Below are positions 1-64,000 of a stretch of 64,000 nt of DNA, in pieces. Positions within the stretch are counted from its first letter, which is position 1, and each line of letters opens with the position of its first letter. The position numbers and the translations under genes were made by a program. The notes under the pieces were generated by a model that was not told the origin of the DNA, searched no databases, and was given only the letters and a program-made list of their open reading frames with translations. Source of the DNA: Burkholderiales bacterium 70-64 (GTDB lineage: Bacteria > Pseudomonadota > Gammaproteobacteria > Burkholderiales > Burkholderiaceae_E); NCBI GenBank assembly GCA_001898645.1, contig MKUQ01000025.1, positions 62,001 through 126,000 on the forward strand, read 5' to 3'.

Positions 1-359
<359 letters not shown>

Positions 360-406
360 GGTGGCTGAATGAGGCGGCGGACGATGTCGTATCTTCCGGG
401 GCATCC

Positions 407-1618
407 ATGAAGATCCCACGCTTCGGTCGCCGCACCGTCCTCACGATCGCGCTTGCCGCGCTGGCGGCCGCGGGGCTCGCCTTCGGGTTTCGCACGCCGG
501 CGCCGCTGGTCGATACCGCGGAGGTCGTGCGCGGCCCGTTCCGGGTCTTCTTCGAGGAGGAGGGCCGCACCCGGGTGAAGGATCTCTACGAAGTGTCGGC
601 GCCGATCGCCGGCCGCCTGCGCCGCGTGCAGCTCGAGCCGGGCGACCAGATCGCGCCCGGCGACCTGCTGTTCACGATCGAGCCGCTGGTGGCGGCGCCC
701 CTCGACGCGCGCGCCCTCGCCCAGGCGCAGGCGAGCCTGGAGCGCGCCGAGGCGGCGCTGAACGAGGCCGGCACGCGCCGGCAGGCCGAGGAGGCGCGCG
801 CCGGGCTGGCCACCGCCGAGCTGGCGCGCATCCGGCCGCTGGCCGCCGACGGCCACGTCTCGAAGTCGGCGCTCGATCGCGCCCGCACCGAGGCCGACGG
901 CGCGGCCGCTGCGCTGCGCTCGGCACGCTTCGCCGTCGAGGTGGCGCGCCACGAGCGCGACGTGGCGCGCGCGGCGTTCACCAGCGGGCGCAGCGGCGCG
1001 GCGCAGGCGATCCGGGTCACCTCGCCGATCGAGGCCACCGTGCTCAAGCGGCTGCGCCAGAGCGAGGGCACCGTGGCCTCGGGCACGACGGTGCTCACCC
1101 TCGGCGATCTCGACAGCCTGGAGGTCGAGGTCGACGTGCTCTCGCCCGACGCGGTGCGGCTGAGCCCGGGCACGCCGGTCGAGCTGGAGCGCTGGGGCGG
1201 CGACGGCGTCCTGCCCGGACGCGTGCGGCGCATCGAGCCGGCCGGGTTCACCAAGGTGTCGGCGCTCGGCGTGGAGGAGCAGCGCGTGTGGGTGATCGTC
1301 GAGCTCGACGGCGCGCGCGAGGCATGGCGGCGGCTCGGCGATGCCTATCGGGTGGAGGCGCGCTTCGTCGTCTGGCAGGGCGACGACGTGCTGCAGGTGC
1401 CGGCGGCGGCGCTGTTTCGCGAGGGCGAGCGCTGGGGCGTCTACGTGCTGGAGGGCGGGCGGGCGCGCTACCGGGCGGTCACGCCGGGGCGGCGCAGCGG
1501 CCTGCTGGCCGAGGTCGCCGAGGGCCTGGCGGCCGGCGAGCAGGTGCTGCTGCATCCCGGCCAGGAGATCGCCGACGACGTGCGCGTGCGGCCGCGCCGG
1601 CATGCCGCCGGCAGCTGA
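407..1618 (+). CDS. HlyD/RND-type periplasmic adaptor subunit
   Basis: A 403-residue membrane-fusion protein expected to link the upstream ABC permease to an outer-membrane channel. A single N-terminal membrane helix lies at about residues 10-27. It is followed by half of a barrel-sandwich (lipoyl-like) domain ([20 protein letters not shown]), an Ala/Glu/Arg-rich coiled coil at about 100-190, the second lipoyl half ([15 protein letters not shown]) and beta-barrel domains. Length and domain order are normal for the family. It starts 48 bases after the permease stop, so the two are probably co-transcribed. The ribosome-binding site is weak. The cargo is unknown. Confidence 0.85.
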
Positions 1619-1701
1619 ACGCCGGCGTCCGCTGGCGATGGCGGTAGTCGATCGCGGTCGACAGGGGTCGGCGGCGATGGTTACCGGTGATCGGTATCGG
1701 T

Positions 1702-1716
1702 TGACGGTGACCGTCA
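1702..1716. promoter_or_regulatory. Perfect inverted repeat TGACGGT-G-ACCGTCA
   Basis: Two 7-base arms around one central base, inside the 239-base gap between the adaptor gene and fixA. It lies only 23 bases upstream of the FNR-type box. A one-base centre is too tight for an RNA hairpin loop, and no T-run follows, so a protein operator is more likely than a terminator. No regulator is assigned. Confidence 0.4.
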
Positions 1717-1738
1717 GGAACGCCGCGGCCGCGCTCGG

Positions 1739-1752
1739 TTGATCTGAATCAA
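1739..1752 (+). promoter_or_regulatory. FNR/FixK-type box upstream of fixABCX
   Basis: TTGATCTGAATCAA matches the FNR/FixK/Anr consensus TTGAT-N4-ATCAA at all ten conserved bases. Its centre is about 112 bases before the fixA start codon. If it acts as a class II activator site centred near -41.5, transcription would start near position 1787. This predicts low-oxygen induction of the fix operon. The Crp/Fnr-family protein at 47714-48388 lacks an FNR-type N-terminal cysteine cluster, so the cognate FNR/FixK is probably elsewhere. Confidence 0.8.
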
Positions 1753-1857
1753 GAACATCGCGCCGGAGCGCAAAAACCATGGCCGGGAGGCGCGCGCCGA
1801 TCTTGTGAGGATCGGAGCCATAATGGTAAAACGGTACCGAAATACCGGAGCCGCCCC

Positions 1858-2700
1858 ATGGGTATGCACATCGTCGTCTGCATCAAGCAGGTGCCCGACT
1901 CGAGCCAGATCCGCGTCCACCCGGTGACTAACACCATCATGCGCCAGGGCGTGCCGGCCGTGGTCAATCCGTTCGACCTGATCTCGCTCGAGGAGGCGCT
2001 GCGCGTCAAGGACGCCTTCGGCGCGCGCGTCACCGTGCTCAGCATGGGCCCCAAGATGGCGGTCGACGCCCTGAGGAAGTGCGTGTCCTACGGCGCCGAC
2101 GACGCGATCCTCATCACCGACCGCGTCTTCGCCGGCTCCGACACGCTGGCCACTTCGTACGCGCTGTCGTCGGCGATCCGCACCATCGGCAGGCAGCAGC
2201 CGGTCGACATGGTGTTCTGCGGCAAGCAGACCATCGACGGCGATACCGCCCAGGTCGGCCCGGGCATCGCGCGCCGGCTCGGGCTGCAGCAGCTCACCTA
2301 CGTCTCGCGCATCGAGCAGGTCGATCCGCAGGCGCGCGAGATCGTCGTGCACCGCCGCGCCGAGGGCGGCGTGCAGGTGATGAAGACCAGGCTGCCGTGC
2401 CTGGTCACGATGATGGAAGGGGCCAACACCATCCGCTTCGCCGACATGGACAACATGTTCCGCGCCGCGCGCTGCGAGGTGCTCGAGTGGGACCACAAGG
2501 CCGCCGGCATCGAGGAGCTCACGCGCTGCGGCCTCAAGGGCTCGCCGACGGTGGTGAAGAAGGTGTTCGCGCCGCCGCCGCGCGCGAACAAGGCGGAAGT
2601 GCTCGATGCGGCCGGCAAGCCGCCGCGCGAAGTCGTCGACGCGCTGCTGGGCAAGCTGTTCGCCAAGCGGCCCGACCTCGAACAGGAGATGCATCCATGA
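1858..2700 (+). CDS. fixA: Electron transfer flavoprotein beta subunit FixA
   Basis: The 280-residue beta subunit of a FixAB-type electron transfer flavoprotein, a cytoplasmic FAD/AMP-binding heterodimer partner of FixB. The N-terminus [17 protein letters not shown] and the segment [17 protein letters not shown] are typical of EtfB/FixA. The order fixA-fixB-fixC-fixX distinguishes it from the housekeeping etfBA pair. The ATG at 1858 is preferred because GGAG at 1847-1850 is seven bases upstream; an in-frame ATG at 1864 is the alternative. The stop overlaps the fixB start (ATGA), implying translational coupling. An FNR-type box lies upstream. Confidence 0.93.
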
Positions 2701-3788
2701 GCAGCGAAGAGCAAGCGGCCACGCCGGCTGCCGCCGCCCCGCGCCGCGGCGGGGGCATCGACCTGGGCGCCTGGAAGGGCGTGTGGGTCAACATCGAGCT
2801 GGAGCGCGGGCGCGTGCACCCGGTGTCCTGGGAGCTGCTGGGCGAGGGCCGCAAGCTGGCCGACCACCTCGGCGTGCCGCTGTCTGGCGTGGTGCTCGGC
2901 CCCGGCGAGCCGGCCACCGACGATGCCTGCGTCGAGGCGTTCCGTCACGGCGCCGACACGGTCTACGTGGTGCGCCATCCGGTGCTCGCGCACTACCGCA
3001 CCGATCCGTACACCCAGGTGCTCACCGAGCTGGTCCAGCGCCACCGGCCGGAGATCCTGCTGCTGGGCGCCACCACGCTCGGGCGCGATCTCGCCGGAGC
3101 GGTGGCGACCACCCTCGGCACCGGCCTGACGGCCGACTGTACCGAGCTGCGCATCGACGACGAGACGCGCAGCCTGGCGGCCACGCGCCCGACCTTCGGC
3201 GGCACCCTGCTGTGCACCATCCATACCCTGGAGTACCGGCCCCAGATGGCCACCGTGCGTCCGCGGGTGATGGCCATGCCGGCGCGCGACGCGCAGCGCA
3301 GCGGCACCGTCGTGGCCGAGGAGGTGGCGCTCTCCGAGGACGACGTGATCACCAAGATCCTGTCGTACATCCCCGATGCGGACGCCGACAAGGCGCAGCT
3401 CGCCTATGCCGACGTCGTCGTGGCCGGCGGGCGCGGCATGGGCAAGCCGGAGAACTTCCGCCTGGTGCGCGAGCTGGCCGAGGTGCTGGGCGCCGAGTAC
3501 GGCGGCTCGCGCCCGGTGGCGCAGGCCGGCTGGGTGAGCGGCGATCGCCAGATCGGCCAGACCGGCAAGACGATCCGCCCCAAGCTCTACATCGCCGCCG
3601 GCATCTCCGGGGCGATCCAGCACCGGGTCGGGGTCGAGGGAGCGGACGTGATCATCGCGATCAACACCGATCCCAAGGCGCCGATCTTCGAGTTCGCCAC
3701 CTATGCGGTCGTGGGCGACGCGCTGCAGATCCTGCCGGCGCTCACCGAGGCGCTGCGCGAGCGGATCCACCGCCGCGCGGTCGCCTGA
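2697..3788 (+). CDS. fixB: Electron transfer flavoprotein alpha subunit FixB
   Basis: The 363-residue alpha subunit that pairs with FixA. An N-terminal Ala/Pro-rich leader (about 20 residues) precedes the EtfA fold. The C-terminal FAD-binding domain is clear: [51 protein letters not shown] and [13 protein letters not shown]. In FixABCX systems FixAB takes electrons from NADH and is thought to bifurcate them to quinone (through FixC) and to ferredoxin/flavodoxin. The start ATG overlaps the fixA stop. Confidence 0.93.
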
Positions 3789-3822
3789 AGCCGCCGGCGC
3801 GACCCCCCACGAGGAACCAGCC

Positions 3823-5121
3823 ATGGCCGAGAAATTCGATGCCATCGTGATCGGCGCCGGGCCGTCCGGCAACACCGCCGCCTACCTGATGGCCAAGGCG
3901 GGCATGAAGGTCCTGCAGCTCGAGCGCGGCGAGTACCCGGGCTCGAAGAACGTGCAGGGCGCGATCATGTACGCCGACGCGCTCGAGGCGGTGATCCCCA
4001 ACTGCCGCAAGCAGGCGCCCTTCGAGCGCGCCGTGCTCGAGCAGCGCATGTGGCTGATGGACGACCGCTCGCACGTCGGCTCGCACTTTCGCGGCACGGT
4101 CGACGCCGAGGAGCAGCCGACCCGCTACACGGTGATCCGCGCCAACATGGATCGCTGGCTCTCGGGCAAGGTCCAGGATGCCGGCGCCCTGCTCATCTGC
4201 GAGACCACCGTGGTCGAGCTGCTCAAGAAGGGCGAGCGCGTCATCGGCGTGCGCACCGACCGTGCCAACGGCGACATCTATGCCGGGGTGGTGGTGATCG
4301 CCGACGGCGTGAACTCGCTGGTGGCCACGAAATCGGGGCTGCGCTCGCCGGTCAAGGCGCACGACGTGGCGCTGGCGGTCAAGGAGATGCATTTCCTGCC
4401 CAAGCACACCATCGAGGAGCGCTTCAACATCTCCGGCAACGACGGCGTGGTGATCGAGATGTTCGGCAAGATCACCAAGGGGATGGTCGGCACCGGCTTC
4501 CTCTACACTAACAAGGAATCGATCTCGCTCGGCATCGGCTGCATGGTCGATGACTTCAAGGCGGCGAAGGTGAGCCCCTACCAGCTGCTCGAGGAGATGA
4601 AGAACCATCCCTCGGTGAAGCCGCTGATCGCCGGCGCCGAGGTCAAGGAGTACTCGGCGCACCTCATCCCCGAGGGCGGCTACAACGCCATCCCGACCAT
4701 CCACGGCGACGGCTGGGTCATCTGCGGCGACTCGGGCGGCTTCGTGAACTCGGTGCATCGCGAGGGCTCCAACCTCGCCATGACCACCGGCCGGCTGGCC
4801 GCCGAGACCATCATCGCCCTGCGCGACGAGGGCAAGGACTACACCGCGGCTCACCTCAAGCGCTACCGCAAGACGCTCGAGCAGAGCTTCGTGATGAAGG
4901 ACCTGAAGAAGTACCGCGACGTGCCGGAGATCCTGCACGACAACCGCCAGTTCCTCACCACCTACCCCGAGCTGCTCACCCGCGCGGCCCACACCATGCT
5001 GAAGGTCGACGGCGTCGACAAGCTCAGCAAGGAGAAGCAGATCAAGCGGGATTTCGTGGCCAAGCGCTCGCGCTTCGGCCTGTTCGGCGACGCCATCAAG
5101 CTGATGAGGGCCATGCGATGA
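3823..5121 (+). CDS. fixC: FixC, ETF:quinone oxidoreductase-like flavoprotein
   Basis: A 432-residue FAD protein that passes electrons from FixAB to the quinone pool at the membrane. The N-terminal dinucleotide-binding motif is AIVIGAGPSGNTAAYLMAKAG minus its outer residues (G-x-G-P-S-G). A second FAD contact is GDGWVICGDSGGFVNSVHREG-like at about residues 298-318. As in other FixC proteins, it lacks the C-terminal iron-sulphur domain of full ETF-QO, which FixX supplies instead. A 34-base gap separates it from fixB, and its stop overlaps the fixX start. Confidence 0.93.
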   Translation: MAEKFDAIVIGAGPSGNTAAYLMAKAGMKVLQLERGEYPGSKNVQGAIMYADALEAVIPNCRKQAPFERAVLEQRMWLMDDRSHVGSHFRGTVDAEEQPTRYTVIRANMDRWLSGKVQDAGALLICETTVVELLKKGERVIGVRTDRANGDIYAGVVVIADGVNSLVATKSGLRSPVKAHDVALAVKEMHFLPKHTIEERFNISGNDGVVIEMFGKITKGMVGTGFLYTNKESISLGIGCMVDDFKAAKVSPYQLLEEMKNHPSVKPLIAGAEVKEYSAHLIPEGGYNAIPTIHGDGWVICGDSGGFVNSVHREGSNLAMTTGRLAAETIIALRDEGKDYTAAHLKRYRKTLEQSFVMKDLKKYRDVPEILHDNRQFLTTYPELLTRAAHTMLKVDGVDKLSKEKQIKRDFVAKRSRFGLFGDAIKLMRAMR

Positions 5122-5408
5122 GCATCAAGGTCGAGGAGAAGCTGTTCGAGAACCGCTACCGCGTCGACGAGGGCCGCGCGCACATCTTCATCAAGGAGCC
5201 CGACGTCTGCCGCGACAAGTGCGAGACGCCCTCGTGCACCTGGACCTGCCCGGCCGGCTGCTACACCCTGGGCGAGGACCACAGCGTGACGCTCTCGACC
5301 GACGGCTGCCTGGAGTGCGGCACCTGCCGGCTGCTGTGCAACGAGCACTTCAATGTCGACTGGTCGTACCCGCGCGGCGGATACGGGGTCCTCTACAAGT
5401 TCGGCTGA
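5118..5408 (+). CDS. fixX: Ferredoxin-like protein FixX
   Basis: A 96-residue iron-sulphur partner of FixC. Nine cysteines are visible at residues 31, 35, 40, 44, 48, 64, 67, 70 and 74. The C-terminal set (CLECGTCRLLC) is the cluster-binding motif that matches the iron-sulphur domain of ETF-QO. Length is normal for the family. It is the last gene of the fix operon and its start overlaps the fixC stop. No nif gene is visible, so a role in feeding nitrogenase is not shown here. Confidence 0.93.
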   Translation: MSIKVEEKLFENRYRVDEGRAHIFIKEPDVCRDKCETPSCTWTCPAGCYTLGEDHSVTLSTDGCLECGTCRLLCNEHFNVDWSYPRGGYGVLYKFG

Positions 5409-5435
5409 CCGCGCAGTAGACTCCCTCACACGTTC
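5409..5435 (-). repeat. 3'-end repeat, half element (a)
   Basis: Read on the minus strand this is GAACGTGTGAGGGAGTC followed by TACTGCGCGG. It spans the stop codon of the aldehyde dehydrogenase gene, which ends Asn-Val-stop as AAC-GTG-TGA. It is one of at least seven copies of the same sequence at gene 3' ends in this window. Here only one arm is present, and it lies between two convergent genes. Confidence 0.6.
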
Positions 5436-6922
5436 TCGAAACGAATGCCCTGTGCGAGCGGAAGCTCGCGCGAGTAGTTGACGGTGTTGGTGGCGCGGCG
5501 CATGTAGCTGCGCCACGAGTCCGAGCCCGATTCGCGGCCGCCGCCGGTTTCCTTCTCGCCGCCGAAGGCCCCGCCGATCTCGGCGCCCGAAGGGCCGATG
5601 TTGACGTTGGCGATGCCGCAGTCGCTGCCTGACGAGGACAGGAACGCCTCGGCCTCGCGCAGATCGTTGGTGAAGATGCACGAGGACAGCCCCTGCGGCA
5701 CGTCGTTGTGCAGGGCGATCGCTTCCTCGAGGGTGTCGTAGCGCAGCGCGTAGAGGAGGGGCGCGAAGGTCTCCTCGTGCATCTCGGCGCCCTGCGCGTC
5801 GACCTCGGCGATGCAGGGACGCACGTACCAGGCGTCGGGGAATGCCTCGGCCAGCATGCGCTCGCCGCCGGTGATGCGCGCGCCGGCGGCCGCCAGCCGC
5901 GCGATCACCGCCTGCATGCGCTCGAAGGCGTGGCGGTCGATGAGCGGCCCGACCAGGGTGCCGGCCTCGAGCGGATTGCCCACCCGCACCGACGCCCAGG
6001 CCTGCTTCAGGCGCACGAGCAGCGCGTCGGCGACGTCGCGATGCACGATCAGCCGGCGCAGCGTGGTGCAGCGCTGCCCGGCGGTGCCCACGGCGCTGAA
6101 CAGGATCGCGCGCACGGCCAGATCGAGGTCGGCCGAAGGCGCGACGATCATCGCGTTGTTGCCGCCCAGCTCGAGCAGGCAGCGGCCGAAGCGGGCGGCC
6201 ACGCGCGGGCCGACCTCGCGGCCCATGCGGGTCGAGCCGGTCGCGCTCACCAGCGCCACGCCGGGATGATCGACCAGCGCCATGCCGGCCTCGCGCCCGC
6301 CGACTACGACCTGCACCAGGTTCGCCGGCGCCTGGCCGAAGCGCGCCGCGGCGCGCTCGAACAGCGCCCGGCAGGCCAGCGCGGTGAGCGGCGTCTTCTC
6401 CGACGGCTTCCACACCACCGGGTCGCCGCACACCAGGGCCAGCGCGGCGTTCCAGGCCCATACCGCGGCCGGGAAGTTGAACGCGCTGATCACGCCCACC
6501 ACCCCGAGCGGGTGCCAAGTCTCCATCATGCGGTGGCCGGGGCGCTCGGAGGCCATGGTCAGGCCGTAGAGCTGGCGCGACAGGCCGAGGGCGAAATCGC
6601 AGATGTCGATCATCTCCTGGACTTCGCCCAGGCCCTCCTGGAGGATCTTGCCGGTCTCGAGGGTGACCAGGCGCCCGAGCGGATCCTTGTGCGCGCGCAG
6701 CTCCTCGCCGAACAGGCGCACCAGCTCGCCGCGCCTCGGGGCGGGCACGCCGCGCCACTCGAGGAAGGCGCGCTGCGCCGCGCTCACGGCCGCGGCCACC
6801 TCGGGCGCCCCCTGCATGGGCAGCCGCGCCAGCGTGCGGCCGTCGATCGGCGAGACCACGCACAGCTCGCCCTCGGCCAGCGCGGCCGCTTCCAGGCCCA
6901 GGGCGCGCAGCAGTTCGTTCAT
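5426..6922 (-). CDS. Aldehyde dehydrogenase, ALDH7 (aminoadipate-semialdehyde) type
   Basis: A 498-residue NAD(P)-dependent aldehyde dehydrogenase. Catalytic residues are visible: Asn149 in SAFNFP, Glu251 in LELGGNN and Cys285 in GTAGQRCTT. The GNN and GQRCTTLRR signatures and overall length resemble the ALDH7/AmaB group, which oxidises aminoadipate semialdehyde in lysine breakdown. It is the last gene of a minus-strand cluster (TPP enzyme, FAD protein, TauE-like exporter), so its substrate may instead be an aldehyde made by that cluster. The start at 6922 (MNELLRALG) excludes an upstream in-frame extension that would run into the exporter gene. Confidence 0.85.
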   Translation of the reverse strand: MNELLRALGLEAAALAEGELCVVSPIDGRTLARLPMQGAPEVAAAVSAAQRAFLEWRGVPAPRRGELVRLFGEELRAHKDPLGRLVTLETGKILQEGLGEVQEMIDICDFALGLSRQLYGLTMASERPGHRMMETWHPLGVVGVISAFNFPAAVWAWNAALALVCGDPVVWKPSEKTPLTALACRALFERAAARFGQAPANLVQVVVGGREAGMALVDHPGVALVSATGSTRMGREVGPRVAARFGRCLLELGGNNAMIVAPSADLDLAVRAILFSAVGTAGQRCTTLRRLIVHRDVADALLVRLKQAWASVRVGNPLEAGTLVGPLIDRHAFERMQAVIARLAAAGARITGGERMLAEAFPDAWYVRPCIAEVDAQGAEMHEETFAPLLYALRYDTLEEAIALHNDVPQGLSSCIFTNDLREAEAFLSSSGSDCGIANVNIGPSGAEIGGAFGGEKETGGGRESGSDSWRSYMRRATNTVNYSRELPLAQGIRFENV

Positions 6923-6945
6923 GCGTTCTCCATCGTATCCCTGAC

Positions 6946-7665
6946 TCACGACACCAGCTCCCGCACCAGCAGCACCAGCGCGGCGGCGGCCGACACCGCC
7001 AGCACGACCGGACGCACCCGGCCGCGATCGATGTAGCCGATCGCGTGGCGCGACAGGCGGTAGCCGAGCAGCAGCGGCGCGAGCAGCCACAGGCTGGCGA
7101 GCAGCTGCATGAGGTCGAGGTGGCCCACCGCCGCCAGCGATGCCAGCGAGACGGTCGATCCGAGCACGAAGAACGCCCCCATGGTGGCGCGGATCGTCGG
7201 GCCGGGCACGTTCTGGTAGACCAGCGCCATCGGCGGCGAGCCCACCGAGGTGATGGTGCCCATGTAGCCGGAGGCGAGGCCGGCTGCCACCAGGTTGCCG
7301 CGCGTGGGCTGCACCCGCCAGCCCACGACGCTGAGCGCGATGGCGGCAAGGATCATCAGTGAGAACACCGTGGCGAACAGCGACGGCGGCAGCAGGGCGA
7401 TGGTCGCCCCGGCGCCGGCCGCCCCGAGCGCGCGCCCGACCGTGGCGAAGCCCAGCCCCGGCACGTCGATCGCGCCGCGCTCGCGCAGCGCCGTCATCAC
7501 CGACAGCAGCAGCGACAGCAGCAGCAGCGAGCCCGGCACCAGGCGCGGGTCGAGCATCACCGCCACCGGCGCGGCGAGCACGCCGAAGCCGACGCCGGTC
7601 GAGGCCTGCAGCATGGCCGCCGCGGCGACGGTCGCGGCCAGGGCGAGCACGACGGGCCAGTCCAT
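6946..7665 (-). CDS. TauE/SafE (TSUP) family membrane exporter
   Basis: A 239-residue, very hydrophobic inner-membrane protein with about seven or eight predicted helices. The duplicated TauE/SafE motifs are recognisable as QASTGVGFGVLAAP near residue 21 and SGYMGTITSVGSPPMAL near residue 135. Family members export sulfite, sulfoacetate or other small organic anions. Its position between the FAD oxidoreductase and the aldehyde dehydrogenase suggests it removes an anionic product or takes up the substrate of that pathway. The substrate cannot be named. Confidence 0.85.
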   Translation of the reverse strand: MDWPVVLALAATVAAAAMLQASTGVGFGVLAAPVAVMLDPRLVPGSLLLLSLLLSVMTALRERGAIDVPGLGFATVGRALGAAGAGATIALLPPSLFATVFSLMILAAIALSVVGWRVQPTRGNLVAAGLASGYMGTITSVGSPPMALVYQNVPGPTIRATMGAFFVLGSTVSLASLAAVGHLDLMQLLASLWLLAPLLLGYRLSRHAIGYIDRGRVRPVVLAVSAAAALVLLVRELVS

Positions 7666-7705
7666 GCCGGCGCTTCCGGTCCGGGCGGGACGCGCCGGCG
7701 GGTCG

Positions 7706-9037
7706 TCAGGCCGCGGCGCGCACCGGCACCCGCGCCGGGGCGCCGGCGCGGGCGGCGAACACGTCGGTGAGACCGGCCGCGGCCACGCGGGCGCGGATGC
7801 TGGCGACGTCGGTGGTGTAGGTGCCGCGCGCCTTCATGCGCTCGAAGTAGACCGAGCCGCAGAAGGTGAACTTCAGCCCCAGGCCCTCCTCGGTCTGCAT
7901 CTGCTCGCGCACGTGGCTGATCGCGTCGCCCACCGCCAGGCTGTCGGGCAGCACCAGCGGCGGCTCGCCGAGGGCGAGGCGGACGGCGTTGTAGCCGGCC
8001 AGCACGCCGGTGGTCACCACCTCGGTGTGGCCGACCAGCAGCCCGGCCTTCTCGCCGGCGCAGAACAGGTTGTCCACGCCGTCGACCTTGAGCGCGTCGT
8101 CGCGCGGCGCCATGCCGAGGTAGCGCACCGAGTTGCCGATGCCGCCGGAGTAGGGGTCCTCGTAGCGGGCGTTCTCGAAGCCGGGCACGCTGCGCAGCTC
8201 GGCGAGCGGGATGAAGGGCGTCATCAGCTTGGCGTGGCCGGTGTCGAGCAGGACGATGTTGTCCTTGTAGGCGGGCAGCGCGTACTGCTGGCAGGCCTTG
8301 AAGCTCAGCTTGTCGACGGCGCCGGCATCCTGCTGGCCCTCGGGGATCGGCACCACCGCCACGCCGGTGCGCTCGAGCTCCTCGCGCAGCGCCGGGGCGA
8401 GCGACTCCTTGTGCAGCTTGCACGATCCGCTCATGGCGCCGGTGCGGCCCAGCTTGCGCCCCGCGATGTCGGGCACGCCGGCGCGGCCGGAGATGCTGAC
8501 GCGGTTGCCGAAGGTATGGCAGCGCAGCACGCACATGGCGCAGCCGTTGCCGTGCGCGTTGCACACGTTGGGCACGCCGGCGCTGCCGGTGGTCTCGATG
8601 AAGGCATCGGCCGCGAAGCGCCGCGCGCCTTCGCTCTTGTGCGTCGAGACGGCGGCGATGCGCCGCCCGGCCATCTCCACGTCGGTGATGCGCACGTTGT
8701 AGTGCACCTGCACGCCGGCGTCGGCCAGCACCCGCCGCACCGCCGGCTCGATCGCGGCCACGTTGTACAGCGAGGCGTGGCTGTGGCCGGGGAACTCGAC
8801 GCCGGTATGCAGCGCACAGGCGTCCATGGCGGCGAACATCTCGCCGCCGCCCATGGCGATCATCTCCTCGGCGGCGGTGAAGCGGCCGTTGTTGCGGAAG
8901 ATGCCCCCCACCAGGCCGGTGCCCAGCAGCATGTCGGAGCGCTCGAGCAGCAGCACCTCGGCGCCCTGTTTCGCGGCGGACACGGCGGCGGCGCAGCCGG
9001 CCCAGCCGCCGCCGATGACGACGATCTTCATGTTCAT
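7706..9037 (-). CDS. FAD-dependent oxidoreductase with a C-x6-C-x2-C-x3-C motif
   Basis: A 443-residue protein. The N-terminal FAD-binding motif is VVIGGGWAGCAAAVSAAKQG, followed by the acidic end of the second strand (LLLERS). A conserved-looking segment around residues 155-180 holds Cys159, Cys166, Cys169 and Cys173, a spacing that could bind an iron-sulphur cluster. The C-terminal FAD contact is VDGVDNLFCAGEKAGLLVGH. It resembles PF12831-type FAD oxidoreductases. Its ATG overlaps the stop of the TPP enzyme gene (ATGA at 9034-9037), so the two proteins are made together and may interact. The substrate is unknown. Confidence 0.8.
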   Translation of the reverse strand: MNMKIVVIGGGWAGCAAAVSAAKQGAEVLLLERSDMLLGTGLVGGIFRNNGRFTAAEEMIAMGGGEMFAAMDACALHTGVEFPGHSHASLYNVAAIEPAVRRVLADAGVQVHYNVRITDVEMAGRRIAAVSTHKSEGARRFAADAFIETTGSAGVPNVCNAHGNGCAMCVLRCHTFGNRVSISGRAGVPDIAGRKLGRTGAMSGSCKLHKESLAPALREELERTGVAVVPIPEGQQDAGAVDKLSFKACQQYALPAYKDNIVLLDTGHAKLMTPFIPLAELRSVPGFENARYEDPYSGGIGNSVRYLGMAPRDDALKVDGVDNLFCAGEKAGLLVGHTEVVTTGVLAGYNAVRLALGEPPLVLPDSLAVGDAISHVREQMQTEEGLGLKFTFCGSVYFERMKARGTYTTDVASIRARVAAAGLTDVFAARAGAPARVPVRAAA

Positions 9038-10809
9038 GCTTCCTCTCGTTCGGTGGCATCGGCCATGGCGGGGCGGCGCAGCGGGTCGCGCCCGGCGGCC
9101 TTCAGCCACGAGTAGACCGGCGGCAGATCGCTCATCAGCGGCTCGGTGACCACGTCGAGGAAGGCCGGCCCGCGGTGCGCGAACGCCTCGTCGAGCGCCG
9201 TGCCCAGCTGGTCGGGATCCTCGACGCGCCATGAGCGGATGCCGTAGGCCGCGGCGACCCGGCTCATGTCGCCGGGGGTGAAGTCGACCGACATGAACTT
9301 GCTGCGGCTGTGCAGCGACTGCAGCGTCTTGATCCAGCCGAAGCAGCCGTTGTTGAAGTGCACCAGCACCGCCGGCACGTTCAGCCGCACCAGTGTTTCG
9401 AGCTCGCCGGCCGACATGCCCAGCGAGCCGTCGCCGAACAGCGCGACCGGGCGTGCGTCGGGGCGCGCGAACCAGGCGCCGACCACCGCCGGAATCGCGT
9501 AGCCCAGGCCGCCGAACGAGCGCGGGATCAGCACCCGCGAGCCGTCGCCGCCGAGCCGCAGGAAGCGGGTGATGTGCGGGGTCGGCGTGCCGGCATCGGC
9601 GATCACGATCGAGGGCGAGGGCAGGCGCCGGTTGAGCTCGTGCACCACGCGCTGCGCCTTGAGCGGCGTGCTGCGCGCGTGCAGCACCGCCTGCGAGTCG
9701 GCCCAGAAGCGGTCGCGGTCGACGTTGAGCTCGCGCACCCACGCCGAGGGCGGCACGGCCGGGCCGGGCAGCTGCGCGAGCAGGTCGTCGAGCACCAGCC
9801 GGGCGTCGCCCGCCACGCTCAGCGTGTTCTCGAAGTTGTTGCCGAGCACCGTCGGGTCGAGGTCGATCTGCAGGATCCGGCGGCCCGGGCGCGGTGAGGG
9901 GAGCGTCCACTTGATGGTGGACACCGAGCCCATCTTGCAGCCGACGTACAGCAGCACGTCGGCCTCCTCGACGGCGCGGTGCGCATGCGGGTGGAAGCCG
10001 TTGTCGCCCACCACGCCCAGTGCCAGCGGGTGGTCGTCGGGCATCGTGCCCTGGCCGGAGATGGTGGTCACCACCGGCGCGCCGAGACGCTCGGCGAGCC
10101 GGCACACCTCGGTGTTGGCCCCGGAATGGTTCACTCCGCCGCCGGCGACGATCACCGGCCGCCATGCGTCGGCCAGCTGCGCGGCCAGCGCGGCGATGGT
10201 CTCGGCGCTGCCGCGCGTGCGGTAGGCCGGATAGCTGCGGCACTCGGGCTCGGCATGCAGGCCGACGCGCTCGGGCGCCACCGGCCCGGTCATGGTCTCG
10301 GTGGGGAAGGCCAGGTGCACGGCGCCCGGGCGGCCGCTGGTGGCGATGCGGAAGGCCCGGCGCACGGTCTCGGGGATCTTTTCGGCCGTCTTGAGGAAAG
10401 AGGAGAACTTGGTGACCGGCTCGAACAGCTTGTGGTGCTCCATCTCGGTGATGGTGCCCTTGCCCTCGCCGGCGAGCGACACGCCCGAGGTGAACAGGAT
10501 CACCGGGATCGACGAGGCATTGGCTTCCGCCACCCCCGGCACCGAGTAGAGCGCACCGGCGCCGCTCGGGCATTCGCATACGCCGGGACGGTGGGACAGG
10601 CGCGCGTAGGCGTCGGCCATGAAGGTGGCCGAGCGCTCGTCGCGGGCCATCACGTGGCGGATGCGGTCGCCGGCGTCGTACAGCGCCTCGTAGAACGACA
10701 GGCTGGTGTCGCCGGGCACCCCGAACACCACTTCGACCCGGTATTCGAGCAGCATGCGTACCAGCGCCTGGGCGCCGGTGAGCCGGCCCCCGGCAGCGAT
10801 TTCGGACAT
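9034..10809 (-). CDS. Thiamine-diphosphate enzyme, acetolactate synthase-like
   Basis: A 591-residue protein with the three domains of the acetolactate synthase/pyruvate oxidase superfamily. The N-terminal pyrimidine-binding domain carries the activating glutamate at about residue 58 (ARDERSATFMADAYAR). A central domain follows (VIVAGGGVNHSGAN). The C-terminal domain has the thiamine-diphosphate motif GDGSLGMSAGEL...NN. These enzymes act on 2-oxo acids by decarboxylation, ligation or oxidation; which of these applies is not visible. ATG at 10809 is preferred over an in-frame upstream start because GAGGG lies just before it. The leader contains GntR-type boxes. Confidence 0.82.
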   Translation of the reverse strand: MSEIAAGGRLTGAQALVRMLLEYRVEVVFGVPGDTSLSFYEALYDAGDRIRHVMARDERSATFMADAYARLSHRPGVCECPSGAGALYSVPGVAEANASSIPVILFTSGVSLAGEGKGTITEMEHHKLFEPVTKFSSFLKTAEKIPETVRRAFRIATSGRPGAVHLAFPTETMTGPVAPERVGLHAEPECRSYPAYRTRGSAETIAALAAQLADAWRPVIVAGGGVNHSGANTEVCRLAERLGAPVVTTISGQGTMPDDHPLALGVVGDNGFHPHAHRAVEEADVLLYVGCKMGSVSTIKWTLPSPRPGRRILQIDLDPTVLGNNFENTLSVAGDARLVLDDLLAQLPGPAVPPSAWVRELNVDRDRFWADSQAVLHARSTPLKAQRVVHELNRRLPSPSIVIADAGTPTPHITRFLRLGGDGSRVLIPRSFGGLGYAIPAVVGAWFARPDARPVALFGDGSLGMSAGELETLVRLNVPAVLVHFNNGCFGWIKTLQSLHSRSKFMSVDFTPGDMSRVAAAYGIRSWRVEDPDQLGTALDEAFAHRGPAFLDVVTEPLMSDLPPVYSWLKAAGRDPLRRPAMADATEREEA

Positions 10810-10833
10810 CGCGCCCTCACGGGTTGGATTGCG

Positions 10834-10860
10834 GTATGCAATACTGTATGCAATATACAA
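10834..10860. promoter_or_regulatory. GntR-type operator cluster before the TPP-enzyme operon
   Basis: Two direct copies of GTATGCAATA (10834-10843 and 10846-10855), 12 bases apart, run into ATATACAA (10853-10860). FCD-subfamily GntR regulators commonly bind sites built on TTGTATAC/GTATACAA. The next gene upstream encodes such a regulator, and a related GTATACAA box lies on its other side (11668-11675). The spacing suggests a site overlapping the operon promoter. Confidence 0.6.
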
Positions 10861-10874
10861 TCACGTCAAGAGGG

Positions 10875-10902
10875 CCGCGCAGTAGATTCATTCACGCGTT
10901 CA
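10875..10902 (-). repeat. 3'-end repeat, half element (b)
   Basis: On the minus strand TGAACGCGTGAATGAATC followed by TACTGCGCGG. The first TGA is the stop codon of the GntR regulator gene. Only one arm of the element is present. It sits between two genes running in the same direction, so it is not confined to convergent gene pairs. Confidence 0.6.
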
Positions 10903-11631
10903 GCGGCTGGAGGCGGCTTCGAGGCGTAGCGGCGGCGGGGCGGGCGCAATGTCCGGCACGGGCTCGTGGGCGGACGCATGGGAGATGCCGACGCTCATCA
11001 CGTGGCGGCTCGCCAGCAGGGCGGCGAGCTCCTCGTCTCCCTCGGCCACCGCCCGCAGGATCGCCGCATGCTCGGCCCACGACTGCCGGGCGCGCCAGCT
11101 GAGGCTGGTCGAGTACAGCCAGCGGGTCTTGTCGCGCAGCGACTGCACGAAGCCGTTGAGGTGGCGGTTGCGCCCGATGCGCGCCATCAGGTCGTGGACC
11201 TCCGTGTGCAGCGCCGCCAGCGTTTCTCCGTCGTCGGCGGCGCTGGCCGCTTCACCGCGGGCGATCAGCTCCGCGATCTCCTCGCGCTCGGCCTCGCCGC
11301 AGCGGCGGGTGGCCAGGCGCGCGCACAGGCCCTCGAGCGAGGCGCGCAGCTCGACGATCTCGCGCGCCTCCTCGGCCGACACCTTGGTGACCGAGGCCCC
11401 GCGCCGCGGACTGATCTCGACCAGACCCTCGGCCTGCAGCACGCGCAGGGCCTCGCCCACGGGATTGCGCGACACGCCCAGCTCCGTGGCCACCTGCTCC
11501 TCGACCAGCCGTTCCCCCGGGCGGAACCTGCCGCTGAAGATGGCCTGCCGCAGGGCGTCGGTCACGGCCTGACGCAGCGTCAGGTGGGTGGCGCCGAGCT
11601 TCGGGACGGGTCTGGCGGGCAGCGTGTTCAC
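10900..11631 (-). CDS. GntR family transcriptional regulator (FCD subfamily)
   Basis: A 243-residue DNA-binding regulator. The N-terminal winged helix-turn-helix reads LRQAIFSGRFRPGERLVEEQ then VATELGVSRNPVGEALRVLQ. The C-terminal all-helical FCD ligand domain includes FHxE-like and His-containing metal/ligand positions (HTEVHDLMARIGRN and WAEHAAILRAV). The start is uncertain: GTG at 11631 gives the expected N-terminus but has no strong ribosome-binding site, and longer in-frame starts would overlap the divergent gene. It lies between a catabolic operon and a divergent importer operon, both with candidate operators, and is the likely local regulator. Confidence 0.85.
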   Translation of the reverse strand: MNTLPARPVPKLGATHLTLRQAVTDALRQAIFSGRFRPGERLVEEQVATELGVSRNPVGEALRVLQAEGLVEISPRRGASVTKVSAEEAREIVELRASLEGLCARLATRRCGEAEREEIAELIARGEAASAADDGETLAALHTEVHDLMARIGRNRHLNGFVQSLRDKTRWLYSTSLSWRARQSWAEHAAILRAVAEGDEELAALLASRHVMSVGISHASAHEPVPDIAPAPPPLRLEAASSR

Positions 11632-11667
11632 CGTTGGATGAAAAACCCTTGATCTATGTCGTCTACA

Positions 11668-11675
11668 GTATACAA
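11668..11675. promoter_or_regulatory. GTATACAA box in the importer promoter region
   Basis: GTATACAA, matching the boxes upstream of the TPP-enzyme operon, lies between the GntR start and the start of the substrate-binding protein gene. It is placed to control the importer, the regulator itself, or both. This is a short motif and would need binding data to confirm. Confidence 0.5.
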
Positions 11676-11746
11676 AAAACCACCCAGGATATCCGGAAGA
11701 CCGCGACCGGACCGAGCGCGGCAGCAGCCCCACCGGGAGGAGCACC

Positions 11747-13225
11747 GTGACATTACGCCAGATCGTCCGCGCCGCCGTCGGCGCCGTCCTGCTGGCCGCG
11801 CTCGGCCATGCCGCGCAGGCGCAGCAGATCACCATCGCCCTGGGCTCCGAGCCGACCACGCTCGATCCGCAGGTGCGCGAAGACGGCAGCGAGCGCGCCG
11901 TCAACGACAACATCTACGAAACCCTGATGGCGCGCACCCGCGAGGGCGCGCTGGTGCCGGGCCTGGCCGCCGAGGCGCCCAAGCTGGTCGACCCCACCAC
12001 CTGGCAGGTCAAGCTGCGCCCCGGGATCAAGTTCCACGACGGTACGCCGCTCGATGCCGCGGCCGTGGTCTACAGCGTGCAGCGCATCATCGATCCCAAG
12101 CTCAAGTCGGAGCAGGCTTCCTTCTTCTCCACCATCACCGGCGCCAGCAAGGTCGACGCCCTGACGGTCAGGATCACCACCAACGGCCCCGATCCCATCA
12201 TGGCCGCGCGGCTGTACTGGCTCAAGATCATGAGCCCGGCGCACGGCGCCTCCAAGCAGGTCGGCGCCGTGCCGATGGGTAGCGGCCCCTACAAGTTCGT
12301 CGGCTGGAACCGCGGCCGCGACATCACGCTCGAGGCCAATCCCGACTACTGGGGCGACAAGCCGAAGATCCGCAAGGTCGCCTACCGCTTCGTGTCCGAG
12401 CCCGGCACGCGCCTGGCGGGGCTGATGGCCGGCGAGTTCGACCTCATCACCAACCTGCTGCCCGAGTTCGCCGGGCGCGTGCCCAAGGCGGCCCACGTCC
12501 AGGGGCTCGAGCACCCGATCGTGATCCTCAACGCCGACGGCGGCATCACCCGCGATCCCCGGGTGCGCAAGGCGCTCAACCTGGCCGTCGACAAGCAGGC
12601 GCTCGCCGAGGGGCTGTTCGAGGGGCGTGCCCGCGTCTCCACCGGGCAGCTGCTCAGCCCTTCGCACTTCGGCTTCAACGACAAGCTGAAGGGCTATGCG
12701 TACGACCCGGCGCAGGCGAAGAAGCTGCTCGCCGAGGCCGGCGCCGCCGGCAAGAAGATCCAGCTCGTCGGCACCTCGGGGCGCTGGCTGAAGGACCGCG
12801 AGGTGATCGAGGCGGTGGCCGCCTACTGGGAGGCGGCCGGCATGAAGGTCGAGGTCAAGATCTACGAGTTCGGCGAGTACCTCAACCGGCTGTTCGACCG
12901 CAACACGCGCGCCGACGCCATCTTCGTGGTCAACTCCAACGAGATGATGGACGCCGACCGCAGCCTGTCGGCCTACTACAAGCCCGGCGGCGTCGGCGCG
13001 TCGAACAAGGACGCCAGGCTCGGCCAGCTGATCGACGCCGCACGCACCGAGGTCGATCCCGCCAAGCGCAAGGCCATGTACAACGAGGCGGTGCAGCTCG
13101 CCTACGACAACGCCTATTTCGTGTGGCTGCTCAACATCGAGGACGTCTACGGCCTGAGCAAGCGCCTGGAGTGGACGCCGCGCGTGGACGCCAAGATCCT
13201 GGTGCGCGAGATGTCGGTCAAGTAA
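11747..13225 (+). CDS. ABC importer substrate-binding protein, family 5 (dipeptide/oligopeptide type)
   Basis: A 492-residue periplasmic binding protein. A Sec signal peptide spans about residues 1-26 (cleavage after AAQA). Family-5 signatures are present: SEPTTLDPQVREDGSERAVN, the KLRPGIKFHDGTPLDA block and YYKPGG near the C-terminus. GTG at 11747 is preceded by GGGAGGA at good spacing. The four downstream genes complete a Dpp/Opp/Gsi-type importer. Relatives bind peptides, nickel complexes, glutathione or plant-derived compounds. The divergent GntR gene and catabolic operon suggest it brings in that pathway's substrate. Confidence 0.88.
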   Translation: MTLRQIVRAAVGAVLLAALGHAAQAQQITIALGSEPTTLDPQVREDGSERAVNDNIYETLMARTREGALVPGLAAEAPKLVDPTTWQVKLRPGIKFHDGTPLDAAAVVYSVQRIIDPKLKSEQASFFSTITGASKVDALTVRITTNGPDPIMAARLYWLKIMSPAHGASKQVGAVPMGSGPYKFVGWNRGRDITLEANPDYWGDKPKIRKVAYRFVSEPGTRLAGLMAGEFDLITNLLPEFAGRVPKAAHVQGLEHPIVILNADGGITRDPRVRKALNLAVDKQALAEGLFEGRARVSTGQLLSPSHFGFNDKLKGYAYDPAQAKKLLAEAGAAGKKIQLVGTSGRWLKDREVIEAVAAYWEAAGMKVEVKIYEFGEYLNRLFDRNTRADAIFVVNSNEMMDADRSLSAYYKPGGVGASNKDARLGQLIDAARTEVDPAKRKAMYNEAVQLAYDNAYFVWLLNIEDVYGLSKRLEWTPRVDAKILVREMSVK

Positions 13226-13262
13226 GGCGCACGGCGGACGGACGCGGCGAGGCGGAGGCAGC

Positions 13263-14183
13263 ATGGGGCGTCATCTGCTGACCCGGCTGTGGCACGGCCT
13301 GATCGTCGTGTTCGGGGTGACGGCGATCGTGTTCGTGGTCACGCGCATGGTCGGCGACCCGGTGGCCATGATGCTGCCGCTCGAGGCCACCGCCGAGCAG
13401 CGCGCCGCCTTCGAGCACGAGCTCGGCTTCGACCGGCCGATCGCGGTGCAGTTCGGCGACTTCCTGGCCGAGGCCGTGCGGCTCGACTTCGGCGACTCGC
13501 TGTGGCAGCGGCGCCCGGCGATGGAGATCGTGCTCGAGAAGCTGCCGGCCACGCTCGAGCTCACCCTCCTGGGCGTCGGCCTGGCGATCGTGCTGGCGAT
13601 TCCCATCGGCATCCTGGCCGCCCTGCGTCCGGGCCGCGCGCTCGACCAGTCCACCGTGGCCTTCAGCCTGGCCGGCCTGTCCATCCCCCAGTTCTGGCTC
13701 GGCCTGCTGCTCATCTACGTCTTCGCGGTGCGCCTGCAGTGGCTGCCCACCTCGGGCTCGGGCACGCCGGCGCACGTGCTGCTGCCCATGATCACGATGG
13801 CGCTGCCGGCGCTGGCGCGCCTGGTGATGACGGTGCGCTCGGCGATGATCGACGAGCTCAACCAGCAGTACGTGAAGACCGCGCGCGCCAAGGGGCTGCC
13901 GCTCGCGCGCGTGGTCGGCGTGCATGCGCTCAGGAACGCGCTGGTGCCGGTGCTCACGCTGGCCGGCTGGGAGGCGATCCGCGCCCTGGCCGGCTACTCG
14001 GTGGTGGTCGAGACGGTGTTCGCCTGGCCCGGCCTGGGGCTGGCGACCATGCAGGCGATCGAGCGCCACGACCTGATCCTGCTGCAGGCGGTGGTGTTCA
14101 CGGTGGCGGTGCTGGTGGTGCTCACCAACATCGCGCTCGACGCGGTCTACCAGCGCGTCGACCCGCGCATGAAGCTCGCATGA
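13263..14183 (+). CDS. ABC importer permease, DppB type
   Basis: A 306-residue inner-membrane permease with about six helices. The N-terminal RLWHGLIVVFGVTAIVFVVT helix and the region GDPVAMMLP are typical of DppB/OppB. The cytoplasmic EAA loop that contacts the ATPase reads VKTARAKGLPLARVVGVHAL. It starts 37 bases after the binding-protein gene and ends eight bases before the next permease gene. Confidence 0.9.
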   Translation: MGRHLLTRLWHGLIVVFGVTAIVFVVTRMVGDPVAMMLPLEATAEQRAAFEHELGFDRPIAVQFGDFLAEAVRLDFGDSLWQRRPAMEIVLEKLPATLELTLLGVGLAIVLAIPIGILAALRPGRALDQSTVAFSLAGLSIPQFWLGLLLIYVFAVRLQWLPTSGSGTPAHVLLPMITMALPALARLVMTVRSAMIDELNQQYVKTARAKGLPLARVVGVHALRNALVPVLTLAGWEAIRALAGYSVVVETVFAWPGLGLATMQAIERHDLILLQAVVFTVAVLVVLTNIALDAVYQRVDPRMKLA

Positions 14184-14190
14184 GGCTCGC

Positions 14191-15134
14191 ATGAGCACCG
14201 CTGCCGAAGCCCTGCGCGGGCGCCCGCACGAGCTGTTCGCCAGCCTGCGCGGCTGGGGCCGCGAGATCCTGCACGACCGCGCCGGCCTCGCCGGCCTGGC
14301 GCTGGTGGTGCTGCTGGTGGCGGTGGCGCTCGCCGCGCCGCTGATCGCCCCGCACGACCCGGCGGCGCAGGACCTGCGCGCGCGCCTGCTGCCGCCGGTA
14401 TGGCTGGACAAGGGCAGCTGGAACCACCTGCTGGGCACCGACCATCTCGGGCGCGACGTGCTGTCGCGGCTGATCCACGGCTCGCGGGTGTCGCTCGCGG
14501 TGGGCGTCGGGGTGGTGCTGCTGGCCGGCGGCTTCGGCACGGTGATGGGCCTGCTCGCCGGCTATTTCGGCGGCCGCACCGACGGCTTCATCATGCGCTG
14601 GGTCGACACCCAGGTGGCCTTCCCCGGCCTGCTGCTGGCCCTCGTCATCCTGGCGGTGGTCGGCCCGAGCATCGTGTCGCTCATCGTGGTGCTGTCGATC
14701 AACGGCTGGATGGTGTATGCGCGCATGGTGCGCGGCTCGGTGCTGTCGGTGCGCCAGCTGCCCTATGTCGAGGCGGCCGAGATGATCGGCTGCCGCTCGC
14801 GGCGGGTGGTCTTCCGGCACATCCTGCCCAACCTGGTCTCGCCCCTGCTCACGCTGGCGATCCTCGAGTTCGCGCGCATCGTGCTGGCCGAGGCGGCGCT
14901 GTCCTTCCTCGGCCTGGGCGTGCAGCCGCCGGCCACCTCGTGGGGGCTCGACGTGGCCAGCGGCAAGGAGTACATGTTCCGCGCCTGGTGGCTGGTGACC
15001 TTCCCGGGCGCGGCCATCGCCGCCACCGTGCTCGGCATCAACCTGCTGGCGAGCTGGATCCGCATCGCCTCCGATCCGCAGGAGCGCGAGAAGAGCTTCG
15101 CGCGGCGGGCGGTGCGCGCGCGCCGGAGGCAGGC

Positions 15135-15138
<4 letters not shown>
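14191..15138 (+). CDS. ABC importer permease, DppC type
   Basis: A 315-residue permease forming the heterodimeric channel with the DppB-type protein. DppC features are seen: the N-terminal helix, the [10 protein letters not shown] segment, [20 protein letters not shown], and the EAA loop [21 protein letters not shown] basic tail ends the protein. The stop overlaps the ATG of the first ATPase gene. Confidence 0.9.
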
Positions 15139-17238
<2,100 letters not shown>

Positions 17239-17250
<12 letters not shown>

Positions 17251-17301
17251 GGGAACCGTCGCGACCTCGGGCCGCTCGCGACGGTTCCCTCACGCGTCTT
17301 G
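17239..17301. terminator. 26-bp perfect inverted repeat at the dppF/ald junction, full element (c)
   Basis: Arms at 17239-17264 and 17276-17301 are perfectly complementary around an 11-base loop (CCTCGGGCCGC). The dppF-type stop codon (17248-17250) is inside the left arm. No T-run follows on either strand, so it is not a canonical intrinsic terminator, but position and stem strength favour a bidirectional 3'-end or termination role. The arm carries GACGCGTGAGGGAACC, the shared core of the repeat family, and the loop region is shared with the element at 60324. Confidence 0.65.
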
Positions 17302-17343
17302 TGCGTTGGCGAGATGGGAAGGTGGCACCTGCATGTCGACGAG

Positions 17344-17360
17344 CTACTTGCTGGATTCCT

Positions 17361-17371
<11 letters not shown>
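17344..17371 (-). repeat. 3'-end repeat, half element (d)
   Basis: Minus-strand GAAACGTGTGAAGGAATC followed by CAGCAAGTAG. The alanine dehydrogenase gene ends inside it as AAC-GTG-TGA, the same Asn-Val-stop ending as the aldehyde dehydrogenase at 5426. Confidence 0.55.
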
Positions 17372-18494
<1,123 letters not shown>

Positions 18495-18713
18495 CTGCCC
18501 TACCCCTGTTGCGCAGGTGTCCGTGCATCGTAGGGGATCCGGCGTTCGTGCGAAAGCGGCGGCGCGCCGTCGCCGCCGCACTGCCGGTGCCGACCGGCGG
18601 CAGTCGCGCGGGCATGGGCGGCCGCGCCGCCCGGGCGGGAGTCTGTCAGAGTCGAAGCCGGCCTGCGCGAGCCGCGGCCGTATCGATCCCGACAGACTCC
18701 TGGATGCCAGCGC

Positions 18714-19946
18714 ATGCGTGATGCGGATTCCGCGATTCGCCGACCCGGCCTGCACCGATCCCGCCTGCTCCGACCCGGCCTGCTCCGACCCGGCCTGTTC
18801 CGACCCGGCCCGCACAGGTCCGGTCCACGCCGGCCGGGTCCGCGGCGCGGCCGGTCGCTGGCGCTGCTGTCGCTCGCCGTGCTGCTCGCCGTCGGCTGCG
18901 GAGGCTGCGGAGGCGGTGGGGGGAGCGGCGGTGATGCCGGCGGCGCCGGTGTCGGTGCTGCAGCTGGAGCCGGCGGCAGCGGGGGAGGCGGCGCGGGCGC
19001 CGTGGCGCCGGCCGGCACGCCGAAGTACGCCTCGATGGCCGGCGCCGGCCTGGGCATCGGCGCCAGCCTGAACGGCGCGACCCCCTTCCCCGCCGACAAC
19101 CCGTGGAACCGCGACGTGTCGGCGCTGCCCGTCGATCCTCGCTCCGACGCGCTGATCGCATCGATGGGCCTGTCGCGCGGCCTGCATCCCGACTTCGGCG
19201 CCGGGCTGTACGACGGCGCGCCGATCGGCATCCCGTACGTGGTCGTGGCGGGCGCGCAGGCGCGGGTGGCTATCGTCTTCACCGCCTATGGCGACGAGAG
19301 CGACCCGGGCCCGTACCCGGTGCCGCGCGATGCGCCGGTCGAGGGCGAGCAGCCGGGCATGCCGGGCTCGGGCGGCGACCGCCACGTGATCGTGATCGAT
19401 CGCGACAACGACCGGCTGTACGAGCTCTACCGGGCGTTCCGCAACGACGACGGAAGCTGGAACGCCGACGCCGGCGCGGTCTTTCGCCTCGACGGCAACG
19501 ACGTCCGGCCCACCGCCCGGCCGGGCTGGACCAGCGCGGACGCCGCCGGCCTGCCCATCTTCCCCGGCCTCGTGCGCTACGACGAGGCGGCCTCGGGAGC
19601 GATCCGCCACGCGCTGCGCTTCACCGCACAGCGCACGCGCCGTGCCTACCTGCCGCCGGCCACCCACTGGGCATCGTCGTCCACCGACCCGGACCTGCCG
19701 CCGATGGGCATGCGGGTGCGCCTGAAGGCCGCCTACGCCATTCCCGCGGGCTTCAGCGCCGAGACGCGCGCGATCCTGCAGGCGATGAAGACCTACGGCA
19801 TGCTGCTGGCCGACAACGGCTCGAACTGGTACGTCAGCGGCGCCCCCGACCCGCGCTGGAACAACGACCGGCTGGTGAGCGAGCTGGCGCAGGTCAGGGG
19901 ATCGGACTTCGAGGTGGTGCGCATGGACGGGCTGGTGACGCCCTAG
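18714..19946 (+). CDS. Uncharacterised exported (probable lipoprotein) protein with N-terminal RPGxx repeats
   Basis: A 410-residue protein of unknown function. The first 48 residues are Arg/Pro/Gly-rich and contain about seven degenerate R-P-G-x-x pentapeptides. A hydrophobic stretch with a lipobox-like end follows (LLSLAVLLAVGCGG), then a Gly/Ala-rich linker. The C-terminal domain of about 300 residues has conserved-looking blocks such as FPADNPWNRDVSALPVD, DRHVIVIDRDNDRLYELY and ADNGSNWYVSGAPDPRW. It resembles a family of secreted proteins without a known role. The long basic leader before the signal sequence is odd. No later start codon precedes the signal, so either the leader is real or the true start is non-standard. 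Confidence 0.6.
   Translation: MRDADSAIRRPGLHRSRLLRPGLLRPGLFRPGPHRSGPRRPGPRRGRSLALLSLAVLLAVGCGGCGGGGGSGGDAGGAGVGAAAGAGGSGGGGAGAVAPAGTPKYASMAGAGLGIGASLNGATPFPADNPWNRDVSALPVDPRSDALIASMGLSRGLHPDFGAGLYDGAPIGIPYVVVAGAQARVAIVFTAYGDESDPGPYPVPRDAPVEGEQPGMPGSGGDRHVIVIDRDNDRLYELYRAFRNDDGSWNADAGAVFRLDGNDVRPTARPGWTSADAAGLPIFPGLVRYDEAASGAIRHALRFTAQRTRRAYLPPATHWASSSTDPDLPPMGMRVRLKAAYAIPAGFSAETRAILQAMKTYGMLLADNGSNWYVSGAPDPRWNNDRLVSELAQVRGSDFEVVRMDGLVTP
18741..18815 (+). repeat. Five 15-base tandem repeats inside the lipoprotein leader
   Basis: Units beginning at 18741, 18756, 18771, 18786 and 18801 follow CGACCCGGCCTGCTC with one to three changes. In frame they encode RPGLH, RSRLL, RPGLL, RPGLF and RPGPH, and two more degenerate units follow. 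Copies three and four differ by one base, suggesting recent expansion. Confidence 0.8.
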
Positions 19947-20038
19947 AGTCGATCGCAGGGTGAACAGGCCCCGGCGCCTCGACGGCGAGAGCGCTCTACA
20001 ATCGGACGTCATCCGCTACGCATCTCACGGAGGGCGAC

Positions 20039-20830
20039 ATGATCGTCGAGCGCATCTGGACCGGCAACGCCTATCGCAACTTCAACTACCTCGTGGCCTG
20101 CCCGGAAACCGGCGAGGCGCTCGCCATCGACCCGCTGGACCACGTGAAGTGCCTGGCAGCCGCCAAGGAGCGGGGCTGGCAGATCACCCAGATCCTGAAC
20201 ACCCACGAGCACCACGACCACACCGGCGGCAACGAGGCGATGGTCGCGGCCACCGGCGCCAAACTGATCGCGCACCACCGCGCGGGCGGGCGCATCGCCG
20301 GGGTCGATCGCGGCGTGAAGGCGGGCGACGTGATCAAGGTGGGGCGCACCGTCGAGCTCGAATGCCTGGACACGCCCGGCCACACCCTGTGCCACATCTG
20401 CCTGCGCTCGCACACCGAGCAGCCGGCGCTGTTCAGCGGCGACACCCTGTTCAACGCCGGCGCCGGCAACTGCCACAACGGCGGCGATCCGCTCCAGCTG
20501 TATGCCACCTTCGTCGAGCAGCTCGCCAAGCTGCCCGAGGACACGCTGATCTACCCCGGGCACGACTACATCGAGAACAACCTGAAGTTCACGCTGTCGC
20601 GCGAGCCCGACAACGAGGCCGCGCGCGAGCTGCTTCCGGAGGTGAGCGGCCACGACCCGGCGGTCTCGCGCGTCGGCACGCTGGCCGAAGAGAGGAAGAT
20701 CAACACCTTCTTCCGCCTGGGCAGCGCGAGCATCATCGCGCACCTGCGCGAGCGCTTCCCCGACCTGCCCGAGCAGCCCGACGCGCGCACGGTGTTCGTG
20801 AAATTACGCGAGCTGCGCAACAGCTGGTAA
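20039..20830 (+). CDS. Metallo-beta-lactamase fold hydrolase, glyoxalase II-like
   Basis: A 263-residue cytoplasmic hydrolase. The metal-binding motif THEHHDHTGGN covers His56, His58, Asp60 and His61. Further ligands are in TPGHT, FSGDTLF and YPGHDYIENNLKF. The C-terminal part (NTFFRLGS) resembles the glutathione-binding region of hydroxyacylglutathione hydrolase (GloB), which releases D-lactate from S-lactoylglutathione. The start ATG follows CGGAGGGCGAC. It is convergent with the cytochrome c gene. Confidence 0.85.
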   Translation: MIVERIWTGNAYRNFNYLVACPETGEALAIDPLDHVKCLAAAKERGWQITQILNTHEHHDHTGGNEAMVAATGAKLIAHHRAGGRIAGVDRGVKAGDVIKVGRTVELECLDTPGHTLCHICLRSHTEQPALFSGDTLFNAGAGNCHNGGDPLQLYATFVEQLAKLPEDTLIYPGHDYIENNLKFTLSREPDNEAARELLPEVSGHDPAVSRVGTLAEERKINTFFRLGSASIIAHLRERFPDLPEQPDARTVFVKLRELRNSW

Positions 20831-20860
20831 GAACGCGTGAATGAATCTACTGCGTGTTCA
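20831..20860. repeat. 3'-end repeat (e) between gloB-like and cytochrome genes
   Basis: Plus-strand GAACGCGTGAATGAATC followed by TACTGCGTGTTC, starting on the base after the gloB-like TAA. Its right end supplies the TGA of the convergent cytochrome gene. GAACGCG and CGTGTTC can form a short imperfect stem, so it may serve both transcripts. Confidence 0.55.
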
Positions 20861-21187
20861 GCGGCTTGCCACGCCGCAGCTGCCTTGCGGGCAGGGCAGG
20901 TGGTAGTAGCGTTCGTTCAGGTACGAAGCCACGGCATCGATCTCGTCGCGCGTCCATACGCCGCCCAGCTCACGGTCCCAGCGGTACACGTAGGCGCGGA
21001 TCTGCTCGAAGGTCTGCGCGGCGCGCGGGTTGCGCGTGTGCACGCTGCGGTCGTGGCAGCCGGTGCAGCGGCTCTCGTAGAGGGCGCGTCCGAGCGTGGT
21101 GTCGGGGGCCGCATGCGCGGCCGGCGGCGCACCCGTGCCCAGGGCGACGAGACAGGCCAGTGCCGCCAGGCGTGATGTGCGCACCAT
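20858..21187 (-). CDS. Small c-type cytochrome
   Basis: A 109-residue exported mono-haem cytochrome. A signal peptide covers about residues 1-27. The haem motif is CTGCH (Cys41, Cys44, His45). A single class I-like domain follows, with a methionine-free C-terminal region, so the distal ligand is not obvious. It probably carries electrons in the periplasm. The start at 21187 (MVRTSRLAAL) is chosen because it begins the signal peptide. Confidence 0.8.
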   Translation of the reverse strand: MVRTSRLAALACLVALGTGAPPAAHAAPDTTLGRALYESRCTGCHDRSVHTRNPRAAQTFEQIRAYVYRWDRELGGVWTRDEIDAVASYLNERYYHLPCPQGSCGVASR

Positions 21188-21220
21188 GCGATCCTCCGGA
21201 AGACGCGGGTGCGACAGAGT

Positions 21221-21232
21221 ACCCGATCGGGT
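21221..21232. promoter_or_regulatory. 12-base palindrome ACCCGATCGGGT between divergent genes
   Basis: A perfect palindrome in the 133-base gap between the cytochrome gene (minus) and the aminotransferase gene (plus). It is a possible operator; no adjacent regulator gene is seen. Confidence 0.3.
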
Positions 21233-21320
21233 CATTGTCGATCAGATAAGATTCAGCGAGAAGATTCACCAGGCGGGTGCCCTAGTACCCCGCCCGTTTT
21301 CCCTTTTCATGGAGGGCGAC

Positions 21321-22448
21321 ATGCCCGGCCTGCTTCCCGACGTCGACCCGGACGGCCTGCTCGAATACTCGGTGGTGTTCACCGACCGCGCGCTCAATCA
21401 CATGTCGCGCCGCTTCCAGGCCGTGATGCACGACATCTCGGGCGTCCTGAAGGAGGTCTACGGCGCGCGATCGGCGATCGTGGTGCCCGGCAGCGGCACG
21501 TTCGGCATGGAGGCGGTGGCGCGCCAGTTCGCCGGCGGCCGCAAGTGCCTGATCGTGCGCAACGGCTTCTTCAGCTATCGCTGGTCGCAGATCCTCGAGA
21601 TGGGCGGCATCGCCTCGGAGACGATCGTGCTCAAGGCGCGCCCGGTGCAGGCCGGCCGCCAGGCGCCGTTCGCGCCCGCGCCCGTGGAGGAAGTGGTGGC
21701 CGCCATCGCGCGCCAGCGGCCCGACGTGGTGTTCGCGCCCCACGTCGAGACGGCCAGCGGCATGATCCTGCCCGACGACTACCTGCGCAGCGTCGCCGAG
21801 GCCGTGCACGCGGCGGGCGGCCTGTTCGTGCTCGATTGCATCGCCTCCGGCGCGATGTGGGTGGACATGGACGCCATCGGCGTCGACGTGCTGGTCAGCG
21901 CGCCACAGAAGGGCTGGAGCGGCTCGCCGTGCTGCGCGCTGGTGATGCTCGGCGCACGCGCGCGCGAGCGCATCGAGAGCACCACCAGCACCAGCTTCGC
22001 CTGCGACCTGCGCAAGTGGCTGCAGATCATGGAGGCCTACGAGGCCGGCGGGCACGCCTACTACGCCACCCTGCCCACCGACGCGCTGGCGCGCGTGCGC
22101 GACGCCATGCTCGAGACGCGCCGCCATGGCTTCGGGAAGGCGCGCGCCGAGCAGCAGGCGCTCGGCGACAAGGTGCGCGCGCTGCTCGCGCGCAAGGGCT
22201 TCCGCAGCGTGGCGGCGCCGGGGTTCGAGGCGCCGGGCGTGGTGGTGAGCTACACCGACGACCCCGGCATCCATTCGGGCGCGAAGTTCGCCGAAGCCGG
22301 CCTGCAGACCGCCGCCGGCGTGCCCCTCATGTGCGACGAGCCGGCCGACTTCAAGACCTTCCGTATCGGGCTGTTCGGGCTGGACAAGCTCGGCGACGTC
22401 GATGCCGCGGTCGAGCGGCTGGAGGCGGCGCTCGCGCGGATCCTGTAG
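21321..22448 (+). CDS. Class V aminotransferase (alanine-glyoxylate / serine-pyruvate type)
   Basis: A 375-residue PLP enzyme. The fold is recognisable from VPGSGTFGMEAVAR, the aspartate that holds the PLP nitrogen (VLDCIASGAMWVDMDAIGVD) and the Schiff-base lysine in SAPQKGWSGSPC. Family members move amino groups from alanine or serine to glyoxylate or pyruvate; some act on 2-aminoethylphosphonate. ATG at 21321 is chosen because GGAGGG lies at 21311-21316; longer in-frame starts read into the divergent promoter region. Confidence 0.85.
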   Translation: MPGLLPDVDPDGLLEYSVVFTDRALNHMSRRFQAVMHDISGVLKEVYGARSAIVVPGSGTFGMEAVARQFAGGRKCLIVRNGFFSYRWSQILEMGGIASETIVLKARPVQAGRQAPFAPAPVEEVVAAIARQRPDVVFAPHVETASGMILPDDYLRSVAEAVHAAGGLFVLDCIASGAMWVDMDAIGVDVLVSAPQKGWSGSPCCALVMLGARARERIESTTSTSFACDLRKWLQIMEAYEAGGHAYYATLPTDALARVRDAMLETRRHGFGKARAEQQALGDKVRALLARKGFRSVAAPGFEAPGVVVSYTDDPGIHSGAKFAEAGLQTAAGVPLMCDEPADFKTFRIGLFGLDKLGDVDAAVERLEAALARIL

Positions 22449-22466
22449 CTCCCGCTGCACTGCCCG

Positions 22467-23855
22467 CTACGCCGCCGGGCGCATCTGCCGCGCCGCGAGC
22501 GCCGTCGAGGCGAGCACCGCAGCCAGCACCAGGAAGGTTTCGCTGAAGGCGGCGAGCGGCTCGCTCGCATTTGCCTGCAGGCGCCATTCGAGCAGCGTGC
22601 CGGCCAGCCCGACGCCGATCGCGCCGCCGAGCTGGCGGAAGTACGACGCCATGCTCGCGGCCTGCGGCAGGTCGGGCAGCGGCAGCCCGCGCACCGCGCC
22701 GATGGTGAGCGAAGGCATGATCAGGCCCAGCCCGATGCGTCCGGCCACGATCAGCACCACGATCACCAGGTAGGCGGTGGCCGGCCGCACGGCGGCCATC
22801 GCGGCGAGGGACAGCGCCAGCACCACGATGCCGGCCGTGACCAGCCGCGCGGGCAGCACGCGGTCGGCCAGGCGCCCGGCGATCGGGATGGTCGCCGCCA
22901 GCACCAGGCCCGCGGGCAGCAGCGCCAGGCCGGCCGCGGTCGGCGTGTAGCCGAGGGCGATCTGGAGGAACACCGGCAGCAGATAGGTCGAGCCGAACAG
23001 GCCCATGCCGTAGCCGAAAGCGACCACCGCACCGGTGGAGAACTGCCGGTAGCGCATCAGCTTCACGCGCAGCAGCGGATCCTCGCGCCGCAGCTCCCAC
23101 CACGAGAAGAGCGCGACGCACGGCACGGCGGCGGCCAGCGCCGCGAGCGCCGGCGCCTTGCTCGGCGCATGCAGCCCGACCACGCCGTTGAGCAGCAGCA
23201 GCGTGGCCACCGTCAGCAGCGCCAGGCCCGGCCAGTCGAAGCGGCGGCCGGGTTCGATGAACGCCGACTGGCGGGGCAGGTAGCGGTGCGCGAGCGCCAG
23301 CGCGGCCAGGCCGAACGGCACGACGAAGAAGAAGATCGCACGCCAGCCGAAGGCCTGGACCAGCAGGCCGCCGAGCGTCGGACCGAGCGCCGGGGCGAGG
23401 ACCACGCCGAAGCCGAAGAATCCCATCGCGCGGCCCTGCTCGTCGGGGGCGAAGGCGCGCAGGATCACGATCGACGGGATCGGCTGCAGCGCGCCGGCGG
23501 CCAGCCCCTGCAGCGCGCGTGCGCCGATCATGAATTCGAAGCCGGGGCTGAAGCCGCCGGCCACCCCGCCGGCGAGCAGCACCGTCACCGCCCCGATGTA
23601 GGTTCCGCGCAGGCCGAATCGCTGCAGCAGCGAAGGCGTGAGCGACATGGCCAGCGTCATCGGCACCATGAAGCCGGTGGCGACCCATTGGGCGCGATCC
23701 TGGCCGACTTCGAAGGCGCGGCTGATGTCGGGCACCGCCACGTTGACGATGGTCGAGGAGATGATTGCGGCCATCATGCCGACCATCACGGCGACCAGCA
23801 CCCGCCAGCGATAGCCGGCGCCGTAGCGCTTGCGAAGTTCTTCGGCGTCGGTCAA
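22467..23855 (-). CDS. MFS transporter, DHA2 (EmrB/QacA) family
   Basis: A 462-residue inner-membrane proton-driven pump with about 14 helices. The N-terminal motif STIVNVAVPDISRAF and the motif C-like stretch GFGVVLAPALGPTLGGLLV are typical of drug:H+ antiporters of the DHA2 group. It starts 37 bases after the permease gene at 23892 and may share its transcript. No HlyD partner is adjacent. The substrate is unknown. Confidence 0.87.
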   Translation of the reverse strand: MTDAEELRKRYGAGYRWRVLVAVMVGMMAAIISSTIVNVAVPDISRAFEVGQDRAQWVATGFMVPMTLAMSLTPSLLQRFGLRGTYIGAVTVLLAGGVAGGFSPGFEFMIGARALQGLAAGALQPIPSIVILRAFAPDEQGRAMGFFGFGVVLAPALGPTLGGLLVQAFGWRAIFFFVVPFGLAALALAHRYLPRQSAFIEPGRRFDWPGLALLTVATLLLLNGVVGLHAPSKAPALAALAAAVPCVALFSWWELRREDPLLRVKLMRYRQFSTGAVVAFGYGMGLFGSTYLLPVFLQIALGYTPTAAGLALLPAGLVLAATIPIAGRLADRVLPARLVTAGIVVLALSLAAMAAVRPATAYLVIVVLIVAGRIGLGLIMPSLTIGAVRGLPLPDLPQAASMASYFRQLGGAIGVGLAGTLLEWRLQANASEPLAAFSETFLVLAAVLASTALAARQMRPAA

Positions 23856-23891
23856 TGGATCTTGGCCGGCGGGATCGCCGGGCGCCCGCGA

Positions 23892-24773
23892 TCAGGGAGG
23901 AGCCTCCTGCAGGGCTTCCGGACGCCACTTCGCCAGGCGTTTCTCGAGGAAGGTCACAGCATACTCGGCCGCGAGCGCGACGACCATGATGATCACGATC
24001 GCCGCGTACATCCCGGCCGTGTCGAAGGCGCCGCCGGCCACCTGGATCAGCACCCCCACGCCGTGGCGTGCGCCGACGAATTCGCCCACGATCGCCCCGA
24101 CGATGGCGAAGCCGAAGCTCACGTGCAGCGAGGCGAAGATCCAGCTCATCGCCGAGGGCACGATCACCGAGCGGGTGAGCTGCCACTTCGAGGCGCCCAG
24201 GATGCGCGCGTTGGCGATCAGCGAGCGGTCGGCCTCGCGTACGCCCTGGAAGGCATTGGCGAACACGATGAAGAACACCATCACGAACGACAGCGCCACC
24301 TTCGAGGTGAGCCCGAGCCCGAAGATCAGGATGAAGATCGGCGCGAGCACCACGCGCGGCACCGAGTTGAACACCTTGATGTAGATGGTCAGCACCTCGG
24401 AGGCCATGCGGTTGCGCCCCAGCGCGACGCCGGCCAGGATGCCCAGCACGAAGCCGCTGAAGAAGCCCAGCAGCGCTTCCTCGAGGGTCACCCACACGTG
24501 GTACCACAGGGGCGCCCCGTTGGCGCCCTGGGTGATCCACTCGTACAGCCGCGCGGCGATCGCCGACGGGCTGGAGAAGAAGAAGGTGTCGATGATCTTC
24601 GCGCGCGCCAGCAGCTCCCAGCCGCCCAGCAGCGCCGCCAGCAGCAGCACCTGCCACGACCTCACCGCAAGCCGGTGCCTGCGCTCGGCGCGCGCCGCGG
24701 CGGCCTCGATCTCGGCGTCCGAGGTGCCCGGCCGGTAGGGCGGCGCGGCTGCGCGGGTCGTCGATTCGCTCAT
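23892..24773 (-). CDS. ABC importer permease, SsuC/TauC type
   Basis: A 293-residue permease with about six helices. The EAA loop reads ANARILGASKWQLTRSVIVP, typical of nitrate/sulfonate/taurine-type importers. Together with the next two upstream genes it makes a complete importer. ATG at 24773 gives the expected Ala/Arg-rich cytoplasmic N-terminus (MSESTTRAAAPPYRPG). Confidence 0.88.
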   Translation of the reverse strand: MSESTTRAAAPPYRPGTSDAEIEAAAARAERRHRLAVRSWQVLLLAALLGGWELLARAKIIDTFFFSSPSAIAARLYEWITQGANGAPLWYHVWVTLEEALLGFFSGFVLGILAGVALGRNRMASEVLTIYIKVFNSVPRVVLAPIFILIFGLGLTSKVALSFVMVFFIVFANAFQGVREADRSLIANARILGASKWQLTRSVIVPSAMSWIFASLHVSFGFAIVGAIVGEFVGARHGVGVLIQVAGGAFDTAGMYAAIVIIMVVALAAEYAVTFLEKRLAKWRPEALQEAPP

Positions 24774-24790
24774 CGGCGGCTCCGTTGCGC

Positions 24791-25612
24791 TCACGCCGGC
24801 GCGTCGCTGCGCGCGGCGCCCTTCATCACCTCGTCGCGCAGGTCGTTCCAGATGGTGTGCGAGATCTCGATGAAATCGCGCTGGTAGCGGATCTCCGCGG
24901 CGATGCGCGGGCGCGCGAGATCGATGCGGTACACCGATTTCACCGTCGCCGGACCGGCGGTCAGCACGTAGACCCGGTCGGCCAGCGTGATGGCTTCCTC
25001 GAGGTCGTGGGTCACGAACACCACCGAGGCGCGCACCTCGCTCCACAGGGCCAGCAGCGCGTCGTGCATCAGGACCCGGGTCTGCACGTCGAGCGCCGAG
25101 AACGGCTCGTCCATGAGCAGGATGCGCGGCTCGTTGATGAAGGTCTGCGCGAGCGAGACGCGCTTGCGCATGCCCCCGGAGAGCTGGTGCGGGTACTTCG
25201 CCTCGTGGCCCGCGAGGTTGACGCGGGCCAGCCAGCGGCGCGCGGCCGCGTAGGCTTCGGCCTTCGGGCGGCCGCGGAACAGCGGGCCCGCGACCACGTT
25301 GTCGATCACGCTGCGCCAGGGAAAGAGCGCATCGGTCTGGAACACGAAGCCGATGCGCGCGTCGATGCCCGCCACCGGACGGCCGAACAGGCGCACCTCG
25401 CCGCCCGAGGGCCGGTCGAGCCCGGTGATCAGGTTGAGCGTGGTCGACTTGCCGCAGCCGGTCGGGCCCACCACTGCGACGAACTCGCCGTCCTGCACCG
25501 ACATGTCGAAGTCGCGGATCGCGGTCATCGACTTGCCGTCGGGCGTCACGAAGCGCCGGCTGGCGTGGACCAGCTCGATCGCCGGGGTGCTCGCGTCGTG
25601 CGTGCCGGGCAT
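24791..25612 (-). CDS. ABC importer ATP-binding protein, SsuB/TauB type
   Basis: A 273-residue ATPase. Walker A is GPTGCGKST, the signature LSGGMRKRVSLAQ and Walker B ILLMDEPFSALD, followed by the switch histidine in VTHDLEEA. The FQTDALFPWRSVIDNV Q-loop is characteristic of the nitrate/sulfonate/thiamine-precursor importers. It is the middle gene of the binding protein-ATPase-permease order on the minus strand. Confidence 0.9.
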   Translation of the reverse strand: MPGTHDASTPAIELVHASRRFVTPDGKSMTAIRDFDMSVQDGEFVAVVGPTGCGKSTTLNLITGLDRPSGGEVRLFGRPVAGIDARIGFVFQTDALFPWRSVIDNVVAGPLFRGRPKAEAYAAARRWLARVNLAGHEAKYPHQLSGGMRKRVSLAQTFINEPRILLMDEPFSALDVQTRVLMHDALLALWSEVRASVVFVTHDLEEAITLADRVYVLTAGPATVKSVYRIDLARPRIAAEIRYQRDFIEISHTIWNDLRDEVMKGAARSDAPA

Positions 25613-25650
25613 GGTGCCTCCTGTCCGCGGCAGCGAGGTGAGGGCGGCGG

Positions 25651-26652
25651 CTACTTCACGTTCTTCACGAATTCCGTGGTGTAGGTCCGGGACAGGTCGA
25701 CCTTCTGGCCCTTGATGCTGCTCTTGGCCTGCAGCACCGCCAGCACGGTTTCCGGGCCGCCCTCCGGCATCACGCCGTCGGCCGTGAACATCGCCTTGCC
25801 GTCGGCCAGGGCCTTGATGTAGGCCTCCTTGTCGGCGGCGTAGAAGCCGGTGGGCAGCCTGGCGGTGATCTCTGCCGCGCTGTGGTCGTGGATGTAGCGC
25901 AGCGTCTTCACGAAGGCGTTGGCGAGCTTCTGCACCAGCGGCTTGTGGCTCTCCACGTAGGCGGTCTCCATGTAGAACGCCGCCGCCGGATAGGTGCCGC
26001 CGAGCGCCGCCCGGGTCTTCTCGACGCTGCGCATGTCGACCAGGATCCTGGCCTCGCCGGTGGCGAGCAGGCGCGAGATGGTGGGCTCGGTGGTCATGCC
26101 CGCCTGGATGCGGTCCTGCTGCATGGCGGCGATGAAGGTGGTGCCCGCGCCGACCGGCAGCACCGTGTACGCGCCCGCCGGCACGCCGGCGCGCGCGGCC
26201 AGGTACTGGGTCAGGAAGTTGGTCGAGGAGCCCAGGCCGGTGACGCCCAGGGTCTTGCCCTTCACGTCGGCCATCGACCTGATCTCCGGGTGCTTGGCGG
26301 AGACCAGCTCCACCTCGCCGGGCGCCTGGCTGAGCTGCACCACCGACTCGACGAACTTGCCCTTGGGCTGCAGGTCGACGCAGTGGTCGTAGAAGCCGAC
26401 CACGCCCTGCACCGCGCCGGCGAGCAGCTCCTTCTCGGCGTTCACGCCCGAGCCCTCGTTGAGCAGCTGCACGTCCAGCCCCTCTTCCTTGAAATAGCCC
26501 AGGGCTTCGGCGAGGGCGGCCGGCAGATAGATCTGCTTCTCGATCCCGCCCACCATGATGGTGAACTTCTCCTGGGCGGGCGCGGCCTTCGGTGCGGCCA
26601 GCGCCGCGGCGGCGCCCAGCGCAGCCGCCAGCACGGTGCGTCGGTTCGGCAT
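25651..26652 (-). CDS. ABC importer substrate-binding protein, NMT1/SsuA-like
   Basis: A 333-residue periplasmic protein. The signal peptide is about residues 1-27 (MPNRRTVLAAALGAAAALAA...AQ). The mature part begins with FTIMVGGIEKQIYLPAALAE and has GYFKEEGLDVQLLN, typical of NMT1/THI5-like binding proteins. Relatives bind sulfonates, aromatic acids or pyrimidine precursors, so the ligand is open. It leads the minus-strand importer operon. Confidence 0.85.
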   Translation of the reverse strand: MPNRRTVLAAALGAAAALAAPKAAPAQEKFTIMVGGIEKQIYLPAALAEALGYFKEEGLDVQLLNEGSGVNAEKELLAGAVQGVVGFYDHCVDLQPKGKFVESVVQLSQAPGEVELVSAKHPEIRSMADVKGKTLGVTGLGSSTNFLTQYLAARAGVPAGAYTVLPVGAGTTFIAAMQQDRIQAGMTTEPTISRLLATGEARILVDMRSVEKTRAALGGTYPAAAFYMETAYVESHKPLVQKLANAFVKTLRYIHDHSAAEITARLPTGFYAADKEAYIKALADGKAMFTADGVMPEGGPETVLAVLQAKSSIKGQKVDLSRTYTTEFVKNVK

Positions 26653-26789
26653 GACAGGTCTCCTCGTGGAAGGATGCCGGCATTCACGCTATGCCATCGC
26701 GCATGCGGCGCCCATCGGGGAATCTCGACAGCTGCTGTAGGGAAGCCTTGATCGCCCGCGGCGCGGCGGCTGCGTAGAATGCGGCGACG

Positions 26790-27869
26790 ATGGCCCGCAG
26801 CGAACCGCCCTACGCCCGGCTCACGCCCGAGCGCATCCTCGATGCGCTCGACGCGGTGGGGTTGCGCGGCGACGGCCGCTTCCTCGCCCTGAACAGCTAC
26901 GAGAACCGCGTCTACCAGGTGAGCCTGGAGGACGGCCGCACCGTGGTCGCCAAGTTCTATCGCCCCGGGCGCTGGAGCGATGCGCAGATCCTCGAGGAGC
27001 ACGCCTTCGTCGCCGAGCTGGCCGGGCGCGAGATCCCGGTGGTGGCGCCGATGCCGCTGCAGCCGGCCGCAGCCGGGCACGCCGGACCGGTGCAGCAGCG
27101 GCCGGCCGAAGGCGGAGGCGCCGCGCCGGCGCGGGCCGATCCGCCCGCCGCGCAGCCCGCGACGCTGGCGAGCTTCGACGGTTTCCGCTTCGCCGTCTAT
27201 CCCCGCCGCGGCGGGCGCGCCCCCGAGCTGGACGACCCGGCCACGCTCGAATGGATAGGCCGCTTCATCGGACGCATCCACGCGGTCGGGGCGATCGCGC
27301 CCTTCGTGCACCGGCCTGCGCTCGACCCCGTCGCTTTCGGCGAGGAGCCGCGCGACTGGCTGCTGGCGCACGAGCGGATCCCGGCCGACCTGCTGCCCGC
27401 CTGGCGCGGCATCGTGGACCAGGCGCTGCAAGCGGTGCAGCGCGCCTTCGATCGCGCCGGCCACGTGCGCACGCTGCGCCTGCACGGCGACTGCCATGCC
27501 GGCAACGTGCTGTGGACCGAGCAGGGCCCGCACTTCGTCGATTTCGACGACGCGCGCAGCGGCCCGGCGGTGCAGGACCTGTGGATGCTGCTCTCCGGCG
27601 ATCGCGCCGCCATGGCGCGCCAGCTCTCCGACGTGCTGGCCGGCTACGAGGACTTCGCCGAATTCGACCGCCGCGAGCTGCAGCTCGTCGAGCCGCTGCG
27701 CACGCTGCGCCTGATCCATTATTCGGCTTGGATCGCGCGGCGCTGGGACGATCCGGCGTTCCCGGCCGCGTTTCCGTGGTTCGGCAGCCAGCGCTACTGG
27801 CAGGACCGGGTGCTGGAGCTGCGCGAGCAGGTGGCCGCGATGCAGGAGCCGCCGATCGACGGGGTTTGA
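26790..27869 (+). CDS. srkA: Stress-response protein kinase SrkA (YihE) with a low-complexity insert
   Basis: A 359-residue aminoglycoside-phosphotransferase-fold Ser/Thr kinase. N-lobe: LNSYENRVYQV and VAKFYRPGRWSD. Catalytic loop: LHGDCHAGNVLW (residues 231-242); metal-binding DFDD at 251-254. In E. coli SrkA protects stressed cells by restraining MazEF-linked death. Residues about 91-127 form an Ala/Pro/Gly/Gln-rich insert between AAP(M)PL and FDGFRFAVYP that E. coli-type proteins lack. Confidence 0.88.
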   Translation: MARSEPPYARLTPERILDALDAVGLRGDGRFLALNSYENRVYQVSLEDGRTVVAKFYRPGRWSDAQILEEHAFVAELAGREIPVVAPMPLQPAAAGHAGPVQQRPAEGGGAAPARADPPAAQPATLASFDGFRFAVYPRRGGRAPELDDPATLEWIGRFIGRIHAVGAIAPFVHRPALDPVAFGEEPRDWLLAHERIPADLLPAWRGIVDQALQAVQRAFDRAGHVRTLRLHGDCHAGNVLWTEQGPHFVDFDDARSGPAVQDLWMLLSGDRAAMARQLSDVLAGYEDFAEFDRRELQLVEPLRTLRLIHYSAWIARRWDDPAFPAAFPWFGSQRYWQDRVLELREQVAAMQEPPIDGV

Positions 27870-27879
27870 TCGGGCGCAA

Positions 27880-27908
27880 TTGTCATCACCCCTACGTTAC
27901 GGTATATC
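27880..27908 (+). promoter_or_regulatory. Sigma-70 promoter of the DUF485/symporter operon
   Basis: TTGTCA (27880-27885), a 17-base spacer and TATATC (27903-27908) make a strong match to the sigma-70 consensus. It lies 11 bases after the srkA stop and about 29 bases before the DUF485 start codon. Confidence 0.65.
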
Positions 27909-27936
27909 TACTGGGCCCGCTCCACAGGAGGCAAGC

Positions 27937-28272
27937 ATGGCCGAAGCGACCGTACCGCGCATCGACTGGCAGGCGATCGAGCGAGACCCCCGTTTCCATG
28001 CCCTCCACACCCGCAAGACCCGCTTCCTGTGGGGCCTGATGGTGTTCTCGATCGTCTTCTACTTCCTGCTGCCGATCGGCGCGGCGTACACGCCCGGGCT
28101 GTTCGCGACGCGCGTGTGGGGCCCGGTCAACGTCGGGCTGCTGTTCGCGCTGGCCGAGTTCGTCGTGGCATGGTCGATCGCCTTCGTCTATTCGCGCCGC
28201 GCCAACACCGAGTTCGACGCCATGGCCGACGAGCTGGTGCGCGAGGCCGAGAAGATCGGAGGCTGGCCATGA
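27937..28272 (+). CDS. DUF485 membrane protein (YjcH-like)
   Basis: A 111-residue inner-membrane protein with two helices (LWGLMVFSIVFYFLLPIGAA and VNVGLLFALAEFVVAWSIAF). DUF485 proteins are encoded just before acetate/solute:sodium symporters, as here, and are thought to support the symporter. ATG at 27937 is preceded by AGGAGG at 27926-27931. The stop overlaps the symporter start (ATGA). Confidence 0.9.
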   Translation: MAEATVPRIDWQAIERDPRFHALHTRKTRFLWGLMVFSIVFYFLLPIGAAYTPGLFATRVWGPVNVGLLFALAEFVVAWSIAFVYSRRANTEFDAMADELVREAEKIGGWP

Positions 28273-30167
28273 ACCGCCTGCTCGCCTTCGGCCTGCTCGC
28301 CGCGCTGGCGGCGGTCTCCGTGCCGGCCCTCGCGCAGGGGGCGGTGCACGAGGAATTCCGCTGGCTCACCTTCGTGGTGTTCGGCGCGATCATCGCGCTC
28401 ACCATGTACGTCACCTTCCTCGCGGCCAAGCGGGTCAAGAGCGCGGCCGACTTCTACACCGCGGGCGGCGGCGTCTCGGGCCTGCAGAACGGCTGGGCGA
28501 TCGCCGGCGACTACCTCTCGGCCGCCTCCTTCCTCGGCATCGCGGGCCTGATCTCGCTCTACGGCTACGACGGCTTCATGTACTCGGTGGGCTGGCTGGT
28601 CGCCTACATCACCGTGCTGCTGGTCATCGCCGAACCGTGCCGCAACATCGGCAAGTACACGCTGGCCGACATCCTCGCCTACCGCAACAATCCCAAGGCC
28701 ACCCGCATCGTCGGCGCCATCTCGGTGATCACGGTGTCCACGTTCTATCTCACCGCGCAGATGGTCGGCGGCGGGGTGCTGGTGAAGACGCTCATCGGCA
28801 TCGACTACGAGATCTCGGTGGTGGTGGTGGGCATCCTGATGCTCGGCTACGTGCTGTTCGGCGGCATGGTGGCCACGACCTGGGTGCAGATCATCAAGGC
28901 CATTCTGCTGGTGATCGCCTCCATCCTGTTGGTGATGTTCGTCTGGACGCCGTACGGGTTCAGCCTGCCTGCCTTCCTGCAGGCGGTGGTCGGCGACGCC
29001 AAGGTGCAGGCCCAGGTGGCGGCGCTGCTGGGCGACGCGGCGCGCAACATGACGCCCGAGCAGCTCGGCCAGCGCTTCCTCGAGCCCGGCCTGTACTTCA
29101 AGGCGCCGATCGACCAGATCTCGCTCGGCATGGCGCTGGTGTTCGGCACCGCGGGGCTGCCGCACATCCTGATGCGCTTCTTCACCGTGCCCACCGCCAA
29201 GGAGGCGCGCAAGAGCGTGATCTGGGCCATGGCCATCATCGGCGGCTTCTACGTGCTCACGCTGTTCCTCGGCATGGGCGCGGCGATCGACGTCGGCCCG
29301 GCGCAGATCCGCGCCATCGATCCGGGCGGCAACATGGCCGCGCCGCTGCTGGCGCAGTACGTCGGCGGGGGCGCCGACTCCATGCTGGGCAACCTGTTCC
29401 TGGCCTTCGTCGCGGCGGTGGCGTTCGCCACCATCGTGGCGGTGGTGGCCGGGCTGGTGCTGGCCGCGGCATCGGCCATGGCGCATGACCTGTACGTCGG
29501 GGTGATCCGCTCCGGCCACGTCACCGCCATGGAGCAGGTGCGCGCCGCGCGCATCGCCACGGTGTTCGTCGGTGCCGTGGCCATCGTCATCGGCATCCTC
29601 GCCAAGGGGCAGAACGTCGCGCACCTGGTGGCGCTCGCCTTCGCGGTCGCCTCGTCGGCGAACTTCCCGTGCGTGCTGCTCACCCTCTACTGGAAGCGCT
29701 GCAACACCGGCGGCATCGTGCTCGGCATGATCGTCGGCACGCTGGCAGCCATCCTGCTGGTGCTGGTCTCGCCCAACATGACCTATCCGCTGGCGGCCAA
29801 GGCTGCGCAGGAGAAGATCGTGGCCACCCAGACGGCGAACCTGGAGCGGCTCCAGGGCGAGCTGGCGGCGGCCGGCGAGCCCGCCGCGCAGGAGAAGGCA
29901 CAGGCCGCGATCGCCGCCGCCGAGAAGGTCAAGGCGCTCGCCGAGGCCCGCATCCGCGAGATCGGCGATGCGCGCACCTCGCTGATGGGCCTGGAGAAGC
30001 CGCTGTTCGAGCTGCGCAACCCGGGGCTGGTGTCGATCCCGCTCGGCTTCCTCGCCGTGGTCCTGGGCTCGCTGCTGTACCGCGACCGCCGCTCGGAAGA
30101 GATGTGGGGCGAGCTGTACGTGCGGCAGAACACCGGCATCCTGGCGGCCAAGGCATCCGCGCACTAG
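28269..30167 (+). CDS. Sodium:solute symporter, acetate permease (ActP)-like
   Basis: A 632-residue member of the SSS family with about 13 helices. An N-terminal signal-like helix (MNRLLAFGLLAALAAVSVPALAQ) is followed by conserved segments GWAIAGDYLSAASFLGIAG and GLPHILMRFFTVP. It probably takes up acetate or other short carboxylates with Na+. Residues about 506-577 are an Ala/Glu/Gln-rich, probably helical insert between the last helices, which shorter ActP proteins lack. The next gene encodes a CBS-nucleotidyltransferase often found with these symporters. Confidence 0.88.
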   Translation: MNRLLAFGLLAALAAVSVPALAQGAVHEEFRWLTFVVFGAIIALTMYVTFLAAKRVKSAADFYTAGGGVSGLQNGWAIAGDYLSAASFLGIAGLISLYGYDGFMYSVGWLVAYITVLLVIAEPCRNIGKYTLADILAYRNNPKATRIVGAISVITVSTFYLTAQMVGGGVLVKTLIGIDYEISVVVVGILMLGYVLFGGMVATTWVQIIKAILLVIASILLVMFVWTPYGFSLPAFLQAVVGDAKVQAQVAALLGDAARNMTPEQLGQRFLEPGLYFKAPIDQISLGMALVFGTAGLPHILMRFFTVPTAKEARKSVIWAMAIIGGFYVLTLFLGMGAAIDVGPAQIRAIDPGGNMAAPLLAQYVGGGADSMLGNLFLAFVAAVAFATIVAVVAGLVLAAASAMAHDLYVGVIRSGHVTAMEQVRAARIATVFVGAVAIVIGILAKGQNVAHLVALAFAVASSANFPCVLLTLYWKRCNTGGIVLGMIVGTLAAILLVLVSPNMTYPLAAKAAQEKIVATQTANLERLQGELAAAGEPAAQEKAQAAIAAAEKVKALAEARIREIGDARTSLMGLEKPLFELRNPGLVSIPLGFLAVVLGSLLYRDRRSEEMWGELYVRQNTGILAAKASAH

Positions 30168-30187
30168 AACGCCTGAAGCGTTCTGAC

Positions 30188-31732
30188 ATGAACGACTTGG
30201 CTGAGCGTCCTTCCTTCGGCGAGATGGACGAGACGGCGCCCGCCTTCACCACCCGCCCGCTGGGCGAGCTGGTGCGGCGTGCGCCGGTGGCCTGCGGTGC
30301 CGGCGCGCCGGTGCGCGAGGCGCTCGAGCGGATGTCGGCGGAGGGTGTGCGCACGGTGATCGTCGTCGACGGCGGGGGTGCGCCGGTCGGCATGTTCACG
30401 CTGGTCGACCTGCTGCGCCGGGTCGCGCTCGCCGAAAGGCCCCTCGCCACGCCGCTGGCCGAGGTGATGAGCGCGCCGGCGGTGACGCTCGCGGCGTCGG
30501 CGAGCGCCTACGATGCCCTGCAGTGCATGGCCGAGCGGGGCATCCGGCAGATCGTCGTCGTCGACGGACGCAGGGCGGTCGGGGTGGTCAGCGAGCGCGA
30601 TCTGTTCGCGCTCTCGCGCGCCTCGATGAGACAGGTGATCGAGGGGCTGCGCCAGGCCGATACGCCGGCGGCGCTGCGCCGCGCGGCCGACGACATCGCG
30701 GGCCTGACGCGCAGCCTGCTCGCGCAGGGCGTGGCCGCCGAGCCGCTCACGCGCACCGTCGCCACGCTGAACGACGCCCTGACGCGCAGGACGATCGAAA
30801 GCGTGGCCGCTGCCCACGATCTCTCGGGGCTGGACTGGTGCTGGCTCGCCCTCGGCAGCGAGGGGCGCGGCGAGCAGACCTTCGCCACCGACCAGGACAA
30901 CGCGATCGTGTTCCACTGCGGAGCGCCCTCACCGCCCCGAGCGACGGCTCCCTCCGGTGCGGCCCCCTCCGCGGCCCCCTCCGATGCGGCCGCCCCGTCC
31001 GGTGCGGCCGCTGCGCCCGAGGCGGCACGCGCACGCCTGCTCGCCTTCGCCGGCGAGGTCAACGAGGCGCTCGCCCAGCTGGGCTTCCCGCTGTGCCCGG
31101 GCCGGGTGATGGCCGGCAACCCCGAGCTGTGCCTCACGGTGGAGGAATGGAAGGCGCGCTTCCTCGAGTGGATCGCCCACCCCACGCCCGCGGCGCTGCT
31201 GCAGGCGAACATCCTGTTCGATTTCCGGGCCCTCTACGGCAACGCCTCGCTGGCCGACGGCCTGCGCGAATGGCTGTTCGCCTACACGCGCGAGAATCGC
31301 GCCTTCCTGCTGCTGATGGCGCGCAACGCCCTGCAGGCGACGCCCCCGCTGGGGCTGATCCGCACCTTCGCCGTCGACGACGGCCCGGGCGTGGCCGGCA
31401 CGCTCGACCTCAAGGTGCGCGGCTCGCGGATCTTCGTCGACGCCGCCCGCGTGTGGGCGCTCGAGCTCGGCATCGCCGAAACCGGCACCGCCGCGCGGCT
31501 GCGCGCCGCCGCCCGCGCATTCGGCATCGACGAGCGCGAGGTGGAGGCGACGCTGGAGGGTTTCCACTTCATCCAGCAGCTGCGGCTGCGCCGCCAGGGC
31601 CGTGCCGCCGGCGAGGGCGACGCGAACCGCATCGACCCGGCCGCCCTGAACGAGGTCGATCAGCACATGCTCAAGGAGGCCTTCCGCCAGGCCCGCAAGC
31701 TCCAGCAGGTGCTCGAGCAGCGCTTCCGCTGA
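30188..31732 (+). CDS. CBS-domain putative nucleotidyltransferase (DUF294/DUF294_C)
   Basis: A 514-residue cytoplasmic protein. Two CBS motifs cover about residues 25-145 (VREALERMSAEGVRTVIVVD and YDALQCMAERGIRQIVVVDG). The GlnD-like nucleotidyltransferase motif is GSEGRGEQTFATDQD at 223-237, and a DUF294 C-terminal domain follows. Such proteins accompany acetate symporters and are presumed to regulate them or signal energy state. An Ala/Pro/Ser-rich insert (about residues 245-280) directly follows the catalytic motif. It lies 20 bases after the symporter gene. Confidence 0.87.
   Translation: MNDLAERPSFGEMDETAPAFTTRPLGELVRRAPVACGAGAPVREALERMSAEGVRTVIVVDGGGAPVGMFTLVDLLRRVALAERPLATPLAEVMSAPAVTLAASASAYDALQCMAERGIRQIVVVDGRRAVGVVSERDLFALSRASMRQVIEGLRQADTPAALRRAADDIAGLTRSLLAQGVAAEPLTRTVATLNDALTRRTIESVAAAHDLSGLDWCWLALGSEGRGEQTFATDQDNAIVFHCGAPSPPRATAPSGAAPSAAPSDAAAPSGAAAAPEAARARLLAFAGEVNEALAQLGFPLCPGRVMAGNPELCLTVEEWKARFLEWIAHPTPAALLQANILFDFRALYGNASLADGLREWLFAYTRENRAFLLLMARNALQATPPLGLIRTFAVDDGPGVAGTLDLKVRGSRIFVDAARVWALELGIAETGTAARLRAAARAFGIDEREVEATLEGFHFIQQLRLRRQGRAAGEGDANRIDPAALNEVDQHMLKEAFRQARKLQQVLEQRFR
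30920..31027 (+). repeat. Repeat-derived Ala/Pro/Ser insert in the nucleotidyltransferase domain
   Basis: Degenerate copies of CCCTCCGGTGCGGCC recur in frame here and encode S-G-A-A-P / S-D-A-A-A-P units. The insert separates the DQDNAIVF motif from the RLLAFAGEVNEAL helix, which are close together in shorter relatives. Confidence 0.65.
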
Positions 31733-31758
31733 ACGAGGGGCGGGCCCGGCCCACCGAA

Positions 31759-32451
31759 CTAGCGAGCGCGGCGCCGCGCCAGGCCCGCGCCGGCCAGGCC
31801 GATGCCGAGCAGGGCGAGCGCGGCCGGTTCCGGCACCGTCGTGACGCGGTCCGCGGTCATCAGGATGTCGAAGCCGGTGCCGCCGCCGTGGTCCTCGCGC
31901 AGGATCTGCAGGTAGTGCACGCCGGCGCCCAGCGTTCCGAGGTTCAGGTTGTATTCCCCGAGCGAGGCGCCGCCCGGCGCCATGGCGCCGAACTTGTAGA
32001 CGCCGTCGAGCCAGATGTACAGCCCGTTGTCGACGCCGAGGGCGACGTTCACGTTGCCCAGGCCGGTGCCGGCGTTGATCGCATAGACGATCGCGGTCTC
32101 GGTGTTCACCGTCCAGCTGGCGGGGATCGCCATGGGCGCGGCCGACCACGTGCCGCCGCTCGGCGGCGCGGCGGTGAGCCAGATGCCGAGGTTCGCCACC
32201 GACGAGACGTTCGGCGCGGTCGCGATCGGGGGAACGGTCGGATCGCCACCGCCGCCGTTGGCCGCCGGGAAGAGCGAGAAGCCGCTGGCGCCGTCGGTCT
32301 GGCCGCCCAGGGCCGGGGCGAGGTCGCCGAGGCCGCTGTTGTAGTAGCCCTGCGTGGTTCCGTCGACGATGACGGCGGCGTGCGCCGCCGCGCCGCCGAA
32401 GACCAGTGCTGCGCCGGCGCCGATTGCGCCGAGTAGCTTCGCGATGCTCAT
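31759..32451 (-). CDS. PEP-CTERM sorting-signal protein
   Basis: A 230-residue secreted protein. It has an N-terminal signal peptide (cleavage after AAHA, about residue 25). The C-terminal sorting signal at 206-230 is VPEP, a hydrophobic helix (AALALLGIGLAGAGL) and ARRRAR. Exosortase/EpsH cuts such signals during export, usually in exopolysaccharide-producing bacteria. The mature part is Gly/Ala/Thr-rich, cysteine-free and of unknown function. A sigma-54-type promoter lies upstream. No exosortase gene is in the window. Confidence 0.9.
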   Translation of the reverse strand: MSIAKLLGAIGAGAALVFGGAAAHAAVIVDGTTQGYYNSGLGDLAPALGGQTDGASGFSLFPAANGGGGDPTVPPIATAPNVSSVANLGIWLTAAPPSGGTWSAAPMAIPASWTVNTETAIVYAINAGTGLGNVNVALGVDNGLYIWLDGVYKFGAMAPGGASLGEYNLNLGTLGAGVHYLQILREDHGGGTGFDILMTADRVTTVPEPAALALLGIGLAGAGLARRRAR

Positions 32452-32482
32452 GTTTTCCTCGCCCCAGAAATTCCGGGTCGAG

Positions 32483-32501
32483 GAAGCACGATTTGTGCCG
32501 A
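32483..32501 (-). promoter_or_regulatory. Sigma-54-type -24/-12 promoter of the PEP-CTERM gene
   Basis: On the minus strand CTCGGCACAAATCGTGCTTC contains GG, exactly ten bases, then GC, within GGCAC...TGCT, close to the sigma-54 consensus TGGCAC-N5-TTGCW. The expected start site lies about 23 bases before the ATG at 32451. PEP-CTERM genes in other betaproteobacteria are known to be controlled by RpoN with PrsK/PrsR, which supports the call. Confidence 0.6.
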
Positions 32502-32600
32502 GGAGAGAAGGCCTTGTAAATCAACCGCCTGCAGAGGCGTCGTGGAAATACTGTAAAGATTGCCGACAGGCTCCGCGTGGCCGGCGCAATCCGGGTGGCG

Positions 32601-32876
32601 CTACGCCGAAACCCTGCGCTCCGCGTGCTCGCGCACGTGCGCCGGTAGCCGGTTCAGCATCCAGCGGATCGCAGCCGGGATCAGCACCAGGTCATCGACC
32701 ACGCCGAAAAAGGGGATGGTGTCGGGGATGAGATCGACCGGCGAGAACAGGTACAGCAGCAGGAGCGCCGTTCCCGCCTTCAGCCAGAAGGGGGCGTCGG
32801 GATGGCGCAGCGCGAACCACAGCCGCCTGGCATCGCCCTTCACGGCCAGCCACAGCATCGAGAACCGCTTCCACAT
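32601..32876 (-). CDS. DUF1232 (YkvA-like) small membrane protein
   Basis: A 91-residue protein with the DUF1232 core WLKAGTALLLLYLFSPVDLI and PDTIPFFGVVDDL. Two hydrophobic segments are seen. Function is unknown across the family. The ATG at 32876 (MWKRFSML) is preferred because AGGAGGG is seven bases upstream; a longer in-frame start at 32918 would include that site inside the coding region. Confidence 0.8.
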   Translation of the reverse strand: MWKRFSMLWLAVKGDARRLWFALRHPDAPFWLKAGTALLLLYLFSPVDLIPDTIPFFGVVDDLVLIPAAIRWMLNRLPAHVREHAERRVSA

Positions 32877-33226
32877 CACATCGCCCTCCTGCGCAATGCC
32901 GCCACCCACGCCGCTCATGAGCGCTGCCCGGGAACATACCTCTTCGCCGGCTCGAGGGTCGGCTTTCGCTGCGGCTGCCCCGTATCAGCAGCCTTTGATA
33001 TGGGGCCGCCGCCTCGCCGCGACAAGGCGGGGCGGCGCGCGGCCATGGCTGCGTCTCGTTGCCCGCCGGCGGCCGCACGTCTCATCGCCCGCCTGCGGCA
33101 TCTCGCGCCGCGCAGCGGCATCCCGTCGCATCCCGGTCGCCGGCCGCGGCACGCCCCGGCACAGTGCACGGGTGGCTGGCGCCGGTCGGTCGGCACCGCC
33201 ACTCGCAAAGTCCATGGAGAATCATC
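32877..33226. other. 350-base gap without a supported gene
   Basis: Lies between the DUF1232 gene (minus) and the small membrane protein gene (plus), so promoters for both are expected here. Open frames crossing it lack ribosome-binding sites and recognisable domains. No clear -10/-35 pair, long hairpin or repeat was found by eye. Confidence 0.5.
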
Positions 33227-33790
33227 ATGCTGCTACAGATCCTCATGGGTACCCCGAAGTGGGTGTTCGGTCTGTTCCTCGCCCTGCTCTGGCTCGGGGT
33301 GTCGCAGCGGCTCGACCGGGAGGTCGCGCCGTGGCGGGCCGCGGCGATGCCCGCGGCCATGCTCGGCCTGTCCGGCTGGGGCGTGGCCTCCGCGTTCGGC
33401 GCGAGCCTGCTGGGGCTGTCGTGCTGGGCCGCCGCCGGCGTCTTGGCCTTCGCGCTCGTGATGCGGCGCGCGCTGCCTGCGCGGGTCCGCTACGACGCCG
33501 CGAGCCGCCGCTTCGTCGTGCCCGGCAGCTGGGTGCCGCTGGCGCTGATCATGGGGATCTTCTTCACCAAGTACGCCGTCGGCGTGTCGCTGGCGTTCCA
33601 TCCGGAGCTGGCGCGGCAGGCCGCGTTCGCCGCGGCCGTGTGCACGCTGTACGGCGTCTTCAGCGGCGTGTTCGCCGCGCGCGCCGCCCGGCTGCTGCGG
33701 GCGGCACCGGGCGCCGGCCAGGCCCGCTCGCCGGAGGCGGACGGCCGCCCCGAACCGGCGGGCAGCCGCGCAACCCTTTCTTCTTCCTGA
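33227..33790 (+). CDS. Small multi-helix membrane protein (DUF6622-like)
   Basis: A 187-residue inner-membrane protein with about five helices, starting MLLQILMGTPKWVFGLFLAL. It resembles a family of uncharacterised membrane proteins often encoded next to LytTR two-component systems. The start is supported by GGAGA nine bases upstream. The C-terminal 30 residues are a polar Ala/Pro/Gly tail. It precedes a 2TM protein and a sensor kinase/LytTR pair and may share their transcript. Function is unknown. Confidence 0.7.
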   Translation: MLLQILMGTPKWVFGLFLALLWLGVSQRLDREVAPWRAAAMPAAMLGLSGWGVASAFGASLLGLSCWAAAGVLAFALVMRRALPARVRYDAASRRFVVPGSWVPLALIMGIFFTKYAVGVSLAFHPELARQAAFAAAVCTLYGVFSGVFAARAARLLRAAPGAGQARSPEADGRPEPAGSRATLSSS

Positions 33791-33800
33791 AGGAGCCGAG

Positions 33801-34094
33801 ATGGACATTTCCGATCCCGATGCCCGCCTCGAGCGCGCCGCGCGCCGGCGTGCCGGAGCGAAACTGGGCTGGTACCTGCACGCCACGGTGTACGTGCTGG
33901 TCAACGTATTCCTCGCCGCGCTCTCGGGCTACAGCGGCCGGAGCTGGGCGCTGTTCCCCGCACTGGGCTGGGGCCTGGGCCTGCTGATCCACGGCGCGGT
34001 GGTGTGGCTGCTCCTGCCGGGCGGCAGCATCCATGCGCGCCTGCTCGAGCGCGAGCGCGCGGCGCTGCGGCGGTCCGGCAGCGAACGGCCGTGA
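33801..34094 (+). CDS. 2TM-domain protein
   Basis: A 97-residue protein with the 2TM-domain pattern: a basic N-terminus (ARLERAARRRAGAKLGWYLH), two helices (ATVYVLVNVFLAAL and ALGWGLGLLIHGAVVWLLL) and a charged tail. It begins ten bases after the previous stop, with AAGGAGCCGAG upstream. Such domains often sit beside or within LytS-like kinases. Its role is unknown. Confidence 0.8.
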   Translation: MDISDPDARLERAARRRAGAKLGWYLHATVYVLVNVFLAALSGYSGRSWALFPALGWGLGLLIHGAVVWLLLPGGSIHARLLERERAALRRSGSERP

Positions 34095-34179
34095 CGGCCG
34101 TCGCGCCGCGAGCCGTGCCGTCAGCCGTCCCATCGGCCGCATCGCCGGCGTATCGCCGGCCGTACCGCACAATGCCGTG

Positions 34180-35265
34180 ATGACGGCGAACCGCTCCCCT
34201 GGAACGATCGCGGGCCCGGCGGGGTCCGCGTTCCACGGCTTTCTCGGACGCGGCCTGACCACCGCCGCGTTCTGCTGCCTCGTGGCGGCGGCGCTGAGCA
34301 TCGCCGGCGGCCGGCGCTGGGACATCGCGCTGGTCTATTCGGAAGCGATCGGGCTCGTCACGTGGCTGGTCATCGACCTGGGCCGGCGGGCGCTGCTGCG
34401 CCCCGACCCGCAGACATACTGGCCGCATGGCCTGCGCGGCGTGCTGCTGGTGGTGTTCGCGATCGGGCTCGGCTTCCTCGTGGGCACGATGATCGGCGAT
34501 GCGTACTGCGGCTGCACCACCTTCGAGTGGTCCGGCGGCGGCCGGCACGATCTCGCCCAGGCGCTGGTGATCACAATCGCAGCCGGCGCGGCAGGGTCCT
34601 GGTTCTTCTACAGTCGCGGCAAGGACCGTTACCTGCAGGCGCGCGTCGCCCTGGCCCGGCGCGACGCCGCCGAGGCGCGCCTGAAGCTGCTCGAGGCGCA
34701 GCTCGAGCCGCACATGCTGTTCAACACGCTGGCCAACCTGCGCGCGCTCATCGCCGCCGATCCGCCGCGCGCGCAGCACATGCTCGACCACCTGATCGCC
34801 TACCTGCGCGCGACGCTGGGCGCCTCGCGCGCGACCATGCATCCGCTGGCCGACGAGTTCGAGCGGCTGCGTGACTACCTGGAGCTCATGGCGGTACGCA
34901 TGGGTCCGCGCCTGCGCTTCGAGCTGGATCTGCCCGATGCGCTGCGCGCGGTGCCGGTGCCGCCGCTGCTGCTGCAGCCGCTGGTGGAGAACAGCATCCG
35001 GCACGGGCTCGAGCCCGCGGTCGCGGGCGGCACGGTGAGCGTGCGCGCCGGCACGCGCGGCGACGGAGCGCAGCGCGTGGTGCTTCTCGAGGTCGACGAC
35101 TCCGGCGTGGGGGCGCGCGCGGCCGGTCCCATCGAGCCGGGCTTCGGCCTGGCACAGGTGCGCGAGCGGCTCGGCAGCGTCTACGGCGCAGGGGCGACGC
35201 TGTCGATCTCACCGCGGCCCGGCGGCGGCACGCGCTGCACGATCGCCTTGCCGCGGCAGCCATGA
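34180..35265 (+). CDS. LytS/YehU-type sensor histidine kinase
   Basis: A 361-residue membrane kinase. Four hydrophobic helices lie between about residues 25 and 145. A coiled linker and the His_kinase domain follow, with the phosphorylated His178 in QLEPHMLFNTLANL. The ATP-binding part has an N box LLLQPLVENSIRHG and a G-box region DDSGVGARAAG...GFGLAQVRERL. Its stop overlaps the response-regulator start, so the two form an operon. ATG at 34180 is used; a GTG three bases earlier is possible. The signal is unknown. Confidence 0.88.
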   Translation: MTANRSPGTIAGPAGSAFHGFLGRGLTTAAFCCLVAAALSIAGGRRWDIALVYSEAIGLVTWLVIDLGRRALLRPDPQTYWPHGLRGVLLVVFAIGLGFLVGTMIGDAYCGCTTFEWSGGGRHDLAQALVITIAAGAAGSWFFYSRGKDRYLQARVALARRDAAEARLKLLEAQLEPHMLFNTLANLRALIAADPPRAQHMLDHLIAYLRATLGASRATMHPLADEFERLRDYLELMAVRMGPRLRFELDLPDALRAVPVPPLLLQPLVENSIRHGLEPAVAGGTVSVRAGTRGDGAQRVVLLEVDDSGVGARAAGPIEPGFGLAQVRERLGSVYGAGATLSISPRPGGGTRCTIALPRQP

Positions 35266-36167
35266 CGGCGCCCTTCGATGCCGGTGCCGCCGACGGCGCC
35301 GATGCCACCGCCCTCATCGCCGAGGACGAGCCGCTGCTCGCGCAGGCGCTGCGCGCCGAGCTGGCGCAGGCCTGGCCGGGCCTGCGGGTGCTCGCCACGG
35401 TCGGCGACGGGCAGTCCGCCGTGGACCAGGCACTGGTGCTGCAGCCCGACGTGCTGTTCTTCGACATCCGCATGCCGCGGATGAGCGGCCTCGAAGCGGC
35501 CGCTCTCCTCGCCGAGGAGTGGCCCGCGCAAAGGCCGCTTGCGGTCCTCGTGTTCGTGACCGCCTACGACCAGTACGCCGTGCAGGCCTTCGAAGCCCAG
35601 GCCGTCGACTACCTGCTCAAGCCGGTGCAGGCGGCGCGGCTGGCCAGGACCGTTGCGCGCGTGCGCCAGGCGCTGGCGGGCAGGACCGCCCAGGGCGGCG
35701 CGTTCGAGGAGGCGATGCTCGCACGCCTGCGAGGCGTGCTGGAGACGCTCGCGCCCGTCGGCGTGTCGTCGGCCGGCAGCCCGCTATCGCCTGGCGGCCC
35801 GTCGTCGGCCGACGGCACCCCGCCCGCCGCCCGCCTCTCGGTGATTCCCGCCGGCATCGCCGGTACCCAGGGGGCGGTGGTGCGCATGGTGCCGATCGAG
35901 GAAGTGCTGTGCTTCGAGGCTGCCGACAAGTACGTGCGCGTGCTGACCGCGGGCGAGGAATACCTGATCCGCACGCCGTTGCGCCAGCTGCTGCCGCAGC
36001 TCGACGGGGAGGATTTCTGGCAGGTGCATCGCGGCACGCTGGTGCGGGCGAGCGCGATCGACGCGGTCACGCGCGACGAGTCCGGCCGGCTCGGCCTGAC
36101 GCTGCACGGCCGCCCGGAGCGGTTCGTCGTGAGCCGCCTCTATGCACACCGCTTCCGCGCGATGTGA
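35262..36167 (+). CDS. LytTR-family response regulator
   Basis: A 301-residue regulator. The receiver domain (about 15-138) has acidic residues Glu21/Asp22, the phospho-acceptor Asp68 (FFDIRMPRMSG) and Lys120 (LLKPVQ). A Gly/Pro/Ser-rich linker at about 165-192 is longer than usual. The C-terminal LytTR DNA-binding domain includes EEVLCFEAADKYVRVLT and WQVHRGTLVRASAIDAV. It is phosphorylated by the upstream kinase and presumably regulates nearby or surface-related genes. Confidence 0.9.
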   Translation: MTAPFDAGAADGADATALIAEDEPLLAQALRAELAQAWPGLRVLATVGDGQSAVDQALVLQPDVLFFDIRMPRMSGLEAAALLAEEWPAQRPLAVLVFVTAYDQYAVQAFEAQAVDYLLKPVQAARLARTVARVRQALAGRTAQGGAFEEAMLARLRGVLETLAPVGVSSAGSPLSPGGPSSADGTPPAARLSVIPAGIAGTQGAVVRMVPIEEVLCFEAADKYVRVLTAGEEYLIRTPLRQLLPQLDGEDFWQVHRGTLVRASAIDAVTRDESGRLGLTLHGRPERFVVSRLYAHRFRAM

Positions 36168-36169
36168 TC

Positions 36170-36266
36170 GGTTTCGCGTTCGTTCGCATCACTGCGTTGG
36201 GGCGCCTTGCCGTGCTGCAGCACTGTCTGCGGCGCCCCGCCTTGTTCTGCGAACGAACGCGAAACC
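36170..36266. terminator. Nested inverted repeat between convergent genes
   Basis: A 19-bp perfect stem (GGTTTCGCGTTCGTTCGCA at 36170-36188 with its complement at 36248-36266) encloses a second stem of 8 bp (GGGGCGCC at 36199-36206 with GGCGCCCC at 36231-36238). It fills the gap between the LytTR regulator and the VWA-protein gene. Each gene's TGA is followed within one to three bases by the same arm. No T-run is present. It probably ends or insulates both transcripts. Confidence 0.55.
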
Positions 36267-36269
36267 GTA

Positions 36270-37331
36270 TCAGAAGATCCGGTTGAACCACAGCATCGAC
36301 AGCAGCGCGGCCAGCACCGCGGCGAGCGCGCCGGCCGCGGAGAACAATGCGGTGATCTCGGTCTCGCGCCGCTCCAGCACGATCTTCGTCGTCATCGACG
36401 AGTAGATGGTCTTCAGCTCGTCGGCCGTGCCGGCGTAGAAGTACTCGCCGTGCGTGGTGCGGGCGATCTCCTTGAGCGCATCCTCGTCGAGCCGCACGCG
36501 CATCGACCAGCCGTCGCCGACCAGGATCTCCCCGTTCTGCGTGCCGATGCCCACGGTGTAGATCCGCACGCCGTGCTCGGCGGCGATGCGCGCGCTCTCG
36601 ATCGGATCGGGGCCGGTGGTGGTCTGGCCGTCGGAGAGCAGGATGACCACGGCCGACGAATACGAGCCGGGCGCCACCGGCTTGTCGGGGCCGGGGGTGG
36701 ACTGCTTGCCGTTGCGCGGCGGATCGAGCGGCGTGCCGCGGCGCGCGCGCGGCGATTCGCGCGCCTGCGCCTGGGCGTCGAAGTCCTCGTCGGGAAAGAT
36801 CGTCTTGAGCGCCGTCAGGATGCCGCTGCCGACGGCCGTGCCGCGCTGCAGCTCGAAGCGCTCGATGGCCGCCAGCAGGTCGTCGCGGCTGTGCGTCGGC
36901 GGCTGCACCAGCGCCGCGCTGCCGCCGAAGGTGACCACGCCGATGCGGGTCTTGCGCGGCTGCTCGGCGATGAAGGCGCGCGCGGCCGCCTGGGCGGCGG
37001 CCATGCGGCTGGGGGCGACGTCGGTGGCGCGCATGCTGCCCGAGACGTCCATGGCGAGGATCACGATCTCGTGCTGCGAAGGCAGGGTGAGGGTGGCGCT
37101 CGGGCGCGCGATGGCGAGGATCATCGCCGCCAGCGCCACCAGGAAGAGCAGCGGCGGCAGGTGGCGGCGCAGGCCCTGGCCCCGCCCCATCGCCTCTTTC
37201 ACGATGGACAGCCCGGCATAGCGCAGCGCCGCCTTCTTGCGCCGGCGCAGCGCCCACACGTACGCCCCGACGAGCAGCGGCAGCGCCAGCAGCAGCCACA
37301 GCATGTCGGGCCACAGGAAGCCGAGGTTCAT
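36270..37331 (-). CDS. VWA-domain membrane protein, BatA-like
   Basis: A 353-residue protein with N-terminal helices at about 8-27 and 58-76, a von Willebrand A domain with a complete MIDAS site (DVSGSM at 95-100, a later Thr and the LLSDGQTTTG aspartate), and a C-terminal helix. An Arg/Pro-rich insert lies at about residues 190-225. It follows MoxR and DUF58 genes in the usual order. Such sets are thought to act in envelope stress or metal-dependent protein maturation. The start overlaps the DUF58 stop. Confidence 0.85.
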   Translation of the reverse strand: MNLGFLWPDMLWLLLALPLLVGAYVWALRRRKKAALRYAGLSIVKEAMGRGQGLRRHLPPLLFLVALAAMILAIARPSATLTLPSQHEIVILAMDVSGSMRATDVAPSRMAAAQAAARAFIAEQPRKTRIGVVTFGGSAALVQPPTHSRDDLLAAIERFELQRGTAVGSGILTALKTIFPDEDFDAQAQARESPRARRGTPLDPPRNGKQSTPGPDKPVAPGSYSSAVVILLSDGQTTTGPDPIESARIAAEHGVRIYTVGIGTQNGEILVGDGWSMRVRLDEDALKEIARTTHGEYFYAGTADELKTIYSSMTTKIVLERRETEITALFSAAGALAAVLAALLSMLWFNRIF

Positions 37332-38293
37332 CGCATCCCCGCCAGGTGTGGAGGCAGGCCGCCCCCGGTCGCGAGGCGGCTGCGGCGCTTGCGCAGGTCG
37401 GCGAAGCGCATGATCGCGTCGACCAGGTCGTCGTCGGTCGACAGCTCGAGCACGTCGACGCCGGCCCGGGCGAAGGCGGCACGCAGCCCGGCCTCGCGGC
37501 GCTGCGCCAGCGTCGCGAAGCGACGCCGGAACGTGCCGTCGTGCGTATCCACGAACAGCTGCTCGCCGGTCTCGGCGTCCTGCATCACCACCAGGCCGAC
37601 ATCGGGCAGCGCGCGCTCGAGCGGATCGACCAGCCGCACCGCCACCACTTCGTGCCGCTGCACCAGCTCGCCCAGCGGCTGCGTCCAGCCCGGAGCGCTG
37701 AGGAAATCGGACACCACGAACACCAGCGAGCGCCGGGTCATGACCTCGGCGCCGGCACGCAGCAGCACCGCGAGGTCGGTGCCCGCCGAACGGGCCGGCG
37801 CCGTCCGCGTGGCCATGCGGTGCAGGATCTGCAGCACCTGCGTGCGGCCGCCGCGCGCCGGGATCACGCTCTCGACCTTCGTCCCATAGAACACCGCGCC
37901 GACGCGGTTGCCGTGGCGGGTGAGCAGGCGCGCGAGCACGATGACGAAGTCGCGCGACACCGACTGCTTGGTCACGCGCTGCGAGCCGAAATCGACCGAG
38001 CCGCTCAGATCGAGCAGCATCCATGCCGCGAGCTCGCGCGCCTCGGCATATTCGCGCACGTAGGGCGTCTGCAGCCGCGCGGTGACGTTCCAGTCGATGT
38101 AGCGCACGTCGTCGTGATGCTGGTACTCGCGCAGGTCGGCGAGGTCGAGCCCACTGCCGCGAAACAGCGTGCGGTAGTCGCCCTGCAGCAGGCCGTCGAG
38201 CCGCCGCAACACGGTCCATTCGAGCCGGCGCAGCGCCTGCTCGGCGGCGGCCGGCCGCACCGGCAATGCCGCCGGGGCTGCAGGCTCAGGCAT
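37328..38293 (-). CDS. DUF58 protein (MoxR-associated)
   Basis: About 321 residues. The DUF58 core is clear: FRGSGLDLADLREYQHHDD, VRYIDWNVTAR and the VWA-like MLLDLSGSVDFGS. DUF58 proteins accompany MoxR ATPases and VWA proteins and may hold their client. The start is ambiguous between ATG at 38293 (overlapping the moxR-type stop by eight bases) and ATG at 38311. The 3' end overlaps the VWA gene start. Confidence 0.85.
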   Translation of the reverse strand: MPEPAAPAALPVRPAAAEQALRRLEWTVLRRLDGLLQGDYRTLFRGSGLDLADLREYQHHDDVRYIDWNVTARLQTPYVREYAEARELAAWMLLDLSGSVDFGSQRVTKQSVSRDFVIVLARLLTRHGNRVGAVFYGTKVESVIPARGGRTQVLQILHRMATRTAPARSAGTDLAVLLRAGAEVMTRRSLVFVVSDFLSAPGWTQPLGELVQRHEVVAVRLVDPLERALPDVGLVVMQDAETGEQLFVDTHDGTFRRRFATLAQRREAGLRAAFARAGVDVLELSTDDDLVDAIMRFADLRKRRSRLATGGGLPPHLAGMR

Positions 38294-39329
38294 TCGCGGC
38301 GATCTCGACATGGCTTTCCAGGGGACGCTCGGGCGCCGGCACCTTGTCCATGATGCGATGGATCAGCTGGTCGGCGCTCACCGATTCGGCGAGCGCCTCG
38401 TAGGAGAGTACCAGCCGATGCCGGAGTACGTCGGGCACGAGGTCGCTCACGTCCTCGGGCAGCACGTACGAGCGGCCGCGCAGGCACGCCAGGGCGCGCG
38501 CGCCCTCGATCAGGTGGATGGTCGCGCGCGGGCTCGCGCCGAAGGTGATGAAGCGCGACAGCTCGGCCAGCGCGCAGCGTGCCGGATCGCGGGTGGCGCT
38601 CACCAGCTTCACTGCGTACTGCAGCAGCGAGGGATCGACGTAGACGCGGCGGCACTCGCGCTGCAGCGCCCCGAGCTGCTCGGTGCTGGTCACCGCCGAC
38701 ACCGTCGGCTCCGGGCCGGTGACGCGCTCCACGATGACGAATTCCTCCTCCTCGTTCGGATAGTCGACCAGCACCTTCATCATGAAGCGATCGACCTGGG
38801 CCTCGGGCAGCGGATAGGTGCCCTCGGTCTCGATCGGGTTCTGCGTGGCCATCACGAGGAAGGGCTCCGGCACCCGATGGGTGTGCCCGGCGATGGTGAC
38901 CTGCCGCTCCTGCATCACCTCGAGCAGCGCGCTCTGCACCTTGGCCGGCGCGCGGTTGATCTCGTCGGCGAGCAGCAGGTTGGTGAACACCGGCCCGAGC
39001 GAGGTCGAGAACTCGCCGGTCTTCTGGTTGTAGATGCGCGTGCCGACCAGATCGGCCGGCACCAGGTCGGGCGTGAACTGGATGCGCCTGAACGTGCCCC
39101 GGATGGTGCGCGCGAGCGTCTTCACGGTGAGCGTCTTGGCCAGGCCCGGCACGCCCTCGACCAGCAGGTGGCCCTGCGCGAGCATCGCGACCAGCACGCG
39201 CTCGAGGAAGTGGTCCTGGCCGACCACCACCCGCTTGACCTCGTAGAGCACGCGCTGCATCAGGGCCGCGATGTCGTCGCCGTCGGCGCCGGGAGTGCCC
39301 TCCCGGAGGGTGTCTTCGCGAGAGTCCAT
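38286..39329 (-). CDS. MoxR-family AAA+ ATPase
   Basis: A 347-residue ATPase. Walker A is GVPGLAKT (residues 59-66), Walker B LLLADEIN, sensor 1 FLVMATQNPIETEGTYPLPEAQ and an arginine-rich C-terminal lid. MoxR proteins act as chaperone-like remodelling enzymes with VWA-domain partners, two of which are encoded directly downstream. It starts 21 bases after the protease gene. Confidence 0.92.
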   Translation of the reverse strand: MDSREDTLREGTPGADGDDIAALMQRVLYEVKRVVVGQDHFLERVLVAMLAQGHLLVEGVPGLAKTLTVKTLARTIRGTFRRIQFTPDLVPADLVGTRIYNQKTGEFSTSLGPVFTNLLLADEINRAPAKVQSALLEVMQERQVTIAGHTHRVPEPFLVMATQNPIETEGTYPLPEAQVDRFMMKVLVDYPNEEEEFVIVERVTGPEPTVSAVTSTEQLGALQRECRRVYVDPSLLQYAVKLVSATRDPARCALAELSRFITFGASPRATIHLIEGARALACLRGRSYVLPEDVSDLVPDVLRHRLVLSYEALAESVSADQLIHRIMDKVPAPERPLESHVEIAANA

Positions 39330-39350
39330 GGCTGGTTTCGGCTCCTGGAG

Positions 39351-40382
39351 CTAGAACGGGGACGAGCCCACGGCGGCGGCGGCCGTCTCGATCGGCACGG
39401 CGAAGCCGATGCCGACGAAGACGCGCTGCTCGGTCGGATTCATGATCGCGGTGACGATGCCCACCACCTCTCCGTCGGCCGTGACCAGCGGCCCGCCGGA
39501 ATTGCCCGGGTTGGCGGCGGCATCGAACTGGATCAGGTTGGTGATCACGCGCTTGCCTTCCGGAGAGCGGAACTCGCGGCGCAGGCCCGAGACGATGCCG
39601 GCCGTCGCGCTCGGCCCGATGCCGAACGGAAAGCCCACCGCCACCACCCGGTCGCCGACCGCGAGATCCGCGGTCGAGCGCAGCGTGGCGGGCACCAGGT
39701 CGTCGGGGACGGTCCTGGCCTGCAGCACCGCGAGGTCCTGGTCGGGCTGCAGGCCGATCACCGACGCGTCGCTCTCCGAGCCGTCGGCGAACTCGACGCG
39801 GATGCGCGGCGCATCGGCCACCACGTGCAGGTTCGTCAGGATGGTGCCGGTATCGAGGATCACCACGCCGGTGCCGACGTTGCGCTCGGTGTCCGCTTCC
39901 CCGCGCTTGGCGGCCTCGAGCCCGCGCACGCGCACGACCGAGGGGCGGATCACCTCCCAGGCTTTCGCGGCCGGCGAGGGCAGCGTGCGGGTCTGCAGCG
40001 TGTGCAGCACGGCCGCGTCGATGTCGTCCTGGGTGAGGGCGCGCTGGGCGTGCGGCGCCAGGAACGCCTGCATACCGAGCGTGGCGAGCGCGAGCGCCAC
40101 GATCGCGCCGCCGAGCACGGCGCGCCCGCGCCGCCGGCGCCAGGCACCGAAGCGTTCCCGCCAACGCGCGGCCGGCCTGGTCGCCGCGCCGGCGGCCTTG
40201 CCGCCGGCCGTACCGGGCGCTGCCGCGGCGGCGCCAGCGCCGCCGCGCGGTGCGGCGTCAGGCGCAGCGCCAGACGAGGCGCCCGGGGCGGCATGCGCGT
40301 CGGTGCGTGCGGCGGCACGCGTCGTGGAATCGTGCGCGGCGCGCGCTGCACCGGCACTGCTGTAGAGCGGCATTCGTCGCAT
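39351..40382 (-). CDS. Membrane-anchored HtrA/DegS-like serine protease without PDZ domain
   Basis: A 343-residue trypsin-like peptidase. An Ala/Gly/Pro-rich cytoplasmic N-terminus of about 80 residues precedes one membrane helix (about 88-108). The periplasmic protease domain has the triad His186 (TNLHVVAD), Asp216 (DQDLAVL) and Ser295 (NPGNSGGPL). The protein ends about 48 residues after the serine, so no PDZ domain is present, unlike DegP/DegS. ATG at 40382 has GGAGG six bases upstream; a second Met lies three codons later. It probably senses or clears misfolded envelope proteins. Confidence 0.85.
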   Translation of the reverse strand: MRRMPLYSSAGAARAAHDSTTRAAARTDAHAAPGASSGAAPDAAPRGGAGAAAAAPGTAGGKAAGAATRPAARWRERFGAWRRRRGRAVLGGAIVALALATLGMQAFLAPHAQRALTQDDIDAAVLHTLQTRTLPSPAAKAWEVIRPSVVRVRGLEAAKRGEADTERNVGTGVVILDTGTILTNLHVVADAPRIRVEFADGSESDASVIGLQPDQDLAVLQARTVPDDLVPATLRSTADLAVGDRVVAVGFPFGIGPSATAGIVSGLRREFRSPEGKRVITNLIQFDAAANPGNSGGPLVTADGEVVGIVTAIMNPTEQRVFVGIGFAVPIETAAAAVGSSPF

Positions 40383-40445
40383 GAAGCACCTCCGTTTGCC
40401 ATCCCCGCGTGAAGAAAATAGCATGCCTGCGGGGAGGTCGCAGCG

Positions 40446-40919
40446 ATGGACTGGAATGCCTTGTTTCCGTTCGGTTATGCCCACTATCTGGGTGGTGGAT
40501 TGATCATCGGCTGCGGCGTCGCGCTGCTGTTCCTGACCACCGGCCTGATCGGCGGCATGAGCACGGTATTCAGCTCGACCTGGTCCTTCGTCTCGCGCCT
40601 GCCCTATTTCGCGCAGGCGCGTTTCCGCGACAGCCGCGGCTGGCGCCTGATCTACGCCGCCGGCCTCATCCTGGGCGCCGCCCTGTGGTGGGCGCTGGGC
40701 GGCGGCGACGCGGCCTACCGCGTGACCATCCCGTGGTGGCAGCTCGCTGCGGGCGGATTCATCGCCGGGTTCGGGGCGCGCATGTCCAACGGCTGCACCT
40801 CGGGGCACGGCATCTGCGGCATGGCCTCGCTGCAGGCGCCCTCGCTGCTGGCGGTGCTCACCTTCCTCGCCACCGCGATCGCGACCGCACACCTCGTGCT
40901 CGCGCTCGGCGGGCGCTGA
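40446..40919 (+). CDS. YeeE/YedE-family transporter, N-terminal half protein
   Basis: A 157-residue inner-membrane protein with about four helices. Family motifs are GGGLIIGCGVALLFLTTGLIGG and GFGARMSNGCTSGHGICG, whose cysteine is the sulphur-handling residue in YeeE-type thiosulfate carriers. A good ribosome-binding site (GGGGAGG) precedes the ATG. With the next gene it makes a two-part (PmpA/PmpB-like) transporter, presumably for a sulphur compound. Confidence 0.87.
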   Translation: MDWNALFPFGYAHYLGGGLIIGCGVALLFLTTGLIGGMSTVFSSTWSFVSRLPYFAQARFRDSRGWRLIYAAGLILGAALWWALGGGDAAYRVTIPWWQLAAGGFIAGFGARMSNGCTSGHGICGMASLQAPSLLAVLTFLATAIATAHLVLALGGR

Positions 40920-40924
40920 GCGCC

Positions 40925-41338
40925 ATGAAGCCCCTGTCGTGGCTGATGGTGCTGGCGAGCGGCGCGCTGTTCGGCTTCGGGCTGGCCTGGTCGACGATGA
41001 TCCGGCCCGAAGTCGTGCTGTCGTTCCTGCGCCTGCAGGACTTCGGCCTGCTGCTGGTGCTCGGCGGCGCGGTGGTGGTGACCTTCCTCGCCTATCGCTT
41101 CGGGCCGCGCCTGCTCGAGCGGCCGCTGCTCGGCACCGTGTTCGGCCGGCATCCGTCGGTGCTGGATGCGCGCACCATCGGCGGTGCCGCGCTGTTCGGC
41201 ATCGGCTGGGGGATCTCCGGCGTGTGCCCCGGCCCGGCCATCGCCGGGCTCGGCGCCGGCCAGTGGGAGCTGCTGGTGTCGGTGGCCGCGATGCTGGCCG
41301 GTGCCTGGGTGCAGGGCAGGGTCGGTGGCGCCTCGTGA
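40925..41338 (+). CDS. YeeE/YedE-family transporter, C-terminal half protein
   Basis: A 137-residue membrane protein complementary to the previous gene and five bases after it. Motifs GALFGFGLAWSTMIRPEVV and GIGWGISGVCPGPAIAGLG match the second YeeE repeat, with the conserved Cys in GVCPGPA. The pair likely acts as one transporter. Confidence 0.87.
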   Translation: MKPLSWLMVLASGALFGFGLAWSTMIRPEVVLSFLRLQDFGLLLVLGGAVVVTFLAYRFGPRLLERPLLGTVFGRHPSVLDARTIGGAALFGIGWGISGVCPGPAIAGLGAGQWELLVSVAAMLAGAWVQGRVGGAS

Positions 41339-41348
41339 GCGCGGCGCC

Positions 41349-42548
41349 GTGATCGGGTTCGACGAGGTCGAGGCCGCCGCCGCGCGCATCGCCGGGCACG
41401 TGCAGGACACGCCCTGCCTGGCCTCGCGCACCCTGTCGGAGCTGGTCGGCGCGCAGGTCGTGCTGAAGTTCGAGAACCTGCAGTTCACCGCCTCCTTCAA
41501 GGAGCGCGGCGCGCTGAACCGGCTCGCCCGGCTCGATGCGGCGGCGCGTGCGCGGGGCGTGCTCGCGGTGTCGGCCGGCAACCATGCCCAGGGCGTGGCC
41601 TGGCATGCCAGCCGGCTCGGCATCCCGGCCACCATCGTGATGCCCGGCTTCACGCCGGCGGTGAAGATCGAGCGCACGCGCGCCTTCGGCGCCGAGGTCG
41701 TGCTGCACGGCGAGCGCTTCGACGAGGCCTGGGTCCATGGGCAGGCGTTGGCGGCCGAGCGCGGCCTGACGGCCATCGATCCCTTCGACGACGACGACGT
41801 CATCGCCGGCCAGGGCACCGTCGGCATCGAGATGCTGCGCGCGCATCCGGACCTGCAAGAGCTGGTGGTCCCGGTCGGCGGCGGCGGCCTGCTCGCCGGC
41901 ATCGCCACCGCCGTGAAGCACCTCGCCCCGCACGTGCGCGTCACCGGCGTGCAGACCGAGCGCTTCGCTCTGGTGTACGACGCGCTGCACGGCACCCGGC
42001 ATCCGGTCGGCGCGGGCTCGATCGCCGAAGGCATCGCCGTGGACCGGCTCGGCATGCGCACCCTGCCCGTCATCCGGGCGCGCGCCGACGACGTGCTGCT
42101 GGTCGAGGAGGGCGACATCGAGCAGGCCATCCTGATGCTGCTCGAGATCGAGAAGACGGTGGTCGAAGGCGCCGGGGCGGCCGCCCTGGCGGCGCTGCTG
42201 CGCCACCGCGAGCGCTTCCGCGGCCGCCGCGTCGGGCTGGTGCTCTCGGGCGGCAACATCGACCCGCTGCTGCTGGCATCGATCATCGAGCGCGGCATGG
42301 TGCGCTCGGGCCGGCTGGCCCGGCTGTACGTCGAGGTGCGCGACGTGCCCGGCGCGCTGGCGCGGGTGGCCGCGCTGCTGGCCGAGGAGCGCGCCAACGT
42401 CGAAGAGGTGCGCCACGAGCGCGCCTTCGGCAGCATCGGCGCGCAGCGGGCCGAGATCGAGATCGTGGTGCAGGCGCGCGGACCCGAGCACGTCGCCGCC
42501 GTGCTCGCGCGGCTCGCCGCTGCCGGTTTCGCCGCGCGCGCCGGCTGA
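41349..42548 (+). CDS. ilvA: Threonine ammonia-lyase (threonine dehydratase) with ACT domain
   Basis: A 399-residue PLP enzyme that converts threonine to 2-oxobutanoate plus ammonia. PLP lysine 51 is in FTASFKERGA; the phosphate loop is VGGGGLLAG. The C-terminal ACT domain (YVEVRDVPGALARVAALLAEE) is the single-ACT form, shorter than the biosynthetic IlvA of E. coli. No ATG is available at the proper N-terminus; GTG at 41349 begins VIGFDEVEAAA and lies 11 bases after the upstream stop. A catabolic (tdcB-like) role is equally possible. Confidence 0.88.
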   Translation: MIGFDEVEAAAARIAGHVQDTPCLASRTLSELVGAQVVLKFENLQFTASFKERGALNRLARLDAAARARGVLAVSAGNHAQGVAWHASRLGIPATIVMPGFTPAVKIERTRAFGAEVVLHGERFDEAWVHGQALAAERGLTAIDPFDDDDVIAGQGTVGIEMLRAHPDLQELVVPVGGGGLLAGIATAVKHLAPHVRVTGVQTERFALVYDALHGTRHPVGAGSIAEGIAVDRLGMRTLPVIRARADDVLLVEEGDIEQAILMLLEIEKTVVEGAGAAALAALLRHRERFRGRRVGLVLSGGNIDPLLLASIIERGMVRSGRLARLYVEVRDVPGALARVAALLAEERANVEEVRHERAFGSIGAQRAEIEIVVQARGPEHVAAVLARLAAAGFAARAG

Positions 42549-42735
42549 AGCCGGCGCCGCGCCCGCGCGGGTAAGGCACGTTCGAGCAGGGCAGCCGGCC
42601 GAGCTTTTTCGCCCGCCGTGTCCACGGGGGGTAAGGCGGGCGATTCCGCCGGCGACTATCGAGTAGCCGACGATGCCCGGGTATCGGCGTGGAGTGGATG
42701 TACCGGCTGTCGTCGCGCCGACGAGGAGCACGCAC

Positions 42736-42969
42736 ATGGCCGAGATCACATCCGGATCGCCGGCGGAGCCAATGCGCCCGCGCGGTGGAGAGACCGTTCT
42801 CGCAGAGACGGCGGGGGCCCCTGACAGGAGCGCAGGAGATGCCGTCGGCGGCGTCAGCCGCGCCGAGATCGCCGAACGCACCCGGACGATGCGCTGGATG
42901 CCGCTGGCGATCCCCCTGATGGCGGTATCGATGCTGGCCTGCATGGCGCTGGTGCTGTCCGAGACCTGA
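42736..42969 (+). CDS. Small hypothetical membrane protein
   Basis: A 77-residue protein with a polar, Ala/Gly-rich N-terminal half and one C-terminal membrane helix (about 53-75, rich in Met). GAGGAG eight bases upstream supports the ATG at 42736. No family is recognised. It stands alone between ilvA and the 3-hydroxybutyryl-CoA dehydrogenase gene. Confidence 0.5.
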   Translation: MAEITSGSPAEPMRPRGGETVLAETAGAPDRSAGDAVGGVSRAEIAERTRTMRWMPLAIPLMAVSMLACMALVLSET

Positions 42970-43031
42970 AAGAGAGGGGCGGCCGGCCCCGATAGAATCC
43001 TGGCTGGACCAAGCCAACGAGGAAATCCAGC

Positions 43032-43886
43032 ATGACCATCAGGACAGTGGGCATCATCGGTGCCGGCACCATGGGCAGCGGCATCGCGCAGGCCTGCGCG
43101 GCCGCCGGCATCGATGCGGTGATGCAGGACATCGACGAGCGCGCGCTCGAGCGCGGCAGCAAGGCCATCTCCGGCTCGCTCGACCGGCTGGTCAAGAAGG
43201 GCTCGCTCGACGAGGCCGGCCGGGCGACCATCCTTGCGCGCGTGCGCACCACCCCCCGGCTCGCCGACCTTGCGAGCGCCCAGCTGGTCATCGAGGCGGC
43301 CACCGAGAACGAGGCGCTGAAGGCCAGGATCCTCGGCGAGGTCGAGGCCATCGTCGACCCCGGCGCCTTCATCGCCACCAACACCTCGTCGATCTCCATC
43401 ACCCGGCTGGCGGCGACGCTGAAGCTGCCCGAGCGCTTCGTCGGCATGCACTTCTTCAACCCGGTGCCGGTGATGGCCCTGGTCGAGATCATCCGCGGGC
43501 TGCGCACCGCCGACGTCACCGTCGAGGCCGTCGCCGCACTCTCGCGCCAGCTCGGCAAGACCCCCATCGGCGTCAAGAACAGCGCCGGCTTCGTGGTCAA
43601 CCGCATCCTGTGCCCGATGATCAACGAAGCCGTCTTCGTGCTGCAGGAGGGGCTCGCCACCGCCGAGGAGATCGACGCCGGCATGAAGCTCGGCTGCAAC
43701 CACCCCATCGGGCCGCTGGCGCTGTGCGACCTGATCGGCCTCGACGTCGAGCTGGCGGTGATGGAGGTGCTGCACGACAGCTTCGCCGATCCGAAGTACC
43801 GCCCGGCGCCCCTGCTGCGCGAGATGGTCGATGCCGGCCGCCTCGGGCGCAAGACCGGCCGCGGTTTCTACCGCTACGACAAGTGA
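43032..43886 (+). CDS. hbd: 3-hydroxybutyryl-CoA dehydrogenase
   Basis: A 284-residue NAD(P)-dependent enzyme that oxidises 3-hydroxyacyl-CoA to 3-oxoacyl-CoA, or reduces acetoacetyl-CoA. The nucleotide-binding motif is IIGAGTMGSGIAQACA; active-site blocks are FVGMHFFNPVPVM (catalytic His) and KNSAGFVVNRIL. Length is that of stand-alone Hbd/PaaH proteins. Its stop overlaps the GTG of the next gene. It could serve butyrate, phenylacetate or polyhydroxybutyrate metabolism. Confidence 0.92.
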   Translation: MTIRTVGIIGAGTMGSGIAQACAAAGIDAVMQDIDERALERGSKAISGSLDRLVKKGSLDEAGRATILARVRTTPRLADLASAQLVIEAATENEALKARILGEVEAIVDPGAFIATNTSSISITRLAATLKLPERFVGMHFFNPVPVMALVEIIRGLRTADVTVEAVAALSRQLGKTPIGVKNSAGFVVNRILCPMINEAVFVLQEGLATAEEIDAGMKLGCNHPIGPLALCDLIGLDVELAVMEVLHDSFADPKYRPAPLLREMVDAGRLGRKTGRGFYRYDK

Positions 43887-44536
43887 GCGCTGGTTCGCGC
43901 GACGCGCCGGCCGGCCCGTCGCCCGACTTCTGGCAGGAGCGCTTCGCCTCGCACCGCACCCCGTGGGATCGCGGCGAGGTCAATCCGGCGCTGGAACCCC
44001 TGATCGCCCAGGGCCTCTTTCCGGCCGGTGCGCGGGTGCTGGTGCCGGGCTGCGGCGCCGGGCACGAGGTCGCGCGGCTGGCCGCCGCCGGATGCCGCGT
44101 GCTGGCCGTCGACTACGCGCCGGCGGCGGTGGCGCTCACCCGCGAGCGGCTCGCCCGCGCCGGCCTCGTGGCCGAGGTGATCGAGGCCGACCTGCTCGCC
44201 TGGACGCCGCCCGCGCCGCTCGACGGCGTGTGGGAGCAGGCCTGCCTGTGCGCCCTGCATCCCGATCATTGGGTGGCCTACGCCACGCGGCTCGCCGGCT
44301 GGATGGCACCGGGCGGCACGCTGGCATTGCTGGCCGTGCAGGCCGAGCGCGAAGGCCGTCGCGAGGGCCTCGTCGAAGGGCCGCCGTACCACTGCGACAT
44401 CAACGCGATGCGCGCGCTGTTTTCCGCGAGCGCATGGACCTGGCCCAAGCCGCCCTATCGCGGCCGCACGCATCCGTCCGGATTCGCCGAGCTGCAGATC
44501 GTGCTCGTGCGCGCGGGGGCATACAATATTGTGTAA
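43883..44536 (+). CDS. SAM-dependent methyltransferase, TPMT family
   Basis: A 217-residue cytoplasmic methyltransferase. The N-terminal FWQERFASHRTPWDRGEVNP and the SAM-binding LVPGCGAGHEVARLA are typical of the thiopurine S-methyltransferase-like family. GTG at 43883 overlaps the previous stop (GTGA) and gives a full-length N-terminus. The last codons overlap the palindromic operator of the vapBC operon. The substrate is unknown. Confidence 0.83.
   Translation: MSAGSRDAPAGPSPDFWQERFASHRTPWDRGEVNPALEPLIAQGLFPAGARVLVPGCGAGHEVARLAAAGCRVLAVDYAPAAVALTRERLARAGLVAEVIEADLLAWTPPAPLDGVWEQACLCALHPDHWVAYATRLAGWMAPGGTLALLAVQAEREGRREGLVEGPPYHCDINAMRALFSASAWTWPKPPYRGRTHPSGFAELQIVLVRAGAYNIV
44522..44532. 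promoter_or_regulatory. vapBC promoter/operator palindrome
   Basis: TACAAT (44522-44527) looks like a -10 box and overlaps the perfect palindrome ACAATATTGT (44523-44532), 27 bases before vapB. Antitoxin-toxin complexes usually repress their own promoter by binding such palindromes. It lies inside the end of the methyltransferase gene, just before that gene's stop. Confidence 0.5.
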
Positions 44537-44558
44537 GTCTCCGCACAAAGAGGCGCAC

Positions 44559-44762
44559 ATGGCCACCAATCTCGCGATCGATCCGGATCTCCTCGACCGG
44601 GCGCTCGAAGTCAGCGGCGAACGTACGAAGAAGGCGGCTGTCACCAAGGCCTTGCAGGAATTCATCGCTCGCCGCGAGCAGCGGCGCATTGCCGATCTGC
44701 TGGGCAAGCTCGAGTGGGACGAGTCGTTCGACTACAAGGTCGAACGGTCCCGGCGCACATGA
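44559..44762 (+). CDS. vapB: VapB-type antitoxin
   Basis: A 67-residue protein with the VapB (DUF2191-like) pattern: a short N-terminal strand MATNLAIDPDLLDRALEVSG, a KKAAVTKALQEFIARRE helix for DNA binding, and a C-terminal region (LGKLEWDESFDYKVERSR) that would wrap the toxin. Its stop overlaps the vapC start (ATGA), as expected for a coupled pair. AGAGG lies seven bases upstream. Confidence 0.9.
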   Translation: MATNLAIDPDLLDRALEVSGERTKKAAVTKALQEFIARREQRRIADLLGKLEWDESFDYKVERSRRT

Positions 44763-45175
44763 CCCTTCTGGTCGACACCAGCGTCTGGTCTCTGGCACTT
44801 CGCCGTGACGCCGATGCTTCGGAACCCGAGGTGCGCCAGCTCAGGGATGCCTTGTTCGGCTCGGATGTCGTCGTCACGACCGGCCTGATTCTCCAGGAGC
44901 TTCTGCAGGGCTTTTCGGGCCCGAAGGCACGGCTTTCGATCATCGAGCGTTTCGCCGCCCTGCCACTGCTTCAGCCGGATCGCAGCGACCATATCGGTGC
45001 TGCAGCACTGCGCAATACGTGCCGGCAGGCGGGTGTCCAGATCGGCACCATCGACGCATTGCTGGCGCAGCTCTGCATTCGGCACGATCTGACCTTGCTC
45101 ACCACGGACAAGGACTTCACGCACGCCGCCAGGCATTGCCCGCTTCGGGTGTGGCCGGGTACGTCGCGAATGTGA
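44759..45175 (+). CDS. vapC: VapC-type PIN-domain ribonuclease toxin
   Basis: A 138-residue PIN-domain endoribonuclease. The acidic catalytic set is intact: Asp6 (LLVDTSVW), Glu47 (LILQELLQG), Asp99 (GTIDALLA) and Asp117 (LTTDKDF). VapC toxins cut specific RNAs, often initiator tRNA or the 23S sarcin-ricin loop, when VapB is degraded. All residues needed for activity seem to be present. Confidence 0.92.
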   Translation: MTLLVDTSVWSLALRRDADASEPEVRQLRDALFGSDVVVTTGLILQELLQGFSGPKARLSIIERFAALPLLQPDRSDHIGAAALRNTCRQAGVQIGTIDALLAQLCIRHDLTLLTTDKDFTHAARHCPLRVWPGTSRM

Positions 45176-45368
45176 GTATCCGGCATGTGCACGACTGCGG
45201 CGCGCCGGCCCGGGGGCGCCGCTCGTCGCGGCACCGTGACGATCTGTCCGGTCGTGTGACGGCATGCAGGAAAGAACGACGCAGAATGCCGCAAAGAGGC
45301 GCGAAAGTGCGCGCGCCGATCGCGGCGGCACGGCAGGCAGAGCTCAAAAGCCACTACGCATACGACCC

Positions 45369-46664
45369 ATGTTCCCTCCATTGCGCCACTTCGTTTCTTC
45401 GCTCGTGGTTCCGATCGGCCTGGCTCTTGCTTCCGGCCACGCGTTCGCGGCCGAGAAGGAAGGGGAGCCTCCGGCTTCTTTCGGCTCGCCGGAGTTCATG
45501 CTCGCAAGAGCGGAGCATGCCCAAGGCTTCGGGCTATCGAACCAGCTCTATTTCCTGATGGTGCAAAAAGGGTTGGTGGCCGAGGGGGAGCCGAGGCGAG
45601 GCAGCTACACGGACCATGACCTGAAGCAGATCATCGACAGGTTCGATCGAATCCAGACGGACCTCGCCTCTGCCACCAGGGACCTGATCCTCCCGGATGC
45701 GGAGGAAATACATCGGACCTTCATCCGTGACCTGAACAAGAGATTGCCGGAAGAGGCACGGAATTTCTTTCTGAGCAAGGAGGTCCTGGAGTGGTCGAAG
45801 AGAAACGGCGCGTTTCTCGTCGAAGCGCTCCCGCTGAGCACATTCGTCAATATCGTCGCGATTCTTTCGCCCGAAAAGTTCACGCTGCCCGCGCCTGAGG
45901 AGAGGCTGAAATCCGGATTGATCTCGGGGGGAATGGCAGATGGCGGTCACGTGCTCTTGATTTCGGAAGCCTTGAACTCGGATGCATTGAAACCATTCAT
46001 TCCTCCGCGGTTCGATCTGGCGAGGCTGCGGAAGGAAGAGGCGATCATCCGGGCGGACGCGAAGAGGATTTTCGAGAGCGCACCGGCAAGCAAGTACTAC
46101 TATGCGGTCGACATGTCCCTGCGTGAGAGCGAGCGGCCTTACAGGCGCAAACTGGAAGCCGCCCTCAAGCAGAGGAACGCCAATGTCTTCGACGAGCTAC
46201 AGACGCTGGTGACCCGGATGTCCTATGTCGTGGACCCGCACCTGACGGGCGTGTGCGATGGTTTGAAGAGATTGCTCGACCCGGGCACGATCGAGAAGAG
46301 CAATGAGCGCTGGGAGAGCGTGAAAACCCCCGCTGGAGCACAGATCGATCCTGCCGGCTATGAAATGCAATTCCTGGCCATGGCATACGCCAGAGGGTGC
46401 TACGTGAAGAAGAACACGGCCGTTGCCCGCAGGGTTCTGGAGAAATGGGCCAACTCGCATCATGAAGGCGGCAAGAAGGCCATTGCATCCTACTGCACGC
46501 TGGCGGAATGGTACCGATTCGGCATCGGCGGCCCGAAGGACGAGGCAACCGCGATCCGATGGGAGGGACGTCTCACGAGTGAATTGAGTGGAGGGCACCC
46601 TTGCAGTGACTTCGCACATAAACCACTGATCGATCCCGCCGATCCGTGGAGGGTTCTCCAGTGA
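45369..46664 (+). CDS. Unknown exported protein with a Sel1-like C-terminus
   Basis: A 431-residue protein. A signal peptide spans about residues 1-28 (FVSSLVVPIGLALASGHAFA). The mature part is mostly helical and charged. Near the C-terminus, MAYARGCYVKKNTAVARRVL and a following WYRFGIGGPKDEATAI resemble Sel1-like (TPR-type) repeats, which mediate protein contacts. Several cysteines are present. Base composition is visibly lower in GC and codon use is less extreme than in neighbours, suggesting transfer together with vapBC. No function is assigned. Confidence 0.65.
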   Translation: MFPPLRHFVSSLVVPIGLALASGHAFAAEKEGEPPASFGSPEFMLARAEHAQGFGLSNQLYFLMVQKGLVAEGEPRRGSYTDHDLKQIIDRFDRIQTDLASATRDLILPDAEEIHRTFIRDLNKRLPEEARNFFLSKEVLEWSKRNGAFLVEALPLSTFVNIVAILSPEKFTLPAPEERLKSGLISGGMADGGHVLLISEALNSDALKPFIPPRFDLARLRKEEAIIRADAKRIFESAPASKYYYAVDMSLRESERPYRRKLEAALKQRNANVFDELQTLVTRMSYVVDPHLTGVCDGLKRLLDPGTIEKSNERWESVKTPAGAQIDPAGYEMQFLAMAYARGCYVKKNTAVARRVLEKWANSHHEGGKKAIASYCTLAEWYRFGIGGPKDEATAIRWEGRLTSELSGGHPCSDFAHKPLIDPADPWRVLQ

Positions 46665-46766
46665 AACCCGCTGCTTCCTTTCAGGCGGACATGGGTGCCG
46701 GCACGCCGTGCCGCTCGAGGTTATGGCAAGCTGCTTGGCTCGAGCCGCATTCTGCCGGGAGTAGCC

Positions 46767-46847
46767 ATGCCAAGCACCTTCGAGACACTTCGTTCTGAAG
46801 CGAAGCAGGCCCGAGAGGCTGCGGAACTCCATCAGCGCAGCGCCTGA
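46767..46847 (+). CDS. Possible 26-residue small protein or leader peptide
   Basis: ATG at 46767 is preceded by GGGAG seven bases upstream. It codes MPSTFETLRSEAKQAREAA and seven further residues, predicted helical, and stops nine bases before the phasin-like gene. It might be a true small protein, a translational leader, or a remnant of a longer gene. Confidence 0.3.
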   Translation: MPSTFETLRSEAKQAREAAELHQRSA

Positions 46848-46856
46848 TTCCCCGCC

Positions 46857-47252
46857 ATGGCCGTTCGCAGACTCTCCCGCACAACCACCACCGCCAGGAA
46901 GCTCGGCGAGCTCGGGCTCGCCGCGCCGCAGGTGGCCGCGCACAGGCTTTCCCGGATGGCACTCAACGGTCCCGTCTACTCGGTCAGGGACCAGAGAGAG
47001 TTCATCGGCATGATTCAGGAAAAGCAGGTCGCCTTCGTGCAGTCCTGGATGGCCATGTTCTGGGAGGGTGTCAAGGTCCAGCAGGGGCCGTGGCGCGCAT
47101 GGGCGACCGCCTTCTCGTGGTGGACATCGCCGCGACGACGTGCTCCTCTTTCGCCGGACACCCTTCTGCGCATAGCGAACAAAGGGCTGGCGCCCGTGCA
47201 TCGGCGGGCGGTCGCCAACTCCAGGCGGCTGGCCCGTACCCGGCCGCGCTAG
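46857..47252 (+). CDS. Phasin-like polyhydroxyalkanoate granule-associated protein (tentative)
   Basis: A 131-residue basic protein. The pattern LGELGLAAPQVAAHRLSRMA, then QREFIGMIQEKQVAFVQSW and a Trp/Met-rich amphipathic middle resembles small phasin-like proteins annotated on polyhydroxyalkanoate granules in betaproteobacteria. The tail is Arg-rich. It is inside the lower-GC islet. This is a family resemblance by eye, not a firm call. Confidence 0.45.
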   Translation: MAVRRLSRTTTTARKLGELGLAAPQVAAHRLSRMALNGPVYSVRDQREFIGMIQEKQVAFVQSWMAMFWEGVKVQQGPWRAWATAFSWWTSPRRRAPLSPDTLLRIANKGLAPVHRRAVANSRRLARTRPR

Positions 47253-47284
47253 AAATTCGGCCGCCATGAATGGAGGCCCCCGGA

Positions 47285-47686
47285 ATGCTGCGTACCTACC
47301 GAGCGAGCTGCCACTGCGGCAGGGTCGTCGTCGAGACGGATCTCGACCTGACGCAACCCAGTTATCGATGCAACTGCTCCATCTGCCGGCGCAATCGATT
47401 CTGGCCGGCCGTTGCCACGCCGGACCGCTTCCGCATGATCTCGGGCGAGGGCGAGCTGACCCGCTACGTCTTCGGCCGGGAAAGGAATCACCACTACTTC
47501 TGCCGGCACTGCGGCGTCAGGGTCTTCGGGGTCGGCAACGAGACGCCCATCGGCAAGATGTACGGCATCAACATCGGCTGCCTGGAGGGGGTGACGGAAG
47601 AGGAGCTGTCGGGCATTCCCATCGTGTACGTCGACGGCATGCACGACCGCTGGGACGCCCGTCCGGAGTTCTTCCGCCACCTGTGA
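47285..47686 (+). CDS. GFA-family (glutathione-dependent formaldehyde-activating-like) zinc protein
   Basis: A 133-residue protein with the Gfa/CENP-V fold. Zinc cysteines are in SCHCGRV, RCNCSICRR and FCRHCGVRVFG. Members include Gfa, once thought to speed S-hydroxymethylglutathione formation; most are of unknown function. ATG at 47285 is chosen because GGAGG lies eight bases upstream. It is convergent with the Crp/Fnr-type regulator gene. Confidence 0.85.
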   Translation: MLRTYRASCHCGRVVVETDLDLTQPSYRCNCSICRRNRFWPAVATPDRFRMISGEGELTRYVFGRERNHHYFCRHCGVRVFGVGNETPIGKMYGINIGCLEGVTEEELSGIPIVYVDGMHDRWDARPEFFRHL

Positions 47687-47713
47687 GCGGCCCGGCCCGG
47701 CTCTCCGGCCGGC

Positions 47714-48388
47714 TCAGCCCTCCAGCTTCTGCAGCCCCTCCAGCGAGAGCACCGTGACGGAGCCGTACTGCACCGCCAGCAGCCCGTCGCGCTCGAGGCG
47801 CTGCAGCGCCTGGTTCACGGTCTGGCGCGACAGCCCGGTGAGGAAGCCGAGCTCGCCCTGGGAGATCTCCAGCCGCGAGCCCACCCCGGGGTAGAGCAGG
47901 GGGTTGAACAGGTGCGCGAGGCAGCGCGCCACGCGCGCATCGGGGCCGAGCAGCCGGTCGATCTCCACCGTGCCGATGAACTGGCCGAGCCGCTCGTTGA
48001 GCTGCAGCAGCAGGTAGCGGTTGAAGGCGATGCTGCCGTCGAGCAGCCACTGGAAGGTGGCGCGCGGCATCAGGGCGATGCGGCTGTCGCGCAGCGCCAC
48101 CGCGTCGTAGCGGCGCGGCTCCTCCTTGAGCATCGAGCCTTCGCCGAACCAGCCGCCGGCCGGGATGCCGGTGAAGGTGACCGGCTTGCCGGCCACCGAG
48201 ACGCTGCTGATCTTGACCAGGCCGGCGATCACGCCGACCCAGTGCTCCACCGCCTCGCCCTTGCGGCAGACGTAGCAGCCGGCGCGCACCTCGCGTTCGA
48301 GGAGGTCGGCGTGCACCCGTTCTTGCTGCACCGCGTCAAGCGCGCGCATCCAGGGCGACAGCGCGAACAGGTCGTCGAACGCGGACAA
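47714..48388 (-). CDS. Crp/Fnr-family transcriptional regulator
   Basis: About 224 residues. An N-terminal cyclic-nucleotide-binding-type beta-roll (GCYVCRKGEAVEHWVGVIAG...GGWFGEGSML) is followed by a dimer helix and a C-terminal winged helix-turn-helix (ISQGELGFLTGLSRQTVNQA). Only two nearby N-terminal cysteines occur, so it is not a 4Fe-4S FNR. The recognition helix (SRQTVNQ) differs from both CRP (SRETVGR) and FNR (SRETVSR). No ATG fits: TTG at 48388 gives LSAFDDLFALSPW and avoids overlap with the divergent promoter. It likely controls the adjacent liv operon. Confidence 0.83.
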   Translation of the reverse strand: MSAFDDLFALSPWMRALDAVQQERVHADLLEREVRAGCYVCRKGEAVEHWVGVIAGLVKISSVSVAGKPVTFTGIPAGGWFGEGSMLKEEPRRYDAVALRDSRIALMPRATFQWLLDGSIAFNRYLLLQLNERLGQFIGTVEIDRLLGPDARVARCLAHLFNPLLYPGVGSRLEISQGELGFLTGLSRQTVNQALQRLERDGLLAVQYGSVTVLSLEGLQKLEG

Positions 48389-48413
48389 GCGTGGCCCCCG
48401 GTTTACCCTGAAT

Positions 48414-48438
48414 TTGTCGGACAGGCGACAACTATACT
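48414..48438 (+). promoter_or_regulatory. Crp/Fnr-type operator and -10 box of the liv operon
   Basis: TTGTCGGACAGGCGACAA (48414-48431) is a perfect inverted repeat, TTGTCG-N6-CGACAA. Its inner form TGTCG-N6-CGACA has the same half-site spacing as the CRP site TGTGA-N6-TCACA but a different core. TATACT (48433-48438) follows immediately and serves as a -10 box. No good -35 is present, as expected for an activator-dependent promoter, although the site is close enough to the -10 box to repress as well. Confidence 0.6.
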
Positions 48439-48486
48439 GTGATGGCCGGCGTAGACTGGCCCGCAGGAAGGGGAGCGAGGCGACCT

Positions 48487-49287
48487 TTGAAGGGCGATTC
48501 CACACCGATACTCGAGGTGCGCGACGTGTCGCTGCAGTTCGGCGGCGTCGCGGCGCTGATGGACGTGAACTTCGACGTCCGGCGGGGAGAGCTTTTCTCG
48601 ATCATCGGCCCCAACGGCGCCGGCAAGACCTCGATGCTCAACTGCATCTCGGGGCGCTATTCGCCCACCGCCGGCCGGGTGGTGTTCAAGGGGCGCGACG
48701 TCACGCGCCTGACGCCCAACCAGCGCGCCGGGCTCGGGCTCGGGCGCACCTTCCAGAACCTCGCGCTGTTCGCCCACATGACCGTGCTCGACAACATCAT
48801 GGTCGGGCGCCATCACCTGCTGAAGAACAACTTCCTCTCGGGCTCGCTGTACTGGTTCGGCGGCGCGCAGAAGGAGGAGCTGGCGCACCGGCGCCACATC
48901 GAGGACATCATCGATTTCCTGGAGATCAGCCACATCCGCAAGGCGGTCGCGGGCACGCTGTCCTACGGCCTGCGCAAGCGCGTGGAGCTGGCGCGCGCGA
49001 TCGCGGTTCGCCCCGACCTGATCCTGCTCGACGAGCCGATGGCCGGCATGAACCTCGAGGAGAAGGAGGACATGGCGCGCTACATCGTCGACCTCAACGA
49101 GGAGTGGGGCATGACGGTGGTCATGATCGAGCACGACATGGGCGTGGTGATGGACATCTCCAACCGGGTGATGGTGCTCGACTTCGGGCGCGTCATCGCC
49201 AACGGCCTGCCGCACGAGATCATGGCCAACGAGCACGTCAAGACCGCTTACCTCGGCGTCGAAGACGAAGAACAAGGGGTTGCCTGA
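48487..49287 (+). CDS. livG: Liv-type ABC importer ATP-binding protein LivG
   Basis: About 266 residues. Walker A GPNGAGKTS, signature LSYGLRKRVELARA and Walker B LILLDEPMAGMN are present, with the long LivG insertion before the signature. GTG/ATG codons at 48439/48442 lie directly on or after the predicted -10 box, so TTG at 48487 (KGDSTPILEVRDVSLQF) is preferred. It heads an operon of seven genes controlled by the divergent Crp/Fnr-type protein. Confidence 0.9.
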   Translation: MKGDSTPILEVRDVSLQFGGVAALMDVNFDVRRGELFSIIGPNGAGKTSMLNCISGRYSPTAGRVVFKGRDVTRLTPNQRAGLGLGRTFQNLALFAHMTVLDNIMVGRHHLLKNNFLSGSLYWFGGAQKEELAHRRHIEDIIDFLEISHIRKAVAGTLSYGLRKRVELARAIAVRPDLILLDEPMAGMNLEEKEDMARYIVDLNEEWGMTVVMIEHDMGVVMDISNRVMVLDFGRVIANGLPHEIMANEHVKTAYLGVEDEEQGVA

Positions 49288-51243
49288 ATGCAGCCCGAAT
49301 ACGCAGACGTCGCGCTCCACGACACCCTTCCGAAGCTGCTGCTCCACAACGCGGCCGGCTGGCCCGCCGAGGTGGCCATGCGCGAGAAGGAGTTCGGCGT
49401 CTGGAACGAGTTCACCTGGAGCGACTACCGCGACCGGGTCAAGGAGATCGCGCTCGGCCTGGCGGGCCTGGGCGTGCGCCGCGGCGAGGTGATCGCCCTC
49501 ATCGGCAAGAACCGGCCCGAGATGGTGTGGGGCGAGGTCGCCGCCCACGCGCTGGGCTGCATGACGCTGGGGATCTACCACGACGCGATGAACGAGGAGG
49601 TGGCCTACCTGATCGGCTACGCCCAGGCGCGCGTCGTGCTGGCCGAGGACGAGGAGCAGGTCGACAAGCTGCTGGAGGTCGCCGAGACCGCCGCCTGCAT
49701 CGAGAAGATCGTCTACTTCGATCCGCGCGGCATGCGCAAGTACGACGACCCGCGCCTGATGAGCCGGGAGGCGCTCAAGGCCGAGGCCGCCCGCGTCGAG
49801 GCGGCCGAGCCCGGCCGCTTCGAGGGCGAGGTGGCGCGCGGCCGGGGCGACGATGTCGCGATCCTGTGCACCACCTCGGGCACGGTGTCCAATCCCAAGC
49901 TGGCGATGCTGCAGTCCGGGCCCTTCCTCGCCCACTGCCTGGCCTACCTGCGCGCCGACCCCAAGCTGCCGAGCGACGACTACGTCTCGGTGCTGCCGCT
50001 GCCGTGGATCATGGAGCAGGTGTACGCAGTGGCACAGGCGCTCATCTCGCGCATCACGGTCAATTTCGTCGAGGAGCCCGAGACGCAGATGGCCGACCTG
50101 CGCGAGATCGGCCCCACCTTCCTGCTGCTCGCGCCGCGCGTGTGGGAGTCGATCGCCGCCGATGTGCGCGCCCGGGTCATGGATGCCACGCCGTTCAAGC
50201 AGCGCATGTTCGCGCTCGGCATGCGGCTCGGCCTGAAGGCGCTCGACGAAGGGCGGCGCTCGCGGCTGGCCGACTGGATCCTGTTCAGGGCGCTGCGCGA
50301 CCGGCTCGGCTTCACCTACCTGAAGTCGGCGGCCACCGGCGGAGCCGCGCTCGGTCCCGAGACCTTCCGCTTCTTCCAGGCCATGGGCGTGCCGCTGCGC
50401 CAGATCTACGGCCAGACCGAGCTCGCCGGGGCCTACACCATCCACCGCCCGGACGACGTCGACTTCGACACCGTGGGCGTGCCCTTCGATACCTCCGAGG
50501 TGCGCATCGACAACCCGGATGCCAACGGGGTCGGCGAGATCGTCGCGCGCAGCGCCGGGCTGTTCCTAGGCTTCTACAGGAACGAGGAGGACACACGCAA
50601 GGACCTGCGCGAGGGCTGGATGCACACCGGCGACGCCGGCTACATCAAGCGGGAGAACGGCCACCTGGTGGTGATCGACCGTATCAAGGACCTCGCCGTC
50701 ACCTCGACCGGCACGCGCTTCTCGCCGCAGTTCATCGAGAACAAGCTGAAGTTCTCGCCCTTCGTGGCCGAGGCGGTGATCCTCGGGCACGGCAAGCCTT
50801 TCCTGTCGGCGATCGTGTGCATCCGCTACTCCATCGTCGCCAAGTGGGCCGAGCAGCGCGGCATCGCGTTCACCAACTACACCAACCTGTCGGCCCAGCC
50901 GGCGGTGCAGCAGCTGCTGCGCGAGGAGGTCGAGAAGGTCAACGCGACGCTGCCCGAGCCCCAGCGCATCGGCAAGCTGGTGCTGCTCTACAAGGAGCTC
51001 GATGCCGACGACGGCGAGCTCACGCGCACGCGCAAGGTGCGCCGCGGGGTGATCAACGAGAAGTACGCCGACATCATCGACGCCATCTACGGCGACCAGC
51101 CGACGGTGCACGTCGACACCATGATCACGTTCCAGGACGGCACCAAGGCGCGCATCCGCACCGACCTGGTGGTCGCGAACCTCGGCGCCTGGCGGTCCCC
51201 GGCGCACCAGCAGGCGGCCGAGACGGCCCAGGAGGAGGGCTGA
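49288..51243 (+). CDS. Acyl-CoA/aryl-CoA synthetase (long-chain fatty acid-CoA ligase family)
   Basis: A 651-residue AMP-forming ligase placed inside the liv operon. The nucleotide loop is LCTTSGTVSNPKLAML; the adenylation motif is IYGQTELAGAYT; the hinge region is GWMHTGDAGYI. A TRTRKVRRG segment near the C-terminus stands where other ligases have the catalytic lysine. It activates a carboxylic acid with ATP and CoA. Its position between ATPase and permease genes suggests it traps the imported acid as a CoA ester. Chain type cannot be told. Confidence 0.88.
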   Translation: MQPEYADVALHDTLPKLLLHNAAGWPAEVAMREKEFGVWNEFTWSDYRDRVKEIALGLAGLGVRRGEVIALIGKNRPEMVWGEVAAHALGCMTLGIYHDAMNEEVAYLIGYAQARVVLAEDEEQVDKLLEVAETAACIEKIVYFDPRGMRKYDDPRLMSREALKAEAARVEAAEPGRFEGEVARGRGDDVAILCTTSGTVSNPKLAMLQSGPFLAHCLAYLRADPKLPSDDYVSVLPLPWIMEQVYAVAQALISRITVNFVEEPETQMADLREIGPTFLLLAPRVWESIAADVRARVMDATPFKQRMFALGMRLGLKALDEGRRSRLADWILFRALRDRLGFTYLKSAATGGAALGPETFRFFQAMGVPLRQIYGQTELAGAYTIHRPDDVDFDTVGVPFDTSEVRIDNPDANGVGEIVARSAGLFLGFYRNEEDTRKDLREGWMHTGDAGYIKRENGHLVVIDRIKDLAVTSTGTRFSPQFIENKLKFSPFVAEAVILGHGKPFLSAIVCIRYSIVAKWAEQRGIAFTNYTNLSAQPAVQQLLREEVEKVNATLPEPQRIGKLVLLYKELDADDGELTRTRKVRRGVINEKYADIIDAIYGDQPTVHVDTMITFQDGTKARIRTDLVVANLGAWRSPAHQQAAETAQEEG

Positions 51244-52136
51244 TGAACACCGACCTGCTGGTCCAGCTGCTGGTCAACGGCATCATCATCGGCACGCTGT
51301 ACGGCGTGGTGGCGATGTGCTTCGTGCTGATCTACAAGTCGACGCAGATCGTCAACTTCGCGCAGGGCGAGTTCCTGCTGATCGGCGCGTGGGTGTGCTG
51401 GTGGCTGCTCACGCGCTGGCAGCTGCCGTTCTGGGTCGGCTTCCCGGTGACGCTCGCCTTCATGCTGGTGTTCGGCGTGCTGCTGCAGGTGATCGTGCTC
51501 AGGCCGATGATCGGCGAGCCCATCATCTCGGTGATCATGGTGACCATCGGGCTGTCGATCTTCTTCCAGGCGATGATGAAGTGGATCTTCGGCGTCTTCG
51601 CCAAGCCCTACCCGGAGGTGTTCGGCACCCGGTCGATGAACGTCCTCGGCCTGAACGTCCAGACGCCCTACATCATGTCGATGGTGATCTCGCTGGTCAT
51701 CATGGCCGGCTTCGCCTGGTTCTTCAAGTTCTCCAGGCTCGGGCTGGCGATGCGCGCCACCGCCTTCAACCAGCAGGTCGCCCAGAGCCTGGGCATCTCG
51801 GTGAAGTCGGTGTTCGCCATGGCCTGGGCCATCTCGGCGATGGTCTCGGCGCTGGCCGGCGTGGTGGTGGGCATGGTCAACGGGGTGTCCTCGGCGCTGT
51901 CGTTCTTCGGCATCAAGGTGTTCCCGGTGGTGATCCTGGGCGGCCTCGACTCGATCGTCGGCGCGATCCTGGGCGGCCTCATCATCGGCGTGCTCGAGAA
52001 CATGGCGGAGTTCGTCGACGGCCAGTACCTGAACCTGGGCAACCTGTACACGGTCGTGCCGTTCTACGCGCTGATCATCATCCTGATGATCAAGCCGTAC
52101 GGCCTGTTCGGCACGAAGCAGATCGAGAGGGTGTGA
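51243..52136 (+). CDS. livH: Liv-type ABC importer permease LivH
   Basis: A 297-residue permease with about eight helices: GIIIGTLYGVVAMCFVLIYK, STQIVNFAQGEFLLIGAW and the cytoplasmic loop RLGLAMRATAFNQQVAQSLG. It starts on the last base of the ligase stop. It forms the membrane channel with LivM. Confidence 0.93.
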   Translation: MNTDLLVQLLVNGIIIGTLYGVVAMCFVLIYKSTQIVNFAQGEFLLIGAWVCWWLLTRWQLPFWVGFPVTLAFMLVFGVLLQVIVLRPMIGEPIISVIMVTIGLSIFFQAMMKWIFGVFAKPYPEVFGTRSMNVLGLNVQTPYIMSMVISLVIMAGFAWFFKFSRLGLAMRATAFNQQVAQSLGISVKSVFAMAWAISAMVSALAGVVVGMVNGVSSALSFFGIKVFPVVILGGLDSIVGAILGGLIIGVLENMAEFVDGQYLNLGNLYTVVPFYALIIILMIKPYGLFGTKQIERV

Positions 52137-52137
52137 C

Positions 52138-53223
52138 ATGGCGAGCACGCCTTCCGCACTGATCCCCTGCGGCCAGTTCAAGACCGGCTACCGCAAGGAC
52201 ACCACGATCTTCCCGACGCCCGCCGCCCGGGCCTTCGCGATCGCGGCGGTGGTGCTGCTGTGCCTGTTGCCGATGAAGATCGGCGGGGTCGAGCTGCTCA
52301 GCAAGTACCAGATGAACCTGCTGATCCAGATCGGCTACTACGGCATCGCGGCGCTCGGCCTGAACATCCTGGTCGGCTTCACCGGGCAGATCTCGCTCGG
52401 GCACGCGGCATTCTTCGGCTTCGGCGCCTTCGCATCGGCGTGGCTGAACAACTCGTTCGGCGTGCCGGTGTTCTGGGCCATCCCGCTGGCGGGCGTGCTG
52501 ACCACGCTGGTCGGCCTGCTGTTCGGCATTCCGGCCGCGCGCATCAAGGGCCTGTACCTGGCCATCGCCACCTTCGCGGCGCAGTTCATCCTCGAGGACT
52601 TCTTCTCGCGCGCGAACTGGTTCACCGGCGGCTCCGCGGGCACGATGGCGCAGCCGTTCAGCCTCTTCGGCTACGAGATCGACGGCGACCACGGCTACTT
52701 CTACGTCGTGCTCGCCTACGTGGTCGTGCTCTATCTGCTCGGCACCAACCTGATGCGCAGCCGCGACGGGCGGGCGTTCGTCGCCGTGCGCGACCACTAC
52801 CTGTCGGCCGAGGTGATGGGCATCAACCTGACCCATTACCGCGTGCTCTCGTTCGGCGTCTCGGCCTTCTACGCCGGCATCGGCGGCGCGTTGTTCGGCC
52901 ACTACCTGGGCTATGTGTCGGCGGAGTCGTTCACCATCCTGCTGTCGATCCAGTTCCTCGGCATGATCATCATCGGAGGACTGGGCAGCGTCATGGGCAC
53001 GCTGCTGGGCGTGGCGTTCATGGTGCTGCTGCCGGAAGGCATCGGGATGCTGTCGAAAAGCGTCGGCGGCGTGTTCCCGGCCATGGTCGAAGGCCTCGCG
53101 TTCGTCAAGGAAGGCGCGATCGGCCTGGTGATCGTGCTGTTCCTGATCTTCGAGCCCGATGGACTCGCGCACCGCTGGAAGATGATCAAGGCGTACTGGA
53201 AGCTGTATCCGTTTTCGTACTAG
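52138..53223 (+). CDS. livM: Liv-type ABC importer permease LivM
   Basis: A 361-residue permease with about ten helices. Family blocks GLNILVGFTGQISLGHAAFF and GRAFVAVRDHYLSAEVMGIN are clear, as is LGGLGSVMGTLLG-like packing near the C-terminus. A short polar N-terminus (about 20 residues) precedes the first helix. It begins one base after livH. Confidence 0.93.
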   Translation: MASTPSALIPCGQFKTGYRKDTTIFPTPAARAFAIAAVVLLCLLPMKIGGVELLSKYQMNLLIQIGYYGIAALGLNILVGFTGQISLGHAAFFGFGAFASAWLNNSFGVPVFWAIPLAGVLTTLVGLLFGIPAARIKGLYLAIATFAAQFILEDFFSRANWFTGGSAGTMAQPFSLFGYEIDGDHGYFYVVLAYVVVLYLLGTNLMRSRDGRAFVAVRDHYLSAEVMGINLTHYRVLSFGVSAFYAGIGGALFGHYLGYVSAESFTILLSIQFLGMIIIGGLGSVMGTLLGVAFMVLLPEGIGMLSKSVGGVFPAMVEGLAFVKEGAIGLVIVLFLIFEPDGLAHRWKMIKAYWKLYPFSY

Positions 53224-53252
53224 CAACGACCCCAAGAGAGAGGAGCAATACG

Positions 53253-54488
53253 ATGAAGGGCACCCTGTTCACTGCCGCTGCGGCGGCCGTCCTGCTCGGC
53301 GCCGGTCCGGCCGCTGCGCAAGGCATCTTCGTCGGCCACCTGGCCGACTACACCGGCGCGACCTCCGACGTCGGCAAGCCCTACGGACAGGGCGTCGCCG
53401 ACGCGCTTGCCTACATCAACGCGCACGGCGGCATCAACGGCAAGAAGATCGAGTTCGAGACGGTCGACTACAGCTACGAGGTTCCGCGCGCGATCGCCAC
53501 CTACAAGAAGTGGACAGGCGAGAAGAAAGTGGCGGCGATCCAGGGCTGGGGCACCGGCGACACCGAGGCGATGGTCGGCTTCGTGGCCAAGGACCAGATC
53601 CCGTACTTCTCCGCCTCGTATTCGGGCCACCTGACCGATCCCGCCGGCAAGGGCACGCACGGCTCCAAGGCGGCTCCGTACAATTTCTTCTACGGCCCGT
53701 CGTACACCGACGGCTGCCGTGCACTGGTGCAATGGGCAGCGGGCGACGCGAAGAAGAAGGGCATCGCAGCGCCGAAGTTCGTGCACCTGGGCGACAACCA
53801 CCCGTATCCGAACGCGCCCAAGGTGGCCTGCGGCGATTACGCTAAGGAGATGGGGTTCACCATCGTGCCGCCGATCCAGTACTCGCTCAAGCCGGGCGAC
53901 TTCAAGGCCCAGTGCCTGAGCCTGAAGGAGTCGGGCGCCAACTACGCCTTCCTCGCCAATACCGGCGGCTCCACCATCTCGCTGCTCAAGTCGTGCGAGA
54001 CGGTGGGCGTGAACACCGAGTTCATGGGCAACGTGTGGGCGATGGACGAGAACGCACTCAAGGCCGCGGGCGACGCCGCCAACGGGGTGGTGTTCGTGGT
54101 CGGCGCGGCCGACTGGAAGTCCGACGCACCGGGAATGAAGACGGTGCGCGACATCTCGAAGGTCTCCGATGCTTCCGGCAACCTGTACCGGCCGGTGCAC
54201 TACATGCGCGGCATCTGCTCGGTGTTCTACATGCGCGACGCGATGGTCGCGGCCGACAAGGCCGGCGGCGTCACCGGTCCGAACATCAAGAAGGCCATGG
54301 AGCAGATGAAGGGCCACGTCCCGGCCGAGCTGCAGGGCGTATGCATTCCGTCGACCTGGACTGCGGAAGATCACCGCGGCACGACCACGGTCCACATCTA
54401 CGAGGCCACGTCCAAGGGCGGCAGCCAGGGCATCAAGCAGATCGGCGAGTCGGTCATTCCCCGCAAGCCGGAGTGGCTCGGCTGGTAA
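53253..54488 (+). CDS. Liv-type ABC importer substrate-binding protein
   Basis: A 411-residue periplasmic binding protein of the Leu/Ile/Val type. A signal peptide covers about residues 1-22 (cleavage after AAAQ). Typical parts are GVADALAYINAHGGINGKKI and the ligand-site region (FSASYSGHLTD, GNVWAMDE). AGGAG lies upstream of ATG 53253. It sits with two CoA ligases and a crotonase, so the ligand is more likely an aromatic or aliphatic acid than a branched-chain amino acid. A strong hairpin follows the gene. Confidence 0.87.
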   Translation: MKGTLFTAAAAAVLLGAGPAAAQGIFVGHLADYTGATSDVGKPYGQGVADALAYINAHGGINGKKIEFETVDYSYEVPRAIATYKKWTGEKKVAAIQGWGTGDTEAMVGFVAKDQIPYFSASYSGHLTDPAGKGTHGSKAAPYNFFYGPSYTDGCRALVQWAAGDAKKKGIAAPKFVHLGDNHPYPNAPKVACGDYAKEMGFTIVPPIQYSLKPGDFKAQCLSLKESGANYAFLANTGGSTISLLKSCETVGVNTEFMGNVWAMDENALKAAGDAANGVVFVVGAADWKSDAPGMKTVRDISKVSDASGNLYRPVHYMRGICSVFYMRDAMVAADKAGGVTGPNIKKAMEQMKGHVPAELQGVCIPSTWTAEDHRGTTTVHIYEATSKGGSQGIKQIGESVIPRKPEWLGW

Positions 54489-54495
54489 GCAGGGA

Positions 54496-54528
54496 GCCGG
54501 CCTCCCGCAGCGGGTGCGGGAGGCCGGC
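54496..54528 (+). terminator. Strong hairpin between the binding-protein gene and livF
   Basis: A 14-bp perfect stem (GCCGGCCTCCCGCA at 54496-54509 and complement at 54515-54528) with a five-base loop. No T-run follows. It stands seven bases after the binding-protein stop and probably stabilises that part of the mRNA or attenuates read-through, giving more binding protein than ATPase. Confidence 0.6.
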
Positions 54529-54552
54529 GCCCATCGTCGCGAAACCGGATCC

Positions 54553-55389
54553 ATGATCGAAGCGCAAACGAAACGAGCGGAACCGGCAGAGGACGCCGGC
54601 ACGCCGATCCTGACGGTCAACAACATCGAGGTCGTCTACGACGAGGTCATCCTCGTGCTGCGCGGCGTCAGCCTCTCGGTGCCCGAGGGGCAGATCGTCG
54701 CGCTGCTCGGGCCCAACGGCGCCGGCAAGTCGACCACGCTGAAGGCCATCTCGGGGCTGCTGCGCACCGAGGACGGGGAGGTCACGCGCGGCAACGTCAG
54801 CTTCATGGGCGAGGAGATCGCCAACATGGCGCCCGAGCAGATCGTGCGCCGGGGCATCTTCCAGGTCATGGAGGGGCGGCGCATCGTCGAGGACATGACG
54901 GTGATCGAGAACCTTCGCCTGGGCGCCTACACGCGACGCGACGGCGGGGTGCGGCGCGACCTCGACATGGTGTTCGACTTCTTCCCGCGCCTGCGCGAGC
55001 GCACCGGGCTCGCGGGCTACCTCTCGGGCGGCGAGCAGCAGATGCTCGCCATCAGCCGCGCGCTGATGGCCAGGCCGAAGATGATCCTGCTCGACGAACC
55101 GTCGATGGGCCTGTCGCCGCTGCTGGTGAAGGAAGTGTTCGGCATCATCCGCCAGCTCAACCGCGAGCTCGGCATCACCATCCTGCTGGTCGAGCAGAAC
55201 GCGCGCATGGCGCTGCACGCGGCCAGCTACGGCTACATCATGGAGTCGGGCAAGATCGTGCTCGACGGCGCGCAGGCCGATCTCGTCGACAACGAGGACG
55301 TGCGGGAGTTCTACCTGGGCGGGGGCGGCGAGGAGCGCCGCTCGTTCAAGAACCTGAAGTCCTACAAGCGGCGCAAGCGCTGGCTGTGA
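54553..55389 (+). CDS. livF: Liv-type ABC importer ATP-binding protein LivF
   Basis: A 278-residue ATPase. Walker A GPNGAGKST, signature YLSGGEQQMLAISRAL, Walker B MILLDEPSMGLSP and the LVEQN switch identify LivF. The C-terminus carries a basic extension of about 25 residues (ERRSFKNLKSYKRRKRWL) not seen in short LivF proteins. It pairs with LivG. Confidence 0.92.
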   Translation: MIEAQTKRAEPAEDAGTPILTVNNIEVVYDEVILVLRGVSLSVPEGQIVALLGPNGAGKSTTLKAISGLLRTEDGEVTRGNVSFMGEEIANMAPEQIVRRGIFQVMEGRRIVEDMTVIENLRLGAYTRRDGGVRRDLDMVFDFFPRLRERTGLAGYLSGGEQQMLAISRALMARPKMILLDEPSMGLSPLLVKEVFGIIRQLNRELGITILLVEQNARMALHAASYGYIMESGKIVLDGAQADLVDNEDVREFYLGGGGEERRSFKNLKSYKRRKRWL

Positions 55390-55396
55390 GCGAGTG

Positions 55397-56656
55397 ATGT
55401 CCGAGTACTACGACTCCCTCGAAACCCGTTCCGCCGAGGCGCGCGAAGGCGCGCTGATGGCGGCGCTGCCGGACCTGGTCGCGCAGGCCGCGGCCCGCTC
55501 ACGCGGCTGGGCGAAGCGGCTGCACGGGGTGGAGCCGGCCGCGATCTGTTCGCGCAAGGCGCTGGCGCAGCTGCCGGTGCTGCGCAAGAGCGAGTTGAAG
55601 GCGCTGCAGGAGGCCGACCCGCCCTTCGGCGGCCTGACCACCGTCGAGCACGGGCGCCTGGGGCGGCTGTTCATGTCGCCGGGCCCGATCTTCGATCCGG
55701 AAGGCGCGCGCGAAGACCCGTGGCGCACCGTGCGCGCGCTGTACGCCGCCGGCATCCGGCCCGGGCACGTGGTGCAGAACTGCTTCGGCTACCACCTCAC
55801 GCCGGGCGCCTGGATGATCGAGGGCGCGGCGCGCAAGCTCGGCTGCGCGGTGATCCCTGCCGGCACGGGGCAGACCGAGCAGCAGATCGAGGTGATCCGC
55901 ATGCTGCGGCCCGATGCCTACGCCGGCACGCCCTCGTTCCTGCGCATCATCGTGGAGCGCGCGCACGAGCTGGCGCTCGACATCTCCAACCTGCGGCGCG
56001 CGCTGCTGGCGGCCGAGGCGCTGCCGCCCAGCCTGCGCGCCTGGTTCCGGCAGCAGGGCATCGAGACGGTGCTGCAGTGGTACGGCACCGCCGACATCGG
56101 CCTGATCGCCTACGAGTCGCATGCCGTGGAAGGCATGATCCTCGACGAGGACCTGGTCCTCGAGATCGTGCGCCCGGGCACTGGCGAGCCGGTGCCCGAC
56201 GGCGAGGTGGGCGAGGTGGTGGTCACCAGCTTCAACCCCGAGTACCCGATGATCCGCTTCGGCACCGGCGACCTCTCCGCCGTGCTGCCGGGCATCTCGC
56301 CGTGCGGGCGTACCAACGTGCGCATCCGCGGCTGGCTCGGCCGTGCCGACCAGACCACCAAGGTGCGCGGCATGTTCGTGCATCCGGGGCAGGTGGCCGA
56401 GATCGTGCGACGGGTGCCCGAAGCCGGCCGTGCGCGGCTGGTGGTCGAGGGCGAGATGGCCAGCGACCGCATGACGCTCAGGTGCGAGGTCGATGCGGCG
56501 AAGCTGGCCGCGGCCGGCGGCGCCCAGGCGCTGGCCGCGCGGCTGGCCGAGGCGATGCGCGAGGTCACCAAGCTGCGCGGCGAGGTCGAGCTGGTCGAGC
56601 CGGCGAGCCTGCCCAACGACGGCAAGGTGATCGAGGACGCGCGCAAGTACGACTGA
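55397..56656 (+). CDS. Phenylacetate-CoA ligase-like (PaaK family) protein with an altered nucleotide loop
   Basis: A 419-residue adenylate-forming-enzyme homologue, eight bases after livF. PaaK-like parts are LPVLRKSELKALQEADPPFG, HVVQNCFGYHLTPGAWMIEG, QWYGTADIGLIAYE and the C-terminal KVRGMFVHPGQVAEIV and LPNDGKVIEDARKYD. Where active PaaK proteins have a Ser/Thr/Gly-rich loop (TSGTTG-like), this protein reads FMSPGPIFDPEG, so ATP binding may be altered or lost. It may be a second ligase of the operon or a non-catalytic partner. Confidence 0.8.
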   Translation: MSEYYDSLETRSAEAREGALMAALPDLVAQAAARSRGWAKRLHGVEPAAICSRKALAQLPVLRKSELKALQEADPPFGGLTTVEHGRLGRLFMSPGPIFDPEGAREDPWRTVRALYAAGIRPGHVVQNCFGYHLTPGAWMIEGAARKLGCAVIPAGTGQTEQQIEVIRMLRPDAYAGTPSFLRIIVERAHELALDISNLRRALLAAEALPPSLRAWFRQQGIETVLQWYGTADIGLIAYESHAVEGMILDEDLVLEIVRPGTGEPVPDGEVGEVVVTSFNPEYPMIRFGTGDLSAVLPGISPCGRTNVRIRGWLGRADQTTKVRGMFVHPGQVAEIVRRVPEAGRARLVVEGEMASDRMTLRCEVDAAKLAAAGGAQALAARLAEAMREVTKLRGEVELVEPASLPNDGKVIEDARKYD

Positions 56657-56735
56657 AGCGCATGCCGCGGCGCTGCGCAGCCCGGCCACGCACCGTGGCC
56701 GGTGCGATCGGGCGTGCGCGGCGCGCAATCTCGGG

Positions 56736-57185
56736 CTACTGGTCGGGAATCTCGGCCTCGACGAGCTTTGCCAGCAGTGCCAGCGATTCCTGCCAGCCGA
56801 GATAGCACGCCTCGACCGGGATGGCCTCGGGAATGCCCTCCTGCACGATGCTCAGATCGGTTCCGCAGGACACCGCCGACAGGGAGATCGTCGTGCGCAT
56901 CTCTCCCGGCAGGTTCGGATCGTCGAAGCGGTCCGTATGGCGGATGCGTTCCCCGGGCAGCAGCTCGAGATACTCCCCGCCGAAGGCATGGCTGCGGCCG
57001 GTGCCGAAGTTGGTGAACGACATCCGGTAGCTGCCGCCGACCTTGGCGTCGAGGTGGTGGACCTTGCCGGTGAAGCCGTTCGGAGGCAGCCACTTGACCA
57101 TCGCGTCGGGATCGAGGAAGGCGCGATAGAGGCGTTCCGGGGCGGCGCGGATCACGCGGTGGAGTCGGACGGTGTTGGTGGACAT
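56736..57185 (-). CDS. SRPBCC/AHSA1-domain protein
   Basis: A 149-residue START-fold protein of the Aha1/CalC-like group, with [20 protein letters not shown] and [20 protein letters not shown]. These proteins bind hydrophobic ligands, but most have no assigned role. ATG at 57185 ([10 protein letters not shown]) fits the family N-terminus; a longer start would run into the divergent gene's promoter. It is convergent with the PaaK-like gene. Confidence 0.85.
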
Positions 57186-57286
57186 GGCAGTCGACCTCCG
57201 TTGCAGGGAACCGGAAGAGCATCGTAAGGCCATCTCCGCGCCGACCACCCCGGCGCTACACTCGAGCGTCCAACCCGGAGGGCACG

Positions 57287-58228
57287 ATGCCCCGCTTCCA
57301 CACGCTGAAGTACGCGCGCGATCGCGCCAATCCGCGCATCGCGCGCATCACGCTGAACCGGCCCGAGCGGCTGAACGCGATCGACGAGCGCATGCCGGGC
57401 GAGATCCGGCGCGCAGTGGAAGCGGCCAACGCCGACGATGCGGTGCACGTGATCGTGCTGGCGGGCGCCGGGCGCGCGTTCTGCGCCGGCTACGACCTGC
57501 AGGCCTTCGGCGAAGGGATGGTCGACCATCCCTGCCAGCAGGAATCGTCTCCGTGGGACCCCATGCTCGACTACCGCACCATGAAGCGCTTCACCGAGGA
57601 CTTCATGAGCCTGTGGCACAGCTACAAGCCGACCATCGCCCAGGTGCACGGCCACGCGGTGGCCGGCGGCAGCGACATCGCGTTGTGCTGCGACCTGCTG
57701 GTGATGGCCGATGACGCGCACATCGGCTACATGCCGGCGCGCGTCTGGGGCTGCCCGACCACCGCGATGTGGGCCTTCCGGCTCGGGCCGATGCGGGCCA
57801 AGCGCATGATGTTCACCGGCGACACGATCGACGGCACCACGGCGAAGGAGTGGGGCCTGGCCACCGATGCCGTGCCGCCCGCGCAGCTCGAGGCGGCCGT
57901 GCGCGAGCTCGCCGGGCGCATCGCCGGCGTGCCGCGCGGCCAGCTGATGATGCACAAGCTGGTGGTCAACCAGGTGCTCGATGCGATGGGGCTCGAGCAG
58001 ACGCAGATGTTCGCTACGCTGTTCGACGGCATCACGCGCCACGATCCACAGGGCCTGTGGTTCCGCCGGCGCGCGCAGCTGCACGGCTACAAGGACGCGG
58101 TGGCCTGGCGCGACTCGGGCCGGCCGATACCCGAGGCGGCCGAGGCGCAGGCGCTGGCGGCGCAGATGCAGCGCGAGCTGGCGCGCAAGCCCCGGGCCGG
58201 GCGTGCGGGCGGCGCCCGCAAGCGGTGA
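57287..58228 (+). CDS. Enoyl-CoA hydratase/isomerase (crotonase) family protein
   Basis: A 313-residue crotonase-fold protein. The CoA/oxyanion segments are [16 protein letters not shown] and [20 protein letters not shown]. The usual second catalytic glutamate position reads ARVWGCPTT rather than the PE(V/I)x(L/I)G form, so it may not be a simple hydratase. The C-terminus is Arg/Lys-rich and about 40 residues longer than the core. CGGAGGG precedes the ATG. It may act on CoA esters made by the preceding operon. Confidence 0.83.
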
Positions 58229-58250
58229 CGACCGGAGTGAGAACAGACTC

Positions 58251-59438
58251 CTAGACGATCGGCTCGGCCAGGATCTCCCCCAGGCGCACGACGCGGTTGC
58301 GTCCTTCGGCCTTGGCGCGGTAGACGCAGTGGTCGGCGTGCACCAGCACGCGCTCGAGCGATTCGGCATCGCCGACCGGCACGGCGCCGATGCTGGCGGT
58401 CAGCACGATCACCGCGTCGCCTGAGCGCAGGGGCGCCGCTGCCAGCGCCTTGCGCACGCCGTCGATGATCCGCTTTCCGCCGTCGTCGCTGTGGCTGCGG
58501 ATCAGCGCGCAGAACTCCTCGCCGCCGTAGCGGCCGACGAAGCCGGACGGCCTGATCGCGCCGTGCAGCACGCGGGCGGCATGGCGCAGCGCACGGTCGC
58601 CGACCGAGTGGCCATAGCGGTCGTTGACCGACTTGAAGTGGTCCAGGTCGATCATCAGCAGGTAATGGACCGTCCCGGCGGGATAGGGGCGGCGCAGCCG
58701 TTCGCGCGCGAGCTCGAAGAAGTGCGCGCGCGAGTACAGGCCGGTCAGCTCGTCGGTGGTCGCGCGCCGGTGCAGCTCTCCGGATACGCGCGCATGGAGG
58801 ATCATCTGGACGATCTGTGCGAGCGCGATCGGACTCACCACGAAGATCAGCACGAAGGCGATCTGGCTGGTGCCGGGGGTGAGCGCGCCCCCGGACACGG
58901 AGGCGCCCAGCCATACCGTGACGGCGCGCGCCAGGTGGGCGCCCGCGTAGCCGACGAAGAGCCAGCGCAGCGCCAGGGCATAGCCCTGCCGGCGCCACTG
59001 CGGCGTGCGTGCGATCATCCAGGCGATGGCGGCCGGCCACAGGGTGTGCACGGCCGAGAAGGCGACGACGCGCAGTCGCGCGCGCTGCGGATCGTTGTCC
59101 AGCCACGCCCACAGCAGCGCGAGGCCGGCGAGCTGCAGCACGAACAGCCAGGTGGGCTGCGTGCGTCCGAACAGCCGCATCGTCGCGTCGACGCAGGCCA
59201 CGATGCCGAAGCTCATCAGCGCGTTGGCGCTGGCGTGGGCCAGTATGGGGGGCAACAAGCCGCGCATGCTCAGCAGCAGCAGTCCGGCCGCGGTGGTCGC
59301 CATCGCCGCCGCATAGCGGCGCAGCGACGCTGCGTCGGCCCGGTACATGGGTTGCAGAGCGGCGAAGGTCAGGGCGCCGAGCGCGGCCATGCAGGCACCC
59401 ACCAGGAAGGCGGTGCGTGGATCGAAAAAAGGAGGCAT
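58251..59438 (-). CDS. Membrane diguanylate cyclase (GGDEF)
   Basis: A 395-residue protein. About seven hydrophobic helices fill residues 1-210, resembling integral sensory modules, followed by a GGDEF domain (about 225-390). The active site reads GRYGGEEFCALI, an active GGEEF variant, with DLDHFKSVNDRYGH upstream. The inhibitory RxxD site five residues before it is absent. It makes cyclic di-GMP in response to an unknown membrane signal. Confidence 0.9.
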   Translation of the reverse strand: MPPFFDPRTAFLVGACMAALGALTFAALQPMYRADAASLRRYAAAMATTAAGLLLLSMRGLLPPILAHASANALMSFGIVACVDATMRLFGRTQPTWLFVLQLAGLALLWAWLDNDPQRARLRVVAFSAVHTLWPAAIAWMIARTPQWRRQGYALALRWLFVGYAGAHLARAVTVWLGASVSGGALTPGTSQIAFVLIFVVSPIALAQIVQMILHARVSGELHRRATTDELTGLYSRAHFFELARERLRRPYPAGTVHYLLMIDLDHFKSVNDRYGHSVGDRALRHAARVLHGAIRPSGFVGRYGGEEFCALIRSHSDDGGKRIIDGVRKALAAAPLRSGDAVIVLTASIGAVPVGDAESLERVLVHADHCVYRAKAEGRNRVVRLGEILAEPIV

Positions 59439-59492
59439 CTCGGGGCTCAGTATCGTCGCCGTACGGCCATCGGTCCCGGGCGGAATTCACGG

Positions 59493-59520
59493 CTCCGACG
59501 GGCGGGGCCGCCCGTCGGAG
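59493..59520. repeat. 13-bp inverted repeat in a divergent intergenic region
   Basis: CTCCGACGGGCGG (59493-59505) and its complement (59508-59520) are separated by two bases. It lies in the 285-base region between the divergent GGDEF and paaY-like genes. It could be an operator, a cruciform, or a terminator for an unseen short transcript. The rest of the gap shows no supported gene. Confidence 0.4.
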
Positions 59521-59723
59521 GAACGCGCTTCCGGCTGGCGGCCGGCGTCTCGTCGTCGCGACGGGTGCTGCGCCGCAATGGAGGCTGCGCCGGGGCGGGC
59601 GTCGCGCCGCGATGGATCATGAAGCGGGCGGATGCTGCAGCGCGACAGGTGCGGTTCGGCGCGGCGATGCCTGGCGCATCCGGATGATAAAGTCGAAAAT
59701 TCCGCTTCCCTTCGGAGTCCCGC

Positions 59724-60323
59724 GTGCCAGCCGGTCCCACCGTCTATGCGTTCGAGGGCATCACGCCGGTGATCGACCCTACGGCCTACGTCCATCCGGG
59801 CGCGTTCCTCATCGGCGACGTGATCGTCGGGCCGGGCTGCTACGTCGGGCCGGGCGCGGCGCTGCGCGGCGACTTCGGCCGCATCGTGATGGAGCGCAAT
59901 GCCAACCTGCAGGACAACTGCGTGGTGCATTCGCGACCCGACCTCGACTGCGTGATGGAGGAGGAAAGCCACATCGGCCACGGCGCGATCATCCATTGCG
60001 GGCGCATCGGACGCGACGCGATGGTCGGCATGAATGCGGTGGTGATGGACCGTGCCACGGTGGGCGAGCAGGCCATCGTGGCCGCGATGGCCTTCGTCAA
60101 GGTCGACATGCAGATCCCGCCGCGCGTGCTGGTGGCGGGGATGCCGGCGCGCGTGGTGCGGACGCTCACCGAGGGCGACATCGCGCGCAAGCGCGCCGGC
60201 ACGGCGCTGTACATCGAGCTCGCGCGGCGCTGCCGGGAGGGCCTGGTGCCGGCGCTCGCGCTCGAGGCACCCGAGGCCGGGCGCCGCCGGGTGAGCTGGA
60301 CCTTCGGCGAGCACCTCGGCTGA
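59724..60323 (+). CDS. paaY: PaaY-like left-handed beta-helix thioesterase / gamma-carbonic-anhydrase family protein
   Basis: A 199-residue hexapeptide-repeat protein. Zinc histidines are in NCVVHSRP and GHGAIIH. The extended C-terminus (about 30 residues after the helix) matches PaaY, a thioesterase that clears toxic CoA dead-end products in phenylacetate breakdown, rather than plain gamma carbonic anhydrases. GTG at 59724 is preceded by GGAG at good spacing. The rest of the paa pathway is not in the window. Confidence 0.82.
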   Translation: MPAGPTVYAFEGITPVIDPTAYVHPGAFLIGDVIVGPGCYVGPGAALRGDFGRIVMERNANLQDNCVVHSRPDLDCVMEEESHIGHGAIIHCGRIGRDAMVGMNAVVMDRATVGEQAIVAAMAFVKVDMQIPPRVLVAGMPARVVRTLTEGDIARKRAGTALYIELARRCREGLVPALALEAPEAGRRRVSWTFGEHLG

Positions 60324-60444
60324 GAACGTGTGAAGGAATCTGCTGCGCGGCCCGATCTCGCGCCTGCGATGCTCGCCGTACCCCAGTACGGCTGCGCTTC
60401 TCGGCGCGACCTCGGGCCGCTCGCTACGATTCCTTCACACGTTC
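60324..60444. terminator. Extended inverted repeat after paaY, full element (f)
   Basis: Outer arms GAACGTGTGAAGGAATC (60324-60340) and its complement (60428-60444) are perfect over 17 bp. Inside, GCGGCCCGA pairs with TCGGGCCGC and CCGTAC with GTACGG, so most of the 121 bases can fold into one long interrupted hairpin. The left arm follows directly on the paaY-like TGA. It shares the segment GCGACCTCGGGCCGCTCGC with the element at 17239. Confidence 0.65.
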
Positions 60445-60508
60445 TGTGGGGCGCCGGCCTGCGGCGGCCGCACCAAGCGGCGAAGGAGGGGGCCGAAAGA
60501 GGAGGCGC

Positions 60509-61426
60509 TCAGTGATCGAGCAGCCAGTCTCCGTCGCGGCGTAGCTGGCCCTGCGTCACCAGCTCGTCGGCGGCCCAGGCGAGCGCCGCTTCGTAGGTCA
60601 TGCCGGCCCTGGCGGCGGCTGCGCGCATCACGGTGGCGTCGCGCACCCGTTCGATCAGTTGCGTCGACTCGATGCGTTCGATGTCGAGCAGCAGGAACTT
60701 CACCAGCACCTTCAGCGCGTGGCGCGCATGCTTGGGCGGATCGGCGCGCATCGCCGCCAACCGGCCGAAGGCGCGCGCGAGCGCGCCGCGTACGTCGGTG
60801 AAGGCCGGCCCGTGGCCGGGCAGCACCACGTCGACGGGCAGCGAGGCGATCAGCTCGAGCACCGCCTGCTGCTCGGCGAAGCCGGAGTCTCCGTCGAGCT
60901 CGGGGAAGATGATGCCGAAGCCCTGCTCCCACAGCGCGTCGGCCGAGATCAGGAGGCGCTCGTGCGCGCAGTGGAAGATCAGGCTCCTCGGGTCGTGGCC
61001 GGGTGCGGCCAGCACCTGCCAGGCCAGCCCGCCCAGCCGCAGGGTGTCGCCGGGCGCCAGCGTCGCGCCGTGGCGAAACGGCGGGCAGCGCTGGCCGGTC
61101 CCGCTATAGCCGAGGGCCGCTTCGTCCCAGGCGGCCACGTCGGCGGCGCTCGCCTGCGGGATCGCGATCGGGCAGCCGAAGGCGTGCGCCAGCGCGGCAT
61201 TGCCGCCGCAGTGGTCGGAGTGCAGGTGGGTGTTGACGATGCCGGCGAGCCGCGCGCCGCCGGCATCGGCGAGCAGGCGGCGCATCAGTGCGACGGCGAG
61301 GTCGGCGTGCTTGACATAGCCGGTATCGACCACGACGGCCTCGCCGCCGTCGAAGCCGACCACCTGGTTCGAGGACAGCCAGTCGCGCTGGACGAAGCGC
61401 AGCGAGGGGGGCAGCCCGGGCATCAT
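60509..61426 (-). CDS. Metallo-beta-lactamase fold hydrolase
   Basis: A 305-residue hydrolase. The zinc motif THLHSDHCGGN gives His67, His69, Asp71 and His72, with more ligands in APGHDPRSL and LPGHGP. The C-terminal 80 residues are helical. It is not a GloB type. Twelve bases after the DUF1289 gene, it may share the liu-region transcript. The substrate is unknown. Met codons at 61426 and 61423 are both possible starts. Confidence 0.83.
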   Translation of the reverse strand: MMPGLPPSLRFVQRDWLSSNQVVGFDGGEAVVVDTGYVKHADLAVALMRRLLADAGGARLAGIVNTHLHSDHCGGNAALAHAFGCPIAIPQASAADVAAWDEAALGYSGTGQRCPPFRHGATLAPGDTLRLGGLAWQVLAAPGHDPRSLIFHCAHERLLISADALWEQGFGIIFPELDGDSGFAEQQAVLELIASLPVDVVLPGHGPAFTDVRGALARAFGRLAAMRADPPKHARHALKVLVKFLLLDIERIESTQLIERVRDATVMRAAAARAGMTYEAALAWAADELVTQGQLRRDGDWLLDH

Positions 61427-61438
61427 GCGGCGTGCCGC

Positions 61439-61735
61439 TCAGCGCGCGCCGCGGCGCTGCTCGATCGCCGACCAGACCGCGCGTTTGGCATCGTCGTCGA
61501 GCGAGCCCCAGGCAGCGATCTCGTCGAGCGTGCGCAGGCAGCCCGCGCACAGGCCGGTGGCCGCATCGATGCGGCACACCGAGATGCATGGCGAAGGGAC
61601 CGGCGCGGCACGGAGTGCTGCGGCGGCCTCGGCCGTTCCGGTCGGTTCATGCCGTTCGGCCAGGGTGCCGGGCGCGGCCGCTGCGGTCGACGAGCCGGGT
61701 GCGGCCGGCCGCATGGGCGATCCCGCGCCGCTCAT
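61439..61735 (-). CDS. DUF1289 protein
   Basis: A 98-residue protein. The C-terminal half is DUF1289, with four cysteines in SPCISVCRIDAATGLCAGCL and the following DEIAAWGSL, a likely metal site of unknown role. The first 45 residues are an Ala/Gly/Pro-rich tail. Its ATG overlaps the stop of the HMG-CoA lyase gene. Confidence 0.85.
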   Translation of the reverse strand: MSGAGSPMRPAAPGSSTAAAAPGTLAERHEPTGTAEAAAALRAAPVPSPCISVCRIDAATGLCAGCLRTLDEIAAWGSLDDDAKRAVWSAIEQRRGAR

Positions 61736-62655
61736 GCCGGTGCGGGATCGCGCTGGTGCCGGGCGGCCAGCGCGTTGCCGGCGCGCGAGGCGCTGCGCCG
61801 GCCCAGCTGCGCGGAGATCCACTGGCCGGTGTCGACCAGCCGGTCGAGGTCGAGTCCGGTCTCGATGCCCAGGCCGTGCAGCAGGTAGACCACGTCCTCG
61901 GTGGCGACGTTGCCGGTGGCGCCCTTGGCGTAGGGGCAGCCGCCCAGGCCGGCGATCGACGAATCGAAGCGCGCCACGCCGCACTGCAGCGCCGCCATCA
62001 CGTTGGCCACCGCCTGGCCGTAGGTGTCGTGGAAGTGGCCCGAGAGCTGCGCCAGCGGCACTTCGCGGGCCACCGCCTCGAACACCCGCGCCACATGGCC
62101 CGCCGTGCCCACGCCGATGGTGTCGGCGATGCCGATCTCGTCGCAGCCGAGATCGCGCAGCCGCATCGAGACGTCGACCACCGCGGCTACCGGCACCTCG
62201 CCCTGGTAGGGGCAGCCGAAGGCGACCGAGACCGCCGCGCGCACCCGCAGCCGGTGGGCCTTGGCGGCCTGCGCCACCGGGCGGAAGCGCTCGATGCTTT
62301 CGGCGACCGAGCAGTTGATGTTGCGCCGGGAGAAGGCTTCGCTGGCCGAGCCGAAGATGACCACTTCGTCGGCGCCCGCGGCGAGCGCCGCCTCGAAACC
62401 CTTCATGTTGGGCGTGAGCACCGACAGCTTCACGCCGGAGCGGCGCGGCAGCCGGGCCATGACCTCGGCCGCGTCGGCCATCTGCGGCACCCACTTGGGC
62501 GAGACGAAGGAGGTCGCCTCGAGCTGGCGCACGCCGGCCGCGAGCAGGCGTTCGCACAGCTCGACCTTGACGTCGGTGGAGACCGGCTGCTTCTCGTTCT
62601 GCAGTCCGTCGCGCGGACCGACCTCGGTGATCAGGACTCGGCTGGGCAGGTTCAT
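61732..62655 (-). CDS. Hydroxymethylglutaryl-CoA lyase
   Basis: A 307-residue TIM-barrel enzyme splitting HMG-CoA into acetyl-CoA and acetoacetate, the last step of leucine degradation. Substrate motif EVGPRDGLQNE, metal ligands in LSGHFHDTYG and the catalytic-cysteine loop GLGGCPYAKGATGNVATED are intact. ATG at 62655 is chosen since it begins the conserved N-terminus MNLPSRVLITEVG. The methylcrotonyl-CoA carboxylase gene lies just upstream. Confidence 0.94.
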   Translation of the reverse strand: MNLPSRVLITEVGPRDGLQNEKQPVSTDVKVELCERLLAAGVRQLEATSFVSPKWVPQMADAAEVMARLPRRSGVKLSVLTPNMKGFEAALAAGADEVVIFGSASEAFSRRNINCSVAESIERFRPVAQAAKAHRLRVRAAVSVAFGCPYQGEVPVAAVVDVSMRLRDLGCDEIGIADTIGVGTAGHVARVFEAVAREVPLAQLSGHFHDTYGQAVANVMAALQCGVARFDSSIAGLGGCPYAKGATGNVATEDVVYLLHGLGIETGLDLDRLVDTGQWISAQLGRRSASRAGNALAARHQRDPAPA

Positions 62656-62749
62656 GACGACTCCGCGGCAGGCCGCCGGCATACGGCCGGCGAACGGCTT
62701 TCCCTTCCAAGCTCCAGTCTAATCCCAAGCCTGCGCGGCCCGCCCCTCT

Positions 62750-62795
62750 GCTGAACGCGTGAAGGAACCGCAGCAGGTTCCTTCACGCGTTCAGC
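62750..62795. terminator. 20-bp perfect inverted repeat after the carboxylase gene, full element (g)
   Basis: Arms at 62750-62769 and 62776-62795 (GCTGAACGCGTGAAGGAACC and complement) with a six-base loop GCAGCA. The carboxylase stop codon (62791-62793) is inside one arm. It stands between two genes of the same direction, so it may attenuate rather than end transcription. It carries the shared repeat core. Confidence 0.65.
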
Positions 62796-64000
62796 GGGGC
62801 ACGAAGTCGATCAGTTGCGCGCCCTCGGCCACCTGCTCGCCGACGCCGTAGCGCACGCTGCTCACCTCGCCGTCGGCAGGCGCGCTGATGGTGTGCTCCA
62901 TCTTCATCGCCTCCATCACCAGCAGGGGCTGGCCGCGCGCCACCTTGGCCCCGGGCTGGACCAGCAGCGCGATCACCTTGCCCGGCATCGGCGCGGTGAG
63001 CTGGCCGCCGTCGTGCGCTTCCTCGCCGACGTGCGCCAGGGGCGGCGCGTAGCCGAGCGCGAAGTGGCCCTCGGGAGTGAACAGGTGCAGGGCCTCGCCC
63101 TCGAAGACCGCGCCGGCCTCGAACGCGCGTTCGCCCGCCAGGCCGCGGATGCGGTGCCCGCCGGGTGCAGCGGTCAGGCCGGCCAGGCAGAGGGCCTGCT
63201 CGCCGTCGCGCACCGTCCAGCCGCGCGGCGCGTATTCCACCTCGACCGGGCACGCCTCGCCGGCCATCGAGAAGTGCAGCGTGCGGCGCAGCGTCGAGGC
63301 CGGCCGCCAGCCGTTGCGCAGGTCCCAGGGATCGTGGCGGCCGCGCGCGCGCGCGGCCTCGGCCGCTTCGCCGGCCTCGCCGGCGAGCACCGCCGCCGCC
63401 GCGATCGCGCGCAGCAGCAGCGAGGGCTGCCCGGGGCCGGGCAGCAGTACCGCCTTCTCGCGCTCGATGAGGCCGGTGTCGAACTCGCCGCGCGCGAAGG
63501 CGTCGCTGCGCACCACGCGCCCGAGGAAGTCGACGTTGGTCGAGGGGCCCACCACCTCGAAGCCCGCCAGCGCCAGCGCCATGCGCGCCAGCGCCTGTTC
63601 GCGGTCGCGGCCCCAGGTGATGAGCTTGGCGATCATCGGATCGTAGTGCGGCGTGATCGCGTCGCCCTCGCGCACGCCGCTGTCGATGCGCACCGCCGCG
63701 GGTTCGCCGTCCGCGCCGCCTTCGGCGACCGTGAACGCGACGGCCGGCGGCGTGCGCAGGTGGCGCAGCGCGCCGATCGAGGGCAGGAAGCCCTTGTCGG
63801 GGTTCTCGGCGTAGATGCGCGCCTCGATCGCGTGGCCGCGCAGGCGCAGCGCCTCCTGGGCGGCCGGCAACGGCTCGCCGGCGGCCACGCGCAGCTGCCA
63901 CTCGACCAGGTCGAAGCCGGTCACCATCTCGGTGACCGGATGCTCGACCTGCAGGCGGGTGTTCATCTCCATGAACCAGAAGCGTCCCGACGGCTCGGCG
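62791..64000 (-). CDS. Biotin-dependent carboxylase alpha subunit (methylcrotonyl-CoA type), C-terminal part
   Basis: The last 403 codons; the start lies beyond the window. The biotin carboxylase end is seen in FMEMNTRLQVEHPVTEMVTG and ARIYAENPDKGFLPSIG. A linker domain follows and then the biotinyl domain, with the biotin lysine in VMEAMKMEH. Acetyl-, propionyl- and methylcrotonyl-CoA carboxylases share this layout; the adjacent HMG-CoA lyase gene favours methylcrotonyl-CoA carboxylase (LiuD/MccA) of leucine degradation. Confidence 0.88.
   Translation of the reverse strand, partial: AEPSGRFWFMEMNTRLQVEHPVTEMVTGFDLVEWQLRVAAGEPLPAAQEALRLRGHAIEARIYAENPDKGFLPSIGALRHLRTPPAVAFTVAEGGADGEPAAVRIDSGVREGDAITPHYDPMIAKLITWGRDREQALARMALALAGFEVVGPSTNVDFLGRVVRSDAFARGEFDTGLIEREKAVLLPGPGQPSLLLRAIAAAAVLAGEAGEAAEAARARGRHDPWDLRNGWRPASTLRRTLHFSMAGEACPVEVEYAPRGWTVRDGEQALCLAGLTAAPGGHRIRGLAGERAFEAGAVFEGEALHLFTPEGHFALGYAPPLAHVGEEAHDGGQLTAPMPGKVIALLVQPGAKVARGQPLLVMEAMKMEHTISAPADGEVSSVRYGVGEQVAEGAQLIDFVPR

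What the first reader, a model, noticed from the sequence alone, without database searches (positions are those of the whole stretch)
5409..62795. A repeat with core GAACGYGTGARKGAATC marks the 3' ends of at least seven genes
Copies occur at 5409-5435, 10875-10902, 17239-17301, 17344-17371, 20831-20860, 60324-60444 and 62750-62795. Each reads outward from a gene's end, and in most the stop codon is part of the repeat: AAC-GTG-TGA in two genes, GAC-GCG-TGA in one, TGAACGCGTGA in two. Three copies are full inverted repeats with 17-26 bp perfect arms; four are half elements followed by TRCTGCG. None has a T-run. Unrelated genes sharing the same terminal bases, oriented the same way, is not explained by coding. 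This could be a lineage-specific terminator, an RNA stability or processing site, or a small mobile repeat that targets stop codons.
Basis: partly seen in the sequence, partly recalled or inferred. Interest (0 to 1): 0.7.

Follow-up and report, generated by a model that had tools for sequence, protein, structure and literature searches.

The report
Mobile DNA hairpin inserted at stop codons
A short non-coding stretch of DNA that folds into a hairpin has spread to many places in this bacterium's genome, nearly always sitting, in the same orientation, right at a gene's stop codon, so that the protein is left unchanged or nearly so.

Summary
The seven copies belong to one 121-bp near-palindromic, non-coding element: 31 near-complete copies in this genome plus shortened and half copies. 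The window genome is apparently a relative of Lautropia sp. SCN 70-15. The element also occurs in Variovorax.

It is mobile. In Variovorax sp. N23 it sits at the stop codon of a transporter gene; 29 of 29 sampled relatives lack it there, one genome from a later sample shares it. secB and six of 13 further genes carry it exactly where relatives have a plain stop. With copies oriented by their distinguishable ends, the same end touches the stop codon in 32 of 33 full copies (30 by rule, two by eye). The stop is often repeated on the far side.

The preferred target is C-TGA-G. Tolerated CTGA sites here are largely stop codons, so target preference plus selection explains most, perhaps not all, of the bias. 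The hairpin covaries strongly. A terminator is unlikely: no T-run, and copies lie inside rpsJ-rplC, rpsP-rimM and recA-recX. The mobilising enzyme is unknown; IS110 and Y1/RAYT were not found in this genome. New variant of a known kind (MITE/REP-like).

The parts
60324..60444 (+). complete 121-bp element, TRCTGCG (L) end first; stop TGA of the upstream gene at 60321-60323 directly precedes it
   Evidence: RNA fold -85.7 kcal/mol, shuffles -47.7, sd 3.8
59724..60323 (+). upstream gene ended at the element; hexapeptide-repeat protein, best NCBIfam PaaY/CaiE (below cut-off)
62750..62795 (-). short palindromic derivative (20-bp arms); TGA of the gene formed by T + GA of the repeat
62791..63972 (-). 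gene ended by it; biotin carboxylase C-terminal / biotinyl domain protein
17239..17301 (.). palindromic derivative with 26-bp perfect arms; supplies GAC-GCG-TGA to the + strand gene
16219..17250 (+). gene ended by it; oligopeptide-type ABC transporter ATPase (below equivalog cut-offs)
17344..17371 (-). half copy; supplies AAC-GTG-TGA
17361..18494 (-). gene ended by it; alanine dehydrogenase
20831..20860 (+). L-end half copy directly after TAA
20039..20830 (+). gene ended at it; hydroxyacylglutathione hydrolase-like, MBL fold (below equivalog cut-off)
10875..10902 (-). L-end half copy; TGA formed by T + GA of the repeat
10900..11631 (-). gene ended by it; GntR/FCD regulator (start codon not verified)
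5409..5435 (-). L-end half copy; supplies AAC-GTG-TGA
5426..6922 (-). gene ended by it; L-piperidine-6-carboxylate dehydrogenase (aldehyde dehydrogenase family)
5118..5408 (+). convergent FixX-like ferredoxin gene (below cut-off) whose TGA abuts the same half copy from the other side

Best explanation
It is a small non-autonomous mobile element (MITE-like): 121 bp, non-coding, 17-bp terminal inverted repeats, and an interior that also pairs, so a strand folds into one long hairpin. Shown: it occupies sites that are empty in relatives; the same (L) end faces the gene; it begins at the ancestral stop codon; a stop triplet often follows the far end, giving stop-element-stop, as a 3-bp target duplication would. 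Inferred: an unidentified transposase or recombinase inserts it in fixed orientation at C-TGA-G sites. Insertion at a TGA stop regenerates TGA next to the gene, so the protein is unchanged; insertions elsewhere in genes are purged. As tolerated CTGA sites in this roughly 70% GC genome are mostly stop codons, survivors pile up there. Also inferred: after insertion the hairpin shrinks by internal deletions (to about 100, 67, 62, 58, 45, 37 bp) and to half copies, and the junction loses 1-2 bases while keeping a stop (T|GAAC, TA|GAAC, GAACGTG-TGA).
For: 31 places cover at least 110 of 121 bases at 89-100% identity. Empty site: in Variovorax N23 the gene reads stop-element-stop; of 30 loci fetched only N23's has a pair of element ends, and the 18 others whose junction was printed show a bare stop. 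secB: all 17 relatives end in TGA, 16 of them after the same last residue His as the window genome, none with an element end. Of 13 further genes, six (apbC, glyA, radC, rpsJ, a ferredoxin, clpA) keep the stop exactly where the element begins, and none of the 50 ortholog loci has a pair of element ends. Orientation: L end at a stop in 30 of 33 full copies of the window genome by rule, two more by eye (L030, L034); 27 of 31 in Variovorax by rule; all 27 printed of 30 loci in the wider survey, nine of them already counted. Right flank begins with a stop triplet in 22 of 53 window-genome and 20 of 25 Variovorax rows. Target: C before the stop 37 of 42 against 28 of 63 ordinary genes; G after it 33 of 54 against 24 of 63; right-hand stops 49 TGA, 3 TAA, 2 TAG (some rows are homologous loci). 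One locus has a 121-bp and a 56-bp form in two genomes.
Against: No autonomous partner or transposase was found. The right-hand stop is absent in 31 of 53 window-genome rows. In a few copies the right-hand triplet is TAA or TAG while the left is TGA (L027, L112, L116), which a strict duplication does not give. At the N23 empty site the bases just after the stop differ from G116, so the duplication cannot be read to the base there. Seven of the 13 genes have orthologs with differing tails and do not test the exact point. Target preference does not fully account for the near-absence of off-stop copies: P for at most 2 of 64 runs from 0.08 to 1e-13 with CTGA or CTGAG and is lower still with plain TGA. 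Fixed orientation is, from general knowledge, unusual for a symmetric DDE transposase with 3-bp duplications.
Confidence: 0.77

Rival explanations
1. Functional 3'-end element: hairpins are kept only where they sit directly at a stop, because there they stabilise, process or tune the mRNA (as REPs within 15 nt of a stop are reported to do in E. coli). Positioning is then due to selection for function rather than to insertion specificity.
For: 18 of 41 pairs show compensatory double changes (shuffles 11.3); 139 cells changed on both sides against 45.7, 0 of 500 shuffles as high. Residual excess at stops beyond most CTGA nulls. E. coli REPs within 15 nt of a stop stall ribosomes according to PMC12306157 (passages read).
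Against: All orthologs examined lack it, so those genes do not need it. Selection for a hairpin does not predict a fixed L-R orientation of a near-palindrome, nor a repeated stop. One covariation measure, the number of further pair types, is not above shuffles (31 against 30.8, 309 of 500 as high). Covariation may also come from template switching between arms (copies with private symmetric changes, e.g. L022).
Confidence: 0.25
2. Integration that recognises stop codons as such, for example coupled to translation termination or transcription, rather than a DNA motif.
For: Very few off-stop copies; TAA and TAG also occur as right-hand triplets (5 of 54); fixed orientation with respect to the gene.
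Against: A DNA motif, C-TGA-G, is preferred and predicts much of the bias.
Confidence: 0.12
3. Lineage-specific transcription terminator.
For: Very stable hairpin directly after genes; in 30 of 53 window-genome rows the next gene is convergent.
Against: 0 of 51 rows have 4 or more T in a row in the 10 nt after the hairpin; copies lie between rpsJ and rplC, rpsP and rimM, recA and recX, glyA and nrdR, lspA and coaBC, where efficient termination would be expected to be harmful.
Confidence: 0.07
4. REP/BIME repeats spread by a RAYT (Y1 transposase).
For: Palindromic, 3' to genes; termini of GTAG REPs often supply a stop codon (PMC3733652, passages read). A single Y1 gene is present in carriers G061, G062, G063 and G154.
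Against: No Y1_Tnp in the window genome nor in carrier G080; the Y1 genes found have no copy within the about 1.5 kb fetched on each side, and non-carrier G116 has one too. At 121 bp with TIRs it is not a 20-40 bp tagged REP.
Confidence: 0.04

Closest known systems
Bacterial MITEs of the Correia/NEMIS, ERIC and RUP type
   Same: Non-coding or nearly so, under 200 bp, terminal inverted repeats, dispersed copies, hairpin when transcribed
   Different: Most listed ones have TA termini and are A+T-rich (PMC2229807, passages read); here GC-rich, with a repeated stop triplet and fixed orientation at stop codons
YPAL/RU-2 of Yersinia
   Same: Palindromic, next to genes, target duplications, empty and filled sites, reported co-translated with upstream genes (PMC2229807, passages read)
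   Different: About 168 bp, inverted repeats internal, duplications of 3-26 bp; no exact stop-codon rule in the passages read
GTAG/CGTC-tagged REPs and E. coli REPs
   Same: Palindromic, downstream of genes; some supply a stop codon (PMC3733652) or lie within 15 nt of one (PMC12306157); passages read
   Different: 20-40 bp and tagged; in E. coli 446 of 4,072 predicted REPs, or 260 of 496 in the earlier set cited there, are within 15 nt of a stop, whereas the L-end stops here lie at -7 to +11 of the element
MIRU of mycobacteria
   Same: Apparently mobile repeat that inserts at gene junctions with little effect on the neighbouring gene (PMC12548453, one passage read)
   Different: Said there to insert at start codons with translational coupling; a 'DTGA target' is recalled and comes from no call

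Membership tests
MITE | short non-coding element with terminal inverted repeats, many dispersed copies | tested here: met
   121 bp, 17-bp TIR, 31 near-full places
MITE | empty sites in relatives | tested here: met
MITE | target-site duplication | tested here: met
   stop triplet right of the element in 22 of 53 and 20 of 25 rows, with a stop at the L end; absent or mismatched in the rest
MITE | ends shared with an autonomous transposon | tested here: inconclusive
   none recognised in the loci fetched, which were not scanned systematically for transposases; IS110 and Y1 absent from the window genome; other families not tested
REP/BIME with RAYT | Y1 (RAYT) transposase in the genome | tested here: not met
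   none in the window genome
REP/BIME with RAYT | 20-40 bp palindrome with GTAG or CGTC tag | tested here: not met
   121 bp; an internal GTAG of the window family reads GTCG in the Variovorax copies
intrinsic terminator | hairpin followed by a T-run | tested here: not met
   0 of 51
known RNA family | Rfam match | tested here: not met
   no match at gathering score in the window
IS110-mobilised element | IS110 transposase in carriers | tested here: not met
   no match in G000, G061, G063, G154, G080; one in G062

The most novel reading that the evidence does not exclude
A mobile hairpin whose integration machinery reads stop codons themselves, of all three kinds and in gene orientation, so that each insertion rebuilds the stop and is invisible to the protein: an inherently harmless insertion strategy in a genome with little free space, by an enzyme that is neither IS110 nor Y1.
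Probability: 0.14. Interest if true: 0.85.

Novelty: new variant of a known kind. Interest (0 to 1): 0.56.

Why it matters
It gives a clean natural case of how a selfish element can spread through a compact, GC-rich genome without breaking genes: aim at C-TGA-G in a fixed orientation and rebuild the stop codon. Because it enters gene pairs such as rpsJ-rplC, rpsP-rimM and recA-recX, it also lets one measure what a long hairpin placed at a stop codon does to mRNA and translation, a question raised for E. coli REPs. It may mislead annotators about gene ends, terminators and C-terminal residues. The mobilising enzyme would be worth finding, since oriented insertion combined with a 3-bp repeat is unusual (general knowledge, not tested here).

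Tried and rejected
Terminator reading: rejected for lack of T-runs and for copies inside gene pairs that are normally co-transcribed. RAYT/REP: no Y1 in the window genome; the Y1 genes of Variovorax carriers have no copy beside them. IS110: no match in the window genome and four of five Variovorax carriers tested. Plasmid copies: one weak Comamonadaceae match for the Variovorax form, none for the window form. Idea that T|element|AG/AA/GA junctions mean insertion inside the stop codon without duplication: counted by hand as 6 of 16, against about 3 expected; not convincing, and orthologs of three of these genes mostly have TGA. The first null for stop bias, from the 64-kb window, was small. The 400-kb sample had large gaps without called genes, so I repeated it with gaps limited to 200 and 400 bp. 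Paper searches listed nothing that by title or abstract describes this element; subscription journals are mostly not held.

Rows dropped or not counted: spurious alternative pairings of the same ends, and L080-L090 as duplicates of later loci. In one search, 11 of 29 orthologs whose printed stretch did not reach the stop (later scanned for element ends). In one search, 6 of 17 relatives that my expression missed (read: five end in His-TGA, one in Ala-TGA). In one search, 3 of 30 loci not printed; one printed (L253) has a coding score of 0.08, under the 0.1 rule. In one search the rule found no stop at 3 of 19 short copies and at the matched end of 9 of 24 single ends of the window genome, and at 3 of 31 full and 5 of 6 single Variovorax copies. 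Of eight window-genome single ends re-inspected, L035 and L043 have a stop at the far end by rule; L048, L070, L062 and L050:3464 have the opposite gene's stop where the remnant begins (by eye from the offsets); L060 has it a little beyond; L064 does not fit. The two Variovorax singles shown there, L100 and L130, also have one. Exceptions among full copies: L012 (R end faces the gene) and L108 (no gene called). The second, 58-bp copy in L038 has no gene end either. The '2 of 64' used for the P values takes L012 and L108 as the only misses after inspection, and applies window-genome base composition to the Variovorax copies too.
Full report
What was checked. The seven copies are where the finding puts them, and the stop-codon readings are right except that 17344-17371 does not continue as TRCTGCG. 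The genome that holds the window (G000, 4.72 Mb, 63 contigs, 98% complete; the window itself is 70.7% GC) has 65 + 67 matches with up to two mismatches, against none for the reversed control. My codon-usage gene calls give 63 genes in the window, ending in 47 TGA, 11 TAG and 5 TAA; all seven copies are at stops. These calls are home-made and starts are not reliable; the products of the seven genes were compared with NCBIfam and Pfam.

What it is. 60324-60444 is a complete copy of a 121-bp element. A search of the genome with it returned 31 places covering at least 110 of its bases at 89-100% identity, plus fragments and, because it is near-palindromic, reverse-strand matches. Shorter copies (103-106, 72, 67, 62, 58/59, 45, 40, 37 bp) look like internal deletions of it. 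At one locus two Variovorax-group genomes carry a 121-bp and a 56-bp form. The two ends can be told apart: the L end continues TRCTGCG, the R end GTAGCGAG or GTCGCGAG. Of 24 single ends in the window genome, 8 are labelled L, 4 R and 12 neither; three of the four half copies in the window are L ends.

Where it occurs. Of 61 genomes from the genus outward, the exact 17-mer (with Y at its last variable site) occurs in the window's genome and 3 of 17 genus members, and in 0 of 43 others. A scan of a collection of 84,980 species found 12 stretches with the L end: four in Variovorax boronicumulans Xaverov 112, five in Variovorax sp. N23, one in Variovorax sp. UMC13 and two in Lautropia sp. SCN 70-15 (the window's own records may be left out there). 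A contig of relative G006 has the same length (5604) and the same copy as one Lautropia contig, so the window's genus appears to be that of Lautropia sp. SCN 70-15 (inference). Of 100 genomes of the Variovorax group, 13 match with up to one mismatch, including a subfamily that begins GAAGG and ends CCTTC, a paired change of both arms.

It is mobile and sits at the ancestral stop codon. In Variovorax N23 an ABC-transporter ATPase gene reads TGA, element, TGA. The closest relative in the sample, G116 (92% identical over the query), has a single TGA and then recognisably the same downstream sequence, though the first bases after the stop differ. Of 30 loci fetched, only N23's holds a pair of element ends; the junction itself was printed for 18 others, all bare. 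G154, met in a later sample, shares the insertion. For secB, all 17 relatives end in TGA, 16 after the same last residue His as the window genome, and none has an element end. For 13 further genes, apbC (7 of 7), glyA (3 of 3), radC (4 of 5, the fifth masked), rpsJ (6 of 6), a YfhL-type ferredoxin (3 of 3) and clpA (6 of 6) keep the same last residues; fur differs by one residue, and bfr, recA, rpsP, a formate-dehydrogenase gamma-like gene, L053 and L058 have variable tails. None of the 50 ortholog loci has a pair of element ends; four have a single chance-level 17-mer match. Names of these genes were checked, many on C-terminal pieces and below full-length cut-offs; L053 and L058 were not checked.

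Orientation and junctions. Of 33 full copies in the window genome, the L end meets a stop within -10 to +20 of its first base in 30 by rule; L034 (whose gene-side end carries an R-like sequence) and L030 (coding score 0.05) do so by eye; L012 alone has the R end at the gene. In Variovorax it is 27 of 31 by rule, and 27 of 27 printed in the wider survey, one with a weak coding score. Offsets cluster at -3 (TGA|GAAC), -1 (T|GAAC), -2 (TA|G) and +7 (GAACGTG-TGA), so the stop lies just before or inside the element. The bases after the R end are a stop triplet in 22 of 53 window-genome and 20 of 25 Variovorax rows. Among copies with a stop directly on the left, C precedes it in 37 of 42 (28 of 63 for ordinary genes); among those with one on the right, G follows in 33 of 54 (24 of 63) (homologous loci are not removed). 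I read this as oriented insertion at C-TGA-G with a TGA duplication, followed by small deletions that keep a stop; the -1, -2 and +7 forms are explained by that only as inference.

How strange is the stop bias? In a 400-kb sample of the window genome there are 116 CTGA stops. Limited to gaps of at most 200 or 400 bp, stops are 56-70% of stop plus all non-coding CTGA sites and 79-86% of stop plus those near 3' ends; for CTGAG 66-84% and 81-91%. So target choice plus loss of gene-breaking insertions gives most of the pattern. The chance of at most 2 of 64 off-stop runs from 0.08 (CTGAG, 3' ends only, short gaps) to 1e-13 (CTGA, all non-coding, gaps to 400 bp), and lower for plain TGA, so a residual preference is likely but its size depends on the null. 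The fixed orientation is not explained by these nulls.

The fold. One strand of the window copy folds to -85.7 kcal/mol (shuffles -47.7, sd 3.8), a Variovorax copy to -63.1 (shuffles -45.9, sd 3.8). Over 45 distinct 121-bp copies, 18 of 41 pairs have compensatory double changes (shuffles 11.3); 96.9% of cells pair against 90.9%; cells changed on both sides are 139 against 45.7, with 0 of 500 shuffles as high on these three. The number of further pair types is not raised (31 against 30.8, 309 of 500). The rows are related copies, so this is strong but not independent evidence. It may reflect selection on a folded strand (RNA, or single-stranded DNA during transposition) or arm-to-arm template switching.

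Function. Copies lie between rpsJ and rplC, rpsP and rimM, recA and recX, glyA and nrdR, and lspA and coaBC. None of 51 rows (some loci fetched twice) has four or more T in a row in the ten bases after the hairpin. A strong terminator is therefore unlikely. Effects on mRNA decay or ribosome release remain possible and untested.

Mobiliser. Not found. IS110 has no match in the window genome and in four of five Variovorax carriers tested. Y1 has none in the window genome and G080; elsewhere it is a single gene without copies beside it, also present in G116, which lacks the L end.

Comparison and novelty. It works like a MITE, and meets the tests of size, inverted repeats, copy number, empty sites and, in many copies, target duplication; a shared-end autonomous transposon was not found. 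It is not a REP in the strict sense. Precedents for stop-codon proximity exist: GTAG REP termini that supply stops (PMC3733652), E. coli REPs near stops (PMC12306157), YPAL (PMC2229807) and MIRU (PMC12548453); I read passages of these, not whole papers. The exact, oriented placement on the stop with its repetition is what I did not find described in the listings or in those passages.

Noticed in passing
L041:2166-2319 and inside L044:2312-2687 (G000:C60:162165-162318, C25 around 27870-28128): A second palindromic repeat family sits inside the apical loop of two copies of the element; its search gave 43 match rows in G000, many of them end fragments or reverse-strand matches. In L044 a further inserted palindromic stretch lies inside the second.
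   Followed up: partly
L022:1501-1621, also L010, L019, L020, L026: Several copies carry uncommon changes that are identical in both arms, which suggests template switching between arms as well as selection for pairing.
   Followed up: partly
L255 against L270 (G073 and G130): The same gene end carries a 56-bp form in one Variovorax-group genome and a 121-bp form in another, which suggests shortening in place.
   Followed up: yes
L196 and L200, downstream of clpA orthologs: Two relatives without the element have a different short palindrome (AGGGCCTGTGAACAGGCCCT and a near copy) a few bases after the same stop codon.
   Followed up: no
window 5406-5435: Two convergent genes share one 27-bp half copy: the FixX-like ferredoxin gene's TGA abuts it at 5408 and the aldehyde dehydrogenase gene takes its stop from inside it.
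   Followed up: partly
L033 (rpsP), L013, L015, L019, L020, L042: Where the stop lies inside the element (GAACGTG-TGA), the protein ends in residues encoded by the element, N-V in most.
   Followed up: partly
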